Source: Lachnospiraceae bacterium (lineage in GTDB: Bacteria > Bacillota > Clostridia > Lachnospirales > Lachnospiraceae). Taken from it: a DNA stretch of 48,567 nucleotides. The DNA lies in NCBI GenBank assembly GCA_017441265.1, contig JAFRYE010000076.1, positions 1-48,567 of the forward strand, read 5' to 3'. This document shows, one piece after another, positions 1 through 48,567 of the stretch (its first letter is position 1; every line of letters begins with the position of its first letter). The position numbers and the translations under genes are program-made. A model generated the notes under the pieces. It made no database searches and was not told the DNA's origin. It saw nothing but the letters and a program-made list of their open reading frames with translations.

Positions 1-64
1 CACTGACCTTGACGATACAACTCAACACATTTTCTTTTAAACTCGTAGCTATAACGCATGAAAA

Positions 65-99
65 TACCCTCCTTACTGGTTTGTCCAGTAAAGAGGGTA
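65..99 (-). terminator. hairpin, possible terminator
   Basis: A 14-pair stem with one C/A mismatch and the 5-base loop TTTGT. Read on the minus strand it is followed by TTTTC, so it could end a minus-strand transcript that reads through the rpsI terminator. No gene that needs it is visible. Confidence 0.4.
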
Positions 100-158
100 C
101 ATATCAGCATTCCAAGGCGTTTTTCTTTGCTTTTTGTGTGTCTCGTTGTTTCGCGAAG

Positions 159-180
159 ATTATCTCTTGGAGAACTGAGG
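159..180 (-). repeat. second copy of the rpsI 3' end (candidate attachment site)
   Basis: Matches 321-342, the end of rpsI, at 20 of 22 positions. Read on the minus strand the copy encodes RPQFSKR followed by TAA, whereas the intact gene ends RAPQFSKR. The only differences inside the block are AGC versus TCC, both serine codons. Similarity stops upstream of the Pro codon. A repeat of the 3' end of a conserved gene with a synonymous change is what an integrative element leaves when it targets that gene end, but no integrase is in view. Confidence 0.6.
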
Positions 181-190
181 CCGGAGCGTC

Positions 191-270
191 GCAAACGCCC
201 CGGTGGGGCGTTTGCAGCGAGAGGGCCACATCAAGCTGCGCTTGATGTGCGCATCTCGTTCCGGAGATGC
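191..270. repeat. three tandem stem-loops of unrelated sequence
   Basis: Hairpin 1: an 11-bp perfect stem 191-201/205-215 with a 3-base loop. Hairpin 2: a 10-bp perfect stem 227-236/240-249 with a 3-base loop. Hairpin 3: a 7-bp stem 251-257/264-270. They lie between the duplicate rpsI tail and the rpsI terminator. The stems differ in sequence, so they are not copies of one repeat. Function unknown. Confidence 0.6.
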
Positions 271-279
271 ACTTGGAAC

Positions 280-305
280 AAAAAAGAACTCCGCGTTTGC
301 GGAGT
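280..305 (-). terminator. rpsI terminator
   Basis: Seven-base stem (288-294/299-305) with loop GTTT. On the minus strand it is followed by a run of six T (complement of 280-285). It lies 16 bases after the rpsI stop and ends the rplM-rpsI transcript. There is also a T-run on the plus side, so it may work in both directions. Confidence 0.85.
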
Positions 306-321
306 CCTTTTTGTTTCAAAA

Positions 322-723
322 TTATCTCTTGCTGAACTGAGGTGCACGACGAGCGCCCTTCAAGCCGTACTTCTTTCTTTCCTTCATGCGGGCATCTCTG
401 GTGAGGAAGCCTGCCTTCTTGAGGGTAAGACGAAGATCCATATCGGACTTGCAAAGAGCACGTGCGATACCGTGGCGGATTGCGCCGGCCTGACCGGAGA
501 AACCACCACCGCGTACGGTGATAACAGCATCGAACTTGTCAACGCTCTCAACAAGTGCGAGCGGCTGACGAACGATGGTCTTCAGCGTCTCAAGGCCAAA
601 GTACTCATCGATATCTCTCTTGTTGATCGTAATGTTACCCTTGCCCGGGAACAGATATACTCTGGCAACACTGCTCTTGCGTCTGCCGGTGCCATAGAAT
701 TTTACTGTAGCTGCTTTTGCCAT
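322..723 (-). CDS. rpsI: 30S ribosomal protein S9
   Basis: Small-subunit protein S9 (133 aa), located in the 30S head; its C-terminal tail reaches the anticodon stem-loop of P-site tRNA. The N-terminal [15 protein letters not shown] block and the C-terminal FSKR tail are typical of the family. The start is the ATG preceded by GGAG about ten bases away. It follows rplM by 25 bases in the usual rplM-rpsI pair and ends in a terminator. Its last 22 bases are repeated at 159-180, which suggests that the 3' end has served as an integration target; the reading frame here is intact. Confidence 0.98.
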
Positions 724-748
724 GATTTGTAATCTCCTTTCCGATTAA

Positions 749-1174
749 TTAGAACGTCAACTCTTCGGGTTTCTGAGCTGCGTGCGGATGCTCAGCGCCT
801 GCGTAAACATGAAGCTTGTCAAGCATCTCACGGCCGAGGGGTCCCTTCGGGAGCATGCCCTTTACCGCAAACTCGATAACGTTCTCCGGCTTCTTCGCAA
901 GCATCTCGCGAAGCGTGATCTCACGAACGCCGCCCGGATAATCGGAATGACTGAAGTAAACCTTCTGGTCAAGCTTCTTGCCGGTAACCTTAATCTTCTC
1001 TGCATTGATCACGATAACATTGTCACCGGTATCAATGTGTGTGGTGAAAATCGGCTTGTTCTTGCCACGCAGAACCATAGCGATCTGAGAAGCAAGACGA
1101 CCGAGTGTCTGGCCTTGTGCATCGACAACATACCATTTTCTCTCGACATCTGCAGTTGCCATATAACTCTTCAT
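749..1174 (-). CDS. rplM: 50S ribosomal protein L13
   Basis: L13 (141 aa) is an early-binding 23S rRNA assembly protein. The family blocks [32 protein letters not shown] and [10 protein letters not shown] are all present. The start ATG lies eight bases after GGAGG. It is first gene of the two-gene rplM-rpsI unit and has its own consensus promoter at 1230-1258, so it is uncoupled from truA upstream. In other bacteria L13 can repress its own rplM-rpsI messenger; the short leader here is about 50 bases and I see no convincing conserved structure. Confidence 0.98.
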
Positions 1175-1229
1175 AGGATGTTACCTCCTTGTTAAACTGT
1201 ACTCGCGCATTTTTCGCGTCACTTTCTGC

Positions 1230-1258
1230 ATTATACACAGGTCAATGGGGCTTGTCAA
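1230..1258 (-). promoter_or_regulatory. promoter of rplM-rpsI
   Basis: Perfect sigma-A type promoter: TTGACA (complement of 1253-1258), 17-base spacer, TATAAT (complement of 1230-1235). The predicted start lies near 1223, about 50 bases before the rplM start codon. Confidence 0.92.
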
Positions 1259-1344
1259 CAATTATCTTTTGTTTGTTTAGTTCCGAAAGGATATTTTCTC
1301 GTAAAATGATTGACATTATGCCGTTTTGCTTGCGAATAATATAA

Positions 1345-2088
1345 TTACTCCCCGTCGTAGCTGATCCGAACAAGCTGCAATCCTTGCGGCGGCGCCGTCG
1401 GCCCTGCTTTCGTGCGGTCCCCCGACTCGATGATCTCTGCCATGGACTCGGCGGGAATCGCGCCGCGCCCCATCTCGATCAGCGTTCCGGCCAGGATCCG
1501 CACCATATTGTACAAAAAGGCATTTCCCTCAACGCCGATGACGATCTCCTGACCGTCGCGGTAAACCTCGCACTTGGTGATCGTCCGGATGCGGGTCGGA
1601 GTCTGCGCCCCGGCGCTGCAAAATGCCGAATAGTCATGCGTCCCCGTAAACTGCTCCGCCCCGCGCTGCATGGCGTCGACATCCAGCGCACCGCGAACGC
1701 CGCAGACAAAGCGGCAACGCAGCGGATTTACGATCGGATCTTCCGTGATCCGGTACTCATAGCGTTTACTGTGCGCGGAAAATCTCGGATGAAACTCTTC
1801 CGACGCCTCCCACGACTCCGTCACGCGGATATCGTCCGGCAGAAACGTATTCAGAGCCCGCGCCCACCGCTCCGGAGGGATCGGGCATTCCGTGTCAAAT
1901 ACGGCAACATTTCCTAGGGCATGAACACCGGCATCCGTGCGGCTCGCTCCGACAGTCTGCACCTCCTCACCGCTCAGGCGGCGAATAGCGTTGCGAAGCG
2001 TCCCCTCGACGGTCACGGCATTTTCCTGCGCCTGCCAGCCGGAATAGGCTGTTCCGTCATATGCGATTGTCAATGCGATCCGTCTCAT
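1345..2088 (-). CDS. truA: tRNA pseudouridine(38-40) synthase TruA
   Basis: Converts uridines 38-40 of the tRNA anticodon stem-loop to pseudouridine. The protein (247 aa) begins MRRIALTIAYDG, typical of TruA; the catalytic aspartate is D52 in the GASRTDAGVHA motif, followed by the RYEYRI and DYSAFCSAG blocks of the family. I chose the ATG at 2088 rather than a longer upstream frame because homology starts there and GGAGG lies four bases before it. It begins 23 bases after the ecfT stop, in the conserved Firmicute order ecfA-ecfT-truA-rplM-rpsI. Confidence 0.96.
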   Translation of the reverse strand: MRRIALTIAYDGTAYSGWQAQENAVTVEGTLRNAIRRLSGEEVQTVGASRTDAGVHALGNVAVFDTECPIPPERWARALNTFLPDDIRVTESWEASEEFHPRFSAHSKRYEYRITEDPIVNPLRCRFVCGVRGALDVDAMQRGAEQFTGTHDYSAFCSAGAQTPTRIRTITKCEVYRDGQEIVIGVEGNAFLYNMVRILAGTLIEMGRGAIPAESMAEIIESGDRTKAGPTAPPQGLQLVRISYDGE

Positions 2089-2111
2089 ACCGCCTCCGTC
2101 TGACGTCACGA

Positions 2112-2918
2112 TCAGATATTTCGGAACATCCGAAGCAAAATGATCGTCGTCATGTAGCATGCCAAAAACAAGTATCCGAACAGGTCACGCAGTCCGTACC
2201 GCAGGGGCTTCATCTTCGTGCGCCCCTTGCCGCCGTGGTAGCAGCGCGCCTCCATCGCCGTCGCCAGGTCAAACGCACGCCTAAACGACGAGATCAGCAG
2301 CGGGATCAGGATCGGCACCATCGCCTTCGCCCGGCGGATCAGTCCGCCGCTTTCCATGTCCGCGCCGCGCGCCATCTGCGCTTTGGAGATTCTCTGCGCC
2401 TCCTCCGCCAGGATCGGGATAAACCGAAGCGCGATCGACATCATCATTGCCAGCTCGTGCACCGGAAAATGAATCACCCGAAGCGGCGACATCAACCGCT
2501 CCAAACCGTCCGTCAGGCTGTTCGGAGTCGTCGTGTACGTCATGATGGAGGTTCCGAAAACCAGCAACGCAAGCCGGATTCCCATGAAGAATCCGCGCTG
2601 AATTCCTTCCTTTGTGAGTTTCAAAAACTTCCACTGCCACAGCACTTCGCCGTCCGCGAGAAAGAAGTTGCAGATCATCGTGAACACGAGGATGAACAGG
2701 ATCGGTTTCAATCCCCGCAACAGATATCGGAACGGGACTTTCGACAGTATCAGGATGCCCGCAAACACGGTTCCTACCACGATAAAGCCGGAAAATGTCC
2801 GAAACAGAAACAAGCTCACGATGTACAAAAGCGTTCCGACGATCTTCGTTCTCGGATCCAGTCTGTGGATAATGGAATCCACCGGATAGTACTGTCCGAT
2901 CGTGACATTCTTAAGCAT
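2112..2918 (-). CDS. ecfT: ECF transporter transmembrane subunit EcfT
   Basis: Membrane scaffold of energy-coupling-factor transporters: it joins the two EcfA ATPases to exchangeable substrate-binding S components for vitamins and metals. The protein (268 aa) has about five to six hydrophobic segments (roughly residues 25-60, 70-90, 107-130, 150-175, 200-215, 245-262). The two coupling-helix motifs that dock in the ATPases are seen as ARG (183-185) and ARC (224-226). GGAGG lies seven bases before the ATG. A 20-bp palindrome (2950-2969) separates it from the upstream ATPase gene. No S component is encoded nearby, as expected for a shared group II module. Confidence 0.95.
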   Translation of the reverse strand: MLKNVTIGQYYPVDSIIHRLDPRTKIVGTLLYIVSLFLFRTFSGFIVVGTVFAGILILSKVPFRYLLRGLKPILFILVFTMICNFFLADGEVLWQWKFLKLTKEGIQRGFFMGIRLALLVFGTSIMTYTTTPNSLTDGLERLMSPLRVIHFPVHELAMMMSIALRFIPILAEEAQRISKAQMARGADMESGGLIRRAKAMVPILIPLLISSFRRAFDLATAMEARCYHGGKGRTKMKPLRYGLRDLFGYLFLACYMTTIILLRMFRNI

Positions 2919-2949
2919 CCCGATACCTCCTTTCCCGAATTGTATTCAA

Positions 2950-2969
2950 CGGAAAATGATCATTTTCCG
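2950..2969. repeat. perfect 20-bp palindrome of two CGGAAAATG motifs
   Basis: Two head-to-head copies of the abundant motif CGGAAAATG (2950-2958 and its inverse 2961-2969) meet at the central AT to give a perfect palindrome. It sits in the 58-base gap between the fused ecfA stop and the ecfT start. There is no T-run, so it is not a classical terminator. Confidence 0.9.
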
Positions 2970-2976
2970 AAACAGT

Positions 2977-4737
2977 CTACTTCACACATGCCGCCAGGAT
3001 CTCCGCAGCTTCCTCCGGAATGATCGCGTCGCTCGGCGGAACGATTCCGTCGGCGGCGAGAATCTGCATAACCTGCGTGACCTGCGGTACTTCCAGTCCG
3101 ATGTCCGTGAGCTCCTCACGGTGGCGGAATACTTCCCGCGGCGGTGCCGCAAACCGGATCTGCCCGTCGTTGATCACGATCAGCCGGTCGGCGTACCGCG
3201 CCACATCCTCCATGCGGTGCGAAACCAAGATGACCGTCATTCCGGTCTCCCTGCGGATCCTGTCGATTTCCGCCAGGATCTCGTCGCGTCCGGCCGGATC
3301 CAGCCCCGCCGTGGGCTCGTCAAGGACAAGCACCTGCGGCTTCATCGCCAGCACGCCGGCAATCGCAACACGGCGCTTCTGGCCGCCCGATAACTCCAAC
3401 GGAGACGCCTGCCACCGGCTCTCGTCGACGCCGACTAAGCGAAGCGCCCATGCGGCGCGCTCTTTCGCTTCCTCTTCGGTAAGGCCCTGGTTCCGCGGCC
3501 CGAAACACACATCCCGCAGGATCGTTGTCTCAAACAGCTGGTGGTCCGGATACTGGAATACCAGCCCCACATTGCTGCGAAGTTTCCGGCGGTCATAACC
3601 TTCGCCGAAAATGTCCTCGCCGTCAAACAAAACCGTGCCCGAGCTCGCCTGCTCGAGACCGTTCAGCATCTGGATCAGCGTGGATTTGCCGGAGCCTGTG
3701 TGCCCGATCAATCCGATGTACTCGCCCCGGAAAATGTCGAGGTTCACCTTGTCGACCGCCACCGTCCGGTATGCGGTCTTCTCGCCGTACACGTAGCTCA
3801 CATCCCGCAGCGAAAGGATCGGCTCGTCGTTGCGCTCCGAGGGTTTTTCGGAGAGTGCCGGGGCAGGGTCATTTTCCGACGAAACACCTGCGAGCTTGCG
3901 GTATTCCTCCGCAAATTCCTCAGGCGTCAACACCGAGGCCGGCATCGGGATCCCGCGGTTGGCGAGCATCAGAGCCAATTCGGTCACCTGAGGCACCTCG
4001 AGGCGATATTGGCGCAGTTCCTCCGAGCGGGCAAAGATCTCCCGCGGGGTTCCCTGCATGACAATGCGTCCGGCGTTCATGACAAACACACGGTCCGCAT
4101 TGATGACTTCCTCCATGTAGTGCGTGATCAGGATGACGGTGATCCCCTTCTCTTTATTGAGACACACCAAAGTCTCCAAGACATCCTTTCTGCCGCTCGG
4201 ATCAAGCATTGCCGTAGGCTCGTCGAGCAGGATGCACTTGGGTTGCATCGCCAGGATGCCGGCGATGGCTACGCGCTGTTTCTGACCGCCGGAGAGCTTG
4301 TTCGGCGAACTCTCACGGTATTTTTCCATACCGACCGCCGCCAGACTCTGAGCGACTCTTGTTAGGATCTCCTCCGTCGGAACGCCGAGGTTCTCGGGGC
4401 CGAAGCCGACGTCCTCCTCGACGACGGAAGCGACAATCTGATTGTCGGGGTTTTGGAACACCATGCCGGCGTTTCTGCGGATTTCCCACAGGAAATCGTC
4501 GTCCGCCGTGTCCATGTTGCACGTGAGAACACGTCCCTCCGAGGGGAGCAGCAGGGCGTTGATGTGTTTTGCGAGGGTGGATTTTCCGGAACCGTTCGCT
4601 CCGAGAACAACAATAAACTGACCCTCTTCCACCTCAAGATTGACATGGTCGAGCGCCCTCTTAGCCTCAGCGGCATTGCCCTCTTCGTCTCTGGTCACGT
4701 AATCATGAACAAGATTTTCCGTAACAACCGGTAACAT
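2977..4737 (-). CDS. ecfA: fused ECF transporter ATPase EcfA1-EcfA2
   Basis: One 586-aa protein holding both ATPases of the energy-coupling-factor module, which power uptake of micronutrients through EcfT and S components. Each half is a full ABC ATPase: Walker A near 46-54 (GANGSGKST) and 345-353 (GHTGSGKST), LSGGQ signatures near 148-152 and 449-453, Walker B LLDEPTA / LVLDEPTA near 170 and 472, and H-loop histidines near 206 and 507. An acidic, proline-containing linker (about 280-306) joins them. Each half also has the EcfA C-terminal LEVPQVT segment. Usually these are two genes of about 280 codons each; here the frame is continuous. The ATG at 4737 is preceded by GGAGG five bases away; a GTG one codon earlier is too close to it. 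Confidence 0.95.
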   Translation of the reverse strand: MLPVVTENLVHDYVTRDEEGNAAEAKRALDHVNLEVEEGQFIVVLGANGSGKSTLAKHINALLLPSEGRVLTCNMDTADDDFLWEIRRNAGMVFQNPDNQIVASVVEEDVGFGPENLGVPTEEILTRVAQSLAAVGMEKYRESSPNKLSGGQKQRVAIAGILAMQPKCILLDEPTAMLDPSGRKDVLETLVCLNKEKGITVILITHYMEEVINADRVFVMNAGRIVMQGTPREIFARSEELRQYRLEVPQVTELALMLANRGIPMPASVLTPEEFAEEYRKLAGVSSENDPAPALSEKPSERNDEPILSLRDVSYVYGEKTAYRTVAVDKVNLDIFRGEYIGLIGHTGSGKSTLIQMLNGLEQASSGTVLFDGEDIFGEGYDRRKLRSNVGLVFQYPDHQLFETTILRDVCFGPRNQGLTEEEAKERAAWALRLVGVDESRWQASPLELSGGQKRRVAIAGVLAMKPQVLVLDEPTAGLDPAGRDEILAEIDRIRRETGMTVILVSHRMEDVARYADRLIVINDGQIRFAAPPREVFRHREELTDIGLEVPQVTQVMQILAADGIVPPSDAIIPEEAAEILAACVK

Positions 4738-4789
4738 CACAACCTCCGCATTCGTCGTTTCCCGCCGTCATCGCACGGGATACAGGAAA

Positions 4790-4816
4790 GGCAGTGTAGC
4801 GCAAAACCACACTGCC
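4790..4816 (-). terminator. hairpin after rplQ, weak terminator
   Basis: Eight-base perfect stem (4790-4797/4809-4816) with an 11-base loop, followed on the minus strand by only TTT. It probably lowers but does not stop transcription from rplQ into the ecfA gene. Confidence 0.5.
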
Positions 4817-4841
4817 CGATTTCTCCTATCTTCGATGGTAA

Positions 4842-5375
4842 TTAAACCAGCTCGATCAATACTTCCATGGCTGCATCACCCTTGCGCTGGCCGATCTTCA
4901 CGATTCTCGTGTAACCGCCCTTACGACCTGCATACTTCGGAGCAACCTCATCGAACATCTTCGCGATCAGGTCGAAGTCCTTAACGGCCTTCTTGCCCTT
5001 CACCGTAGGATCGTACTTCTTAACCGGGTAGAAAAATGCTGCCATCTGTCTTCTGGCATGAAGGCGGGAAGGCGAATCCTTCTTGATCGACTTCTCAACT
5101 TCGTCGAATACGGTAACTTTCTTGCCGTCAACGACTTCCTTCACTCTCTTGCCGTCTTTGTCCTTGCGAGCTACTTTCGTCTTCACGGTAACCGTCTCAT
5201 AGTTGTCTTTCTCCTTGACGGCCATGGTGATGAACTTCTCTGCAATGCTGCGAACTTCCTTTGCCTTCTGCTCCGTGGTAACCATCTTGCCGTTGAAGAG
5301 AAGAGCGGTCACCTGGTTTCTCAGCAAAGCCTTTCTCTGGCTGGAAGTTCTGCCGAGTTTTCTATAACCTGCCAT
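4842..5375 (-). CDS. rplQ: 50S ribosomal protein L17, enlarged form
   Basis: L17 sits near the exit of the large-subunit tunnel. The conserved start (MAGYRKLGRTSSQRKALLRN) and end (YAGRKGGYTRIVKIGQRKGDAA) are clear, but the protein is 177 aa against about 115-130 in most bacteria. The extra length comes from a lysine/valine-rich insert at about residues 58-100 and a shorter one at about 113-135. From memory, enlarged L17 proteins occur in Clostridia related to Lachnospiraceae, so this supports the taxonomic reading rather than a frame error. It follows rpoA by 61 bases. GGAG precedes the ATG. Confidence 0.96.
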   Translation of the reverse strand: MAGYRKLGRTSSQRKALLRNQVTALLFNGKMVTTEQKAKEVRSIAEKFITMAVKEKDNYETVTVKTKVARKDKDGKRVKEVVDGKKVTVFDEVEKSIKKDSPSRLHARRQMAAFFYPVKKYDPTVKGKKAVKDFDLIAKMFDEVAPKYAGRKGGYTRIVKIGQRKGDAAMEVLIELV

Positions 5376-5436
5376 ATTATTCCTCCACTCTGCCGCATGG
5401 CTGCGGCGATTCTAATTGCCCGGACGGAAAATGATC

Positions 5437-6396
5437 TTACTCGTCCGCGGACTTGAATTCCAAACCGAGCTCATGAAGCTTCTGGGTAACTTCCTCCAGC
5501 GACTTCTTTCCGAGATTTCTCACTTTCATCATGTCTTCCGACGTCTTGTTCGTAAGCTCCTCGACCGTGTTGATACCGGCTCTCTTGAGGCAGTTGAACG
5601 AACGTACGGAGAGTTCCAGCTCATCGATGTTCATCTCGAGAACACGATCGTGCTCGTTGTTCACGGGCTCAGCCATGATCTCTGCTCTCTGAGCGCTTTC
5701 CGAAAGATCGATAAATGTATTCAGATGCTCGCTGAGAACCTTAGCGGCAAGACTTACCGCATCGTCCGGAGCAAGCGTTCCGTTTGTGTAAATGTCCAAA
5801 ATCAGCTTGTCATAGTCCGTCACCTGACCGACACGGGTGTTGGTCACGGTAAGGTTGACGCGCTCAACCGGCGTGTAGATGGAATCGATCGGGATCACAC
5901 CGTAAGGCTGATCCTTCATACGATTCTTGTCGCAGCTTGCATAGCCGCGGCCCTTCGTGATCGTCAACTCCATATACAGCTTGCTGTCAGCGCCGCCGTT
6001 CAGTCTCGCGATCACAAGATCCTTGTTGAGGATCTCAATATCGCTGTCAACGTGAATATCGCCGGCCGTAACAATTCCTTCGCCGCTGAATTCGACATAC
6101 GCCTTCTTAGGCTCGTCGTTCTCGCTGTTGTCCTTGATAGCAAGGCCCTTGACATTCATGATGATCTCGGTCACGTCTTCCATAACGCCCGGAATCGTGC
6201 TGAGTTCATGATTAACGCCGTCAATCTTCACCTGGCTGACTGCTGCGCCCGGCAGCGAAGAAAGCATGATTCTGCGAAGTGAATTGCCCAAAGTCGTGCC
6301 GTAACCGCGCTCAAGCGGTTCCACGACAAAGCGTCCGTATTTCTTGTCATCGGAAATCTCAGCAATCGTGATCCCCGGCTTTTCAAAATCAAACAT
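5437..6396 (-). CDS. rpoA: DNA-directed RNA polymerase subunit alpha
   Basis: Alpha subunit (319 aa), the assembly platform of RNA polymerase and contact site for promoter UP elements and activators. The N-terminal domain (about 1-230) shows the [14 protein letters not shown] motif that starts assembly; the C-terminal domain (about 245-315) has the [22 protein letters not shown] helix-turn region with the [10 protein letters not shown] motif. It lies between rpsD and rplQ in the standard alpha operon. GGAGG lies six bases upstream of the ATG. A CGGAAAATG motif lies directly after its stop. Confidence 0.98.
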
Positions 6397-6440
6397 GTGC
6401 GATCCTCCTTTTTTTCGGCGTCACTACCTACATTTCCGAA

Positions 6441-7043
6441 TTACTTGGAGTACAACTCGACGATAAGCACCTCATTGACCGGAACGTCAATCTGATCTCT
6501 CGTAGGATACTCCTTCACGGTACCGGAAAGGTTCTCCGTGTCTGCCTCAAGCCAAGCGGGAACAGCTCTGCCGTTGTTAGCTTCAAGGATGTCCTTGAAT
6601 CTCTGACCGGCCTTGTTTTTTGCCTTCTCGCTGACGGTGATCACATCGCCCGGCTTAACATTGTAAGACGGGATATTCACGCATTTGCCGTTCACAAGGA
6701 TGTGCTTGTGATCAACGATCTGTCTCGCCTCTACACGGGTACGTGCGAATCCGAGACGGAAAATGATATTGTCCAATCTGGTCTCGAGGAGAATCATCAG
6801 GTTCTCACCCGTTGTGCCGAGCTTCATCTTCTTAGCCTTCTCGAAGTCGTTACGGAACGGCTTCTCCAGAACGCCGTAGATGAACTTAGCCTTCTGCTTC
6901 TCGCGAAGCTGCATGCCGTACTCACTTACCTTCTTGCCGGCGTGCAGACTATGGCGATTGGACTTCTTGTCGATGCCGAGATACGCGGGCTCAATGCCGA
7001 GCGATCTGCATCTCTTTAATACAGGACCCATTTCTCTAGCCAT
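6441..7043 (-). CDS. rpsD: 30S ribosomal protein S4
   Basis: Primary 16S rRNA-binding protein that starts 30S body assembly and forms part of the mRNA entry channel. The protein (200 aa) has the RCRSLG start block, the [18 protein letters not shown] block and an S4 RNA-binding fold at about 92-152 ([14 protein letters not shown]). It lacks the zinc CxxC pairs of C+ forms. In Bacillus and in E. coli S4 is the autoregulator of its operon; here it lies third after rpsM and rpsK, and the long structured leader before rpsM is the likely site for such control. Confidence 0.98.
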
Positions 7044-7062
7044 ATGCTCTCAATCCTCCTCA

Positions 7063-7464
7063 TCAGACTCTACGACGCTTCGGCGGTCTGCATCCGTTGT
7101 GCGGAACCGGCGTTACGTCCTTGATGCTTGTTACATTGATACCGCATGCCTGAAGGGCACGAATTGCAGCCTCACGGCCGGTGCCGGGACCTTTTACCAT
7201 AACGTCCACGGATTTCAAACCATGAACAACCGCTGCCTTTGCCGCCGTCTCTGCTGCCATCTGCGCAGCATAAGGGGTCGACTTTCTGGAACCGCGGAAA
7301 CCGAGTCCGCCGGCGCTTGCCCATGAGATCGTGTTGCCCTCGGTATCGGTGAGAGTAACAATCGTATTGTTGAAGGAAGACTGAATATGTGCCTGACCGC
7401 GATCAATATTCTTCTTGACGCGCTTCTTAGCTCCCTTTTTCGTCGCAACTAATTTCTTAGCCAT
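7063..7464 (-). CDS. rpsK: 30S ribosomal protein S11
   Basis: S11 (133 aa) lines the 30S platform near the E site and the path of mRNA. The blocks [31 protein letters not shown] and the C-terminal [12 protein letters not shown] are typical. I place the start at the ATG at 7464, seven bases after GGAGG; a GTG one codon earlier is only four bases from it. Spacing to rpsM (48 bases) and rpsD (19 bases) fits one transcript. Confidence 0.98.
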
Positions 7465-7512
7465 CACGAAACCTCCTAATAGATTTGGTTAAATAATGAA
7501 AGACGGGACAAA

Positions 7513-7881
7513 TTACTTCTTCTTGTTCGCAACCGTACGCTTCGGTCCCTTACGGGTTCTTGCGTTGGTCTTGGTCTTCTGACCGCGAACAGGGAGTCCC
7601 TTTCTGTGACGGATCCCGCGATAGCATCCGATTTCCTGCAGTTTCTTGATGTTCAGGGCGGTATCTCTTCTGAGATCACCCTCTACCGTGTACTCACTGT
7701 CAATCACGGCAGCAATTCTCTTAACCTCGTCGTCGGTCAGATCGCGAACACGAGTGTCCGGATTAACTTCGGCTTTGGCAAGAATGATGTTCGAACTTAC
7801 TCTTCCGATTCCGAAGATATAGGTAAGTCCGATCTCGACACGCTTCTCTCTCGGTAAGTCAACACCACTGATACGAGCCAT
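7513..7881 (-). CDS. rpsM: 30S ribosomal protein S13
   Basis: S13 (122 aa) lies in the 30S head, contacts the P-site tRNA through its C-terminal tail and bridges to the large subunit. [22 protein letters not shown] at the N-terminus and the [10 protein letters not shown]-rich basic C-terminus are typical. GGAGG lies ten bases before the ATG. It is preceded by an unusually long (334-base) gap after rpmJ that can fold into several hairpins. Confidence 0.98.
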
Positions 7882-8215
7882 GTACTTTGAACCTCCAAAT
7901 GATGATTTTCTCGGGCATTACTGCCCCGGACAATTGTCCGTCGCCGGTAACGATCCGGCTCAGCCGCTTTAAAATGTGACAGTCCGATTACTTCGGAACC
8001 GAAAGCGACGCACGAAACGTCGCTAAAGCAGGGTCGTCTTTCCTTGCGTGACGCTCCCAGCCCACACTATCACAACTTCGGTCCGATCCTGATGAGAGAC
8101 CGACCGGTCGCCTCCCTCGGGTTTCGGGTGGCAACATTGTAACGCAGAAAGCAAATGCTGTTTCTTTATGAGTAGCAACAATACTCACAAAAAACGAATC
8201 AAGTATTGTTGATTA
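7882..8215 (-). promoter_or_regulatory. structured leader between rpmJ and rpsM, candidate ribosomal-protein autoregulatory RNA
   Basis: The 334-base gap has no credible gene. Read on the minus strand it holds successive small stem-loops: GCGACG with CGTCGC, TTCGG with CCGAA, the palindrome GGACAATTGTCC, and GGGCA with TGCCC loop GTAA just before the GGAGG of rpsM. The neighbouring genes are otherwise 15-60 bases apart, so the length is meaningful. S4 or another operon product is the obvious candidate ligand; this is inference. A weak TACAAT -10 like sequence lies near the 5' part, but I do not find a matching -35. Confidence 0.5.
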
Positions 8216-8329
8216 TCAGCCTTGTCTCTGCTTGTGCTTGGGATTCTCACAAATGATCATGATGTTTCCCTTGCGCTTGATTACTTTGCATTTTTCGCAA
8301 ATGGGCTTTACTGAAGATCTTACTTTCAT
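8216..8329 (-). CDS. rpmJ: 50S ribosomal protein L36, zinc form
   Basis: Smallest large-subunit protein (37 aa), stabilising 23S rRNA in the region of the factor-binding site. It has the zinc ligands C11, C14, C27 and H32 of the C+ form. The start ATG at 8329 is preceded by GGAG about ten bases away. It normally follows infA directly; here a HAD phosphatase gene is inserted and rpmJ has gained or kept its own promoter (8369-8396), which starts the rpmJ-rpsM-rpsK-rpsD-rpoA-rplQ unit. Confidence 0.97.
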
Positions 8330-8368
8330 GCTGTTTACACTCCTTTCTTCGAAAAAAGTCCAGATAAC

Positions 8369-8396
8369 ATTATAACATGTCTTTCGTAAAATGCAA
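8369..8396 (-). promoter_or_regulatory. promoter of rpmJ and the alpha operon
   Basis: TTGCAT (complement of 8391-8396), 16-base spacer, perfect TATAAT (complement of 8369-8374). Predicted transcription start about 8362, some 33 bases before rpmJ. The stretch just upstream is very A-rich on the coding strand, resembling an UP element. Confidence 0.85.
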
Positions 8397-8496
8397 CCCT
8401 CTTTTTTTCGATTTTTTTGCTTTTTTTTCAAGGGTTTTCCCGCATTTTCCGCAGTTTCACAATCCCCGTACCGCACAGGCCGCTCCGGGGTCATTT

Positions 8497-9516
8497 TCAC
8501 TCCCGGCGACTGCCGTTCGCCTTCTCTTCTTCCTTTTTCTTTCTGTAGGCTCGGTTTTTCTCTTCGCTTGCAAAATTCTCCACTTCAAAATCCACGGTTT
8601 GCCTGCTCACACGGATCTTCTCATCGTCCCGCATATATGCATAGGACCAGGGCGCGAGTTTCAGATAGTCCTCGTCATACACCGTGCAGTACGGCATCGT
8701 ATAGTAATCGTCGTCGGCCTCCAGCAAATGACGCCCCTTGCCGATCCACGCGCCTTCGCTTTCCTCCCCCATCGCCTCCGTGCCGAGAATATCAAAGATC
8801 TCCCGGTCGATCTCACACAGCTGGTAGAAGCCGCGCCAGCTCCGCTGCGCCGTGTAGAGGTTTTGATCCGCATCGTAACACGCCTTCCAGCCGAGGCCCC
8901 GCTTAAACTGCATATGAAATCCGCCGGTTTCGACAAATCTTCGTATCTCCCCGAAGTCTCCCCGAAACCGGATCGCGGGGATGTCTGCATTCCATGCTCC
9001 CGTCACATTTTTCTGACGGTCATCCACAAACAGGCACTCCTCCGCCGTAAGCCCGTATTTCTCCAAGAAAGTACTGTAAATGATGCTGTCGGGTTTCAGC
9101 ATCTTGTAATCTGAGGAGACAAACACGCCGTCGAAATACGCAATCGGCGCGAAGTTCCCGAAATATTGATAGAAACGGTCGCTGGCATTGGACAGGACGT
9201 AGATCCCGTAGCCGTTTTCCTTCACGTACTCGCAGAACTCCTTCGCTCCCGGCAACGGCTTCATGCATATGTCCCAATGATCGACACAGTTTCGCAATGC
9301 CTCATGGTATTGTTCCGGCACCCGGACCTTCACCAGATCAAACCGCTCCGCATCGCAGATGTCTCCGCGGTCGGCCATCTCCCACTCCGGTCCATCAAAG
9401 AGTTCCCTTCGTATCACGTCCGCCTCCTCTTCGGAGGAACAATACTTCTTCAAGCTGACCTCGGGATCGTAATCCAGCAGCACATTTCCCATGTCAAGCA
9501 CAATGTTCTTTATCAT
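8497..9516 (-). CDS. HAD-superfamily phosphatase (YihX-like) with an extra C-terminal domain
   Basis: Residues 1-200 are a HAD subfamily IA hydrolase: nucleophile D8 in [12 protein letters not shown], motif II LSNAS (108-112), motif III K141 and motif IV FVDDR (163-167). Substrate unknown; such enzymes usually dephosphorylate sugar phosphates or nucleotides. Residues about 205-339 form a second region rich in Trp, Tyr and acidic residues that I do not recognise, ending in a highly charged [15 protein letters not shown] tail. Its start is set by GGAG before the ATG. It sits between infA and rpmJ, where no gene normally lies, bounded by the infA terminator and by rpmJ's promoter, with its own promoter at 9587-9616. 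It therefore looks like an insertion into the superoperon, transcribed separately. Confidence 0.85.
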
Positions 9517-9586
9517 AGCAAGCCTTTCTCCGTACGAGTTTTCGTCTTCTGTCCGCGCATTTCTCTCGAGCTGCGCAGTAGCGTTT

Positions 9587-9616
9587 ATTATACCACAGCC
9601 ACGGTATTCCTGTCAT
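9587..9616 (-). promoter_or_regulatory. promoter of the HAD phosphatase gene
   Basis: ATGACA (complement of 9611-9616), 18-base spacer, TATAAT (complement of 9587-9592), just after the infA terminator. Leader of about 60 bases. Confidence 0.75.
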
Positions 9617-9674
9617 TCGGTTTTCTGCGCCGTTTGGGCATTTTTCGTTCCTGCCGGTACTCTCTCCGAACGAC

Positions 9675-9703
9675 AAAAAACGAGCCTCCCGAATGCGGGA
9701 GGC
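9675..9703 (-). terminator. terminator after infA
   Basis: Eight-base G+C-rich perfect stem (9684-9691/9696-9703), loop of four, then TTTTTT on the minus strand (complement of 9675-9680). It lies 18 bases after the infA stop and ends the long S10-spc transcript here. Confidence 0.92.
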
Positions 9704-9721
9704 CCGTGCGTTACCGACTCA

Positions 9722-9940
9722 TTACTTGTCACGCCAGATAATCCGGCCCTTCGTCAGATCGTAGGGCGAGAGCTCAAGCGTAACCTTGTCTCCGGGAACA
9801 ATCTTGATGTAGTTCATGCGAAGTTTACCGCTGATGTGAGCCAGCACCTTCATGCCGTTCTCCAGCTGAACCTGGAACTTGGCATTCGGCAGTTTCTCCA
9901 ACACGGTACCTTCCATCTCAAGAACATCCGATTTCGACAT
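9722..9940 (-). CDS. infA: translation initiation factor IF-1
   Basis: IF-1 (72 aa) occupies the A site during initiation and assists IF-2 and IF-3. The OB-fold sequence ([39 protein letters not shown]) matches the family over its whole length. I chose the ATG at 9940, six bases after GGAGG; the ATG two codons earlier abuts the GGAGG and cannot be used. It is the last gene before a strong terminator. Confidence 0.97.
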
Positions 9941-10044
9941 ACACATCCTCCGTAAAATAGAACCTAAACACGGGCAACCTTCGGCCCGAAGCCATTATAG
10001 CACGATTCCCCGCGCGGTACAAGAACGATTTTTCGTTCTTTCTG

Positions 10045-10800
10045 TCACTGGATCAGAGACAGGATCTCCGGCTCTCCGTCCGTGATCAGAATCGTATTTT
10101 CGTAATGTGACGCCAGGCTTCCGTCCTCCGTGACAACCGTCCAGTCGTCGTCCAGAACGCGCACTTCCCAGCTGCCCATGTTGATCATCGGTTCGATCGC
10201 CAGGGTCATGCCGGCCTGCAGCTTCACGCCGCGGCGATGCTGACGGAAATTCGGGATCTGCGGATCCTCGTGCATGCTCGTACCGATGCCGTGTCCGACA
10301 AGGTCGCGGACGCAGGTGAAACCGTACGGCGTGACATACGCCTCAACGGCCGCCGAAATATCATACAGATGATTCCCGGCCTTCGCCAGTTTGATCGCCT
10401 CGAAGAAGCTCTGCTCCGTCACTTCCACAAGTTTCTTAACTTCCGGTGCAACTTCGCCGACCAGCCAGGTACGCGCCGCATCGGAATGATACCCCTGATA
10501 GATCAGGCCGGCGTCAAGGCTGATGATGTCGCCTTCCTTGAGAATATCGTGCTTATTCGGAATTCCGTGCACTACGCGATCGTTGACCGACGTGCAGATG
10601 GACGCCGGAAAGCCGTCGTAGTTTAAAAACGACGGAACGCATCCGAAGCTGCGGATCATATCCTCTCCGATCCGGTTGAGTTCCATGGTGGAAACACCGG
10701 GCTTCACATGCTTTGCCATCTCCTCGTGAACAAGCGCCAGCAACCGTCCTGCCTCGCGCATCTTAGCGATCTCACTCTTGGATTTAATCGTAATTGCCAT
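10045..10800 (-). CDS. map: methionine aminopeptidase, type I
   Basis: Cytosolic metalloenzyme (251 aa) that removes the initiator methionine when the second residue is small. The five metal ligands are visible: D96, D107, H170, E203 and E234, in the LDAGLIYQGYHSDAART, GHGIGTSMHEDP and AIEPMIN blocks. It lies 15 bases after adk. secY-adk-map-infA is the common Gram-positive order and links export, nucleotide balance and N-terminal processing to translation. Confidence 0.97.
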   Translation of the reverse strand: MAITIKSKSEIAKMREAGRLLALVHEEMAKHVKPGVSTMELNRIGEDMIRSFGCVPSFLNYDGFPASICTSVNDRVVHGIPNKHDILKEGDIISLDAGLIYQGYHSDAARTWLVGEVAPEVKKLVEVTEQSFFEAIKLAKAGNHLYDISAAVEAYVTPYGFTCVRDLVGHGIGTSMHEDPQIPNFRQHRRGVKLQAGMTLAIEPMINMGSWEVRVLDDDWTVVTEDGSLASHYENTILITDGEPEILSLIQ

Positions 10801-10815
10801 AACTCTCTCCGATCA

Positions 10816-11457
10816 TTACTCAAACAGCGCCGTGATGCTTGCAAACACATCATTGACATCCTGCGTTCCGTCGACGGTGCGAAGGATGCCCTCACCCTTG
10901 TAGTAATCAATCAACGGCTGCGTCTGCTCATGGTAAACCGTGAGTCTCTTCTTGACCGTCTCCGGCAGATCATCCTTGCGGATGCTCAGCTCGCCGCCGC
11001 AAAGATCGCATACACCCGACTTCTGCGGAGGATTGAACAGAATGTGATACGTGCCGCCGCAATTGATGCAGGCTCTGCGGCCGCCCATTCTCTCGATGAT
11101 ATTCTCATCCGGTACATCGACGTCGATCGCAAAATCAAGCGCATCATTTTGCGCCTTAAGGCTTGCGGTAAGCGCCTCTGCCTGCGCGATCGTGCGCGGG
11201 AAACCGTCCAGCACATAACCGTTCTCGCAGTCGGCCTGCGCGAAACGATCCATGATCAAAGCGAGTGTCAACTCGTCCGGAACCAGCAATCCCTGGTCCA
11301 TGTACTGTTTTGCCTTCTCTCCGAGCTCCGTGCCGTTTTTGATGTTTGCGCGGAAAATGTCACCCGTGGAGATGTGAGGAATGCCGTATTTCGCAGCGAT
11401 CATTTTCGCCTGCGTGCCCTTGCCGGCTCCGGGGGCACCCAACATAACGATTTTCAT
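10816..11457 (-). CDS. adk: adenylate kinase, zinc-lid type
   Basis: Converts ATP and AMP to two ADP (213 aa). P-loop GAPGAGKGT at 7-15; DGFPRT block at 84-89; the LID domain carries four cysteines, C130, C133, C150 and C153, which bind zinc as in Bacillus and many Gram-positive enzymes. It follows secY after a 57-base gap that holds an 8-bp hairpin (11478-11485/11496-11503). GGAGG precedes the ATG. Confidence 0.97.
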
Positions 11458-11477
11458 AAAAACCTCCGTACGGAAAG

Positions 11478-11503
11478 CGGGCGGAACATGTCTGCTCCGC
11501 CCG
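11478..11503 (-). other. hairpin between secY and adk
   Basis: Perfect 8-bp G+C-rich stem with a 10-base loop, no T-run. It may be a processing or mRNA-stability element within the operon. Confidence 0.4.
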
Positions 11504-11514
11504 AGTATAATCCT

Positions 11515-12843
11515 TTAGTCATTCAGGAATCCCTTGTAATGACGTACCAGCAACTGCGATTCAATCTGCTTCATAGTCTCAAGGATAACACCGACAACGA
11601 TGATCAGACCTGTACCGGTAAAGCCGAGGCTGACTCCGAATACTCCACCGAAGATCATCGGAATCAACGACACGATTGCCAAACCGACGGCACCGATAAA
11701 CACGATGTGGTTGAGCACGCCGACAAGATAATCGGTCGTAGGCTTACCGGGACGGATACCGGGAATGAAACCGCCGTCCTTCTTCATGTTATTGGATACC
11801 TCAATCGGGTTGAAGGTAATGCTTGTGTAGAAATATGCGAAGAACAGGATCATGACTACGTAGAATACGGCGCCGATCGTGTAAGCAAATTCCTTCAAGC
11901 TGCCGAACTTAAACCAGTGATTCTGGTTGAACGCGTACAGGATCTTCGGCCACAAACCCTTGCTGGTCGACTCCGTAACGCCGCACAAACTCGAGATGAT
12001 GGTCGGGAACTGGTAGATGGACATCGCAAAGATGACCGGGATAACGCCGGCGGTGTTAACCTTCAACGGGATAGCCGACGAGTTTCCGCCTACCATTCTT
12101 CTGCCCTGCATTTTACGCGAATACTGAACCGCAATCTTGCGCTCCGCATCCTGAAGCAAAACGACCAGAATCAGAGTCGCTGCAATTACCAATACGCAAA
12201 CGATGACTTTCAGGGAAGCCGTAACGTTGTTCGAAGCATTTCCGACAACGGTCTGGAACATGCTCTTGAATGCCTGCGGCATGGAAGAAACGATGTTGAT
12301 CAACAGGATGATGGAGATACCGTTACCTACACCATGCTCCGTGATGTTCTCGCCCAGCCACATAAGGAATGCCGAACCTGCTGTGAAAGCGATCGTTACG
12401 ATGATGATCGTCCAGATGGACGTATCTACCAGTCTTCCCGCTCTGGAAAAACCGATTGCGATCGCGCCGCCCTCGATCATGGCGAGCAGAACAGTCAGAT
12501 AACGGGAGTACTCCGCAATCTTCTTGCGGCCGGTCTCGCCGTCTTTCTGCAGCTCGGCCAAAGCCGGGATTGCGATCGTCAGCAATTGCATAATAATGGA
12601 CGAAGTGATATACGGTGATACATTCAGCGCAAAGATAGACATCTTCTCAAGAGAACCGCCGGTCAAAGCTCCGAGGAAACCGAGGTTCTCAGCCATTTGC
12701 TTAATCCAATTTGTTGCATCGGCAGTATATCCGGGAACCGGAACCATGCAACCCAAACGGATCACGATCAGACAAATAAACGTGAACAACAGTTTGCGAC
12801 GAATGTCTTTTACTTTAAATGCGTTGATGAACATTGTAAGCAT
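11515..12843 (-). CDS. secY: preprotein translocase subunit SecY
   Basis: Channel subunit of the Sec translocon in the cytoplasmic membrane (442 aa). About ten hydrophobic segments are apparent, starting with the KLLFTFICLIVIRLG segment near residue 17; the loop GIRPGKPTTDYL and the C-terminal block GFTGTGLIIVVGV are typical. Its ATG lies one base after the rplO TGA and its Shine-Dalgarno sequence GAGGTGATC overlaps the end of rplO, so translation of the two is coupled. This is the standard end of the spc operon. Confidence 0.98.
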   Translation of the reverse strand: MLTMFINAFKVKDIRRKLLFTFICLIVIRLGCMVPVPGYTADATNWIKQMAENLGFLGALTGGSLEKMSIFALNVSPYITSSIIMQLLTIAIPALAELQKDGETGRKKIAEYSRYLTVLLAMIEGGAIAIGFSRAGRLVDTSIWTIIIVTIAFTAGSAFLMWLGENITEHGVGNGISIILLINIVSSMPQAFKSMFQTVVGNASNNVTASLKVIVCVLVIAATLILVVLLQDAERKIAVQYSRKMQGRRMVGGNSSAIPLKVNTAGVIPVIFAMSIYQFPTIISSLCGVTESTSKGLWPKILYAFNQNHWFKFGSLKEFAYTIGAVFYVVMILFFAYFYTSITFNPIEVSNNMKKDGGFIPGIRPGKPTTDYLVGVLNHIVFIGAVGLAIVSLIPMIFGGVFGVSLGFTGTGLIIVVGVILETMKQIESQLLVRHYKGFLND

Positions 12844-12844
12844 A

Positions 12845-13285
12845 TCAGATCACCTCAGCACTTCCCCCGAGAGCCTGAATCTTCTCAACAGCGGATGCAC
12901 TGAAAGCATTCACCTTGACATTCAGTTTCTTGGTAAGTTCTCCGTTACCGAGGATCTTTACGCCATCTCTGGGGTTGCTCACAAGGCCCATATCCATGAG
13001 CGACTCAATCGTAACCTCAGCACCGTCTTCGAAACGGTTCAGCATGGAAACGTTGATCGCTACAAAGCTCTTGGAATTGATGTTCTTGAAGCCTCTCTTA
13101 GGAAGGCGACGGTACAAAGGCATCTGACCGCCTTCGAAACCGGTACGCGGTGCGCCCGAACGTGCCTTCTGACCCTTATGGCCCTTGCCGGCAGTCTTGC
13201 CGTTTCCCGAGCCGTGACCGCGGCCGCGGCGGAAATTTGCGCTGTGCTTGGAACCGTCAGCCGGTTTTAACTCATCCAAATTCAT
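12845..13285 (-). CDS. rplO: 50S ribosomal protein L15
   Basis: L15 (146 aa), a late-assembling large-subunit protein. The N-terminal [12 protein letters not shown] and the Gly/Arg/His-rich extension ([21 protein letters not shown]) that penetrates the rRNA are typical. I chose the ATG at 13285 rather than an upstream extension. Its ribosome binding site is GGGGGTG, a G-rich variant of GGAGGTG. The gene ends one base before secY. Confidence 0.97.
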
Positions 13286-13301
13286 TCGTATGCACCCCCT
13301 A

Positions 13302-13484
13302 TTACTGAATTTCTTCAACCTTGACGAGATGTCTAACCTGAGCGATCATGCCCTTCGTAGACTCGTTGTCAGGAAGGATGTTGCTGCTGCCCGGCTTATG
13401 AAGTCCGAGAGCCGCAACGGTCTTTTTATGCTTCGGAATTGCACCGATGGTGGATTTCACCAATGTAATTTTCAACTCTGCCAT
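13302..13484 (-). CDS. rpmD: 50S ribosomal protein L30
   Basis: L30 (60 aa), a small large-subunit protein present in most but not all bacteria. [25 protein letters not shown] and [19 protein letters not shown] are the family pattern. It lies between rpsE (11 bases) and rplO. GGAGG precedes the ATG by six bases. Confidence 0.97.
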
Positions 13485-13495
13485 TTCGCTACCTC

Positions 13496-13999
13496 CTACA
13501 GATCACTTACGGAAATACCGCGAAGTGCAGCTACCTGCTCCGGCGTCTTGAGAGCGCCGAGGCCGACAAGCGTTGCCAAAACAACGTTTCTCTTGTTGTT
13601 CGAACCGAGAGACTTGGTACGGATGTTCTTGTAACCCGCAAGCTCCAGAACGATACGTGCAGGACCGCCGGCGATGATACCGGTACCTTCGGAAGCACGC
13701 TTGAGAAGGATCTCAGCACTACCGAACTGACCTACAAAATCGTGAGGAACGGAACCGTTGTCATCGATCGGAAGCTCAACCAGCTTCTTCATCGCGTCTT
13801 CCTTAGCCTTGCGGATTGCCTCCGGAACTTCGGCAGCCTTGCCGAGGCCGGCTCCTACATGGCCTTTCTTATCGCCGACTACAACAAGGGCGCTGATACG
13901 CATCGTGCGGCCGCCCTTGACAACCTTCGTGACGCGCTTGATCTCGACGACCTTGTCTTCCAGCTCAAGCTGGCTCGCATCTATGATTGTACGCTTCAT
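13496..13999 (-). CDS. rpsE: 30S ribosomal protein S5
   Basis: S5 (167 aa) shapes the mRNA entry site and translational accuracy; changes in its N-terminal loop give spectinomycin resistance in other bacteria. The double-stranded-RNA-binding-like N-terminal domain ([20 protein letters not shown]) and the S5 C-terminal domain ([19 protein letters not shown]) are both complete. It follows rplR by 14 bases. Confidence 0.98.
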
Positions 14000-14013
14000 A
14001 CTTTCCTCCTCGC

Positions 14014-14382
14014 TTAAAAGTTCAGACCGGCTTCGCGTGCCGCGTCAGCCAATGCCTGGATCTTACCTGCATATATGAAACCGCCTCTGTCAAAGACAAC
14101 CTCGGTGATACCCTTATCGAGAGCCTTCTTAGCGATTGCCGCACCGAGGATCTTCGCTGCAGCGACATCGTTGGTCTTCTCGCACTGTGCCTTAACATCC
14201 TTCTCGAGGGTGGAAGCTGCTACAAGGGTGTTTCCCTTCGTATCGTCGATAATCTGGCAATACATATGGTTGTTGCTGCGGAAGACAGCAAGTCTCGGTC
14301 TTTCAGCAGTACCGGAGAAACGATTACGAATCTTCATGTGCTTTTTTGCACGAATTTCTGATCTGCACTCTTTACTAACCAT
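14014..14382 (-). CDS. rplR: 50S ribosomal protein L18
   Basis: L18 (122 aa) binds 5S rRNA and, with L5, attaches it to the large subunit. The basic N-terminus ([19 protein letters not shown]) and the C-terminal [24 protein letters not shown] are typical. It follows rplF by 14 bases in the spc operon. Confidence 0.98.
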
Positions 14383-14396
14383 GTCTATTCTCCTTT

Positions 14397-14939
14397 CTAC
14401 TTCTTACCGGTCTTGCCGACCTTACGCCGAATAACCTCATCAGCGTACTTGATGCCCTTGCCCTTATAAGGCTCAGGTCTTCTCTTGTCTCTGATCTCAG
14501 CAGCGTACTGTCCGACTTTTTCTTTGTCGATACCCTTAACGGTGATCTTGTTCTGACCGTCCAGAACCGTCTCGATACCGTCGGGATCTTCCATGATTAC
14601 CGGATGAGAATATCCGAGAGTAAGCGTGAGGGTCTTGCCCTGCTTTGCAGCACGGTAACCTACACCGTTTACCTCAAGAACCTTCTCGTAACCGTTCGTA
14701 ACACCGACCACCATGTTGTTGATCAGCGTTCTCGTAAGACCGTGCAGCGACTTGATTCTCTTCAGGTCGTTGGGTCTCTCAACTACGATGTGCCCGTCCT
14801 CCATCTTGATGGTAAGCTCAGGCGCGAGTACTCTCTCAAGGGTTCCCTTAGGTCCCTTAACCGTCACCTTATTATTTTCTGCCACCTCGACCGTAACGCC
14901 GGCCGGAATGGCGATTGGCATTTTTCCTATACGTGACAT
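14397..14939 (-). CDS. rplF: 50S ribosomal protein L6
   Basis: L6 (180 aa) lies near the sarcin-ricin loop and helps elongation-factor binding. It shows the two repeated L6 domains, with [15 protein letters not shown] at the start and the [16 protein letters not shown] signature near the C-terminus. It follows rpsH by 22 bases. Confidence 0.98.
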
Positions 14940-14961
14940 GCCCGTACCTCCTTATTTCTGA

Positions 14962-15363
14962 TTACCAGACATAAGCAAGCACTTCACCGCCGACATTCAG
15001 CTGACGTGCTTCCTTGTCCGTAATGATACCTTTGTTGGTGGAAATGATAGCAACACCCAAACCGCCGAGAACGCGAGGAAGCTCTTCTCTGTTCGCGTAA
15101 ACGCGAAGGCCGGGCTTCGAGATTCTCTTAAGGCCGGTGATTGCCTTGACATTCTTGTCCTTGCCGTACTTCAGCGTAATCTGAATGTCCTGGAAGTTCC
15201 CTGCGTCAACCATCTTGTAACCGCTGATGAAGCCTTCCTTCACCAAGATGTCCGCAATGGCTACCTTGATCTTGGAAGCGGGAACGTCAACCGTATCGTG
15301 CTTTGCAGTATTGGCATTACGGATTCTCGTAAGCATATCTGCAATCGGATCGCTCATAGTCAT
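14962..15363 (-). CDS. rpsH: 30S ribosomal protein S8
   Basis: S8 (133 aa) binds the central domain of 16S rRNA early in assembly; in E. coli it also represses the spc operon. [15 protein letters not shown] and the C-terminal [26 protein letters not shown] are typical. The ATG at 15363 is nine bases from GGAGG, better than the ATG two codons inside, so the protein probably starts MTMSDP. Confidence 0.97.
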
Positions 15364-15411
15364 ATGAATTAACCTCCTATTATCCGTTGTGCAAACCAGC
15401 GCAGTTGCGGT

Positions 15412-15597
15412 TTACCAGCTTGCCTTACGAACTCCCGGGATCTGGCCCTTGTAAGCCAATTCACGGAAGCAAACGCGGCAGATGCCGTACTTTCTCAGCA
15501 CCGCATGCGGCCGGCCGCAAAGTCTGCAGCGGGTGTACGCTCTGGTGGAAAACTTCGGAGTGCGCTGCTGCTTAAGTTTCATCGATAACTTAGCCAT
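15412..15597 (-). CDS. rpsZ: 30S ribosomal protein S14, zinc form
   Basis: Short type-Z S14 (61 aa) of the 30S head. Four zinc-binding cysteines are present: C24, C27, C40 and C43 (RCRLCGRPH and GICRVCF). This form is typical of Gram-positive bacteria. It lies between rplE (15 bases) and rpsH (48 bases). Some bacteria carry a second zinc-free S14 for zinc starvation; none is in this window. Confidence 0.97.
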
Positions 15598-15612
15598 GTA
15601 TTTACCTCCCTA

Positions 15613-16152
15613 TTACTTGGCAAACGGCATGCCAAACAGTCTCAACAATTCACGGGCTTCCTCATCGGTCTTAGCCGTCGTTACGAAAATGACGTCCATA
15701 CCGCGAACCTTGTCGACCTTGTCATACTCAATCTCGGGGAAAATCAGCTGCTCCTTGATACCTACGGCATAGTTGCCGCGGCCGTCAAATGCATTGGGGT
15801 TAACGCCGCGGAAGTCGCGCACGCGAGGCAATGCGAGGTTGATCAGACGATCCGCGAACTCATACATCTTGTCGCCGCGAAGCGTAACCTTGCAACCGAT
15901 TGCCAAACCCTCTCTGATCTTGAAGTTAGCAATAGACTTCTTAGCTTTCGTGATGACGGGCTTCTGTCCGGAAATGATCTCCATATCCTTGGCAGCGGAC
16001 TCGAGCGCCTTGGCATTTTCCTTAGCCTCGCCGACACCCATGTTGATCACGATCTTATCGAGCTTCGGGATCTGCATCACGTTCTTGTAGCCGAACTTCT
16101 TCTGCATGGCGTCCGCGATCTCGTTCAAGTACATTTCTTTTAATCTAGTCAC
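15613..16152 (-). CDS. rplE: 50S ribosomal protein L5
   Basis: L5 (179 aa) binds 5S rRNA and forms a bridge to S13 in the small subunit. The blocks [18 protein letters not shown] and [18 protein letters not shown] are typical. Upstream spacing to rplX is 23 bases. One copy of the CATTTTCC motif lies inside it at 16014. Confidence 0.98.
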
Positions 16153-16175
16153 CGTAATGACCTCCTCTCTCAGAA

Positions 16176-16493
16176 TTAGTCAATCACATCGCCGGTAGAC
16201 TTCGCAAAACGGACTTTCTTGGTCTTGTCCTTATCCGCCACTGTCTTGAAGCCGACTCTCGTGGGCTTGCCGTTGTGAACGAGCATGACGTTCGAAATGT
16301 CGATCAGCGCCTCTCTGTTCTCGATGCCGCCCTTGGGATTTGCCTGCGTTGCTTTCTGGTGCTTCTTCACCATATTGCAACCCTGTACCAAAACCTTACC
16401 GTCCTCAACGCGGAGCACCTTACCTTCGCTGCCCTTGTCCTTGCCGGTCATGATCTTTACAGTGTCGCCCTTTTTAATCTTTGTCATTGCCAT
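16176..16493 (-). CDS. rplX: 50S ribosomal protein L24
   Basis: L24 (105 aa) is an initiator of 50S assembly near the peptide tunnel exit. The KOW motif is visible at the start ([20 protein letters not shown]), followed by [18 protein letters not shown]. It follows rplN by 12 bases. Confidence 0.97.
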
Positions 16494-16505
16494 GCTGGCA
16501 CCTCC

Positions 16506-16874
16506 TTACAGAACTTCCGGTGCCAGGGAGACAATCTTCATGAACTTCTTGTCACGAAGCTCTCTCGCAACCGGTCCAAAGATACGGGTACCTCTGGGGT
16601 TCAAATCGTCCTTGATGATAACTGCCGCGTTCTCATCGAAGCGGATGTAGGAACCATCTTTACGACGCACGCTCTTCACCGTGCGGACCACGACTGCCTT
16701 AACAACGTCGCCCTTCTTGACAACGCCGCCCGGAGTAGCGTCCTTCACGGAAGCGACGATGATATCGCCGATGCCGGCATATCTTCTCACGGAACCGCCC
16801 ATTACGCGGATGCAGAGAAGTTCCTTCGCACCGGTGTTGTCAGCTACCTTTAATCTGGTCTCTGTTTGAATCAT
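16506..16874 (-). CDS. rplN: 50S ribosomal protein L14
   Basis: L14 (122 aa) lies at the subunit interface and is the docking site for the silencing factor Rsf[20 protein letters not shown] and the [28 protein letters not shown] block are typical. It follows rpsQ by 40 bases. Confidence 0.98.
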
Positions 16875-16914
16875 AGTGCTTACTCCTTTCGCTGTAACTC
16901 GCTGATGGTGCGGA

Positions 16915-17169
16915 TTACTTAGCCCTTTCTACGATCTCAACGAGTCTCCATCTCTTATCCTTCGAGAGCGGTCTCGTCTCCATTACTTTTACGCGATCAC
17001 CGATCTTGCAATCATTGTTCTCGTCATGCGCCTTCAACTTGTAAGTTCTCTTCACAATCTTGTTGTAGAGCGGATGCTTGACGTTGTCCACAACGGCAAC
17101 CACGATGGTCTTGTCCATCTTATCACTTACGACCTTACCGGTACGTACTTTTCTCAGATTTCTTTCCAC
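16915..17169 (-). CDS. rpsQ: 30S ribosomal protein S17, GTG start
   Basis: S17 (84 aa) is a primary 16S rRNA-binding protein of OB-fold type. [21 protein letters not shown] and the [25 protein letters not shown] block identify it. The start is a GTG at 17169 (first residues MERNLRK), seven bases after GGAG; no ATG is available at that place and the TTG further upstream overlaps the ribosome binding site. It follows rpmC by 26 bases. Confidence 0.96.
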
Positions 17170-17195
17170 GTGAATTCTCCTTTCCAAGTCTCAGG

Positions 17196-17405
17196 TTAGT
17201 TCTGCTCGGCTTCCTTCGCGGAAATCACCGTCTGGATACGTGCAATGTTACGTCTAACCTCTTTGATTCTGCTCGTATTGTCCAACTGGTTCGTAGCGTT
17301 CTGGAAGCGCAGGTTGAAGAGCTCCTTCTTGGCAGCAACCAGGTCACTATTCAGTTCGGATACGGACTTTGACTTCAAATCGTCAAGAAACTTCTTAGCT
17401 TTCAC
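17196..17405 (-). CDS. rpmC: 50S ribosomal protein L29, probable GTG start overlapping rplP
   Basis: L29 (69 aa) sits beside L23 at the tunnel exit. [12 protein letters not shown]-like block [16 protein letters not shown] is diagnostic. Two starts compete. The ATG at 17411 is only two bases after GGAGG, too close. The GTG at 17405 is eight bases after it and gives [14 protein letters not shown], which matches the usual length and start of the family. I prefer the GTG; the gene then overlaps the end of rplP by 11 bases, implying translational coupling. Confidence 0.93.
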
Positions 17406-17832
17406 TGCCATTACCTCCTTCCAGGTCTTCACGGGAAACGATCTTGCACTTGCAAGGCAGCTTGTGCGTTGCAAGACGAAGAGCTTCCTTAGCGATCTCC
17501 TCCGAAACACCGGCGATCTCAAACATTACACGCCCGGGCTTAACTACAGCTACCCAGAACTCGGTCGAACCTTTACCGGAACCCATTCGGGTTTCAGCAG
17601 GCTTAGCCGTTACGGGCTTATCCGGGAAAATCTTAATCCATACCTGACCGCCACGCTTGATGTAACGCGTCATAGCGATACGGGCAGCCTCAATCTGATT
17701 CGACTTGATCCAGCAGGGCTCGACAGCAACAATGCCGTATTCGCCGTTCGAAATCGTGTTGCCTCTCAAAGCCTTACCTCTCATGGTTCCACGAAACTGC
17801 TTACGCCGTTTCACACGCTTAGGCATCAACAT
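17395..17832 (-). CDS. rplP: 50S ribosomal protein L16
   Basis: L16 (145 aa) organises the A-site tRNA binding region of the large subunit. [38 protein letters not shown] and [12 protein letters not shown] are typical. Its ATG shares one base with the rpsC TAA (TAATG). The C-terminus GGNGSES overlaps the start of rpmC. Confidence 0.97.
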
Positions 17833-18488
17833 TATTTATCGCCCCCTTCTTTCTTTCCCTTTGCGGGGAGTACCTCACCGAGGTAGATCCAAACCTTAAC
17901 GCCGACCTTGCCGTACGTCGTGTTGGCCTCAGCGAAACCGTAATCGATGTTTGCACGAAGTGTCTGCAACGGGATGGTACCCTCGCTGTAGAACTCGGTA
18001 CGAGCCATATCGGCACCGCCCAAACGTCCGGAGCAGCAGGTCTTGATACCCTTAACGCCGCTCTTCATCGTGCGGGACATCGTAGACTTCATAGCGCGAC
18101 GGAAGCTTACGCGGTTCTCAAGCTGTGCAGCGATGTTCTCTGCAACAAGCTGTGCGTTGCTGTCCGGTCTCTTGATTTCCTTGATCTCAAGGTTCAGCTT
18201 CTTGGTCGTATACTTCTCAACCTCGGACTTCAGCTTCTCGATCTCCGAGCCGCCCTTGCCGATTACGAAGCCAGGCTTAGCCGTGAACACCGTAACCTTA
18301 ACCTTATCGGGCGTACGCTCGATATCGATCTTAGCGATTGCGGCGCTGTACAACTTCTTCTTCAGGAACTTGCGGATCTTGTAGTCTTCTACAAGGTTGT
18401 CAGCGAAATCAGCCTCAGCATACCATTTGGAGTCCCAATCACTGATGATGCCGACTCTCAATCCGTGCGGATTAACTTTCTGTCCCAT
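17832..18488 (-). CDS. rpsC: 30S ribosomal protein S3
   Basis: S3 (218 aa) lies at the mRNA entry pore and contributes to helicase activity of the ribosome. The N-terminal [15 protein letters not shown], a KH domain near 60-110 ([16 protein letters not shown]) and the C-terminal [22 protein letters not shown] block are complete. It follows rplV by 11 bases and overlaps the rplP start by one base. Confidence 0.98.
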
Positions 18489-18499
18489 GTGATACCTCC

Positions 18500-18886
18500 T
18501 TATTTCTCATCCAGAACTACGGTGATGTGGCTCATTCTCTTCAGGATGTGGTAAGCGCGTCCCTGAGATCTGGGCTGAATTCTCTTCATCGTAGGAGCAT
18601 TGTTAGCGTAGCACTCGGCGATATAAAGCTTGTTCACGTCCATGCCGTTGTTGTTCTCGGCGTTGGCGATCGCGGACTTCAAAAGCTTCTCAATCACCGT
18701 CGAAGCGTATCTGGGATTGTATGCCAAAATTCCTAATGCACTCTGTACATCTTTACCTCTGATAGCGTCAAGAACGAAGCATGCCTTCTGTGCCGAAACA
18801 CGTGCAAAGGAAAGCTTTGCGGACGGTCTCTTGTCGGCGTCGGCATTTCTCTCTCTCTTGATCTGGGATCTATGTCCTTTAGCCAT
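18500..18886 (-). CDS. rplV: 50S ribosomal protein L22
   Basis: L22 (128 aa) lines the peptide exit tunnel with a long beta hairpin; changes there give macrolide resistance in other bacteria. [21 protein letters not shown] and the hairpin block [26 protein letters not shown] are typical. It is separated from rpsS by 76 bases, a longer gap than its neighbours, holding a small AACGG/CCGTT hairpin and a normal GGAG site. Confidence 0.98.
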
Positions 18887-18962
18887 GAGATGGTTCTCCT
18901 TTCAAATTAACGGTTCTCCGTTATTCATCTTCCTGCGCAACGAACACGCAAATACTAATTGA

Positions 18963-19238
18963 TTATCTGGACTTCTTCTCATCCTTACCGTGTCCACGGA
19001 AGTTTCTCGTCGTAACGAACTCGCCCAGTTTGTGGCCAACCATATCCTCGGTCACGTATACCGGAACGTGCTTCTTGCCGTCATACACAGCGATCGTGTG
19101 ACCGACGAAGGAAGGGAAAATGGTCGAGCGGCGGGACCACGTCTTGATGACGCTCTTGTCGCCCTTCTCATTCATTTCGTTGACCTTGTCAAGCAGGTAC
19201 TGATCTGCGAAAGGTCCTTTCTTCAAAGAACGTGCCAT
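18963..19238 (-). CDS. rpsS: 30S ribosomal protein S19
   Basis: S19 (91 aa) in the 30S head contacts the A-site finger and complexes with S13. [12 protein letters not shown] and [22 protein letters not shown] are typical. It follows rplB by 13 bases. One GGAAAATG motif lies within it on the opposite strand at 19115. Confidence 0.98.
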
Positions 19239-19251
19239 TATGGTTTACCTC

Positions 19252-20100
19252 CTACTTGTTCTTAATCGTGCTTCCGTCTCTTCTGCGGATGATCAGCTTG
19301 TTGGACTGCTTGTTCTTCAGTCTGGTCTTCAGACCGAGAGCAGGCTTGCCCCAAGGCGTACTCGGACCGGGACGACCGATACCGCACTTGCCTTCGCCAC
19401 CACCGTGAGGATGGTCATTCGGGTTCATTACGGAACCGCGAACGGTAGGACGGATACCCATATGACGCTTGCGACCTGCCTTACCGATGTTGATAAGCTC
19501 ATGGTCGATGTTACCGAGCTGACCGATGGTCGCGCGGCAGATGATCGGAACCATACGCATCTCACCGGACGGAAGACGGAGCGTAGCGTACTTGCCTTCC
19601 TTAGCCATCAGCTGAGCGCTGTTGCCGGCTGCGCGAACCAACTGGCCGCCCTTGCCGGGATACAACTCAATGTTGTGGATCATTGTACCGATCGGGATCT
19701 TCTCAAGAGGAAGGCAGTTTCCGATACGAACTTCGGCGTTGGCGCCGTTCATGATCTTCATGCCGACCTTGAGGCCGTACGGTGCAAGGATGTATGCCTT
19801 CTCGCCGTCTGCGTAGCAGATAAGGGCGATGTTAGCGGTTCTGTTCGGATCATACTCGATCGTCTTAACGACTGCCGGGATATCATCCTTCTTTCTCTTA
19901 AAATCGATAACTCTGTACTGTCTTCTGGAGCCGCCGCCGATGTGACGAACGGTGATCTTGCCCTGGCTGTTGCGGCCGGCCGTCTTCTTGAGCGATACGC
20001 ACAAGGACTTCTCCGGCGTGCTGCAGGTGATTTCAGCGAAATCCGAGCAGGTCATGTTTCTTCTGGACGGTGTGTACGGAGTGTATTTCTTGATACCCAT
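19252..20100 (-). CDS. rplB: 50S ribosomal protein L2
   Basis: L2 (282 aa) is a core large-subunit protein next to the peptidyl transferase centre. The [41 protein letters not shown] and the conserved histidine region [13 protein letters not shown] are present. The end [18 protein letters not shown] is typical. It follows rplW by 28 bases. Confidence 0.98.
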
Positions 20101-20128
20101 TTTGATAACTCCTTTCGTTCAACAAATC

Positions 20129-20440
20129 TTACAGACCGGCAAAGAGCTCGATCTCAGCGCTGTCAGCGGTCAACTGTACGATCGCCTTCTTCTTCGCTGC
20201 GGTCTTGCCGGTAACGATGCCGTCCGACGTGTTGCGTCTGCGGCTCTTGCCATCAAGGTTCATCGTGTTAACCGAAGCAACCTTGGTGCCCGCGAACATC
20301 TTCTCAACAGCCTCTTTGATCTGGCTCTTCGTTGCGTCGGGGTTTACGTAAAATGCGTATTTCTTCTGTGCCATTGCGTTCATGCTCTTCTCGGTAACTA
20401 CCGGCTTGAGAATGACGTCGTAATACTTCAAATCTGCCAT
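20129..20440 (-). CDS. rplW: 50S ribosomal protein L23
   Basis: L23 (103 aa) is at the tunnel exit and is the docking site of trigger factor and the signal recognition particle. DVILKPVVTEKSM and YAFYVNPDATKSQIKEAVEKMF are typical. Its ATG shares one base with the rplD TAA (TAATG), so the two are coupled in translation. Confidence 0.98.
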   Translation of the reverse strand: MADLKYYDVILKPVVTEKSMNAMAQKKYAFYVNPDATKSQIKEAVEKMFAGTKVASVNTMNLDGKSRRRNTSDGIVTGKTAAKKKAIVQLTADSAEIELFAGL

Positions 20441-21060
20441 TATGCGTACACCTCCTCGATCTTCGCAACGGCATCCTTGGTAATCACAAGATTGCTGTAC
20501 TTCAGGATGTCATATACGTTGATGGCGTTCGAGGTTACCGTGCGGACATCCTCAATGTTTCTTGCGGAAAGGATTACGTTCTCATCCTTGTCTGCGGTAA
20601 CGATCAGCGCCTTGTCTACCTTAAGGCCGTCCAAAACAGCCTTGATCTGCTTCGTCTTGATGCCGTCGAAAGCAAGATCCTCAACTACGAAGAACTTGTC
20701 CTCGGCAACTCTGGAGGAAAGTGCGGACTTGATAGCGCCTGCCTTCTCCTTCTTGTTCATCTTTACGGAATAATCGCGAGGCTTCGGAGCGAATACAACG
20801 CCGCCGCCCTTCCACTGAGGAGCACGGATGGAGCCCTGTCTAGCATGACCGGTTCCCTTCTGTCTCCAAGGCTTTTTGCCGCCGCCGCTGACTTCCGAAC
20901 GCGTGAGCGCGCTCTGCGTTCCCTGACGCTTGTTGGCAAGCTGCGCAACAACCGCAAGATGCATAAGGTGGGTATTTACTTCAACCCCGAAGATGCTGTC
21001 ATTGAGTTCCATGGAACCCACAGCAGCGCCTTCCTTGTTATATACTTTAACTTCTGCCAT
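20440..21060 (-). CDS. rplD: 50S ribosomal protein L4
   Basis: L4 (206 aa) reaches into the peptide tunnel; in E. coli it also represses the S10 operon at transcription and translation. The tunnel loop region [25 protein letters not shown] is complete and is the best family marker. Whether it regulates the S10 leader seen here (22105-22360) is unknown. It follows rplC by 23 bases. Confidence 0.98.
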
Positions 21061-21083
21061 GATTTGGATCCTCCTTTCTCAAG

Positions 21084-21719
21084 TTACTTCGCACTCTTAA
21101 CGGTTTCCTTGAGGATGATCAGGCCCTTCTTAGCACCGGGCACAGCACCCTTAACAAGGATCATGTTGTTCTCAACATCCACACGTACGACCTCGAGGTT
21201 CTGTACGGTCACGCGAACATGACCCATCTGGCCGGGCATATGCTTGCCCTTGAACACGCGGCCGGGGGTCGTTGCGGGTCCGTTGGAACCTGCATGTCTG
21301 TGGTACTTGGAACCGTGCTTCATCGGTCCGCGGGAAAGGCCGAAACGCTTGATCGCGCCTGCGTAACCCTTACCTTTGCTGATACCGATCGCATCAACCT
21401 TATCGCCGTTAGCGAAGATGTCCGCCTTGATCTCCTGACCGACTTCATAGGAAGCCGCATCCTCAAAACGGAACTCCTTGAGATACTTCTTAACCGGAAC
21501 ACCCGCCTTTGCAAAATGTCCCTTCACCGGCTTGTTAACGAGCTTCTCGCGAACATCGCCGAATCCGACCTGGATTGCATCGTAGCCTTCCTTGTCAACG
21601 GTCTTCTTCTGAACTACCGTGCAAGGACCGGCCTGCAGAACGGTTACCGGAACAAATGCACCGTTTGCATCGAAAATCTGCGTCATGCCGACTTTCTTAG
21701 CCAAGATAGCTTTCTTCAT
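21084..21719 (-). CDS. rplC: 50S ribosomal protein L3
   Basis: L3 (211 aa) is an assembly initiator with an extension that approaches the peptidyl transferase centre. [20 protein letters not shown] and the loop block [32 protein letters not shown] are typical. It lies 67 bases after rpsJ, the gap containing a G+C-rich hairpin (21751-21766) upstream of the GGAGG. Confidence 0.98.
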
Positions 21720-21750
21720 ACTGCTGTTACCTCCTGTTTCATCTACAGCG

Positions 21751-21766
21751 GACCCCCGTGGGGGTC
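21751..21766 (-). other. compact hairpin between rpsJ and rplC
   Basis: Seven-base perfect stem of mostly G and C with only two bases between the arms, so the real loop will open to about four to six bases. No T-run follows. It lies about 13 bases upstream of the rplC ribosome binding site and could tune rplC translation or stabilise a processed end. Confidence 0.5.
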
Positions 21767-21786
21767 ATTCTAAAATAACAAGATGA

Positions 21787-22104
21787 TTATTTGTCGATCA
21801 TCTTGATGCCGATGAATACACCGGCAGGCATCTCAAGACTCGAAAGAGCATCCACCGTCTTCTGTGCCGGTGCCGTGATGTCAATCAGTCTCTTGTGAGT
21901 CCTCTGCTCGAACTGCTCACGCGAATCCTTGTACTTGTGAGTAGCTCTCAGGATCGTGATGACCTCTTTCTTGGTCGGCAACGGAACGGGGCCGCTGACC
22001 TTGCTGCCGTTCTTCTTTGCCGCATCCACGATCTTGGCTGCAGATGCATCAATCAATTGATGATCGTAAGCCTTCAGGGTGATTCTCATTACTTTTGTTG
22101 CCAT
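21787..22104 (-). CDS. rpsJ: 30S ribosomal protein S10
   Basis: S10 (105 aa) is in the 30S head and, as NusE, links the ribosome to NusG and RNA polymerase. [21 protein letters not shown] and the loop [26 protein letters not shown] are typical. It is the first gene of the superoperon, after a leader of about 250 bases. GGAGG lies 11 bases before the ATG. Confidence 0.98.
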
Positions 22105-22360
22105 AAAAATAGCCGCCTCCTTTTCGCACTTACTTGCAGTACGACAAGCGGTGACTGTACACGCTTCCGTGTGTTTCCTGCATGTCGGTAAAAAACAGCC
22201 AAGCGAAATGCTTGGCCCCTGTTACCAACCTGCGTCGTTGCGCACGTGTTATCTGCCCTGTGGCAGAACCTCATTGGTACAGTGACTTGTCGCCAGTTTC
22301 ATAACTTGACATTCGCTCCACGGAAAACCTGCCACGAGGGCAGCAACCTCACGCTTCTAC
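22105..22360 (-). ncRNA. S10 operon leader RNA with internal terminator
   Basis: The transcript from the promoters near 22364-22413 has about 250 untranslated bases. It contains several pairable segments and a terminator-like hairpin (22198-22216 with T-run 22190-22195) placed about 85 bases before rpsJ. Between that hairpin and the gene lies a further foldable stretch with CTTG/CAAG and GTGTAC segments. A conditional terminator in front of the superoperon suggests control by attenuation, either by a ribosomal protein such as L4 or through growth rate. The role is inferred from layout. Confidence 0.55.
22190..22216 (-). terminator. intrinsic terminator inside the S10 leader
   Basis: Seven-base stem (22198-22204/22210-22216) with loop of five, then CTG and TTTTTT in the minus-strand reading. 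Because it precedes rpsJ by 85 bases and follows the promoters, it must be read through or conditionally open. Confidence 0.75.
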
Positions 22361-22363
22361 GCT

Positions 22364-22413
22364 ATCATAGTCACAACGTCACTGATTGTACAATATGTTC
22401 CGAAAAAAAGCAA
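22364..22413 (-). promoter_or_regulatory. promoters of the S10 superoperon
   Basis: Two overlapping candidates. P1: TTGCTT (complement of 22408-22413), 17-base spacer, TACAAT (22385-22390). P2: TGTACA (22387-22392), 17-base spacer, TATGAT (22364-22369). An A/T-rich tract lies directly upstream of P1. P1 has the better -10. Confidence 0.7.
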
Positions 22414-22456
22414 GCGGATTTTTTAAATTTTTTTCATTTTCCGAAAAAAAGGCGAA

Positions 22457-22494
22457 AAGAAACCGGAAAAGCCCGATTTTCAAGGCTTTTCCGG
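22457..22494 (-). terminator. terminator after the 249-residue membrane protein gene
   Basis: Eleven-base perfect stem (22463-22473/22484-22494) with a 10-base loop, then TTTCTTTTC in the minus reading. It lies eight bases after the stop codon. Confidence 0.8.
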
Positions 22495-22501
22495 CCGTTG
22501 A

Positions 22502-23251
22502 TCACTTCCAAAATTCAAGGAATTGCTCCTGCCGGTCATCCGGAAGACGGATTCCCCGCAGTTTCTGGTCCGCCCTTGCCGACCGGTTGCCCTCGAAGCC
22601 GGTCGTGAGATAGACACTTCCTTTATATAGGAACAGTTCCATCTCGACCTGAAAGAACAGCCCGTCCTCCGTGAACGAGAGGATTTCCCGGCGGTTGGTG
22701 TAATCCATCACAACGAGCTTGTCGTCGATCTCAACCTCCTCGCCCGTGAGGGATCGAAGCATCGCTGCCGCATCCGCCGGCAGCTCCGTGGATTTCTCGA
22801 TGTCCTTGTCCGTGTCCTTCTGCGCCCCGTCAAGAATCCGGCAATTCGGAAAATAAGTCTTGTCCGCAAGCCGTTCCGCAACTCCGTCGCTGAATTCCTT
22901 CTTTACATAAATACGGTCGCTCGAATCGACAATGTACCGGCCGCTCTCATCCCCCTGCACGCGGAACAGCCGCGCGACCGTAAAAACGGCAAAGGACTTG
23001 ACGGTACCGATCTGCTCTCCGCGGATTCCCCGCACAAAACTGCGGATCTGGGAACCGACGTAGCGTTCCGTCAGAACGTCATTGACCAGGACGTACGTAT
23101 CTCCGCCGAGGGTGACTTCCGACACGCCGGCCGCGGAATATTTGCCGATCTCCCCGTCGGCGTTGCCGCGGGAGAACAGGAAAATGCCGATCGCGACCAT
23201 GATCGTCACCAGCACGATCACCGGCAACAGCCGGATAAACAACTTTCTCAC
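22502..23251 (-). CDS. unknown membrane-anchored extracytoplasmic protein
   Basis: I do not recognise this 249-residue protein. It begins with MRKLFIRLLPVIVLVTIMVAIGIFLF, a positively charged start followed by one hydrophobic segment (about 5-27) without an obvious cleavage site, so it is probably a signal-anchored protein with its bulk outside the membrane. The rest is a mixed alpha/beta sequence with no cysteine pairs or repeats; FTVARLFRVQGDESGRYIVDSSDRIYVKKE and the late MELFLYKGSVYLTTGF segment look like beta strands. It overlaps the preceding methyltransferase gene by four bases (ATGA), so the two are translated together and end in a terminator. Confidence 0.8.
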   Translation of the reverse strand: MRKLFIRLLPVIVLVTIMVAIGIFLFSRGNADGEIGKYSAAGVSEVTLGGDTYVLVNDVLTERYVGSQIRSFVRGIRGEQIGTVKSFAVFTVARLFRVQGDESGRYIVDSSDRIYVKKEFSDGVAERLADKTYFPNCRILDGAQKDTDKDIEKSTELPADAAAMLRSLTGEEVEIDDKLVVMDYTNRREILSFTEDGLFFQVEMELFLYKGSVYLTTGFEGNRSARADQKLRGIRLPDDRQEQFLEFWK

Positions 23252-24144
23252 TTCGTTACCTCCGCGTCATCCCCCGTCCAGCGAGCCGCGGCGCCGCAGG
23301 GCAGCACCAGCCCCGTCCGGGTCACCGGCAGACCGATCTCGTCCGCCGTGACGTTGCCGCCGAACCGGGGCGTCAGCACCAGTCCGAGGATGTATGCCAT
23401 CATCGCCGGCTGCAATCCGGTGGTGTAGGAATTTACAAGGAAAAACAGCGGCGTATCGGACAGAAGCTCCGCCGTCAATTGTATCAGTTCGTAGATCGAA
23501 TCCTCGATCACCCACGTCTCGCCCTTCGGACCGCGCCCGTACGACGGCGGATCCATGATGACGGCGTCGTAATGATTGCCGCGGCGGATCTCCCTCTCGA
23601 CAAACTTGCGGCAGTCGTCGACGAGCCAGCGGATCGGTGCGTCCGCCAGACCGGAAGCCTGTGCATTTTCCTTCGCCCAGGTCACCATTCCCTTCGAGGC
23701 GTCCACGTGTGTCACCTGCGCTCCCGCCTGCGCCGCTGCCAGCGTTGCGCCGCCGGTGTAGGCAAAGAGATTGAGCACTCTGACGGGACGATCGGGATTT
23801 TTCGCGATACGGTTTTGGATCAGCCCGGAGAACCAGTCCCAGTTGACCGCCTGCTCCGGGAACAGTCCGGTGTGCTTGAATGAAAACGGCTGCAGGCGGA
23901 ATGTCAATCCGCGGTAGCCGATCTGCCACACCTTCGGCAAATGAAAGAACTCCCACTCTCCGCCGCCCTTGCTGCTGCGATGATACCACGCATCCGGTTT
24001 CGACCATCCCGCATCGCGTCGCTCGGTCTTCCAGAGCACCTGAGGATCCGGACGCACGAGGAGATACTCCCCCCATCGCTCTAATTTTTCGCGGTCACTC
24101 GTATCGATGACCTCATAGTCTTTCCAACCATCCGCAATCCACAT
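23248..24144 (-). CDS. class I SAM-dependent methyltransferase, RlmI/RlmK-like
   Basis: A 298-residue protein resembling 23S rRNA cytosine methyltransferases of the RlmI type without their N-terminal PUA domain. SAM-binding motif LNLFAYTGGATLAAA near residue 128, acidic loop THVDASKGMV, and the catalytic-loop motif IMDPPSYGRG near 202. The substrate is not proven; rRNA is likely. I set the start at the ATG at 24144 (MWIADGW), six bases after AGGA; the ATG two codons earlier is directly against it. It diverges from pspA across 200 bases. Confidence 0.85.
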   Translation of the reverse strand: MWIADGWKDYEVIDTSDREKLERWGEYLLVRPDPQVLWKTERRDAGWSKPDAWYHRSSKGGGEWEFFHLPKVWQIGYRGLTFRLQPFSFKHTGLFPEQAVNWDWFSGLIQNRIAKNPDRPVRVLNLFAYTGGATLAAAQAGAQVTHVDASKGMVTWAKENAQASGLADAPIRWLVDDCRKFVEREIRRGNHYDAVIMDPPSYGRGPKGETWVIEDSIYELIQLTAELLSDTPLFFLVNSYTTGLQPAMMAYILGLVLTPRFGGNVTADEIGLPVTRTGLVLPCGAAARWTGDDAEVTK

Positions 24145-24186
24145 AAGCATTCCTTTCCGACCGGCATTTTTCGCCGCGCATCCTGT

Positions 24187-24215
24187 ATTATAAGGCAAAA
24201 TGAGCACCGCCGCAA
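24187..24215 (-). promoter_or_regulatory. promoter of the methyltransferase gene
   Basis: TTGCGG (complement of 24210-24215), 17-base spacer, perfect TATAAT (24187-24192). Leader about 35 bases. Confidence 0.7.
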
Positions 24216-24252
24216 CCACCCCCGACAATTTTACATTTTTTTCTCGTATTTC

Positions 24253-24281
24253 TTGACGGCAAAGAGGAAATGTAATAGAAT
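24253..24281 (+). promoter_or_regulatory. promoter of pspA
   Basis: TTGACG at 24253-24258, 17-base spacer, TAGAAT at 24276-24281. It looks like a housekeeping promoter; I see no ECF-type or sigma-54 signature. Confidence 0.85.
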
Positions 24282-24344
24282 TACTGTGTCGGCGCGAGTT
24301 TCCGACCGCGCGCATTATACCGAATCATACGGAGGATTAGAACA

Positions 24345-25049
24345 ATGGGTATTTTGTCCAGATTTAAGGATATCATGGCAGCCAACATCAATGCGATGCT
24401 GGATAAGATGGAAGATCCCGAGAAGATGATCGACCAGTGCCTTCGAAATCTCAATTCCGACCTTGCGAAAGTGAAGTCCGAGACCGCCGGTGTTATGGCA
24501 CAGGAGAAGTCCTGCAAGCGTGACCTCACCGCATGCGAGAGCGATATTGCAAAGATGCAGAATTACGCGATCAAGGCTTTGGAAGCCGGCAACGAGGAGG
24601 ACGCTAAGAAATTCCTCGCCGAGAAAGCAAAGCTCACCGCGAAGCTTGCCGGTCTTCAGGATAACTACACGGTTGCCGCGGAGAACGCTCAGAAGATGCG
24701 CGACATGCACGCAAAGCTCACGCACGATATCGAGGAACTCGAGAGCCGTCGCGAGCTGATCAAGTCCAAGATCGCTGTTGCGAACGCACAGGAGAAGATC
24801 AACAAGATGACCGCCGATGTTTCCGGCGCGAACAACTCCATCGCAAGCTTCGAGCGTCTTGAGCAGCTTGCCAACAAGAAACTTGACAAGGCTCAGGCTG
24901 AGGCCGAGCTCAACGCTCAGCGCCCGGGCAGCACGATCCGCGACCTCACGGCGAAGTACGAGCAGAACCCCGATGTCGACAAGGAGCTGGAAGCTCTCAA
25001 GGCAAGCCTCGGCATGACCTCTGCCGCACCGACGACTACGACGGAGTGA
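24345..25049 (+). CDS. pspA: PspA/IM30 family membrane-stress protein
   Basis: A 234-residue, almost entirely helical coiled-coil protein of the PspA/Vipp1/IM30 family, which shares the ESCRT-III fold and forms membrane-binding rods and rings to repair or stabilise a damaged cytoplasmic membrane. The start MGILSRFKDIMAANINAMLDKMEDPEKMIDQ is the amphipathic helix and first coil of the family; the alanine/lysine-rich coils run to about 180. The C-terminus is short and Thr-rich (AAPTTTTE). GGAGG lies nine bases before the ATG. In Bacillus pspA (ydjF) is followed by ydjG, ydjH and ydjI; here homologues of those three genes lie 15 kb away at 39716-43105. Confidence 0.93.
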   Translation: MGILSRFKDIMAANINAMLDKMEDPEKMIDQCLRNLNSDLAKVKSETAGVMAQEKSCKRDLTACESDIAKMQNYAIKALEAGNEEDAKKFLAEKAKLTAKLAGLQDNYTVAAENAQKMRDMHAKLTHDIEELESRRELIKSKIAVANAQEKINKMTADVSGANNSIASFERLEQLANKKLDKAQAEAELNAQRPGSTIRDLTAKYEQNPDVDKELEALKASLGMTSAAPTTTTE

Positions 25050-25104
25050 TCACTGCTCTCCCGCCGATCCCGTTTCGGCGCGGAACACAAATCAGAACAA
25101 ACAT

Positions 25105-25139
25105 GCAAGCGGTGTGGATTTCCCACACCGCTTGCTTTT
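25105..25139 (+). terminator. pspA terminator abutting the next ribosome binding site
   Basis: Perfect 13-bp stem (25105-25117/25123-25135), loop of five, then TTTTC overlapping the arm end. Only three bases later the GGAG site of the next gene begins. No promoter is visible between, so the downstream gene depends on read-through. Confidence 0.88.
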
Positions 25140-25155
25140 CCCGAAGGAGACCCCC

Positions 25156-25695
25156 ATGCAACCCGAAACGTTGATGCTCTACAAGCTGATCATCCTCTAC
25201 ATCCTCGACCGTGTGGATTTTCCGATGACCAACTCCCAGTTGGCCAATTTCATCACGGACCGGGAGTACACTACGTTCTTCAACGTTCAGCAGGTTCTCG
25301 CCGACCTCGTCGACGACGGTTTCATCTCGATCGATCAGAAGCGCAACGCTTCCTACTACCGCATCACGGCGGACGGCCATGAGACACTCTCCTTTTTCTA
25401 CAAAAACATTTCCCGCAACATCCGCGATGACATCGACATGTATCTGAGCGAACAGCAGTACGCGCTTCGCGAGGAGTCCTCGAATATCGCCGACTACCAC
25501 GAGCTCGGCAAGGGCGAGTATCTTGTGGAACTCAAGGTCATGGAGCGCAATACTACCGTGATTGAGATGCATCTCACGGTTCCCTCCCGGGAAAATGCGG
25601 AGACCATCTGCCGGAACTGGCGCAAAAAAAACGCAGACATTTATGCCTACGTTTTAAACTCTTTGCTCGGCGAACCGGACACGACGCTCTCCTAG
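25156..25695 (+). CDS. DUF4364 family protein, winged-helix-like
   Basis: A 179-residue protein of the DUF4364 family found mainly in Firmicutes. The first 75 residues (LMLYKLIILYILDRVDFPMTNSQL and DREYTTFFNVQQVLADLVDDGFI) read as a winged helix-turn-helix of PadR-like shape, followed by YRITADGHETLSFF and a C-terminal domain of beta and helix. A DNA-binding regulatory role is inferred from the fold; no target is known. The ATG at 25156 follows GGAG; it lies 107 bases after pspA, directly behind a terminator. Its TAG stop shares CTAG with the stop of the convergent engB gene. Confidence 0.85.
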   Translation: MQPETLMLYKLIILYILDRVDFPMTNSQLANFITDREYTTFFNVQQVLADLVDDGFISIDQKRNASYYRITADGHETLSFFYKNISRNIRDDIDMYLSEQQYALREESSNIADYHELGKGEYLVELKVMERNTTVIEMHLTVPSRENAETICRNWRKKNADIYAYVLNSLLGEPDTTLS

Positions 25696-26366
25696 CGAGC
25701 CTCATCCTCCGTCGCCTTGATATCGGCAGCCGCAGAATTCTCTTCTGCAGCTGCCGTTTTTGTTTCTTCCGAAGCTGTTCCAACACCGAGGTGCTTCTCC
25801 ATCACCGCCCAAATCTCCGCAATTCCCTGCTTCGACTCCGAGGAGCACGGCAGCAGCAGATCGTCGTTCCCCATTCCGAGAGCATGACGGATCAGCGCCA
25901 GCTGTTTTCCGAGCTGGCTGCGCTTGATCTTGTCCTGCTTCGTCGCGATCACAACCGGCTTCAGCCCGCGGTTGACGACCCAGGCGTACATTGCCTTGTC
26001 ATTGTCCGAAGGCTCGTGGCGGATATCCACCAGCAGGAAAATGCAGCGCAACTGCCGGCTGGTCGTCAGATACCGCTCGATCATCTTGCCCCATTTGGCG
26101 ACCAGTTCCTTCGTGACCTTCGCGTAACCGTACCCGGGAAGATCGACGAAATAGAACGCCTCGTTTAGAAGGAAGAAGTTGATCGTCTGGGTTTTACCCG
26201 GTTGCTGCGATGTCCGCGCCAGCGCCTTGCGGTTGACCAAAGCATTGATGAGCGAGGATTTGCCGACGTTGGAACGGCCGGCAAAGGCAAACTCCGGCAA
26301 CTCATTGACCGGCAATTTGCTCGTCACTCCGCAGACGGTCTGTAATTCTGCCCGGTTGATTCTCAC
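25692..26366 (-). CDS. engB: ribosome biogenesis GTPase EngB/YsxC
   Basis: Essential GTPase of late 50S assembly (224 aa). G1 GRSNVGKSS at 30-38, G2 region with T near 52-60, G3 DLPGYGYAKV near 74, G4 TKQDK near 142 and G5 CSSESKQG near 172. The last 25 or so residues are an alanine/glutamate-rich tail not needed for the fold and absent from most homologues I recall. It overlaps lon by four bases (ATGA), a common pairing lon-engB in Gram-positive bacteria. The stop is shared in CTAG with the convergent DUF4364 gene. Confidence 0.96.
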   Translation of the reverse strand: MRINRAELQTVCGVTSKLPVNELPEFAFAGRSNVGKSSLINALVNRKALARTSQQPGKTQTINFFLLNEAFYFVDLPGYGYAKVTKELVAKWGKMIERYLTTSRQLRCIFLLVDIRHEPSDNDKAMYAWVVNRGLKPVVIATKQDKIKRSQLGKQLALIRHALGMGNDDLLLPCSSESKQGIAEIWAVMEKHLGVGTASEETKTAAAEENSAAADIKATEDEAR

Positions 26367-28792
26367 TTCGTTACAATAGCCTCCTTAAGAACATCCTCCA
26401 TGGACTTCACGGGCACGATCTCCAGCCCTTCGGTCACTTCCCCGGGAACCTCTGCCAGATCCTCCCGGTTGCCCGCGGGGATCAGCACTTTGCGGACTCC
26501 GACGGTCTTTGCCGCCAGAAGCTTCTCCCGAAGTCCTCCGATCGGCAGCACGCGGCCGCGAAGGGTGATCTCACCGGTCATCGCGACATCGGATGCCACC
26601 GGAAGTCCGGTAACCGCCGAGTACACCGCAGTCGCCATCGTGATCCCGGCAGACGGTCCGTCCTTCGGAACCGCTCCCTCCGGAACATGGATGTGAATGT
26701 CATTTTTCGCGAAAAAATCTTCTTTCAACGTCTCCCCGAGAGTCGCACGGATGTAACTGATGCCCGCCACCGCGGACTCCTTCATCACGTCGCCCAGGGA
26801 GCCGGTCAATTCCAGTCTGCCCGTTCCCGGGAAAATGTTGACTTCAATCTCCATCGTCGTGCCGCCGACGCTCGTCCACGCAAGTCCTCTCACGACGCCG
26901 ACCAGCGATTTGCCGATCTTCTCCTCCGGCAGGTACTTATGCCGGCCGAGGTACTCGGTGAGATTCTTCGCGGAAACCGTGATCTTGCGGAATGTCTCGC
27001 CGCGCTCCTCCGTCTCCGTGAGCGCCAATACAACCTTGCGGCACACTTTTCCGATCACGCGCTCCAGGGCACGGACGCCCGCTTCCCGCGTGTAATATTC
27101 GATCATATCGTCGATCGCCTTGTCCGACCAACCGATCTGCTTGGCCGTGAGGCCGTGCTTGTCCATCTGCTTCGGGATCAGGTGCTCCTTCGCGATATGG
27201 AACTTCTCGGTTTTCAGATAGCTGGAGATCGGGATGACTTCCATACGGTCGAGAAGCGGTCTCGGGATCGTGTCGGTCGTGTTGGCCGTCGCGATGAACA
27301 TCACGCGGCTCATGTCAACCGGAATCTCGATGTAGTGGTCGACAAAGCGGCTGTTCTGCGCGCTGTCAAGCACTTCCAGAAGCGCCGAGGACGGATCTCC
27401 CTTGAAGTCGTTGCCGAGCTTGTCCACCTCGTCCAAAAGCATCAGCGGGTTGGACGATCCTGCCTGGATCATTCCGTTGATGATCCGGCCGGGCATGGAC
27501 GCGATGTATGTTCTGCGGTGACCGCGGATCTCCGCCTCATCCCGCACGCCACCGAGGCAGACGCGCACATAGTTGCGGTTCATCGACTCCGCGATGCTCT
27601 TCGCGATCGAGGTCTTGCCGGTTCCGGGCGGTCCTACCAGGCAGAGGATAGGACTGTCCGCCTTCTGCGCATGCATATGCACCGCCAGAAACTCCGTCAC
27701 GCGCTCTTTGACTTCGCTCAGTCCGTAGTGATCGCGCTCGAGGATCTCCTTCGCCTGCGCCAGATTATTGTTGTCATCGGTCACATGGTTCCACGGCAGC
27801 GACAAAAGCGTCTCGATGTACGTCTGGATGACCGCACCCTCGGAACTGTGACTTCCGTAACTCTCATAGCGTCCGACTTCCTTGCGGATCGCTTCCTTGA
27901 CTTCGTCGCTCGCCTCCAGAGCGTCGATCTTCTCTCTCCATTTTTCGACTTCGGCCTCGCCTGTGTCACCGAGCTCCGAGCGAATGACCTTCATCTGCTC
28001 GCGGAGGACATAGTCCTTCTGGTTTTTGTCGAGCTCCGCCTGCGTCTGCTGTTTCAGCTGATTGCGGATCCGCATGATCTCGATCTCGTTGGCCAGAATG
28101 CCCGAGAGCATCTGGTACTGCTCGATGTTGGTCTTTGCCTCCAACAGTTCCTGACGCAATTCGATCGGGATCGGGATCAGGAACATCGTCTGGTTGACCA
28201 GTTTATCCAATTCGCGCAAGGACGCAAGTCTCTTGCCGATCTCCTCCGGTATTTTCCGATCGAGCATGTCGATAAAGCGCTCGATCAAGTCCTGGAGCGC
28301 CCGGCGAAGAGCCTCCTGCTCCACACGGCGGATCAGAAGTTTCTCCATCGGAACCTCCTCCACCACGCCGTACAGGATGCCTGCCTCCAGTTTGAGATCC
28401 GTGAGTGCGCCGCGGCAAACGCCGGTCACAAAGACCCGGACTTCATCGTCCTGCGTCTTCACGATCTGGCGGATCCTCACGATCATGCCCATGTCCCGGT
28501 ATGCCGAGAGCGCCGTCGGCAGTCCCTCCTCGTCGAGGTTGGTGCGCAGCACCACGAAGAGATTCTCATGCTTCATCATGGCGGTTTTGACTTCGTTCGC
28601 CAGCGACACATCGCTCAGGACAAGCGACGTGATCATCTCGTGGAACACGACGACATCGCGCGTGGGCAGGACGATCATGCGTCTTGCCTCCGTCTGCTCC
28701 TGACCGTCGGTGTCATCGGCAATCCAGCGTTCCGCAGTCTCCGAGGTCAGTTGTTCTTCCGTATCCGGGATTCTGTTTTCTTCTTTCGACAT
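26363..28792 (-). CDS. lon: ATP-dependent protease Lon
   Basis: LonA-type AAA+ serine protease (809 aa) that degrades misfolded and regulatory proteins. N-terminal substrate-binding domain (about 35-310), AAA+ module with Walker A GPPGTGKTS and the LLDEVDKLG Walker B, and a C-terminal protease domain with the dyad S714 (in KDGPSAG) and K757, 43 residues apart as usual. The ATG at 28792 (MSKEEN) lies four bases after GGAGG; the GTG five codons upstream has no site. It follows clpX, with a 57-base gap holding a hairpin (28820-28838). Confidence 0.97.
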   Translation of the reverse strand: MSKEENRIPDTEEQLTSETAERWIADDTDGQEQTEARRMIVLPTRDVVVFHEMITSLVLSDVSLANEVKTAMMKHENLFVVLRTNLDEEGLPTALSAYRDMGMIVRIRQIVKTQDDEVRVFVTGVCRGALTDLKLEAGILYGVVEEVPMEKLLIRRVEQEALRRALQDLIERFIDMLDRKIPEEIGKRLASLRELDKLVNQTMFLIPIPIELRQELLEAKTNIEQYQMLSGILANEIEIMRIRNQLKQQTQAELDKNQKDYVLREQMKVIRSELGDTGEAEVEKWREKIDALEASDEVKEAIRKEVGRYESYGSHSSEGAVIQTYIETLLSLPWNHVTDDNNNLAQAKEILERDHYGLSEVKERVTEFLAVHMHAQKADSPILCLVGPPGTGKTSIAKSIAESMNRNYVRVCLGGVRDEAEIRGHRRTYIASMPGRIINGMIQAGSSNPLMLLDEVDKLGNDFKGDPSSALLEVLDSAQNSRFVDHYIEIPVDMSRVMFIATANTTDTIPRPLLDRMEVIPISSYLKTEKFHIAKEHLIPKQMDKHGLTAKQIGWSDKAIDDMIEYYTREAGVRALERVIGKVCRKVVLALTETEERGETFRKITVSAKNLTEYLGRHKYLPEEKIGKSLVGVVRGLAWTSVGGTTMEIEVNIFPGTGRLELTGSLGDVMKESAVAGISYIRATLGETLKEDFFAKNDIHIHVPEGAVPKDGPSAGITMATAVYSAVTGLPVASDVAMTGEITLRGRVLPIGGLREKLLAAKTVGVRKVLIPAGNREDLAEVPGEVTEGLEIVPVKSMEDVLKEAIVTK

Positions 28793-28819
28793 ATTCCCTC
28801 CGTTCACAGGAAAACTTGA

Positions 28820-28838
28820 CGGGAAGCAACGCTTCCCG
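28820..28838 (-). other. hairpin between clpX and lon
   Basis: Perfect 8-bp stem (28820-28827/28831-28838) with a 3-base loop. On the minus strand only a broken T-run follows, so it may be a weak terminator lowering lon expression relative to clpX. Confidence 0.45.
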
Positions 28839-28849
28839 CCAAAGTAACC

Positions 28850-30166
28850 TTAAGCTCCTTTTTCCTCCGCTTCCGTCTCCGTATCCGCGTTGTTCGCAAC
28901 CGAAGCATCGCGGATCAGAACCGGTTCCTCCAGTCCTTCCGCCGCTTCCTTCGTCACGATGCAACGGACAACGTCCGTCTCGGAAGGGATCCGATACATG
29001 GAATTCATCATGATGGATTCCATGATCGCGCGTAGTCCTCGCGCGCCGGTCTTCCGCTCTTCGGATTTGCGGGCGATCTCCCGAAGCGCGCCGTCCTCAA
29101 ATTCCAGTTCCACACCGTCCAGTCGGAACAGCTTGGCGTACTGCTTCGTGAGTGCATTCTTCGGCTCGCTCAGAATGCGAACCAGGTCGTCCTCCGTCAG
29201 CAGATCGAGCGATACCGTCACCGGTACACGGCCGACAAACTCCGGGATCAGACCGAACTTCACAAGATCTTGCGGCAGAACCTGACGGAACACATCTCCG
29301 ATATTCTGCTGCTCGATCGGCGTCTCCAACTCCGCGTTGAAACCGATCTGTTTCTGGCCGATCCGGCTCTCGATGATCTTCTCCAGACCGTCAAATGCGC
29401 CGCCGCAGATAAAGAGAATGTTCGTCGTATCGATGTGATACATCTCCTGCTGCGGGTGCTTGCGGCCGCCCTGCGGCGGAACGCTCGCCTCCGTACCTTC
29501 CAGGATCTTCAAAAGCGCCTGCTGTACGCCCTCGCCGGAGACGTCCCTGGTGATGGAGACATTTTCCGACTTCTTGGAGATCTTGTCAATCTCGTCGATG
29601 TACACGATTCCGTACTGCGCGCGCGAAATATCATAGTCTGCTGCGACGATGAGTTTCAGGAGAATATTTTCCACGTCCTCACCGACATATCCGGCCTCGG
29701 TCAGCGTCGTGGCATCCGCGATCGCGAACGGCACACTCAGTTTCTTCGCCAGATTCTGCGCGAGATACGTCTTACCGGAACCGGTGGGTCCGATCATCAG
29801 AATGTTGCTCTTCTGGATCTCGACATCCGACTCCTTCTCGGAGAGGATTCTCTTGTAATGATTGTAGACGGCAACCGACAGCATGCGCTTGGCTTCGTCC
29901 TGTCCGACAACGTACTCGTCGAGGAATTCTTTCATCTCCTTCGGCGTCACGAGATTGAAGGACTCACCGCCGACAGCGTCTTTCTCCCGTTCATCGTCAA
30001 ACGACGAATCATCAAACCCGTCAAACATGAGATCCATGCACTGCTCGATGCACCGGTCGCAAATGTAGACCGATTCTCCCGGCGCGGCGATGAGCTTGTT
30101 TACCTCACCCTCCGAGCGCCCGCAGAACGAGCAGCGTCTGGTTTTACCTCCTGTGTTTCGCCCCAT
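28850..30166 (-). CDS. clpX: ClpX, ATPase subunit of the ClpXP protease
   Basis: Hexameric AAA+ unfoldase that feeds tagged proteins to ClpP (438 aa). The N-terminal zinc domain has C12, C15, C36 and C39; Walker A GPTGSGKT near 128, pore loop GYVGED and Walker B VYIDEIDK follow, and the ClpP-binding loop IGF is present in QKQIGF. A Glu/Ala-rich C-terminus ([10 protein letters not shown]) ends the protein. It follows clpP by 12 bases, the usual tig-clpP-clpX-lon order. Confidence 0.97.
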
Positions 30167-30178
30167 GATACCTCCTTG

Positions 30179-30760
30179 TTACCGGCTGACAATAACCTTG
30201 TCGATGAGGCCGTACTCCTTTGCAGCCTCAGCCGTCATCCAGTTGTCGCGATCCGTGTCCGCAGCAACCGTCTCATACGGCTTATCGCAATTCTCAGCCA
30301 GCATACGGTTGAGTTTTTCCTTCGTCTGCAAAATATGCTTTGCCGCAATCTCAATCTCCGTAGCCTGGCCCTGAGCGCCGCCGAGAGGCTGATGGATCAT
30401 GATCTCCGCGTTGGGAAGCGCATACCGCTTGCCCTTCGTGCCGCCTGCGAGCAGGAACGCACCCATACTTGCAGCCATGCCGATGCAGATTGTGGACACA
30501 TCGCACTTGATGTAGCGCATGGTGTCATAGATCGCGAGGCCGGCAGAAACCGAACCGCCGGGGCTGTTGATGTAGAGGCACACGTCCTTGCTCGGATCTT
30601 CGGACTCAAGGAACAGAAGCTGCGCCACCACCAGGCTCGCTGTCACCTCATTGACTTCTTCACCCAGGAAAATGATGCGGTCCTTCAGCAGGCGCGAGTA
30701 GATATCGTACGAACGCTCGCCGCGATTGGACTGCTCAATGACATAAGGTACTAAACTCAT
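30179..30760 (-). CDS. clpP: ClpP, proteolytic subunit
   Basis: Tetradecameric serine peptidase (193 aa). Catalytic triad S98 (GMAASMGAF), H123 (MIHQPLGG) and D172 match the canonical positions within one residue. The start [10 protein letters not shown] at 30760 is the family start and is preceded by GAGAGGG; an upstream extension in frame has no such support. A hairpin (30780-30807) lies just upstream, separating it from tig. Confidence 0.97.
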
Positions 30761-30779
30761 ATTACCCTCTCTTTCCAAA

Positions 30780-30807
30780 GATGGCCCGACGAACACATCG
30801 GGCCATC
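30780..30807 (-). other. hairpin between tig and clpP
   Basis: Perfect 10-bp stem (30780-30789/30798-30807) with an 8-base loop, followed by only TTT on the minus strand. It lies next to the clpP ribosome binding site and may act as a partial terminator or processing site within the tig-clpP-clpX unit. Confidence 0.55.
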
Positions 30808-30840
30808 TCCCAACCAAATACAATTTCTTTCCGATCCGAA

Positions 30841-32121
30841 TTACTTGGCGTTGTCAACCAAAAGCGTGATCGCCTTCTGTACGCCGAGATCGGTCTTGAG
30901 ATTCTTCGTCTCTTCCTCGCCGAAGATCGACTTCACCTGCTCAAGCTCCATATTGTACTGCTCAGCCATCTTGGAGAGCTCGCTCTCAACTTCCTCATCG
31001 GAGATCTCGATATTCTCGGCCTTAGCGATCGCCTCGAGAACAAGACGGGTCTCGATGCGTTTCTTCGCCTGCGGCTTAAGATCGTCAAGATACTTCTGAG
31101 GAGTCATACCGGTGTACTGAAAATACTGCTGAATGCTCAGTCCCTGCATCTGCAGACGCTTTGCAAATTCCTCAGCCATCTCGCGAGCCGTGCTCTCGAT
31201 CATCGCATCCGGAACATCCATCGTCGCGTTCTCGATCGCCTTAGCTACCAAAGCATTCTCAAGCTCGGTCTTAGCCTGTGCCTCTTTCTTCTCGCGGAGA
31301 GACTTTTCAATGCTCTCGCGATACTCGGCAAGCGTATCGAAATCCGAAACCTCGGAAGCGAACTCGTCATCGATCTCGGGAAGCTCCTTCGCCGTGATCT
31401 TGTTAACCTTGCACTTGAACACTGCAGGCTTGCCTGCGAGTTCCTTCGCATGATACTCCTCGGGGAACGTTACCTCGACATCGCACTCCTCGCCGAGCGT
31501 CTTGCCGATCAAGCCTTCCTCGAAGCCCGGAATGAAACTGTGGGAGCCGATCACCAACGGATGATTCTCGGCCTTGCCGCCCTCGAATGCAACGCCGTCC
31601 ACGAAACCTTCATAGTCGATGGTAGCGGTATCACCTTCCGCGATGGTGCGATCCTCGATGTTGATCTCCTTCGCGTTCTTCTCCTGCTCCTTCTTGATCT
31701 CCGCGTCGATCTCCTCATCGCTCACGGTGATCTCCTGCTTCTCAACCTCAAGTCCCTTGTAATCGCCGAGCGTTACTTCAGGCTTCTTTGCAACCGTTGC
31801 CGTGAAGATGAACGCCTTGCCGGACTCGATCTGCGTTGCGTCGATCTCCGGTCTGGAAACGATCTCAAGTCCGCTCTCCTTCACTGCCTGCTCATATGCA
31901 TCCGGAATGATGAGATTCGCAGCATCCTCATAGAACATTTCCTTGCCGTACATCTTGACTACCATCTGATACGGCGCCTTGCCCTTGCGGAAGCCCTGAA
32001 TACTGATCTTGTTCTTATTCTTCTCGTATGCCTTCTTGATGGCATCCTCAAACACTTCTGCGGGAGTCTCGATGGTCAGCTTAACCATGTTCTTTCCCAA
32101 ATCTTCAACCTGAAAACCCAT
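30841..32121 (-). CDS. tig: trigger factor, ribosome-bound chaperone
   Basis: Folding chaperone and peptidyl-prolyl isomerase (426 aa) docked on L23. N-terminal ribosome-binding domain with [12 protein letters not shown] (the GFRxGxxP signature), a central FKBP-type domain (about 150-240; [20 protein letters not shown]) and a helical C-terminal chaperone domain. The ATG at 32121 follows GGAGG at ten bases; a GTG eight codons earlier lies on the wrong side of that site. It has its own promoter and heads the quality-control unit. Confidence 0.96.
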
Positions 32122-32177
32122 TGCGGTTTGTCCTCCTTTATTCACAACGAAATCTTTACAGAATTCAACAAGGTTAA

Positions 32178-32206
32178 ATTATAGCACAACCCTATGTGCA
32201 AATCAA
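32178..32206 (-). promoter_or_regulatory. promoter of tig (and clpP-clpX)
   Basis: TTGATT (complement of 32201-32206), 17-base spacer, perfect TATAAT (32178-32183). I see no CtsR or CIRCE operator in the region between it and tig. Confidence 0.88.
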
Positions 32207-32233
32207 GAAATAATTTCTCGGAAAATCCGCATT

Positions 32234-35200
32234 TTACAGGATGAGATTCGTAAAATCCTCAGGCGCCATCGGACTGCTCAGGCGCTTTTGCTCGAGCGCC
32301 GCGATCTTCCTCGCGAGTTCCGGATACTGTTTCGCGTAATTGGCCGGCAGATCGAGGCCGTGGGTCTTCAGTGAGCATCTCGCCAGATAGCTGTCGATAT
32401 CCACAACAAAGCCGATGGTCTGCAGTTCCGCAAGAACGTCCATCACCGCATTCATGTTCGCGTCGCTGATGCCCTCGGGGATGATCAGCTCGATCCGGTC
32501 GGCAGGCACGTTGTAGCGCTGCAACAGATACCGGATGCGGCTCACGAAGTCCGCTCCGAACATGTACTGCCAGGAGCTTCCGAGCGAGATCACCGGCGGA
32601 TTCACACCGTTTTCAAGCCACTCGCGAACAAGCCGGAACGTCTCCTTGTGGACGTAGTAATCCAATTCCGTGACAAAGCCGTTCTCCTCAAAGATCGGCA
32701 TGAAGGATCCGGGCTCCAGCACCTGACCCTCCGCGGTGATCCAGCGGACCAGCGCATCCGCGCCGACGATCTTGTTCGTCGCGGGATCGCGCTTCGGCTG
32801 GAAAAAGACTTTGAATTCGCGGTTTGTTAGGGCATCCCGCATCGAGTTCTCGACAAACGTCCGGAAGCTGTTCTTCTGTTCCGCATCTCCGGCCTCATAG
32901 TTGACAGCGATCGTCGCGATGCTGTTCATGCTGCCGATGGCCTTCCGTGCGCGGTTTGCCTTCTCGATTGCCGCGGAGATCGTGTCCTCCTTGTTCTGGA
33001 AGCGGTACAGACCGCACCAGACGTTGAGCTGCAGATCCGGATACAGTCTCGTGACCGCCGTGTGCGCGCTCTGCAGGATCATCTCCACCCTCGCCTGCGT
33101 GCGCTCGCGATCCTCATAGGCGAGCATCATCACGAAATCCGCACCGCTCGTGCGCGCCAGCAGTTCCTCCGAGCGAAGCATCGACGCCACGGTCGAAGCG
33201 AACACCCGCAGGATCTCATTGCCCACCGCATAGCCCCAGACTTCGTTGAGGTCGTGAAACTGCGGGAAGCTGAAGCAGGCAAATGCGCGGCTTCCGCGGG
33301 GATTTTCCGAGATCAGCCGAATGGCTTCGGACTCCAGTTTCTCCGCGGTCAGCTGACCCGTGAGGGCGTCTTTGGAGCGCACCCGCTCGACAAATTCGGT
33401 GACATCCGACCAGCAGACCAGGCATTGACGCTCGCCGTCCTCTCCCGTCACGCGGGATGCGGTCGTGCTGATCCAACGCTTCTGCTTGGTGTAATACGTC
33501 TCCGTCGTATGGACTTTATCATGTTCTCCCAGAGCCGCCACCGGGCAGTTCTGGCAGACGGAGCTCCGCCCCATGATCGCGGAGTAGCAATGCTCTCCGG
33601 AGTGCGCCAGCGGATACTGCCGTCCCGTGTAATCGCCGACATAAACCAGTTCCATCGTCTCCGGTATGACGGCATAGCTTGTGATCTGCTGATTCTCGAT
33701 GATCGCATGCGTATATTTGAGCTCGTCGGCGAGCATCTCCTTCGCGCGGGCACGCTCGATGTAGATGGCAAGCAGTTTTGAGAGGTTGATCAAAACATCC
33801 TGCTCCTCCTTGCCCCAGTTCTGATTGACGGCCTTCTCAAAGCAGATGCAGGCGAACGTCTCGTCGTTGTCGATGATCACATACTGGAACAGTGAGGAAT
33901 TGCCGTACAGATCGCGGATCGCATCCGGCATGACGATACCTAACTGCGCGGTGTTCAGCGACAGGAACAGCCGGTCGTTGGCAAACCGCTCGCGGATCGA
34001 GCGGAAATTCTCGCGGATCACGCGGTCGAACTGCGGATAATACGGATTTTTCTCCGACTCCCAGTCGTAGCGGACCTTCGCAAGCTGTTTCTTCACGTCG
34101 TACTGGATTGTGTAGATCCGGCGGTATTTGTAGTATTTGCCGATCTCTTCGAAGATCTCGACAACCTCTTCCGCTCCGGTGCCGCTGCCGGCCAGCATAT
34201 CGAACGTCTTGTTGACGATATATTTCTCAACTGGGCCGTACTTCGAGCTCTGCTGCGCCGCGACGACCTTCTGTGCCTCGGTCTTCGGCGCCTGCTCGGG
34301 CTCGCGCTGCGGCCGGTACTGCTGATGAATGCTCAGCGCATCTTCGTACATCGTGCACACGGAGGCCGGATTCTTCTTGGTCTCCTCCAAAGCAACCACA
34401 GCCTTGCGGTAGAGGCTGCTGTAATCGCGTCCGTCAAGCGGGAAAATGGACGCACCCAGATTTACGCGGAGCGTATTTTCCTTCTTGAGTTCGATGCGCG
34501 ACGCCGCGCGGGCAACCGCTCTGGCAACCGAATACACATCGGCGGGTCCTTTGACGCCGTTTTTGATCATGACGAACTGGTCATCGACGATGCGCGCCAG
34601 CGAATCGTTGTCCATGAAGATCGACTGCATGCTCTTCGCCAGTTTCTCCAACACGTAGTCGCCGTATGCATGACCCCACTCGCCCGTGATCGCGGAGAAA
34701 TCCTCGATGTCCAGGACAAACAGTGCCAGCCTGTCATTCTCGCTGCCGGAGCGCACGAGTTCCTCCAGGCGTTCCTGGATGGACGCCTGCGTGTACAGTC
34801 CCGTCACGGGATCGGTCTCCGACTCGCGGATGATCACATTTTCATTTCTCTTTTCTTCGCTCACGTTGAGCGTGCGGCCGATGACCTTCACCGGCGATCC
34901 GTCCTCGGCGAACACCGTGTAGCCCTCATACCGCAGCCAGATCCTCGTCTTGGCGTCGACATAGGCGCGGACATCATAGGAAAATGCCTCATCGCCGTTC
35001 TCCAGGCTGTCGCACAATGCGGAAAACGCCGCAGCGTCATCGTCCGCGATCAGCCCGCTTGCGCTCATGGTCTCGCGGAACTTCGGAATGCGCAGAGCAT
35101 CGCCGGGCGCAACGCCCTCGACGCGCTTGCTCTGAACAAGCTCTCCGGTCGCGATCACATACTCCCAGAGGCCGCACTGAACCATACCGCTGATGATGCG

Positions 35201-35275
35201 GTATCTGGCCTTCTGCCTCTCCAACTCCAATTCGAGTTCCCGAATTCTTTCCTGGTCGTTTCTACCCTCTTCCAT
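32234..35275 (-). CDS. large GGDEF-GGDEF-EAL family protein with degenerate active sites
   Basis: A 1013-residue cytosolic protein built of cyclic-di-GMP domains. N-terminal coil (1-30); PAS-like region (about 30-140); first GGDEF domain (about 150-310) with IVDDQF at 229-234 in place of GGDEF; GAF-like region (about 345-510); second PAS-like segment (520-630) with SVCQNCP (CxxC) at 562-568 and a further Cys pair near 618-621; second GGDEF domain (630-795) with SGADF at 710-714; EAL domain (about 805-1013) with ADALVRW in place of EALxR and without the DDFGTG and KxD catalytic residues. All three catalytic centres look lost, so a receptor or scaffold role is more likely than synthesis or hydrolysis. 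No membrane segment. It lies 30 bases after the DJ-1 gene, GGAGG before its ATG. Confidence 0.88.
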   Translation of the reverse strand: MEEGRNDQERIRELELELERQKARYRIISGMVQCGLWEYVIATGELVQSKRVEGVAPGDALRIPKFRETMSASGLIADDDAAAFSALCDSLENGDEAFSYDVRAYVDAKTRIWLRYEGYTVFAEDGSPVKVIGRTLNVSEEKRNENVIIRESETDPVTGLYTQASIQERLEELVRSGSENDRLALFVLDIEDFSAITGEWGHAYGDYVLEKLAKSMQSIFMDNDSLARIVDDQFVMIKNGVKGPADVYSVARAVARAASRIELKKENTLRVNLGASIFPLDGRDYSSLYRKAVVALEETKKNPASVCTMYEDALSIHQQYRPQREPEQAPKTEAQKVVAAQQSSKYGPVEKYIVNKTFDMLAGSGTGAEEVVEIFEEIGKYYKYRRIYTIQYDVKKQLAKVRYDWESEKNPYYPQFDRVIRENFRSIRERFANDRLFLSLNTAQLGIVMPDAIRDLYGNSSLFQYVIIDNDETFACICFEKAVNQNWGKEEQDVLINLSKLLAIYIERARAKEMLADELKYTHAIIENQQITSYAVIPETMELVYVGDYTGRQYPLAHSGEHCYSAIMGRSSVCQNCPVAALGEHDKVHTTETYYTKQKRWISTTASRVTGEDGERQCLVCWSDVTEFVERVRSKDALTGQLTAEKLESEAIRLISENPRGSRAFACFSFPQFHDLNEVWGYAVGNEILRVFASTVASMLRSEELLARTSGADFVMMLAYEDRERTQARVEMILQSAHTAVTRLYPDLQLNVWCGLYRFQNKEDTISAAIEKANRARKAIGSMNSIATIAVNYEAGDAEQKNSFRTFVENSMRDALTNREFKVFFQPKRDPATNKIVGADALVRWITAEGQVLEPGSFMPIFEENGFVTELDYYVHKETFRLVREWLENGVNPPVISLGSSWQYMFGADFVSRIRYLLQRYNVPADRIELIIPEGISDANMNAVMDVLAELQTIGFVVDIDSYLARCSLKTHGLDLPANYAKQYPELARKIAALEQKRLSSPMAPEDFTNLIL

Positions 35276-35305
35276 ACCTGCCTCCGTATAAAACCCCTGA
35301 GTTTG

Positions 35306-35851
35306 TTACGGCTTCTGTATCGCGGCTGCCACGCTCACAGCCGCTGCCTTATCAAGTGCGCCGAGCAGTTCGAGTGCGAACTCCGCGGACACGCCCATTC
35401 CTTTTCCCGTGATGATCTTTCCGTCCACCGTCACCGATTCCCCCGTCGGTTCGGCTCCCAAAAGCTTATCCTCGAATCCCGGATAGCAGGTTGCCCTGCG
35501 TCCGCGCAAAATACCGTTGATCCCGAGCACGCTCGGTGCCGCGCAGATCGCACCGATCCAGCGGTCCTGCGCCGCGTATTCCGCGATCAGGTCCCGGAGT
35601 CCCTCGTGCGCCGCCAGCATCTTCGTACCGCCTCCGCCGCCCGGAAGCACCAGCATATCTCCGTCCGACAGCGTCCCGTCCTCAAACAGCCGGTCCGCCG
35701 CAAAACAGATCCCGTGAGAGCCCTTGATCATGGTCCTCCCCGTCACCGAAACCGTGACGACGTCCTGTCCGCCTCTGCGGAGAATGTCGACAGCCGTGAG
35801 ACCTTCGATCTCCTCGACGCCGTCGGCAAACATCACATACACTTTCGCCAT
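35306..35851 (-). CDS. DJ-1/PfpI family protein
   Basis: A 181-residue protein of the DJ-1/PfpI superfamily. The nucleophile cysteine C103 sits in the [10 protein letters not shown] elbow, and the conserved acidic residue is near E13-E14 in the DGVEEIE segment. Members act as deglycase, chaperone or redox sensors; the exact activity here cannot be told. It is the first gene of a two-gene unit with the GGDEF/EAL protein and has its own promoter (35900-35928). Confidence 0.9.
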
Positions 35852-35899
35852 CTTCGAACCTCCCTTTGCCGCCCGTCAGGCGGCAGTCCGTAGTATAAA

Positions 35900-35928
35900 A
35901 TTATATCACGCGCGCACGCGAAAAGCAA
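35900..35928 (-). promoter_or_regulatory. promoter of the DJ-1 / GGDEF-EAL unit
   Basis: TTGCTT (complement of 35923-35928), 17-base spacer of alternating GC, TATAAT (35900-35905). A GCCGCCTGACGGGCGGC hairpin lies in the leader just before the GGAGG site. Confidence 0.8.
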
Positions 35929-36043
35929 CCGTACAGGGAAGAAAGAAATGTCCTTTTCTTGTTTTTCCGCCGCATTTTACGACCCGGATTTACAACAGGA
36001 TGAGATTGTCCATTTTCTTCCCGAAAAACGCCGCAAAATGCGA

Positions 36044-36072
36044 TTGTCATTTCCCGCGGAATACGGTATTCT
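36044..36072 (+). promoter_or_regulatory. promoter of the GH51 gene
   Basis: TTGTCA at 36044-36049, 17-base spacer, TATTCT at 36067-36072. No clear catabolite-repression site is seen between it and the gene. Confidence 0.7.
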
Positions 36073-36134
36073 GTAAGGTAGGCGGGTACGTCCGGCACGC
36101 CGGCGCGGCCCGTGATGCGAAAGGAGGAAACAAC

Positions 36135-37616
<1,482 letters not shown>

Positions 37617-37617
37617 T

Positions 37618-37926
37618 ATGGGCGTGACCGAGCAAACCGCAAGGACGCCGCGCATTCCCTGCCGGCGCTGTCTGATCGAAGGTCTCCGCGAGGAGGAGGT
37701 GCTGTTGCGCGTCTCCGATTACATCGACGCCATCGAGCCCGACAGGCGCACGCCGGAGCCGCTCTACCAAAAGCGCCTCGCCGCCTGCGAAACATGCGAC
37801 ACTCTCTCGGGAGGCATGTGCCGCGAATGCGGCTGCTTTGTGCTCTACCGTGCGGCCATCGCCGCCAACGGCTGTCCCGGAATGACCGACCGCTGGACCG
37901 GTCTTTCGGAAAATGATTCCCCCTGA
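37618..37926 (+). CDS. small cysteine-rich protein, DUF6171-like
   Basis: A 102-residue protein with CRRCL at the start (about 15-19), then ACETCD, GMCRECGCFV and a C-terminal CPGMTDRW: paired cysteines that would bind zinc. It resembles the Firmicute family DUF6171; function unknown. The ATG lies one base after the GH51 stop and has no clear ribosome binding site of its own, so it is probably translated by ribosomes leaving the upstream gene. It ends before a strong terminator. Confidence 0.8.
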   Translation: MGVTEQTARTPRIPCRRCLIEGLREEEVLLRVSDYIDAIEPDRRTPEPLYQKRLAACETCDTLSGGMCRECGCFVLYRAAIAANGCPGMTDRWTGLSENDSP

Positions 37927-37948
37927 CGGGAATTCTTCACACAACAAA

Positions 37949-37988
37949 ATTCGAGGCGGCTTTTTACGGGCCGCCTCGATTCTTTTTT
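37949..37988 (+). terminator. terminator of the GH51 unit, perhaps bidirectional
   Basis: Twelve-base perfect stem (37949-37960/37970-37981 with the outer A-T pairs) and TTTTTT at 37983-37988. On the minus strand it is followed by TTTTG, so it may also end the citrate synthase transcript, whose stop is at 38007. Confidence 0.88.
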
Positions 37989-38006
37989 CACGGTATTCGT
38001 CTGTTC

Positions 38007-39377
38007 TCAGCGCCCGCGAAGCGGCACATACTCCCGCTCTTCCGAGACGCTCCTGTACGCCGGGCGAATGATCTTTCCGGCATTGATGAGTTCCTCCATC
38101 CGGTGCGCGCTCCAGCCGGCGATTCTCGCGATCGCAAAGATCGGCGTGTAGAGGTCTTCCGGAAGTCCCAGCATCTGGTATGCAAAGCCGCTGAAGAAGT
38201 CCACGTTGGCGCTGACGCCCTTGTACATCTTGCGCTCCTCGCTGATGATCTTCGGGGCTAACTCCTCAACCTTCGCATACAACGCGAACTCGTCTTCGCG
38301 CCCCTTCTCAACCGAAAGCTTCTCCACGAAACTCCGGAACAGCACGGCGCGGGGATCGGAGACGGAATAGATGGCGTGGCCGATGCCGTAGATCAATCCG
38401 GCGCGGTCAAATGCCTCCTTGTGAAGCAACGCCTTTAAGTACGTTCCGACCTCTTCGTCGTCCGTCCAGTCGTTGACTTTCTCCTTCATATCCGCAAACA
38501 TCTGCACGACCTTGCGGTTCGCACCGCCGTGTTTCGGCCCCTTCAGGGAACCGAGCGCCGCCGCGACTGCCGAGTACGTGTCCGTCCCCGAGGACGTCAC
38601 GACGTGGGTGGTAAATGTCGAATTGTTACCGCCGCCGTGCTCCGCGTGCAGCACCAGCGCCGCATCCAGAACCTTGGCCTCCAGCTCCGTATATCTGCTG
38701 TCCGCACGGAGCATATGCAGGATATTTTCCGACATCGAGAGCCCCGCCTTCGGCTTGTGTATGATCAGGTCGCCCGACTTGCTGTAATACAGATGCGCCA
38801 TATAACCGTACACCGAGATCATCGGGAACATGGAGATCAGCTGCAGACACTGCCGAAGCACGTTCGGAAGCGATGTGTCGTCCGCGTTCGTATCGTAGGA
38901 ATACAGTGTCAGGACACATTTTGCGAGCATGTTCATCATGTCCGGGCTCGGTTTTTTCATGATGACGTCGCGCACGAAACTCGAAGGCAGCGAGCGGTAT
39001 TTCGCAAGCACCTTGCAAAAACCGTCCAGCTCCTTCGGCGTCGGTAATTTTCCGAACAACAAAAGGTAGATCGTCTCTTCAAAGCAATACCGGCCGTCCG
39101 TCATTGCCCCCCGCAGAAGCTCCTCCACATTGTATCCGCGGTAGAACAGCGTTCCCTCACAGGGCACGCTCTCCCCGTCCACCGATTTAGTTGCGCGAAT
39201 CTCCGAAATCTCCGTCAGACCGGTCAACACCCCTTTGCCGTTTAGATCGCGCAAGCCTCGTTTTACATCGTAGCGCTCATACAGCGTGGGGTCGATATTA
39301 CTGTTACTACGGCACAGTTCGGAGTACTCTTCAATCTCTTTCGTGATTGCCGAGTAATCGATTTTCTTTCCTGCCAT
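38007..39377 (-). CDS. gltA: citrate synthase
   Basis: Condenses oxaloacetate and acetyl-CoA to citrate (456 aa), feeding glutamate synthesis in anaerobes with an incomplete cycle. Active-site histidines lie in HAEHGGGNNS and GIGHAIYS, and the catalytic aspartate in NVDFFSG. The N-terminal 50 residues are helical and longer than in the shortest type. The start ATG at 39377 (MAGKKID) follows GGAGGTG; the GTG seven codons earlier overlaps that site. The gene has its own promoter, divergent from tRNA-Leu. Confidence 0.95.
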   Translation of the reverse strand: MAGKKIDYSAITKEIEEYSELCRSNSNIDPTLYERYDVKRGLRDLNGKGVLTGLTEISEIRATKSVDGESVPCEGTLFYRGYNVEELLRGAMTDGRYCFEETIYLLLFGKLPTPKELDGFCKVLAKYRSLPSSFVRDVIMKKPSPDMMNMLAKCVLTLYSYDTNADDTSLPNVLRQCLQLISMFPMISVYGYMAHLYYSKSGDLIIHKPKAGLSMSENILHMLRADSRYTELEAKVLDAALVLHAEHGGGNNSTFTTHVVTSSGTDTYSAVAAALGSLKGPKHGGANRKVVQMFADMKEKVNDWTDDEEVGTYLKALLHKEAFDRAGLIYGIGHAIYSVSDPRAVLFRSFVEKLSVEKGREDEFALYAKVEELAPKIISEERKMYKGVSANVDFFSGFAYQMLGLPEDLYTPIFAIARIAGWSAHRMEELINAGKIIRPAYRSVSEEREYVPLRGR

Positions 39378-39430
39378 GGTTATTAACACCTCCTCCACAA
39401 AACCACCGAAAAATGATGAAATATGTATCT

Positions 39431-39460
39431 ATGATACACGAAACAAAGTCTCGCTGTCAA
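39431..39460 (-). promoter_or_regulatory. promoter of gltA
   Basis: TTGACA (complement of 39455-39460), 18-base spacer, TATCAT (39431-39436). A GGAAAATG motif (39463-39470) lies two bases upstream of the -35. Confidence 0.82.
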
Positions 39461-39495
39461 TCGGAAAATGCACCCCACCGCTCTCGGCGCGGGAA

Positions 39496-39524
39496 TTGAC
39501 ATTTTCCGCGGGTGGTGGTACAAT
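39496..39524 (+). promoter_or_regulatory. promoter of tRNA-Leu(UAG)
   Basis: TTGACA at 39496-39501, 17-base spacer, TACAAT at 39519-39524. The start is near 39531, nine bases before the tRNA. The end of the -35 is the start of an inverse CATTTTCC motif (39500-39507). Confidence 0.9.
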
Positions 39525-39539
39525 GACCGCGTTGTCAAC

Positions 39540-39620
39540 GCACTTGTGGTGGAATTGGCAGACACGCCGGATTTAGGTTCCGGTCCGAAAGGGTGCAGGT
39601 TCAAGTCCTGTCAGGTGCAT
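39540..39620 (+). tRNA. tRNA-Leu(UAG)
   Basis: Complete class II cloverleaf of 81 bases. Acceptor GCACTTG pairs with CAGGTGC with one G-U pair; anticodon loop TTTAGGT gives anticodon UAG; a short extra arm and the GGTTCAAGTCC T-arm are present. Discriminator A. CCA is not encoded. The last two bases belong to a CATTTTCC motif (39619-39626). Confidence 0.96.
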
Positions 39621-39662
39621 TTTCCGCTGTATAATAATATGTTTTTCACCGATTTTGCATGT

Positions 39663-39700
39663 AAAAAGGCCGCCGGGACTTTGAATATCCCGACGGCCTT
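39663..39700 (-). terminator. terminator of the TPM-domain gene
   Basis: Twelve paired bases with one C/A mismatch (39666-39678/39688-39700), followed on the minus strand by TTTTT. It lies 16 bases after the stop of the TPM gene. The plus-strand side has no T-run, so tRNA-Leu has no clear terminator of its own beyond the TTTT after its 3' end. Confidence 0.85.
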
Positions 39701-39715
39701 GATTCATATCATACT

Positions 39716-40576
39716 TTAAAAATGTCCGCTGTGCCCGCTGAAGGAATGGCCTCCGCTGCTTCCTCCGAAGCTGCTTCCTCCGCCTCCGCCGGATCTGGTT
39801 TCCGTCGGAATCGGCGTTCTGGTCACATTCGAGTACATGAACATATCGGATGTTCTCGCAAGATTAAAACTGCTCTTGTCTATATACTCCGTCGCTTCCG
39901 TCCGTTTGATCGCCGTATTCATGCTGGCACGAAGTCCGCTTGCATAGCCTTTTCCGATCAGCAGTGCAATTCCCGCCTCAATGATCGAAAGAATTGTAAA
40001 TTTCGTGCCGGACATCGGCTTTTTCGGCTCCTTGTAAGGGTTCTGTTTGGAGAACCGTTCTCCCGTCGCCGCCTGTTCCAAAAAGTCTTCCGAAAGATTG
40101 AGAACCGTATCAAACGCATCAAACCAAGCGGAATTCTGCAGATTGCGAAGGAATCCTTTTTCCTCTGCTATCTCTGCAAAATACTCATCCAGGATCGGCT
40201 GTTGACCTTCCGGTGCCACACCGCAGATTACATAATCACGTCCGTCATCGTCCGCGCACATATTCAGAATGATCATCAAACCGTCATCCCCGAATTTATG
40301 GCTTCCTCTCGATTCGGTGTTGTAGTAATCCATACAAAAGCTTTGGAAACTTTCCTCTGTGATGCTCATGTTCATTACACGAATCACCGTATCGGAGTTG
40401 TATTTTTCTTTAATCTTGTCAATATGTTCCTGGAGTTTCGCCTCTTCGGAATCCGACAGAATGTCATCTTCATCAAACACGCGCCGGTTATCCTCGCTGC
40501 CGTCCGCAAACGCCGTAGGCAGCATCGCAATTATCATGATCAGGCACAACGCCAACCAAAGAATTCGTCTTCTCAT
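39716..40576 (-). CDS. secreted/membrane TPM-domain protein, YdjH-like
   Basis: A 286-residue protein with a signal peptide (about 1-24, LALCLIMIIAMLPTAFA), a TPM domain (about 30-150; starts VFDEDDILSDSEEAKLQEHIDKI), one membrane segment (about 190-210) and a C-terminal tail rich in Gly, Ser and His. TPM domains occur in Psb32, TLP18.3 and membrane-associated stress proteins. The ATG at 40576 overlaps the preceding gene by four bases and follows GGAGG at nine. As third gene of the SPFH / zinc-ribbon / TPM cassette it matches YdjH of the Bacillus PspA-associated complex. Confidence 0.85.
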   Translation of the reverse strand: MRRRILWLALCLIMIIAMLPTAFADGSEDNRRVFDEDDILSDSEEAKLQEHIDKIKEKYNSDTVIRVMNMSITEESFQSFCMDYYNTESRGSHKFGDDGLMIILNMCADDDGRDYVICGVAPEGQQPILDEYFAEIAEEKGFLRNLQNSAWFDAFDTVLNLSEDFLEQAATGERFSKQNPYKEPKKPMSGTKFTILSIIEAGIALLIGKGYASGLRASMNTAIKRTEATEYIDKSSFNLARTSDMFMYSNVTRTPIPTETRSGGGGGSSFGGSSGGHSFSGHSGHF

Positions 40577-41661
40577 AGAATCCACCCTCCGATCAGCATC
40601 GTCAACAGGATTGCGATTCCGGCAACGATGCCTGCAATCTTGTACATTTGACGTTTGTACTTGCCCTCATCCACGGGGAGCGTACCGACCAGTTTTCCGG
40701 TCTGTCCGTTCATCGCAAATGTGTAAACTTCGTTGTTGTACCGCGTCGTCAGAAGCCATACGGGAAGCATCGCGTACTTGATCAATCCCTCTTTCGCCTG
40801 CACGCTGCGGGACTTCGGTGTGACGGAAGCATAGCCGCCCACCGTCTGCATGAATGCCGACACCGTGCTGTTGATCACGCGCTCGTTGGCGCGGGGGAGA
40901 CTCTCCTTCACGTCAACGTCCGGCTTGTTGGCAACAAAGCCGGAGAGATACGCCTGATTGAACGGCACCATCTCGGAGTAGTCGTATGGCTCGATGGCAT
41001 CCATGAACGCATCATCCATGCGCTTGGAACCGTCCACCGGAACCTTCTCGAAGCGGAGCGTTCCGCCTCTCTGCAGCAAATAATGATCGATCTTCGTGTT
41101 GTCGTACGCCGAATCTCTCCAGCGGGAGATCGTCGTCGCATCGAATGTGAGGTCAGCTTCGGCCTCGCAGTCGAACAACCAGAACGGAACATAGATGCCG
41201 GTAATCTCATCCATGTGATTTTCCTCGGAAAAGCGGTCCGGCAGAAGCTTCTTGCCCTCATAGAACTTGCGAAGCGCAGCCTTGGCATCCTCCTTGGTCA
41301 ACTTAAACGGGATCACATAGTCCGGCTTGATCATTCCGGTGACCTGCGGCTGCATGATCGCCACGTTGTCGCAGTAGGGACAACGGCTCGCAGCAACCGT
41401 TCCGTCAACCAGGATCTCGCCGCCGCAGGAAGGACATGTGTAGGATACCATCTCCTGGATCATATCGCTGACCTGGTAGTCCTTCCAGTCAATATTGTCG
41501 GCAGACTCCGCCGCAGCCGCCTCCGACTGCTGCGCCGCCTGCAAAGTTTCCAGATTGTACTTGTTGTCGCAGGAGGTACACTTCCAGATCTGTTCCTCCG
41601 CACTCCACAAAAGGGGCGAACCGCAACACAGGCATTTGTAGCCCTGAACGTTGTCGTCCAT
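40573..41661 (-). CDS. zinc-ribbon membrane protein, YdjG-like
   Basis: A 362-residue protein with two N-terminal zinc ribbons: CLCC...CTSC (about 11-33) and CPSC...CPYC (about 76-97), sometimes labelled TFIIB-type or PriA-like. A long cytosolic region follows, and the C-terminus is one hydrophobic segment (about 342-360) that anchors it in the membrane. The ATG at 41661 follows GGAGG; an in-frame extension upstream has no support. It matches YdjG in its arrangement. In Bacillus YdjG and YdjH help to bind PspA at the membrane. Not a helicase despite the labels. Confidence 0.82.
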   Translation of the reverse strand: MDDNVQGYKCLCCGSPLLWSAEEQIWKCTSCDNKYNLETLQAAQQSEAAAAESADNIDWKDYQVSDMIQEMVSYTCPSCGGEILVDGTVAASRCPYCDNVAIMQPQVTGMIKPDYVIPFKLTKEDAKAALRKFYEGKKLLPDRFSEENHMDEITGIYVPFWLFDCEAEADLTFDATTISRWRDSAYDNTKIDHYLLQRGGTLRFEKVPVDGSKRMDDAFMDAIEPYDYSEMVPFNQAYLSGFVANKPDVDVKESLPRANERVINSTVSAFMQTVGGYASVTPKSRSVQAKEGLIKYAMLPVWLLTTRYNNEVYTFAMNGQTGKLVGTLPVDEGKYKRQMYKIAGIVAGIAILLTMLIGGWIL

Positions 41662-41821
41662 AATTTCCTCCTGATCCACGATCGCGCATACTTTCATACG
41701 GCGAGCCGCAGTCCCCGAAGGAACTGCGACCCGCTGTCAAAAACTCGCATCGATTCTTCGGAAAATGACGGTCTCACCGCCACTCTCCCGCACTCATATC
41801 CCGGGAATCCCGGAGTGATAA
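41662..41821 (-). other. intergenic spacer in the SPFH cassette with hairpin
   Basis: The 160-base gap holds a hairpin (CGCAGT/ACTGCG, 41707-41728) and one GGAAAATG motif (41760-41767). I see no convincing promoter, so the two genes are probably on one transcript with a partial stop or processing site between. Confidence 0.4.
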
Positions 41822-43105
41822 TTAACCGTTGAACGGCTTTCCGCAGTTCGGGCAGAACTTCGGAGGGTTAGCCGGATCCGGAGCCGGGCTGCCGCAGTTC
41901 GCGCAAACCGCTGCTGCCGCAACAGGCTTCTTCGTGCCGCAGTTCGGGCAGAAAGCGAAGGTTCCGTTAACCGCATTGCCGCAGTTGCCGCAAGTCCAGG
42001 TGCCTGCCGGAGCGGGCTTCTTCTCACCGCAGAACGGGCAGAAACCGAACTTCTCGTCGACCGCCTGACCGCACTTGCAGGTCCAGGTAGCCGTCGGTCT
42101 GGGCATATTGGTCAGAGCGTTGATATCCGAACCGCCGCCGATACCGTTAACCAGGCCTACACCGGCAATACCGGCTACGGCACCGTTTGCATTGTTCGCT
42201 GCGTCAACCATAGCGGTGTTCGTAGCCTCAACGCGGGAAGCGATAGCGATCGTAGGATCGGTGTACATTGCAGACTTCTGTGCGGACTTGATCATCGCCG
42301 CATCCTCGGGAGTCAGCGTGATCGGGTTCATCGCAACATTAACTACGACAAGACCTCTCATCTCACCCCACTTCTTGGAGAGCGCCTCGTTCATTGCCTC
42401 GGAGAGATCCTCAGCATGGGCTGGAATCTCGCTCGGACGCATCTGAAGCTGAGAAAGCTTAGCCAACGCGGGCTGCAGAGCGCTCACGAACTCGGTCTTG
42501 AGCTGCGTGTCGATCTCGGAACGACGGAACTCGTTCGGAACATTCGCGCAGACGTTCGTGTAGAACAAAAGCGGATCCGCGATACGGTAGGAATATACAC
42601 CGTTGCAGCGGAGATCCACGTCAACGTCAAGGTTGACGCGCGCGTCGCATACACGGAACGGGATCGGGTTGTTCGTACCGAACTTGTTGTCCATCAATTC
42701 CTTCGTGTTGAAGTAGTAAACTCTCTGATCTTTGCCGGTGTCACCGCCGAAGGTGAAACGCTTGCCGATCTGCTTGAATGTATTCAGGATGCCTTTGCCG
42801 AGGCCGCCGTAGAAAATGCTGGGCTCCGAAGAGGTATCGTAAATGAACTCACCGGGTTCCGCACAAACCTCAACGATCTTGCCCTGCTCAACGATGATCA
42901 TACACTGACCGTCGGCAACAGCGATCTTCGAGCCGTTCGAGATGATATTGTCCGAGCCCTTCGTGTTCGAGCTACGGCCGCCTACTACCTTCTCGCCCTT
43001 CTTCATCAACACGTCGAAAGGCATTGCTTCACAATAGAAAAACTCCTTCCACTGATCCGCCAAAACGCCGCCGGCGGAGCCGATAAGTGCACTGATAAGT
43101 CCCAT
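41822..43105 (-). CDS. SPFH-domain protein with three zinc ribbons, YdjI-like
   Basis: A 427-residue protein of the virion core protein / YdjI type. N-terminal region GLISALIGSAGGVLADQWKEFF, then an SPFH (prohibitin-flotillin) domain (about 45-240; KVVGGRSSNTKGSDNIISNGSKIAV near its start), an alanine/glycine-rich stretch (about 280-340) and three C-terminal zinc ribbons, each two CxxC pairs. In Bacillus the SPFH protein YdjI is needed to bring PspA to the membrane with YdjG and YdjH. It is the first gene of this cassette, with a long upstream region that holds a palindromic operator-like site. Confidence 0.9.
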   Translation of the reverse strand: MGLISALIGSAGGVLADQWKEFFYCEAMPFDVLMKKGEKVVGGRSSNTKGSDNIISNGSKIAVADGQCMIIVEQGKIVEVCAEPGEFIYDTSSEPSIFYGGLGKGILNTFKQIGKRFTFGGDTGKDQRVYYFNTKELMDNKFGTNNPIPFRVCDARVNLDVDVDLRCNGVYSYRIADPLLFYTNVCANVPNEFRRSEIDTQLKTEFVSALQPALAKLSQLQMRPSEIPAHAEDLSEAMNEALSKKWGEMRGLVVVNVAMNPITLTPEDAAMIKSAQKSAMYTDPTIAIASRVEATNTAMVDAANNANGAVAGIAGVGLVNGIGGGSDINALTNMPRPTATWTCKCGQAVDEKFGFCPFCGEKKPAPAGTWTCGNCGNAVNGTFAFCPNCGTKKPVAAAAVCANCGSPAPDPANPPKFCPNCGKPFNG

Positions 43106-43150
43106 AGTTTTTTCTCCTTTAACTCATTTTGGTCACGTAATACGCGCAGA

Positions 43151-43169
43151 ATGTAAATGCGGATTACAT
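43151..43169. promoter_or_regulatory. operator-like inverted repeat upstream of the SPFH cassette
   Basis: Perfect half-sites ATGTAA and TTACAT separated by seven bases, 46 bases upstream of the SPFH start codon and just downstream of a TATGAT -10 like sequence (complement of 43178-43183) whose -35 is poor. Position within the transcript start region would suit a repressor. Confidence 0.45.
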
Positions 43170-43278
43170 CCTTTGCTATCATAACACAATTTCCGCAAAA
43201 CTTCACTACGATTTTTCATTTTTCGGGAATTTTTTTGTCATTTTTCGACAAGGCCGGCGCACCGGCAATGCAGGGCAC

Positions 43279-43312
43279 AAAAAAATGCGCCCCGCCGCTT
43301 TGACAGGGACGC
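43279..43312 (-). terminator. terminator of the five-tRNA cluster
   Basis: G+C-rich stem (43287-43293/43306-43312 with one G-T pair), then TTTTTTT in the minus reading (complement of 43279-43285). It follows the tRNA-Gln gene by seven bases. Confidence 0.88.
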
Positions 43313-43318
43313 AAAATG

Positions 43319-43390
43319 CTGGGCCAGCTGGATTCGAACCAGCGGATGCAGGGATCAAAACCCTGTGCCTTACCGCTTGGCGATGGCCCA
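43319..43390 (-). tRNA. tRNA-Gln(UUG)
   Basis: Complete cloverleaf: acceptor TGGGCCA/TGGCCCA, anticodon loop TTTTGAT giving UUG, T-arm GGTTCGAATCC, discriminator G as usual for tRNA-Gln. Last of five tRNA genes read from one promoter. CCA not encoded. Confidence 0.96.
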
Positions 43391-43456
43391 GTGCCGGACA
43401 CCGGAAAGGTCTCCGAAAAACGAAAAGCCTGTTGGTTTCCCAATAGGCTTCCGCAG

Positions 43457-43531
43457 GGTGGATATTGGGATTCGAACCCAAGGCCTCCAGAGCCACAATC
43501 TGGCGCGCTAACCAGCTGCGCTATACCCACC
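43457..43531 (-). tRNA. tRNA-His(GUG)
   Basis: Acceptor GTGGGTA/TATCCAC with one G-U pair, anticodon loop TTGTGGC giving GUG. The extra G at position -1 faces C73, the hallmark of tRNA-His; the coordinates include it. CCA not encoded. Confidence 0.96.
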
Positions 43532-43557
43532 ATATACGATTTTTTCCGTACCGGAAA

Positions 43558-43631
43558 TGTGCCAGAAGGGATTCGAACCCCCGACACACGGCTTAGAAGG
43601 CCGTTGCTCTATCCAGCTGAGCTACTGGCAC
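43558..43631 (-). tRNA. tRNA-Arg(UCU)
   Basis: Acceptor GTGCCAG/CTGGCAC, anticodon stem ACGGC/GCCGT with loop CTTCTAA giving UCU, T-arm GGTTCGAATCC, discriminator A. CCA not encoded. Confidence 0.96.
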
Positions 43632-43675
43632 ACAAACAAGAAAAACATACGAGCAGTGTGACACCGCTCGTACAA

Positions 43676-43746
43676 AGCGGGTGATGGGAATCGAACCCAC
43701 GTGTCTAGCTTGGAAGGCTAGTGTTCTACCATTGAACTACACCCGC
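43676..43746 (-). tRNA. tRNA-Gly(UCC)
   Basis: Acceptor GCGGGTG/CACCCGC, anticodon stem CTAGC/GCTAG with loop CTTCCAA giving UCC, discriminator U as usual for bacterial tRNA-Gly. CCA not encoded. Confidence 0.96.
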
Positions 43747-43774
43747 GCATCATACATGGGAATCATCATTGGAA

Positions 43775-43849
<75 letters not shown>

Positions 43850-43866
43850 TATCAGAAGCGAATTCA

Positions 43867-43895
43867 ACAATACCACAAACAAATCGAATTGTCAA
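43867..43895 (-). promoter_or_regulatory. promoter of the tRNA-Pro-Gly-Arg-His-Gln cluster
   Basis: TTGACA (complement of 43890-43895), 17-base spacer, TATTGT (43867-43872). Start near 43860, about ten bases before tRNA-Pro. Confidence 0.9.
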
Positions 43896-43921
43896 CACTA
43901 TTTTTCGCAGTTACCGTCGTC

Positions 43922-44401
43922 TCAAAGCTCTGCGATCCGCGCCGTCACACCGTCCTCCGTAACCTCTAAAACTGCGTACGTGTGGCGCCCGTCCGACTGT
44001 CTTGGCATCGCCAGACTTCCCGGGTTGCAGGCAAGAATATCCCCGTCCTGTTCGATATACGGACGGTGCGTGTGTCCGAACAGCACGACGTCGCATCCGA
44101 GCTCTTCCGCGCGGTACAAAAGCCGATCGATCCCGCCCATCAGATACCGATGGCCGTGAGTGATGTAAAAGCCGTGGTTTTCCCTCTCCACCGTCGCTTC
44201 CAAGGGCAGATCCGAGCCGTAATCGCAGTTGCCGGCCACGATGGTGACCGCCCCGCGGAACGTCATCCGAAGCCACTCGTCGTCATACCCGATATCGCCG
44301 CAATGGATTAGCCAATCGGAATTGCGCGCGTCCTCGGTCTCAAGCAGCTGCTCGAGGTACTCCGATCTTCCGTGCGTATCGCTGACAACCAGAATCTGCA
44401 T
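43922..44401 (-). CDS. metallophosphoesterase, YfcE/MJ0936 type
   Basis: A 159-residue calcineurin-like phosphodiesterase. Metal-binding motifs in order: DTHG (8-11), GDIG (35-38), GNCD (57-60), THGHR (81-85) and GHTH (109-112). Small enzymes of this type cleave phosphodiesters such as bis-pNPP or cyclic nucleotides in vitro; the cellular substrate is unknown. It lies three bases after rdgB and is last of the rlmL-like - rdgB - yfcE unit. I see no clear terminator before the tRNA-Pro promoter. Confidence 0.93.
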   Translation of the reverse strand: MQILVVSDTHGRSEYLEQLLETEDARNSDWLIHCGDIGYDDEWLRMTFRGAVTIVAGNCDYGSDLPLEATVERENHGFYITHGHRYLMGGIDRLLYRAEELGCDVVLFGHTHRPYIEQDGDILACNPGSLAMPRQSDGRHTYAVLEVTEDGVTARIAEL

Positions 44402-44404
44402 GAA

Positions 44405-45010
44405 TCACACTCTCTCTTTCTCCGCAAGCCGCTCGCGCATCAGCCGAAGGGCGTTTCCCCGGTGACTGATCGCATTTTTCGCATCCGGCGACAACTCGGC
44501 GCTGGTCATCCCTTTGTCGGGTAAAAAGAAGATCGGATCGTAGCCGAATCCGTTCGGTCCGGCCGGTTCCTTCGCGATCTCCCCCTCCATGACGCCGCGC
44601 ACAACCTCCTCGCGGCCGTCCGGCCACGCGCACGCGATCGCGCACACGAACCTTGCCGTGCGCTCCGAGGGAGCCGCTTTTTGCAGCATGTCGATGATCA
44701 CGCGATTCTTGATGTCATACGACGTATCCTCGCCGAGGAACCGCGCGGAATAGATGCCGGGCATGCCGCCCAGATAGTCGACCTCCAAGCCGGAGTCGTC
44801 CGCCATTGCCATGCATCCGGCAAGTTTGCTGACCGCACGCGCCTTGATCAGCGCGTTCGCTTCAAATGTCTTGCCGTCCTCCACGATATCCGCCGAAATC
44901 CCGGCTTCCTTCATGGAAACCACATCGTAGCGATCCCCGAGGATCGCGCGGATCTCCGTCATCTTATGAGCATTGCCCGTGGCAAATATCAATCGTTCCC
45001 GTTCACTCAT
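44405..45010 (-). CDS. rdgB: XTP/dITP diphosphatase (non-canonical purine NTP pyrophosphatase)
   Basis: Removes dITP, XTP and dXTP from the nucleotide pool by pyrophosphate release (201 aa). Family motifs FATGNAHKMTEI (start), ADDSGLEVD (middle, catalytic Asp), FGYDPIFF and SHRGNAL (C-terminal) are intact. The start at 45010 follows GGAG and overlaps the upstream gene by eight bases; nine codons of in-frame extension lie inside that gene and are rejected. Pairing with yfcE is common in Clostridia. Confidence 0.96.
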   Translation of the reverse strand: MSERERLIFATGNAHKMTEIRAILGDRYDVVSMKEAGISADIVEDGKTFEANALIKARAVSKLAGCMAMADDSGLEVDYLGGMPGIYSARFLGEDTSYDIKNRVIIDMLQKAAPSERTARFVCAIACAWPDGREEVVRGVMEGEIAKEPAGPNGFGYDPIFFLPDKGMTSAELSPDAKNAISHRGNALRLMRERLAEKERV

Positions 45011-46184
45011 GGCTCTCCTTCGTCCCGGCCCCTTCACTGTCGGTCCGCCTCGGCGGCTTCGGCCCCAGGAATTGATAGAAATAGGTCTTGATCATACCGT
45101 TGTAGATCTTCCGGTTCCGGTCCGCCTTGCGTCCCAGATACCGCTCCGCATCTTCGTACGAAGTGATCAGAAACATCGACCAGGAATCCAGTCCCCGGTA
45201 CGCCTCTCCGATCTCCTTATACAACTGCGGCAGATCCTTCCGGTCTTCCAGTCTCTCGCCGTACGGCGGATTCGTGATGACAAAGCCGAACTTCTTCGGG
45301 CTCCGCAGCTCCTTCACCGCACGCACCTGCATATGAATATCGTCAAGCACTCCGGCCGCCGCAGCATTCTGCCGTGCGATCGAGATTGCGTCGCGATCGA
45401 TGTCATACCCCTGGATCTGCAGCGTCCCGTCGCGCCGGACGCCGTCCTCCGCCTCCTCCCGGGCCTTCTTCCAAAGGCTTTCCGGAAGTCTCTCCCGATA
45501 GCTCTCCGAGCGGAAGCTCCTCTTAGCCCCGGGAGCGATATTTCTCGCGATCATCGCCGCCTCGATCGGGATCGTACCGCTTCCGCAGAACGGATCCACC
45601 AGGATCCGGCTCTCATTCCACGGTGTCAGGCTGATGAGCGCCGCGGCGAGCGTCTCGCTGATCGGAGCCTTGCCGACCAGTTTGCGATAGCCGCGCTTGT
45701 GGAGCGACTCGCCGGTGATATCAATGCCGACCAGCACCGTGTCGCGGATGACGGAAACGCGGATGGGATACTCGTTGCCGGTCTCCGGGAACCAGGAGAT
45801 CCGGTACTTCTGCTTCAACCGCTCCACGATCGCCTTCTTCATGATCGACTGAATGTCCGAGGTGCTGAACAGCTTGCTTTTGACCGACGTCGCCTTCGTC
45901 ACCCAGAAACGCCCGTCCGCAGGGATCACATCCTCCCACGGGAGTCCGGCCGTGCGGTCAAACAGTTCTTCGAACGATTCCGCCGTGAACTCGCCGATCT
46001 TCCAAAGGATCCGCTCCGCGGTTCTGAGGAAAATGTTGGCTCTCGCAAAAGCGCTCTCGTCCCCGAGGAACGTCACGCGGCCGTCCTCGACCTTTGAGAT
46101 CTCGTACCCCAGGTTCCGGATTTCATTTTTCAAGACCGCCTCCAGGCCGAAGTGGCACGGGGCAACCAGCTCATACATGCTCAT
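45003..46184 (-). CDS. THUMP-domain RNA methyltransferase, RlmL/YpsC-like
   Basis: A 393-residue class I SAM-dependent methyltransferase of the RlmL N-terminal type, which methylates guanine N2 in 23S rRNA (the G2445 position in E. coli). A ferredoxin-like and THUMP domain (about 5-160) precedes the catalytic domain with DPFCGSGTIPIEAA (SAM motif, about 196) and the catalytic NPPYGER near 308. The ATG at 46184 is seven bases after AGGAG. It follows tRNA-Arg(ACG) by a terminator only, so its transcription probably comes from the tRNA promoter by read-through. Confidence 0.9.
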   Translation of the reverse strand: MSMYELVAPCHFGLEAVLKNEIRNLGYEISKVEDGRVTFLGDESAFARANIFLRTAERILWKIGEFTAESFEELFDRTAGLPWEDVIPADGRFWVTKATSVKSKLFSTSDIQSIMKKAIVERLKQKYRISWFPETGNEYPIRVSVIRDTVLVGIDITGESLHKRGYRKLVGKAPISETLAAALISLTPWNESRILVDPFCGSGTIPIEAAMIARNIAPGAKRSFRSESYRERLPESLWKKAREEAEDGVRRDGTLQIQGYDIDRDAISIARQNAAAAGVLDDIHMQVRAVKELRSPKKFGFVITNPPYGERLEDRKDLPQLYKEIGEAYRGLDSWSMFLITSYEDAERYLGRKADRNRKIYNGMIKTYFYQFLGPKPPRRTDSEGAGTKESHE

Positions 46185-46204
46185 GCGGCAACTCCTTCGA
46201 AAAA

Positions 46205-46237
46205 TAAGAAAGAAGGGGATCGCTCCCGGCGATCCCC
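46205..46237 (-). terminator. terminator between tRNA-Arg and the RlmL-like gene
   Basis: Nine-base perfect stem (46215-46223/46229-46237) with a 5-base loop, followed in the minus reading by TTCTTTCTTATTTTT. It ends about seven bases before the AGGAG of the next gene. Confidence 0.85.
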
Positions 46238-46244
46238 CTGTATC

Positions 46245-46318
46245 CGTGCGTGAGAAGATTCGAACTCCCGACACCTTGGTCCGTAGCCAAGTGCTCTATC
46301 CAGCTGAGCTACACGCAC
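46245..46318 (-). tRNA. tRNA-Arg(ACG)
   Basis: Acceptor GTGCGTG/CACGCAC, anticodon stem CTTGG/CCAAG with loop CTACGGA giving ACG, which is edited to ICG by TadA; T-arm AGTTCGAATCT; discriminator G. CCA not encoded. Confidence 0.95.
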
Positions 46319-46338
46319 ACGTCTTGACGACAAGGGCT

Positions 46339-46367
46339 ATTGTACCTTTCCCATGACGGAATGTCAA
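46339..46367 (-). promoter_or_regulatory. promoter of tRNA-Arg(ACG)
   Basis: TTGACA (complement of 46362-46367), 17-base spacer, TACAAT (46339-46344); start about 46331. It is the only visible promoter for the tRNA and for the three genes that follow. Confidence 0.9.
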
Positions 46368-46414
46368 GCACAATTTTTGTTTTTTCCGAGATTTTCCGAT
46401 ATATCTTTGACGCG

Positions 46415-46831
46415 TCAGATGACAATTCCCCGCGTGTGGTCATACTCGTGCTGGATAATCTGCGCGATATGCCCCGTGAAGGTCTCGCGGCGCGGCTGAA
46501 AGTCCGCATTCAGGTACTCCACCGTGATCTTCTCATACCGCTTTGCCGGGCGCACGCCGGAGAGCGACAGGCACCCTTCCTGCGTCTCGTACGGGCCTTC
46601 GCGGGCAACGATCACGGGATTGATCATCGGCACGTTAAAAAAGCCCATGGTGACCGCAATGATACATTTGCGCACGCCGATCATGTTTGCCGCCATTCCG
46701 ACGCACGTCCCCCCGTGCGCCTTGAGCGTGTCACACAAATCCTGCACGACTTTGCGGTCCTCCGGACAATCCTTGGCCGGCTCCGATCTCATCGCCAGAA
46801 ACATCGCGTCCTTCACAATCGTACATACCAT
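46415..46831 (-). CDS. peptide deformylase-like protein with altered motif I
   Basis: A 138-residue member of the deformylase family. Motif II EGCLS (85-89) and motif III HEYDH (128-132) keep the cysteine and two histidine metal ligands and the catalytic Glu. Motif I, normally GxGLAAPQIG, reads GMAANMIG (45-52): the proline and the oxyanion glutamine are replaced by Asn and Met. Short members with this change are, from memory, widespread in Clostridia and Lactobacillales beside a canonical enzyme. Activity on formyl-methionine peptides is uncertain. It follows pepT by 36 bases. Confidence 0.82.
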   Translation of the reverse strand: MVCTIVKDAMFLAMRSEPAKDCPEDRKVVQDLCDTLKAHGGTCVGMAANMIGVRKCIIAVTMGFFNVPMINPVIVAREGPYETQEGCLSLSGVRPAKRYEKITVEYLNADFQPRRETFTGHIAQIIQHEYDHTRGIVI

Positions 46832-46867
46832 ACCACACCCCCGGGAAAACCCATTGCAGAAAACACC

Positions 46868-48100
46868 TTACTCCTTCGTTCTTCCGGTTGCGAGCAGGAT
46901 CAACATCTCCGTGATCTTCTCCATGGCGTCCGCGCTGACATACTCATAGCGCGAATGAAAATTCTCGCCGCCTGTGCAGAGATTCGGGCACGGAACGCCC
47001 ATGAACGACAATCTCGCACCGTCCGTACCTCCGCGGATCGGCTGTGCGATCGGCGTGATTCCGAGATGCCGCATCGCGGCGACGGCATTTTCCACCAGGA
47101 AGTAGTTCCCCTGCTCTATTACCTCTTTCATGTTATAATAAGAATCTTTCATCGTCAAGTGCGCAATTTCCGCTCCGTAGCGCTCGTTGACGGTCTTCAC
47201 ATAGGTTTCCATGCGGCGCTTCTTCTCCTCGAAGAGCGCGCGGTCATGGTCGCGAATGATGTAGGTCACGGTCGCTGCGTCGGTCTCACTCCGAATGCCC
47301 GTGAGATGGAAAAATCCCTCATAGCCTTCCGTCGTCTCCGGCCGTTCCGAAGCCGGGATCATGGCGTCGAGCTCCAGCGCGACACGCGAGGCGTTGATCA
47401 TTTTCCCCTTCGCGCTGCCGGGATGCACGCTGCGCCCGGCAATCGTAACGGTCACTGCCGCGGCGTTGAAGCACTCGTACTCCAGCTCCCCGAGCCGGCC
47501 GCCGTCCACCGTGTAGGCATAGTCCGCGCCGAAAACTTCCGTATCGAAGTGGTCCACTCCCGCGCCGATCTCCTCATCCGGCGTGAACGCAACCGCCAAC
47601 GGTCCGTGCGGGATTTCCGGGTGTGCCAGCAGATAGTTCGCCATCGTCATGATCTCGGCGACGCCGGCCTTGTCATCCGCGCCGAGAAGCGTCGTTCCGT
47701 CCGTGACGATCAGCGACTGCCCCCGGTACATGGAAAGCTCCGGAAAATCCTTCTCCCGCAACACGTAGGAGCCGTCCTCCTGCAGCGCGATATCGCCGCC
47801 CTCGTAGCGCACGATCCGCGCCTTGACATCCGTATCGCTCACCTCCGGCGATGTGTCCATATGCGCGATGAAACCAAGACACTTCTTGCATGCGCCGCCG
47901 TCCGTCGCGGGAATCTTCGCATAGACGTAGCAATACTCCGCGTCGTAAATGACGTCGGACGCGCCCATTTTCCGAAGTTCCTCCGCGAGCACCTTCGCGA
48001 GCTCGTGCTGCTTCGCGGTGCTGGGCGACTCCTGCGACTCCTCCGAAGACTGCGTATCATACGAAACATACGTAAGAAACCGATCGACAACCTCTGACAT
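46868..48100 (-). CDS. pepT: peptidase T, tripeptide aminopeptidase
   Basis: Cytosolic dizinc M20 aminopeptidase (410 aa) acting on tripeptides. The metal-site motifs are present: GFIAHMDTSPE (His and catalytic Asp, about 78), LLGADDKAG (bridging Asp), TPDEEIG (catalytic Glu) and the C-terminal GGENFHSRYE histidine; a dimerisation lid domain lies between. The ATG at 48100 is seven bases after GGAGG; eleven codons of in-frame extension are rejected. It lies behind the tRNA-Leu(UAA) terminator, with no promoter of its own that I can see. Confidence 0.96.
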   Translation of the reverse strand: MSEVVDRFLTYVSYDTQSSEESQESPSTAKQHELAKVLAEELRKMGASDVIYDAEYCYVYAKIPATDGGACKKCLGFIAHMDTSPEVSDTDVKARIVRYEGGDIALQEDGSYVLREKDFPELSMYRGQSLIVTDGTTLLGADDKAGVAEIMTMANYLLAHPEIPHGPLAVAFTPDEEIGAGVDHFDTEVFGADYAYTVDGGRLGELEYECFNAAAVTVTIAGRSVHPGSAKGKMINASRVALELDAMIPASERPETTEGYEGFFHLTGIRSETDAATVTYIIRDHDRALFEEKKRRMETYVKTVNERYGAEIAHLTMKDSYYNMKEVIEQGNYFLVENAVAAMRHLGITPIAQPIRGGTDGARLSFMGVPCPNLCTGGENFHSRYEYVSADAMEKITEMLILLATGRTKE

Positions 48101-48119
48101 GATGAAACCTCCGCAAATC

Positions 48120-48154
48120 AAAAATAGCAGCAAACCGCCGAAGCGGTCGCTGCT
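48120..48154 (-). terminator. terminator between tRNA-Leu(UAA) and pepT
   Basis: Two-part stem (48126-48131/48149-48154 and 48134-48138/48143-48147) with loop CGAA (TTCG on the minus strand), then TATTTTTG in the minus reading. It ends seven bases before the GGAGG of pepT. Confidence 0.85.
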
Positions 48155-48170
48155 TCACTCTTCGAGTATA

Positions 48171-48256
48171 TGCCGGCGACGGGGATCGAACCCGTACGGG
48201 AGATTAAGCCTGCAGGATTTTAAGTCCTGTGTGTCTGCCAATTCCACCACGCCGAC
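48171..48256 (-). tRNA. tRNA-Leu(UAA)
   Basis: Class II cloverleaf of 86 bases: acceptor GTCGGCG/CGCCGGC with one G-U pair, anticodon stem CAGGA/TCCTG with loop CTTAAAA giving UAA, long extra arm, T-arm GGTTCGATCC, discriminator A. CCA not encoded. Confidence 0.96.
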
Positions 48257-48264
48257 ATTTATCG

Positions 48265-48294
48265 AAAAGCCTCACGCCGAAGCGTAAGGCTTTT
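48265..48294 (-). terminator. terminator between tRNA-Val and tRNA-Leu
   Basis: Long stem: AAAAGCCT/AGGCTTTT (48265-48272/48287-48294) and a further inner stem closed by TTCG on the minus strand. The T-run is the end of the stem itself. It lies inside the tRNA cluster, so it would lower expression of tRNA-Leu(UAA) and pepT. Confidence 0.75.
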
Positions 48295-48296
48295 GA

Positions 48297-48369
48297 TGGG
48301 GCCTATAGGGCTCGAACCTATGACCCTCTGCTTGTAAGGCAGATGCTCTCCCAGCTGAGCTAAGACCCC
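48297..48369 (-). tRNA. tRNA-Val(UAC)
   Basis: Acceptor GGGGTCT/AGGCCCC, anticodon stem TCTGC/GCAGA with loop CTTACAA giving UAC, T-arm GGTTCGAGCC, discriminator A. CCA not encoded. Confidence 0.96.
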
Positions 48370-48423
48370 GTTATGCAATTGCCGCTATGGAAAATGAGAT
48401 TGTTCGTCTCCCGACAATCCCAA

Positions 48424-48497
48424 CGACCCGAATGGGGCTCGAACCCATGACCTCCGCCGTGACAGGGCGGCGCTCTAACCAACTGAGCCACCGGGCC
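48424..48497 (-). tRNA. tRNA-Asp(GUC)
   Basis: Acceptor GGCCCGG/TCGGGTC with two G-U pairs, anticodon stem CCGCC/GGCGG with loop CTGTCAC giving GUC, T-arm GGTTCGAGCC, discriminator G. A GGAAAATG motif (48389-48396) lies in the spacer to tRNA-Val. CCA not encoded. Confidence 0.95.
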
Positions 48498-48541
48498 AGA
48501 TTAACTTAAAAACTTTTGCCTAAGGGACTCCCCTCAGGGAA

Positions 48542-48567
48542 TGGACCATCGGGGACTCGAACCCAGG
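48542..48567 (-). tRNA. partial tRNA, 3' end only, cut by window edge
   Basis: Only the T-arm (GGTTCGAGTCC) and the 3' acceptor strand ATGGTCC with discriminator A are inside the window. The anticodon lies outside, so the identity cannot be given. Confidence 0.8.

Follow-up and report, generated by a model that had tools for sequence, protein, structure and literature searches.

Results

Over-representation of the octamer in the window

The stretch of Lachnospiraceae DNA analyzed here (the window, 48,567 bp in length) contains 34 copies of the octamer GGAAAATG, 20 on the plus strand and 14 on the minus strand, against a mean of 2.05 and a maximum of 5 in dinucleotide shuffles, none of 100 of which reached 34. 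A preliminary description of the window had reported 33 copies (20 plus, 13 minus), so that its plus-strand count stands and its minus-strand count is one short. For the related word with a free third base, CGNAAAATG, the 38 copies it reported were recovered exactly, with G in 18, A in 11, T in five and C in four, and shuffles yielded a mean of 2.64 and a maximum of 8. The strong excess claimed there is therefore upheld; the chance level it assumed for both words, about 1.5, was slightly low, without affecting the outcome. The union of the two sets amounts to 54 sites.

A cytosine directly precedes the octamer in 18 of the 34 copies, the number originally noted. Those lying elsewhere than in intergenic DNA are found on the plus strand at 2464..2471, 2790..2797, 3729..3736, 6758..6765, 11352..11359 and 37908..37915, and on the minus strand at 3870..3877, 29560..29567 and 47966..47973. 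Genes were called with a purpose-written simple script and copies were taken as intergenic when they lay fully between called genes, which places 10 of the 34 within the 5,850 bp (of 48,567) of gene-free DNA, in line with the earlier estimate of about ten. Nine of these carry the preceding C: 2951..2958, 5426..5433, 39463..39470 and 41760..41767 on the plus strand, and 2961..2968, 8443..8450, 22435..22442, 39500..39507 and 39618..39625 on the minus strand, with 2951..2958 and 2961..2968 forming the left and right arms of an inverted pair separated by a gap of 2. The tenth is an exact octamer at 48389..48396 (plus). The remaining exact octamers map to 19115..19122, 23179..23186, 25590..25597, 26036..26043, 26830..26837, 30667..30674, 34441..34448, 34979..34986 and 46028..46035 on the plus strand, and to 2019..2026, 16014..16021, 23664..23671, 36932..36939, 47086..47093 and 47399..47406 on the minus strand. 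Only four octamers fall between 7 and 22 kb, as the preliminary description stated.

The search with a free third base adds three variants. The first, CGAAAAATG, occurs on the minus strand at 1208..1216, 8289..8297, 9639..9647, 24165..24173, 26701..26709, 27939..27947, 36204..36212, 43217..43225, 43239..43247 and 44473..44481, and on the plus strand at 39407..39415. The second, CGTAAAATG, is located at 1300..1308, 8385..8393 and 20347..20355 (plus) and at 12109..12117 and 35973..35981 (minus), and the third, CGCAAAATG, at 36032..36040 and 43310..43318 (plus) and at 11145..11153 and 38917..38925 (minus). The site reads CG[G>A,T,C]AAAAT[G>A,C]; in intergenic copies it is extended on the left by a T-rich flank, with TTnTTC before GGAAAATG.

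Genome-wide excess and codon controls

The genome from which the window derives (G000, 2.59 Mb) holds 1,684 copies of GGAAAATG against 37 of the reversed word, and CGGAAAATG is likewise over-represented genome-wide (1,042 versus 9). Sites were analyzed further in a non-random sample of this genome (691 kb including the window, 27%), whose contigs were picked by their number or because they hold pilus or competence loci. In 405 kb of own-genome sample, coding DNA contains 212 copies where 100 synonymous shuffles give 27.0, an excess of about eightfold, and intergenic DNA contains 70 where 3.4 are expected; five permuted words occur 5, 6, 15, 13 and 10 times in the same 405 kb, compared with 282 for GGAAAATG. 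The octamer is found in all six frames and in intergenic DNA, far above shuffles. Chance and base composition are ruled out by the shuffles and the reversed-word control, and codon choice is rejected because synonymous shuffles, reduced to 15 in a later multi-genome run, fall far short of the observed counts. The preliminary description had argued that the word is independent of codon choice; of the two outcomes it named as refuting, a genome-wide count near that of shuffled sequence and a count wholly due to a few codon pairs, neither was observed. In 350 kb of E. coli, no excess of GGAAAATG was found (19 coding copies versus 22.3 in synonymous shuffles).

The motif is strict: enrichment falls from 16.6x for exact matches to 2.45x, 1.05x and 0.97x at one, two and three mismatches. 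Enrichment reaches only 2.9x in low-GC genes (43 genes, 7 copies), low GC being a rough stand-in for acquired genes, compared with 9.1-14.0x in genes above 52% GC.

Strand, placement and spacing

Density in G000 is 1.30/kb in intergenic and 0.556/kb in coding DNA, and 342 of the 443 copies in the own-genome sample are genic, split 180/162 between the two gene strands with little bias. Strand preference relative to replication was assessed by local GC skew, leaving out 13 of the 443 sites for weak skew, and the outcome on this question, raised in the preliminary description, is near-neutral: 236 copies (55%) lie on the G-rich strand and 194 on the other, a slight lean (p = 0.048). A polar chromosome-segregation signal is ruled out by this lack of strong polarity. 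Regular spacing is likewise ruled out, since 262 spacings (mean 1,277, sd 1,104, median 959 versus 885) follow a near-exponential distribution, if a little more even.

Gap densities in G000 are 1.32/kb for tandem, 1.50/kb for divergent and 1.18/kb for convergent gaps. Divergent gaps are denser than tandem gaps in G008 (3.09 versus 1.63/kb), G017 (4.09 versus 0.82/kb) and G015 (2.49 versus 1.40/kb), and convergent gaps are empty in G008 and G017; this arrangement, with divergent gaps the denser in three of four genomes, resembles that of promoter sites and counts against a role in DNA uptake. Within the tandem gaps of G000, successive fifths hold 21, 16, 14, 9 and 9 copies, with more copies near where the preceding gene ends than near the next start, and 47 of the 162 antisense copies lie in the first fifth of genes. 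Inverted pairs are few, with five opposite-orientation pairs within 12 bp among the 443 copies and one same-orientation pair. Transcription terminators are ruled out by the scarcity of inverted pairs and the lack of a convergent-gap excess.

Relatives, conservation and dialects

On a SecY tree of 18 of the 22 genomes of the genus, the other four having given no SecY match and G000 having a long branch, the abundance of GGAAAATG rises stepwise from low through middle to high copy numbers; one genome, G020, carries 1,232 copies. Individual sites are conserved, in a comparison of the kind that the preliminary description had proposed: among 122 reciprocal best orthologue pairs from partial samples (56 alignable sites), 21 of 29 sites with identical residues are kept between G000 and G015, compared with 3,314 of 9,694 in the control, and of five control sites that encode the same peptide in the same frame with a different 8-mer, one was conserved. 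Flanks also differ between clades, with A at +10 in 158 of 653 copies versus 63 of 122 (p 3.7e-9), a position chosen after viewing the flanks of the same samples; of the six flank positions compared, -3 differs weakly (p 0.011) and four are alike.

A preliminary word ranking on up to 40 kb of each of ten relatives, with genes and gaps pooled, was complemented by searches for dialects. In another genus (g98) a sister word, CGGNCAATG, occurs 1,107 times versus 49, and tenfold over-representation of CGGAAAATG extends to three other genera, most strongly in G118 and G134 (40% of the G134 sample was left uncalled for genes) and thirdly in G182. The sister word of G118 lacks intergenic enrichment (nine copies in 18.4 kb versus 130 in 150 kb of coding DNA) and its G-rich-strand split, 58 versus 82, leans opposite to that of GGAAAATG. 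The absence of intergenic enrichment in G118, together with the few inverted pairs and the slight G-rich-strand lean in G000, counts against an uptake signal. In 120 kb each of the low-copy genomes G004, G006 and G018, no alternative dialect approached the GGAAAATG of G000 in being enriched in coding and intergenic DNA together, the modest word GCCGCAGGC of G018 occurring eight times in coding DNA versus 1.9 and eight times in intergenic DNA versus 0.1. The words GGCAAATG and CGTATTTG, enriched in coding DNA only, were rejected as instances of the same phenomenon.

Pilus, competence and recombination genes

Of the genes that the preliminary description proposed seeking, those for competence and, for an AddAB-type nuclease, the AddA subunit were located. 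Type IV pilus, ComEC, ComEA and DprA genes are present, and the pilus operon of G000 encodes four proteins with an N_methyl pilin motif. A homologue of AddA scores above the curated cut-off in 21 of the 22 genus genomes and is equally present in low-copy species. Beyond the genus, the PilB search covered five genomes: G118 and G134 have a full-length PilB adjoining a PilT-type gene, and no PilB-type ATPase was found in G182 (81% complete). The PilM search gave no match in G134, and neither ComEC nor PilB was found in the 82%-complete assembly of G020. Presence of the machinery is thus no predictor of the motif: the low-copy sister species G006 and G018 also carry ComEC, ComEA, PilB and PilT-type genes, and a tenfold motif is lacking in eight genera whose PilM matches are clear (E 1.4e-19 or better).

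Discussion

Directly observed were the motif and its statistics, its distribution over the clade, the sister word, and the genes named above. Judging from sequence, the motif CG[G>A,T,C]AAAAT[G>A,C] probably serves, if with considerable doubt, as the DNA-uptake sequence, or self tag, of a Lachnospiraceae lineage capable of natural transformation, whose pilus machinery would read it. Among the options left open by the preliminary description (uptake, recombination, nucleoid-protein binding and modification), uptake is favored because strand bias is slight, intergenic density is high, enrichment decays sharply with mismatches, dialects exist, and pilus and competence genes are present. We further lean slightly towards the view that kin-selective, sequence-specific transformation arose independently in Lachnospiraceae, where CGNAAAATG would be the uptake word and a different genus would have at least one sister dialect, CGGNCAATG; this would be a third origin, and the first in a monoderm.

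We infer binding, preferential uptake, the identity of the receptor, recombination and the resulting drive as parts of a single scheme. Free DNA would be bound at the motif, whichever way round it lies, by a receptor on the cell surface, for which a minor type IV pilin is the likeliest candidate. The PilB/PilT/PilC pilus would pull this DNA inward, ComEA and ComEC would import a single strand, and DprA and RecA would recombine it. If motif-bearing fragments enter more often, motif-bearing alleles would displace motif-less ones, so that the motif would build up where sequence is free to change and existing sites would be kept, and a change of receptor would shift the motif into dialects.

Neisseria and Haemophilus recognize their own DNA for uptake by short self tags, and the uptake signal sequence (USS) of Pasteurellaceae has a flanking preference beyond its core. 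The 9-bp core of the motif, with its flank preference, lack of orientation bias and mostly genic location, resembles this USS, although sequence, phylum and cell envelope are all unrelated; the receptor is putative in both. For the USS, complexes of pilins with DNA have been modeled (PMC12616744). Like the DNA uptake sequences (DUS) of Neisseriaceae, the motif reaches at least one to two thousand copies per ~2-Mb genome in both orientations, and combines a strict core with clade dialects, an intergenic excess, a type IV pilus and ComEC. Its sequence is unrelated to DUS, its host is Gram-positive and its uptake role is putative; moreover, Neisseria DUS frequently form terminator-like inverted pairs, of which the motif has only the few reported above. 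Published uptake sequences number 1,471 and 1,965 copies, with a non-coding excess, no orientation bias and enrichment only below two mismatches, and the USS of H. influenzae is described as without orientation bias and mostly genic (PMC1939737). DUS counts and the clade dialects of Neisseriaceae are treated in PMC3630211 and PMC1939737, and PMC2346458 reports that reverse-complement USS copies lean to the 5' ends of genes, a tendency matched by the antisense copies of the motif.

The best-surviving alternative, which we nevertheless regard as unlikely, is that the motif is a binding site for an abundant chromosome-organizing or global regulatory protein. The higher intergenic density is in agreement with such a site, as are the preference for divergent over tandem gaps in G008, G017 and G015 and the empty convergent gaps of the first two, and in our own reading the TTnTTC flank and GGAAAATG form an imperfect dyad like that of a dimer site. 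In G000, however, the three classes of gap are alike and tandem-gap copies lean away from the next start; most copies are genic, and for a regulator some 1,700 sites, each a strict word of 8-9 bp and spaced almost at random, are many.

It is less probable still that the motif acts as a Chi-type signal, switching AddAB at a double-strand break from degradation to RecA loading. As with the Chi of RecBCD and AddAB, the motif is a short, over-represented and non-palindromic word in a genome with an AddA homologue, and its genome-wide abundance, the retention of single sites, the lower enrichment in low-GC genes and the slight G-rich-strand lean all fit. A Chi-type signal is disfavored by comparison with E. 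coli Chi, which under the same gene caller and shuffling places 66 of 83 copies (80%) on the leading strand, is denser in coding (0.264/kb) than in intergenic DNA (0.046/kb) and is enriched 2.6x over synonymous shuffles. Unlike Chi, the motif is nearly strand-neutral, denser in intergenic DNA and far above codon expectation; the sister word of G118 leans to the other strand, and AddA is no less frequent in low-copy species.

A modification or phage-defense mark, in which the chromosome has accumulated the recognition site of a methyltransferase or defense system, would suit a site of 8-9 bp that is strict, non-palindromic and changed in a clade-specific way, but is very improbable, as host genomes usually contain few rather than many targets of their restriction systems. 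The HIP1 of cyanobacteria, a very abundant octamer of debated role, is similar in abundance and differs in being palindromic. An origin of the motif in codon usage, codon pairing or mutational bias can be practically discarded: some words do beat synonymous shuffles in coding DNA only, such as GGCAAATG in G008 (frame -1, 29 versus 0.8), so that a coding excess alone can mislead, but the motif occupies six frames, both strands and intergenic DNA with positional strictness, its reversed and permuted forms are scarce, and E. coli shows no excess.

To our knowledge, uptake tags are known in two Gram-negative families only. Among the matches listed for open PubMed Central papers, there was no earlier report for Lachnospiraceae or of the word in a bacterial genome, which is weak evidence because it concerns only that open collection and the matches listed, for the word itself the top 10 of 1,480 papers; among these matches, the sole uptake paper naming Lachnospiraceae does so for a restriction enzyme (PMC3388099). 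If the uptake reading is true, the motif would be the first uptake tag outside the families of Neisseria and Haemophilus, and, as a third case and a Gram-positive one, would show that systems of this kind originate repeatedly. As low, middle and high copy numbers coexist in one clade, the origin and spread of uptake bias become directly testable. The lineage would serve as a monoderm system for tracing the receptor, would exchange genes preferentially with its kin, and may help the laboratory genetics of a little-cultured group.

Results

Abundance of the motif and codon choice

The octamer GGAAAATG has 34 copies in the 48,567-bp window, 20 on the plus and 14 on the minus strand; dinucleotide shuffles average 2.05, and none of 100 reached 34. 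It ranks first among all window 8-mers both by count and by excess. Allowing any third base, CGNAAAATG has 38 copies (2.64 expected), and the two sets combine into 54 sites. Ten of the 34 octamers are intergenic, with intergenic DNA making up 5,850 bp of the window. The over-representation put forward in the preliminary description also holds genome-wide: in the whole assembly (2,585,061 bp in 79 contigs, the window being one; 97.4% complete) we count 881 + 803 copies against 21 + 16 for the reversed word, or about one copy per 1.5 kb, and 1,042 copies of the nonamer CGGAAAATG against 9 for its control.

That codon choice does not explain the motif, as had also been claimed, is borne out by codon-preserving shuffles. 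Within 405 kb of the genome there are 212 coding copies, against a mean of 27.0 and a maximum of 41 in 100 within-gene synonymous shuffles, and 70 intergenic copies against 3.4 expected, which together rule out codon choice as the cause of the excess. Five permuted words have 5 to 15 copies each in the same sequence, against 282 for GGAAAATG, and all six frames exceed 15 shuffles in a 691-kb sample, with counts between 14 (4.1 in shuffles) and 128 (20.5). The octamer shows no excess in 350 kb of E. coli K-12 (20 copies; coding 19 against 22.3).

Other words, TCGGATAA/GTCGGATA/CCGTCGGA and CAGTATAC/AGTATACT, are also strongly enriched in the sampled intergenic DNA of the window's genome and look like a repeat family and a promoter-like word. 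Among other window genes, Pfam matches identify a GGDEF and EAL protein of 1,013 aa (32234-35275), Lon, ClpX, citrate synthase and alpha-L-arabinofuranosidase. In named records the window SecY is matched best by Lachnospiraceae MAGs, many of them ruminant-derived; a second SecY-like gene of the genome (L183, G000:C3:715-2010; 44% identity to the window SecY) is either an accessory SecY or a contaminant, the contamination reported for the assembly being 4.35%.

Motif architecture

A single-base replacement scan of CGGAAAATG over 691 kb (443 octamers) revealed little tolerance of change at G2, A5, A6, A7 and T8 (ratios 0.5 to 2.2) and weak variation at position 4 (2.2 to 3.4). Position 3 accepts, in declining order, G, then A or T, then C, position 9 accepts G before A or C, and C1 is favoured, yet dispensable. 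Intergenic DNA alone, with 84 copies of CGGAAAATG against 1.67, is in agreement, positions 3 and 9 being clearly free and position 1 slightly so. Intergenic copies have an extended flank: 85% carry C at -1, T stands at each of -6, -5, -3 and -2 in roughly half, and the base after the motif is A or C in preference to G. Enrichment decays from 16.6x to 2.45x, 1.05x and 0.97x with zero, one, two and three mismatches.

Genomic placement and comparison with Chi

Over the 691 kb, motif density is 1.30/kb between genes and 0.556/kb in coding DNA, and orientation relative to the host gene is nearly balanced (180 same, 162 opposite). The G-rich strand, which holds 87% of coding bases, carries 236 copies and the other strand 194, with 13 unclear (p 0.048). 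Spacing is near random (405 kb), and close inverted pairs are scarce (within 12 bp, five pairs of opposite and one of same orientation among 443 copies). Split by fifths of the gene, antisense copies (47, 27, 41, 31 and 16) tend towards the first, and sense copies (40, 31, 31, 42, 38) look even.

As a yardstick, Chi was analyzed in 350 kb of E. coli K-12 with the same gene caller and shuffling. Its 83 octamers divide into 66 leading and 17 lagging, on origin and terminus positions that we take as given, at 0.264/kb coding and 0.046/kb intergenic and 2.6x over 20 synonymous shuffles. Chi differs from GGAAAATG in strand bias, coding and intergenic density, and excess over shuffles. AddA is near-universal across genus genomes.

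In the window's genome, genes below 48% GC (43 genes, 7 copies) carry 0.29/kb of the motif, 2.9x over shuffles; enrichment is 4.6x at 48-52% GC and 9.1 to 14.0x above 52%. Base composition alone would be expected to yield the opposite trend, and the lower value fits exclusion from acquired genes, for which low GC serves only as a rough proxy.

Gap classes have similar densities in this genome (tandem 1.32, divergent 1.50, convergent 1.18/kb), and copies in tandem gaps tend to lie nearer the gene before the gap than the one after it (21, 16, 14, 9, 9 by fifths). Divergent gaps are denser in three other genomes (G015, G008, G017), and the convergent gaps of the G008 and G017 samples hold no copies, a pattern more in keeping with a promoter-linked role than with uptake.

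Evolution within the genus and beyond

Across 22 genus genomes, motif counts against the reversed word range from 221 against 82 (G006) to such high-copy cases as 1,260 against 10 (G005) and 1,763 against 35 (G011). The ratio does not exceed 4.4 (309 against 71 in G029) in any of 39 genomes from other genera and families of the order. A SecY tree covering 18 of the 22 has G006 and G018, the lowest in copy number, diverging first; its middle clade (449 to 863 copies) is sister to a high clade (672 to 1,763), with 93/91 support, slightly below the level starred by the tool. GGAAAATG ranks first among the 8-mers of middle-clade G008 for coding and intergenic excess combined (36 coding copies against 11.8 and 35 intergenic against 1.8); it comes second in G017, where the overlapping CGGAAAAT leads, and sixth in G004. 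A at +10 distinguishes the middle clade (63/122) from the high clade (158/653; Fisher p 3.7e-9); of the five other flank positions compared, four show no difference and one a weak one (p 0.011). Of 56 coding sites that can be aligned between the window's genome and G015, 21 are kept, against 3,442 of 17,940 comparable 8-mers; restricted to identical residues, 21 of 29 are kept against 3,314 of 9,694 (21 of 26 in the reverse direction).

In the G008 and G017 samples (L184-L201), coding DNA holds several times more GGCAAATG and CGTATTTG than its synonymous shuffles do; both words are almost absent between genes and concentrated in few frames, perhaps reflecting codon-pair context or a related signal. 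An intergenic repeat, AGTACCAC/GTGGTACT, has 15 intergenic copies against 0.1 expected in the G004 sample (L103, L104, L125-L128).

CGGAAAATG is more than tenfold over its reversed control in three of 149 other Lachnospiraceae genera, each represented by a single genome: G118 (401 against 15), G134 (337 against 20) and G182 (113 against 11). The top word in a 76-kb sample of G134 is the same GGAAAATG. In G118, GGGCAATG, GGTCAATG and GGCCAATG lead by total excess, in both orientations and several frames; outer bases are mostly strict, the fourth position is free and the fifth is C or A. The three main frames of GGNCAATG hold 55 against 9.3, 37 against 2.7 and 31 against 3.3. CGGNCAATG has 1,107 copies against 49 in G118, the one genus of the 149 in which it reaches a tenfold excess. 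Sharing CGG and AATG with the motif, it can be read as a sister dialect, although its density is not higher between genes (9 in 18.4 kb), a difference from GGAAAATG.

Pilus and competence genes

Of the 22 genus genomes, 20 carry ComEC, split into two pieces in G016 and in G017; it was not found in the other two, whose assemblies are 82% and 79% complete. ComEA-type matches occur in all 22, 21 over cut-off, and DprA, searched in the window's genome, is present there. T2SSE matches were named PilB or PilT from length, MshEN domain and gene order. A full-length PilB-type ATPase occurs in 17 of the 22 genomes; G003 and G010 yielded fragments, and the incomplete assemblies G013, G020 and G021 yielded none. 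G006 and G018, despite their low copy numbers, have ComEC, ComEA-type, PilB-type and PilT-type genes, the full set. The pilus operon of the window's genome encodes PilB with MshEN domain, PilT, PilC, an N-methyl pilin, three more N-methyl proteins, prepilin peptidase and PilM. The final 8.2 kb of L145 (L145:11815-20000) and the called genes of L146:1-4249, both within this operon, have no motif copies, forming a long motif-poor stretch across pilus genes.

Of five genomes searched outside the genus, G118 and G134 have a full-length PilB adjoining a PilT-type gene; no such PilB was found in G182 (tenfold motif, 81% complete), G159 or G117. PilM is over cut-off in 28 of 50 genomes, including the window's, G006, G018 and G118, with clear matches in eight motif-poor genera and none in G134; weak matches may be actin-like relatives.

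Discussion

Set against the Neisseriaceae (DUS) and Pasteurellaceae (USS) uptake sequences as described in PMC1939737, PMC3630211 and PMC2346458, GGAAAATG resembles them in abundance, near strand-neutrality, intergenic excess, mismatch decay, retained sites, lineage-wise build-up and dialects. By this analogy the octamer works like an uptake sequence, and we propose it as a candidate. In our working model, the type IV pilus would preferentially take up motif-bearing DNA and recombination would then follow this biased uptake, implying a putative motif-binding pilin and a predicted transformation preference for motif-bearing DNA.
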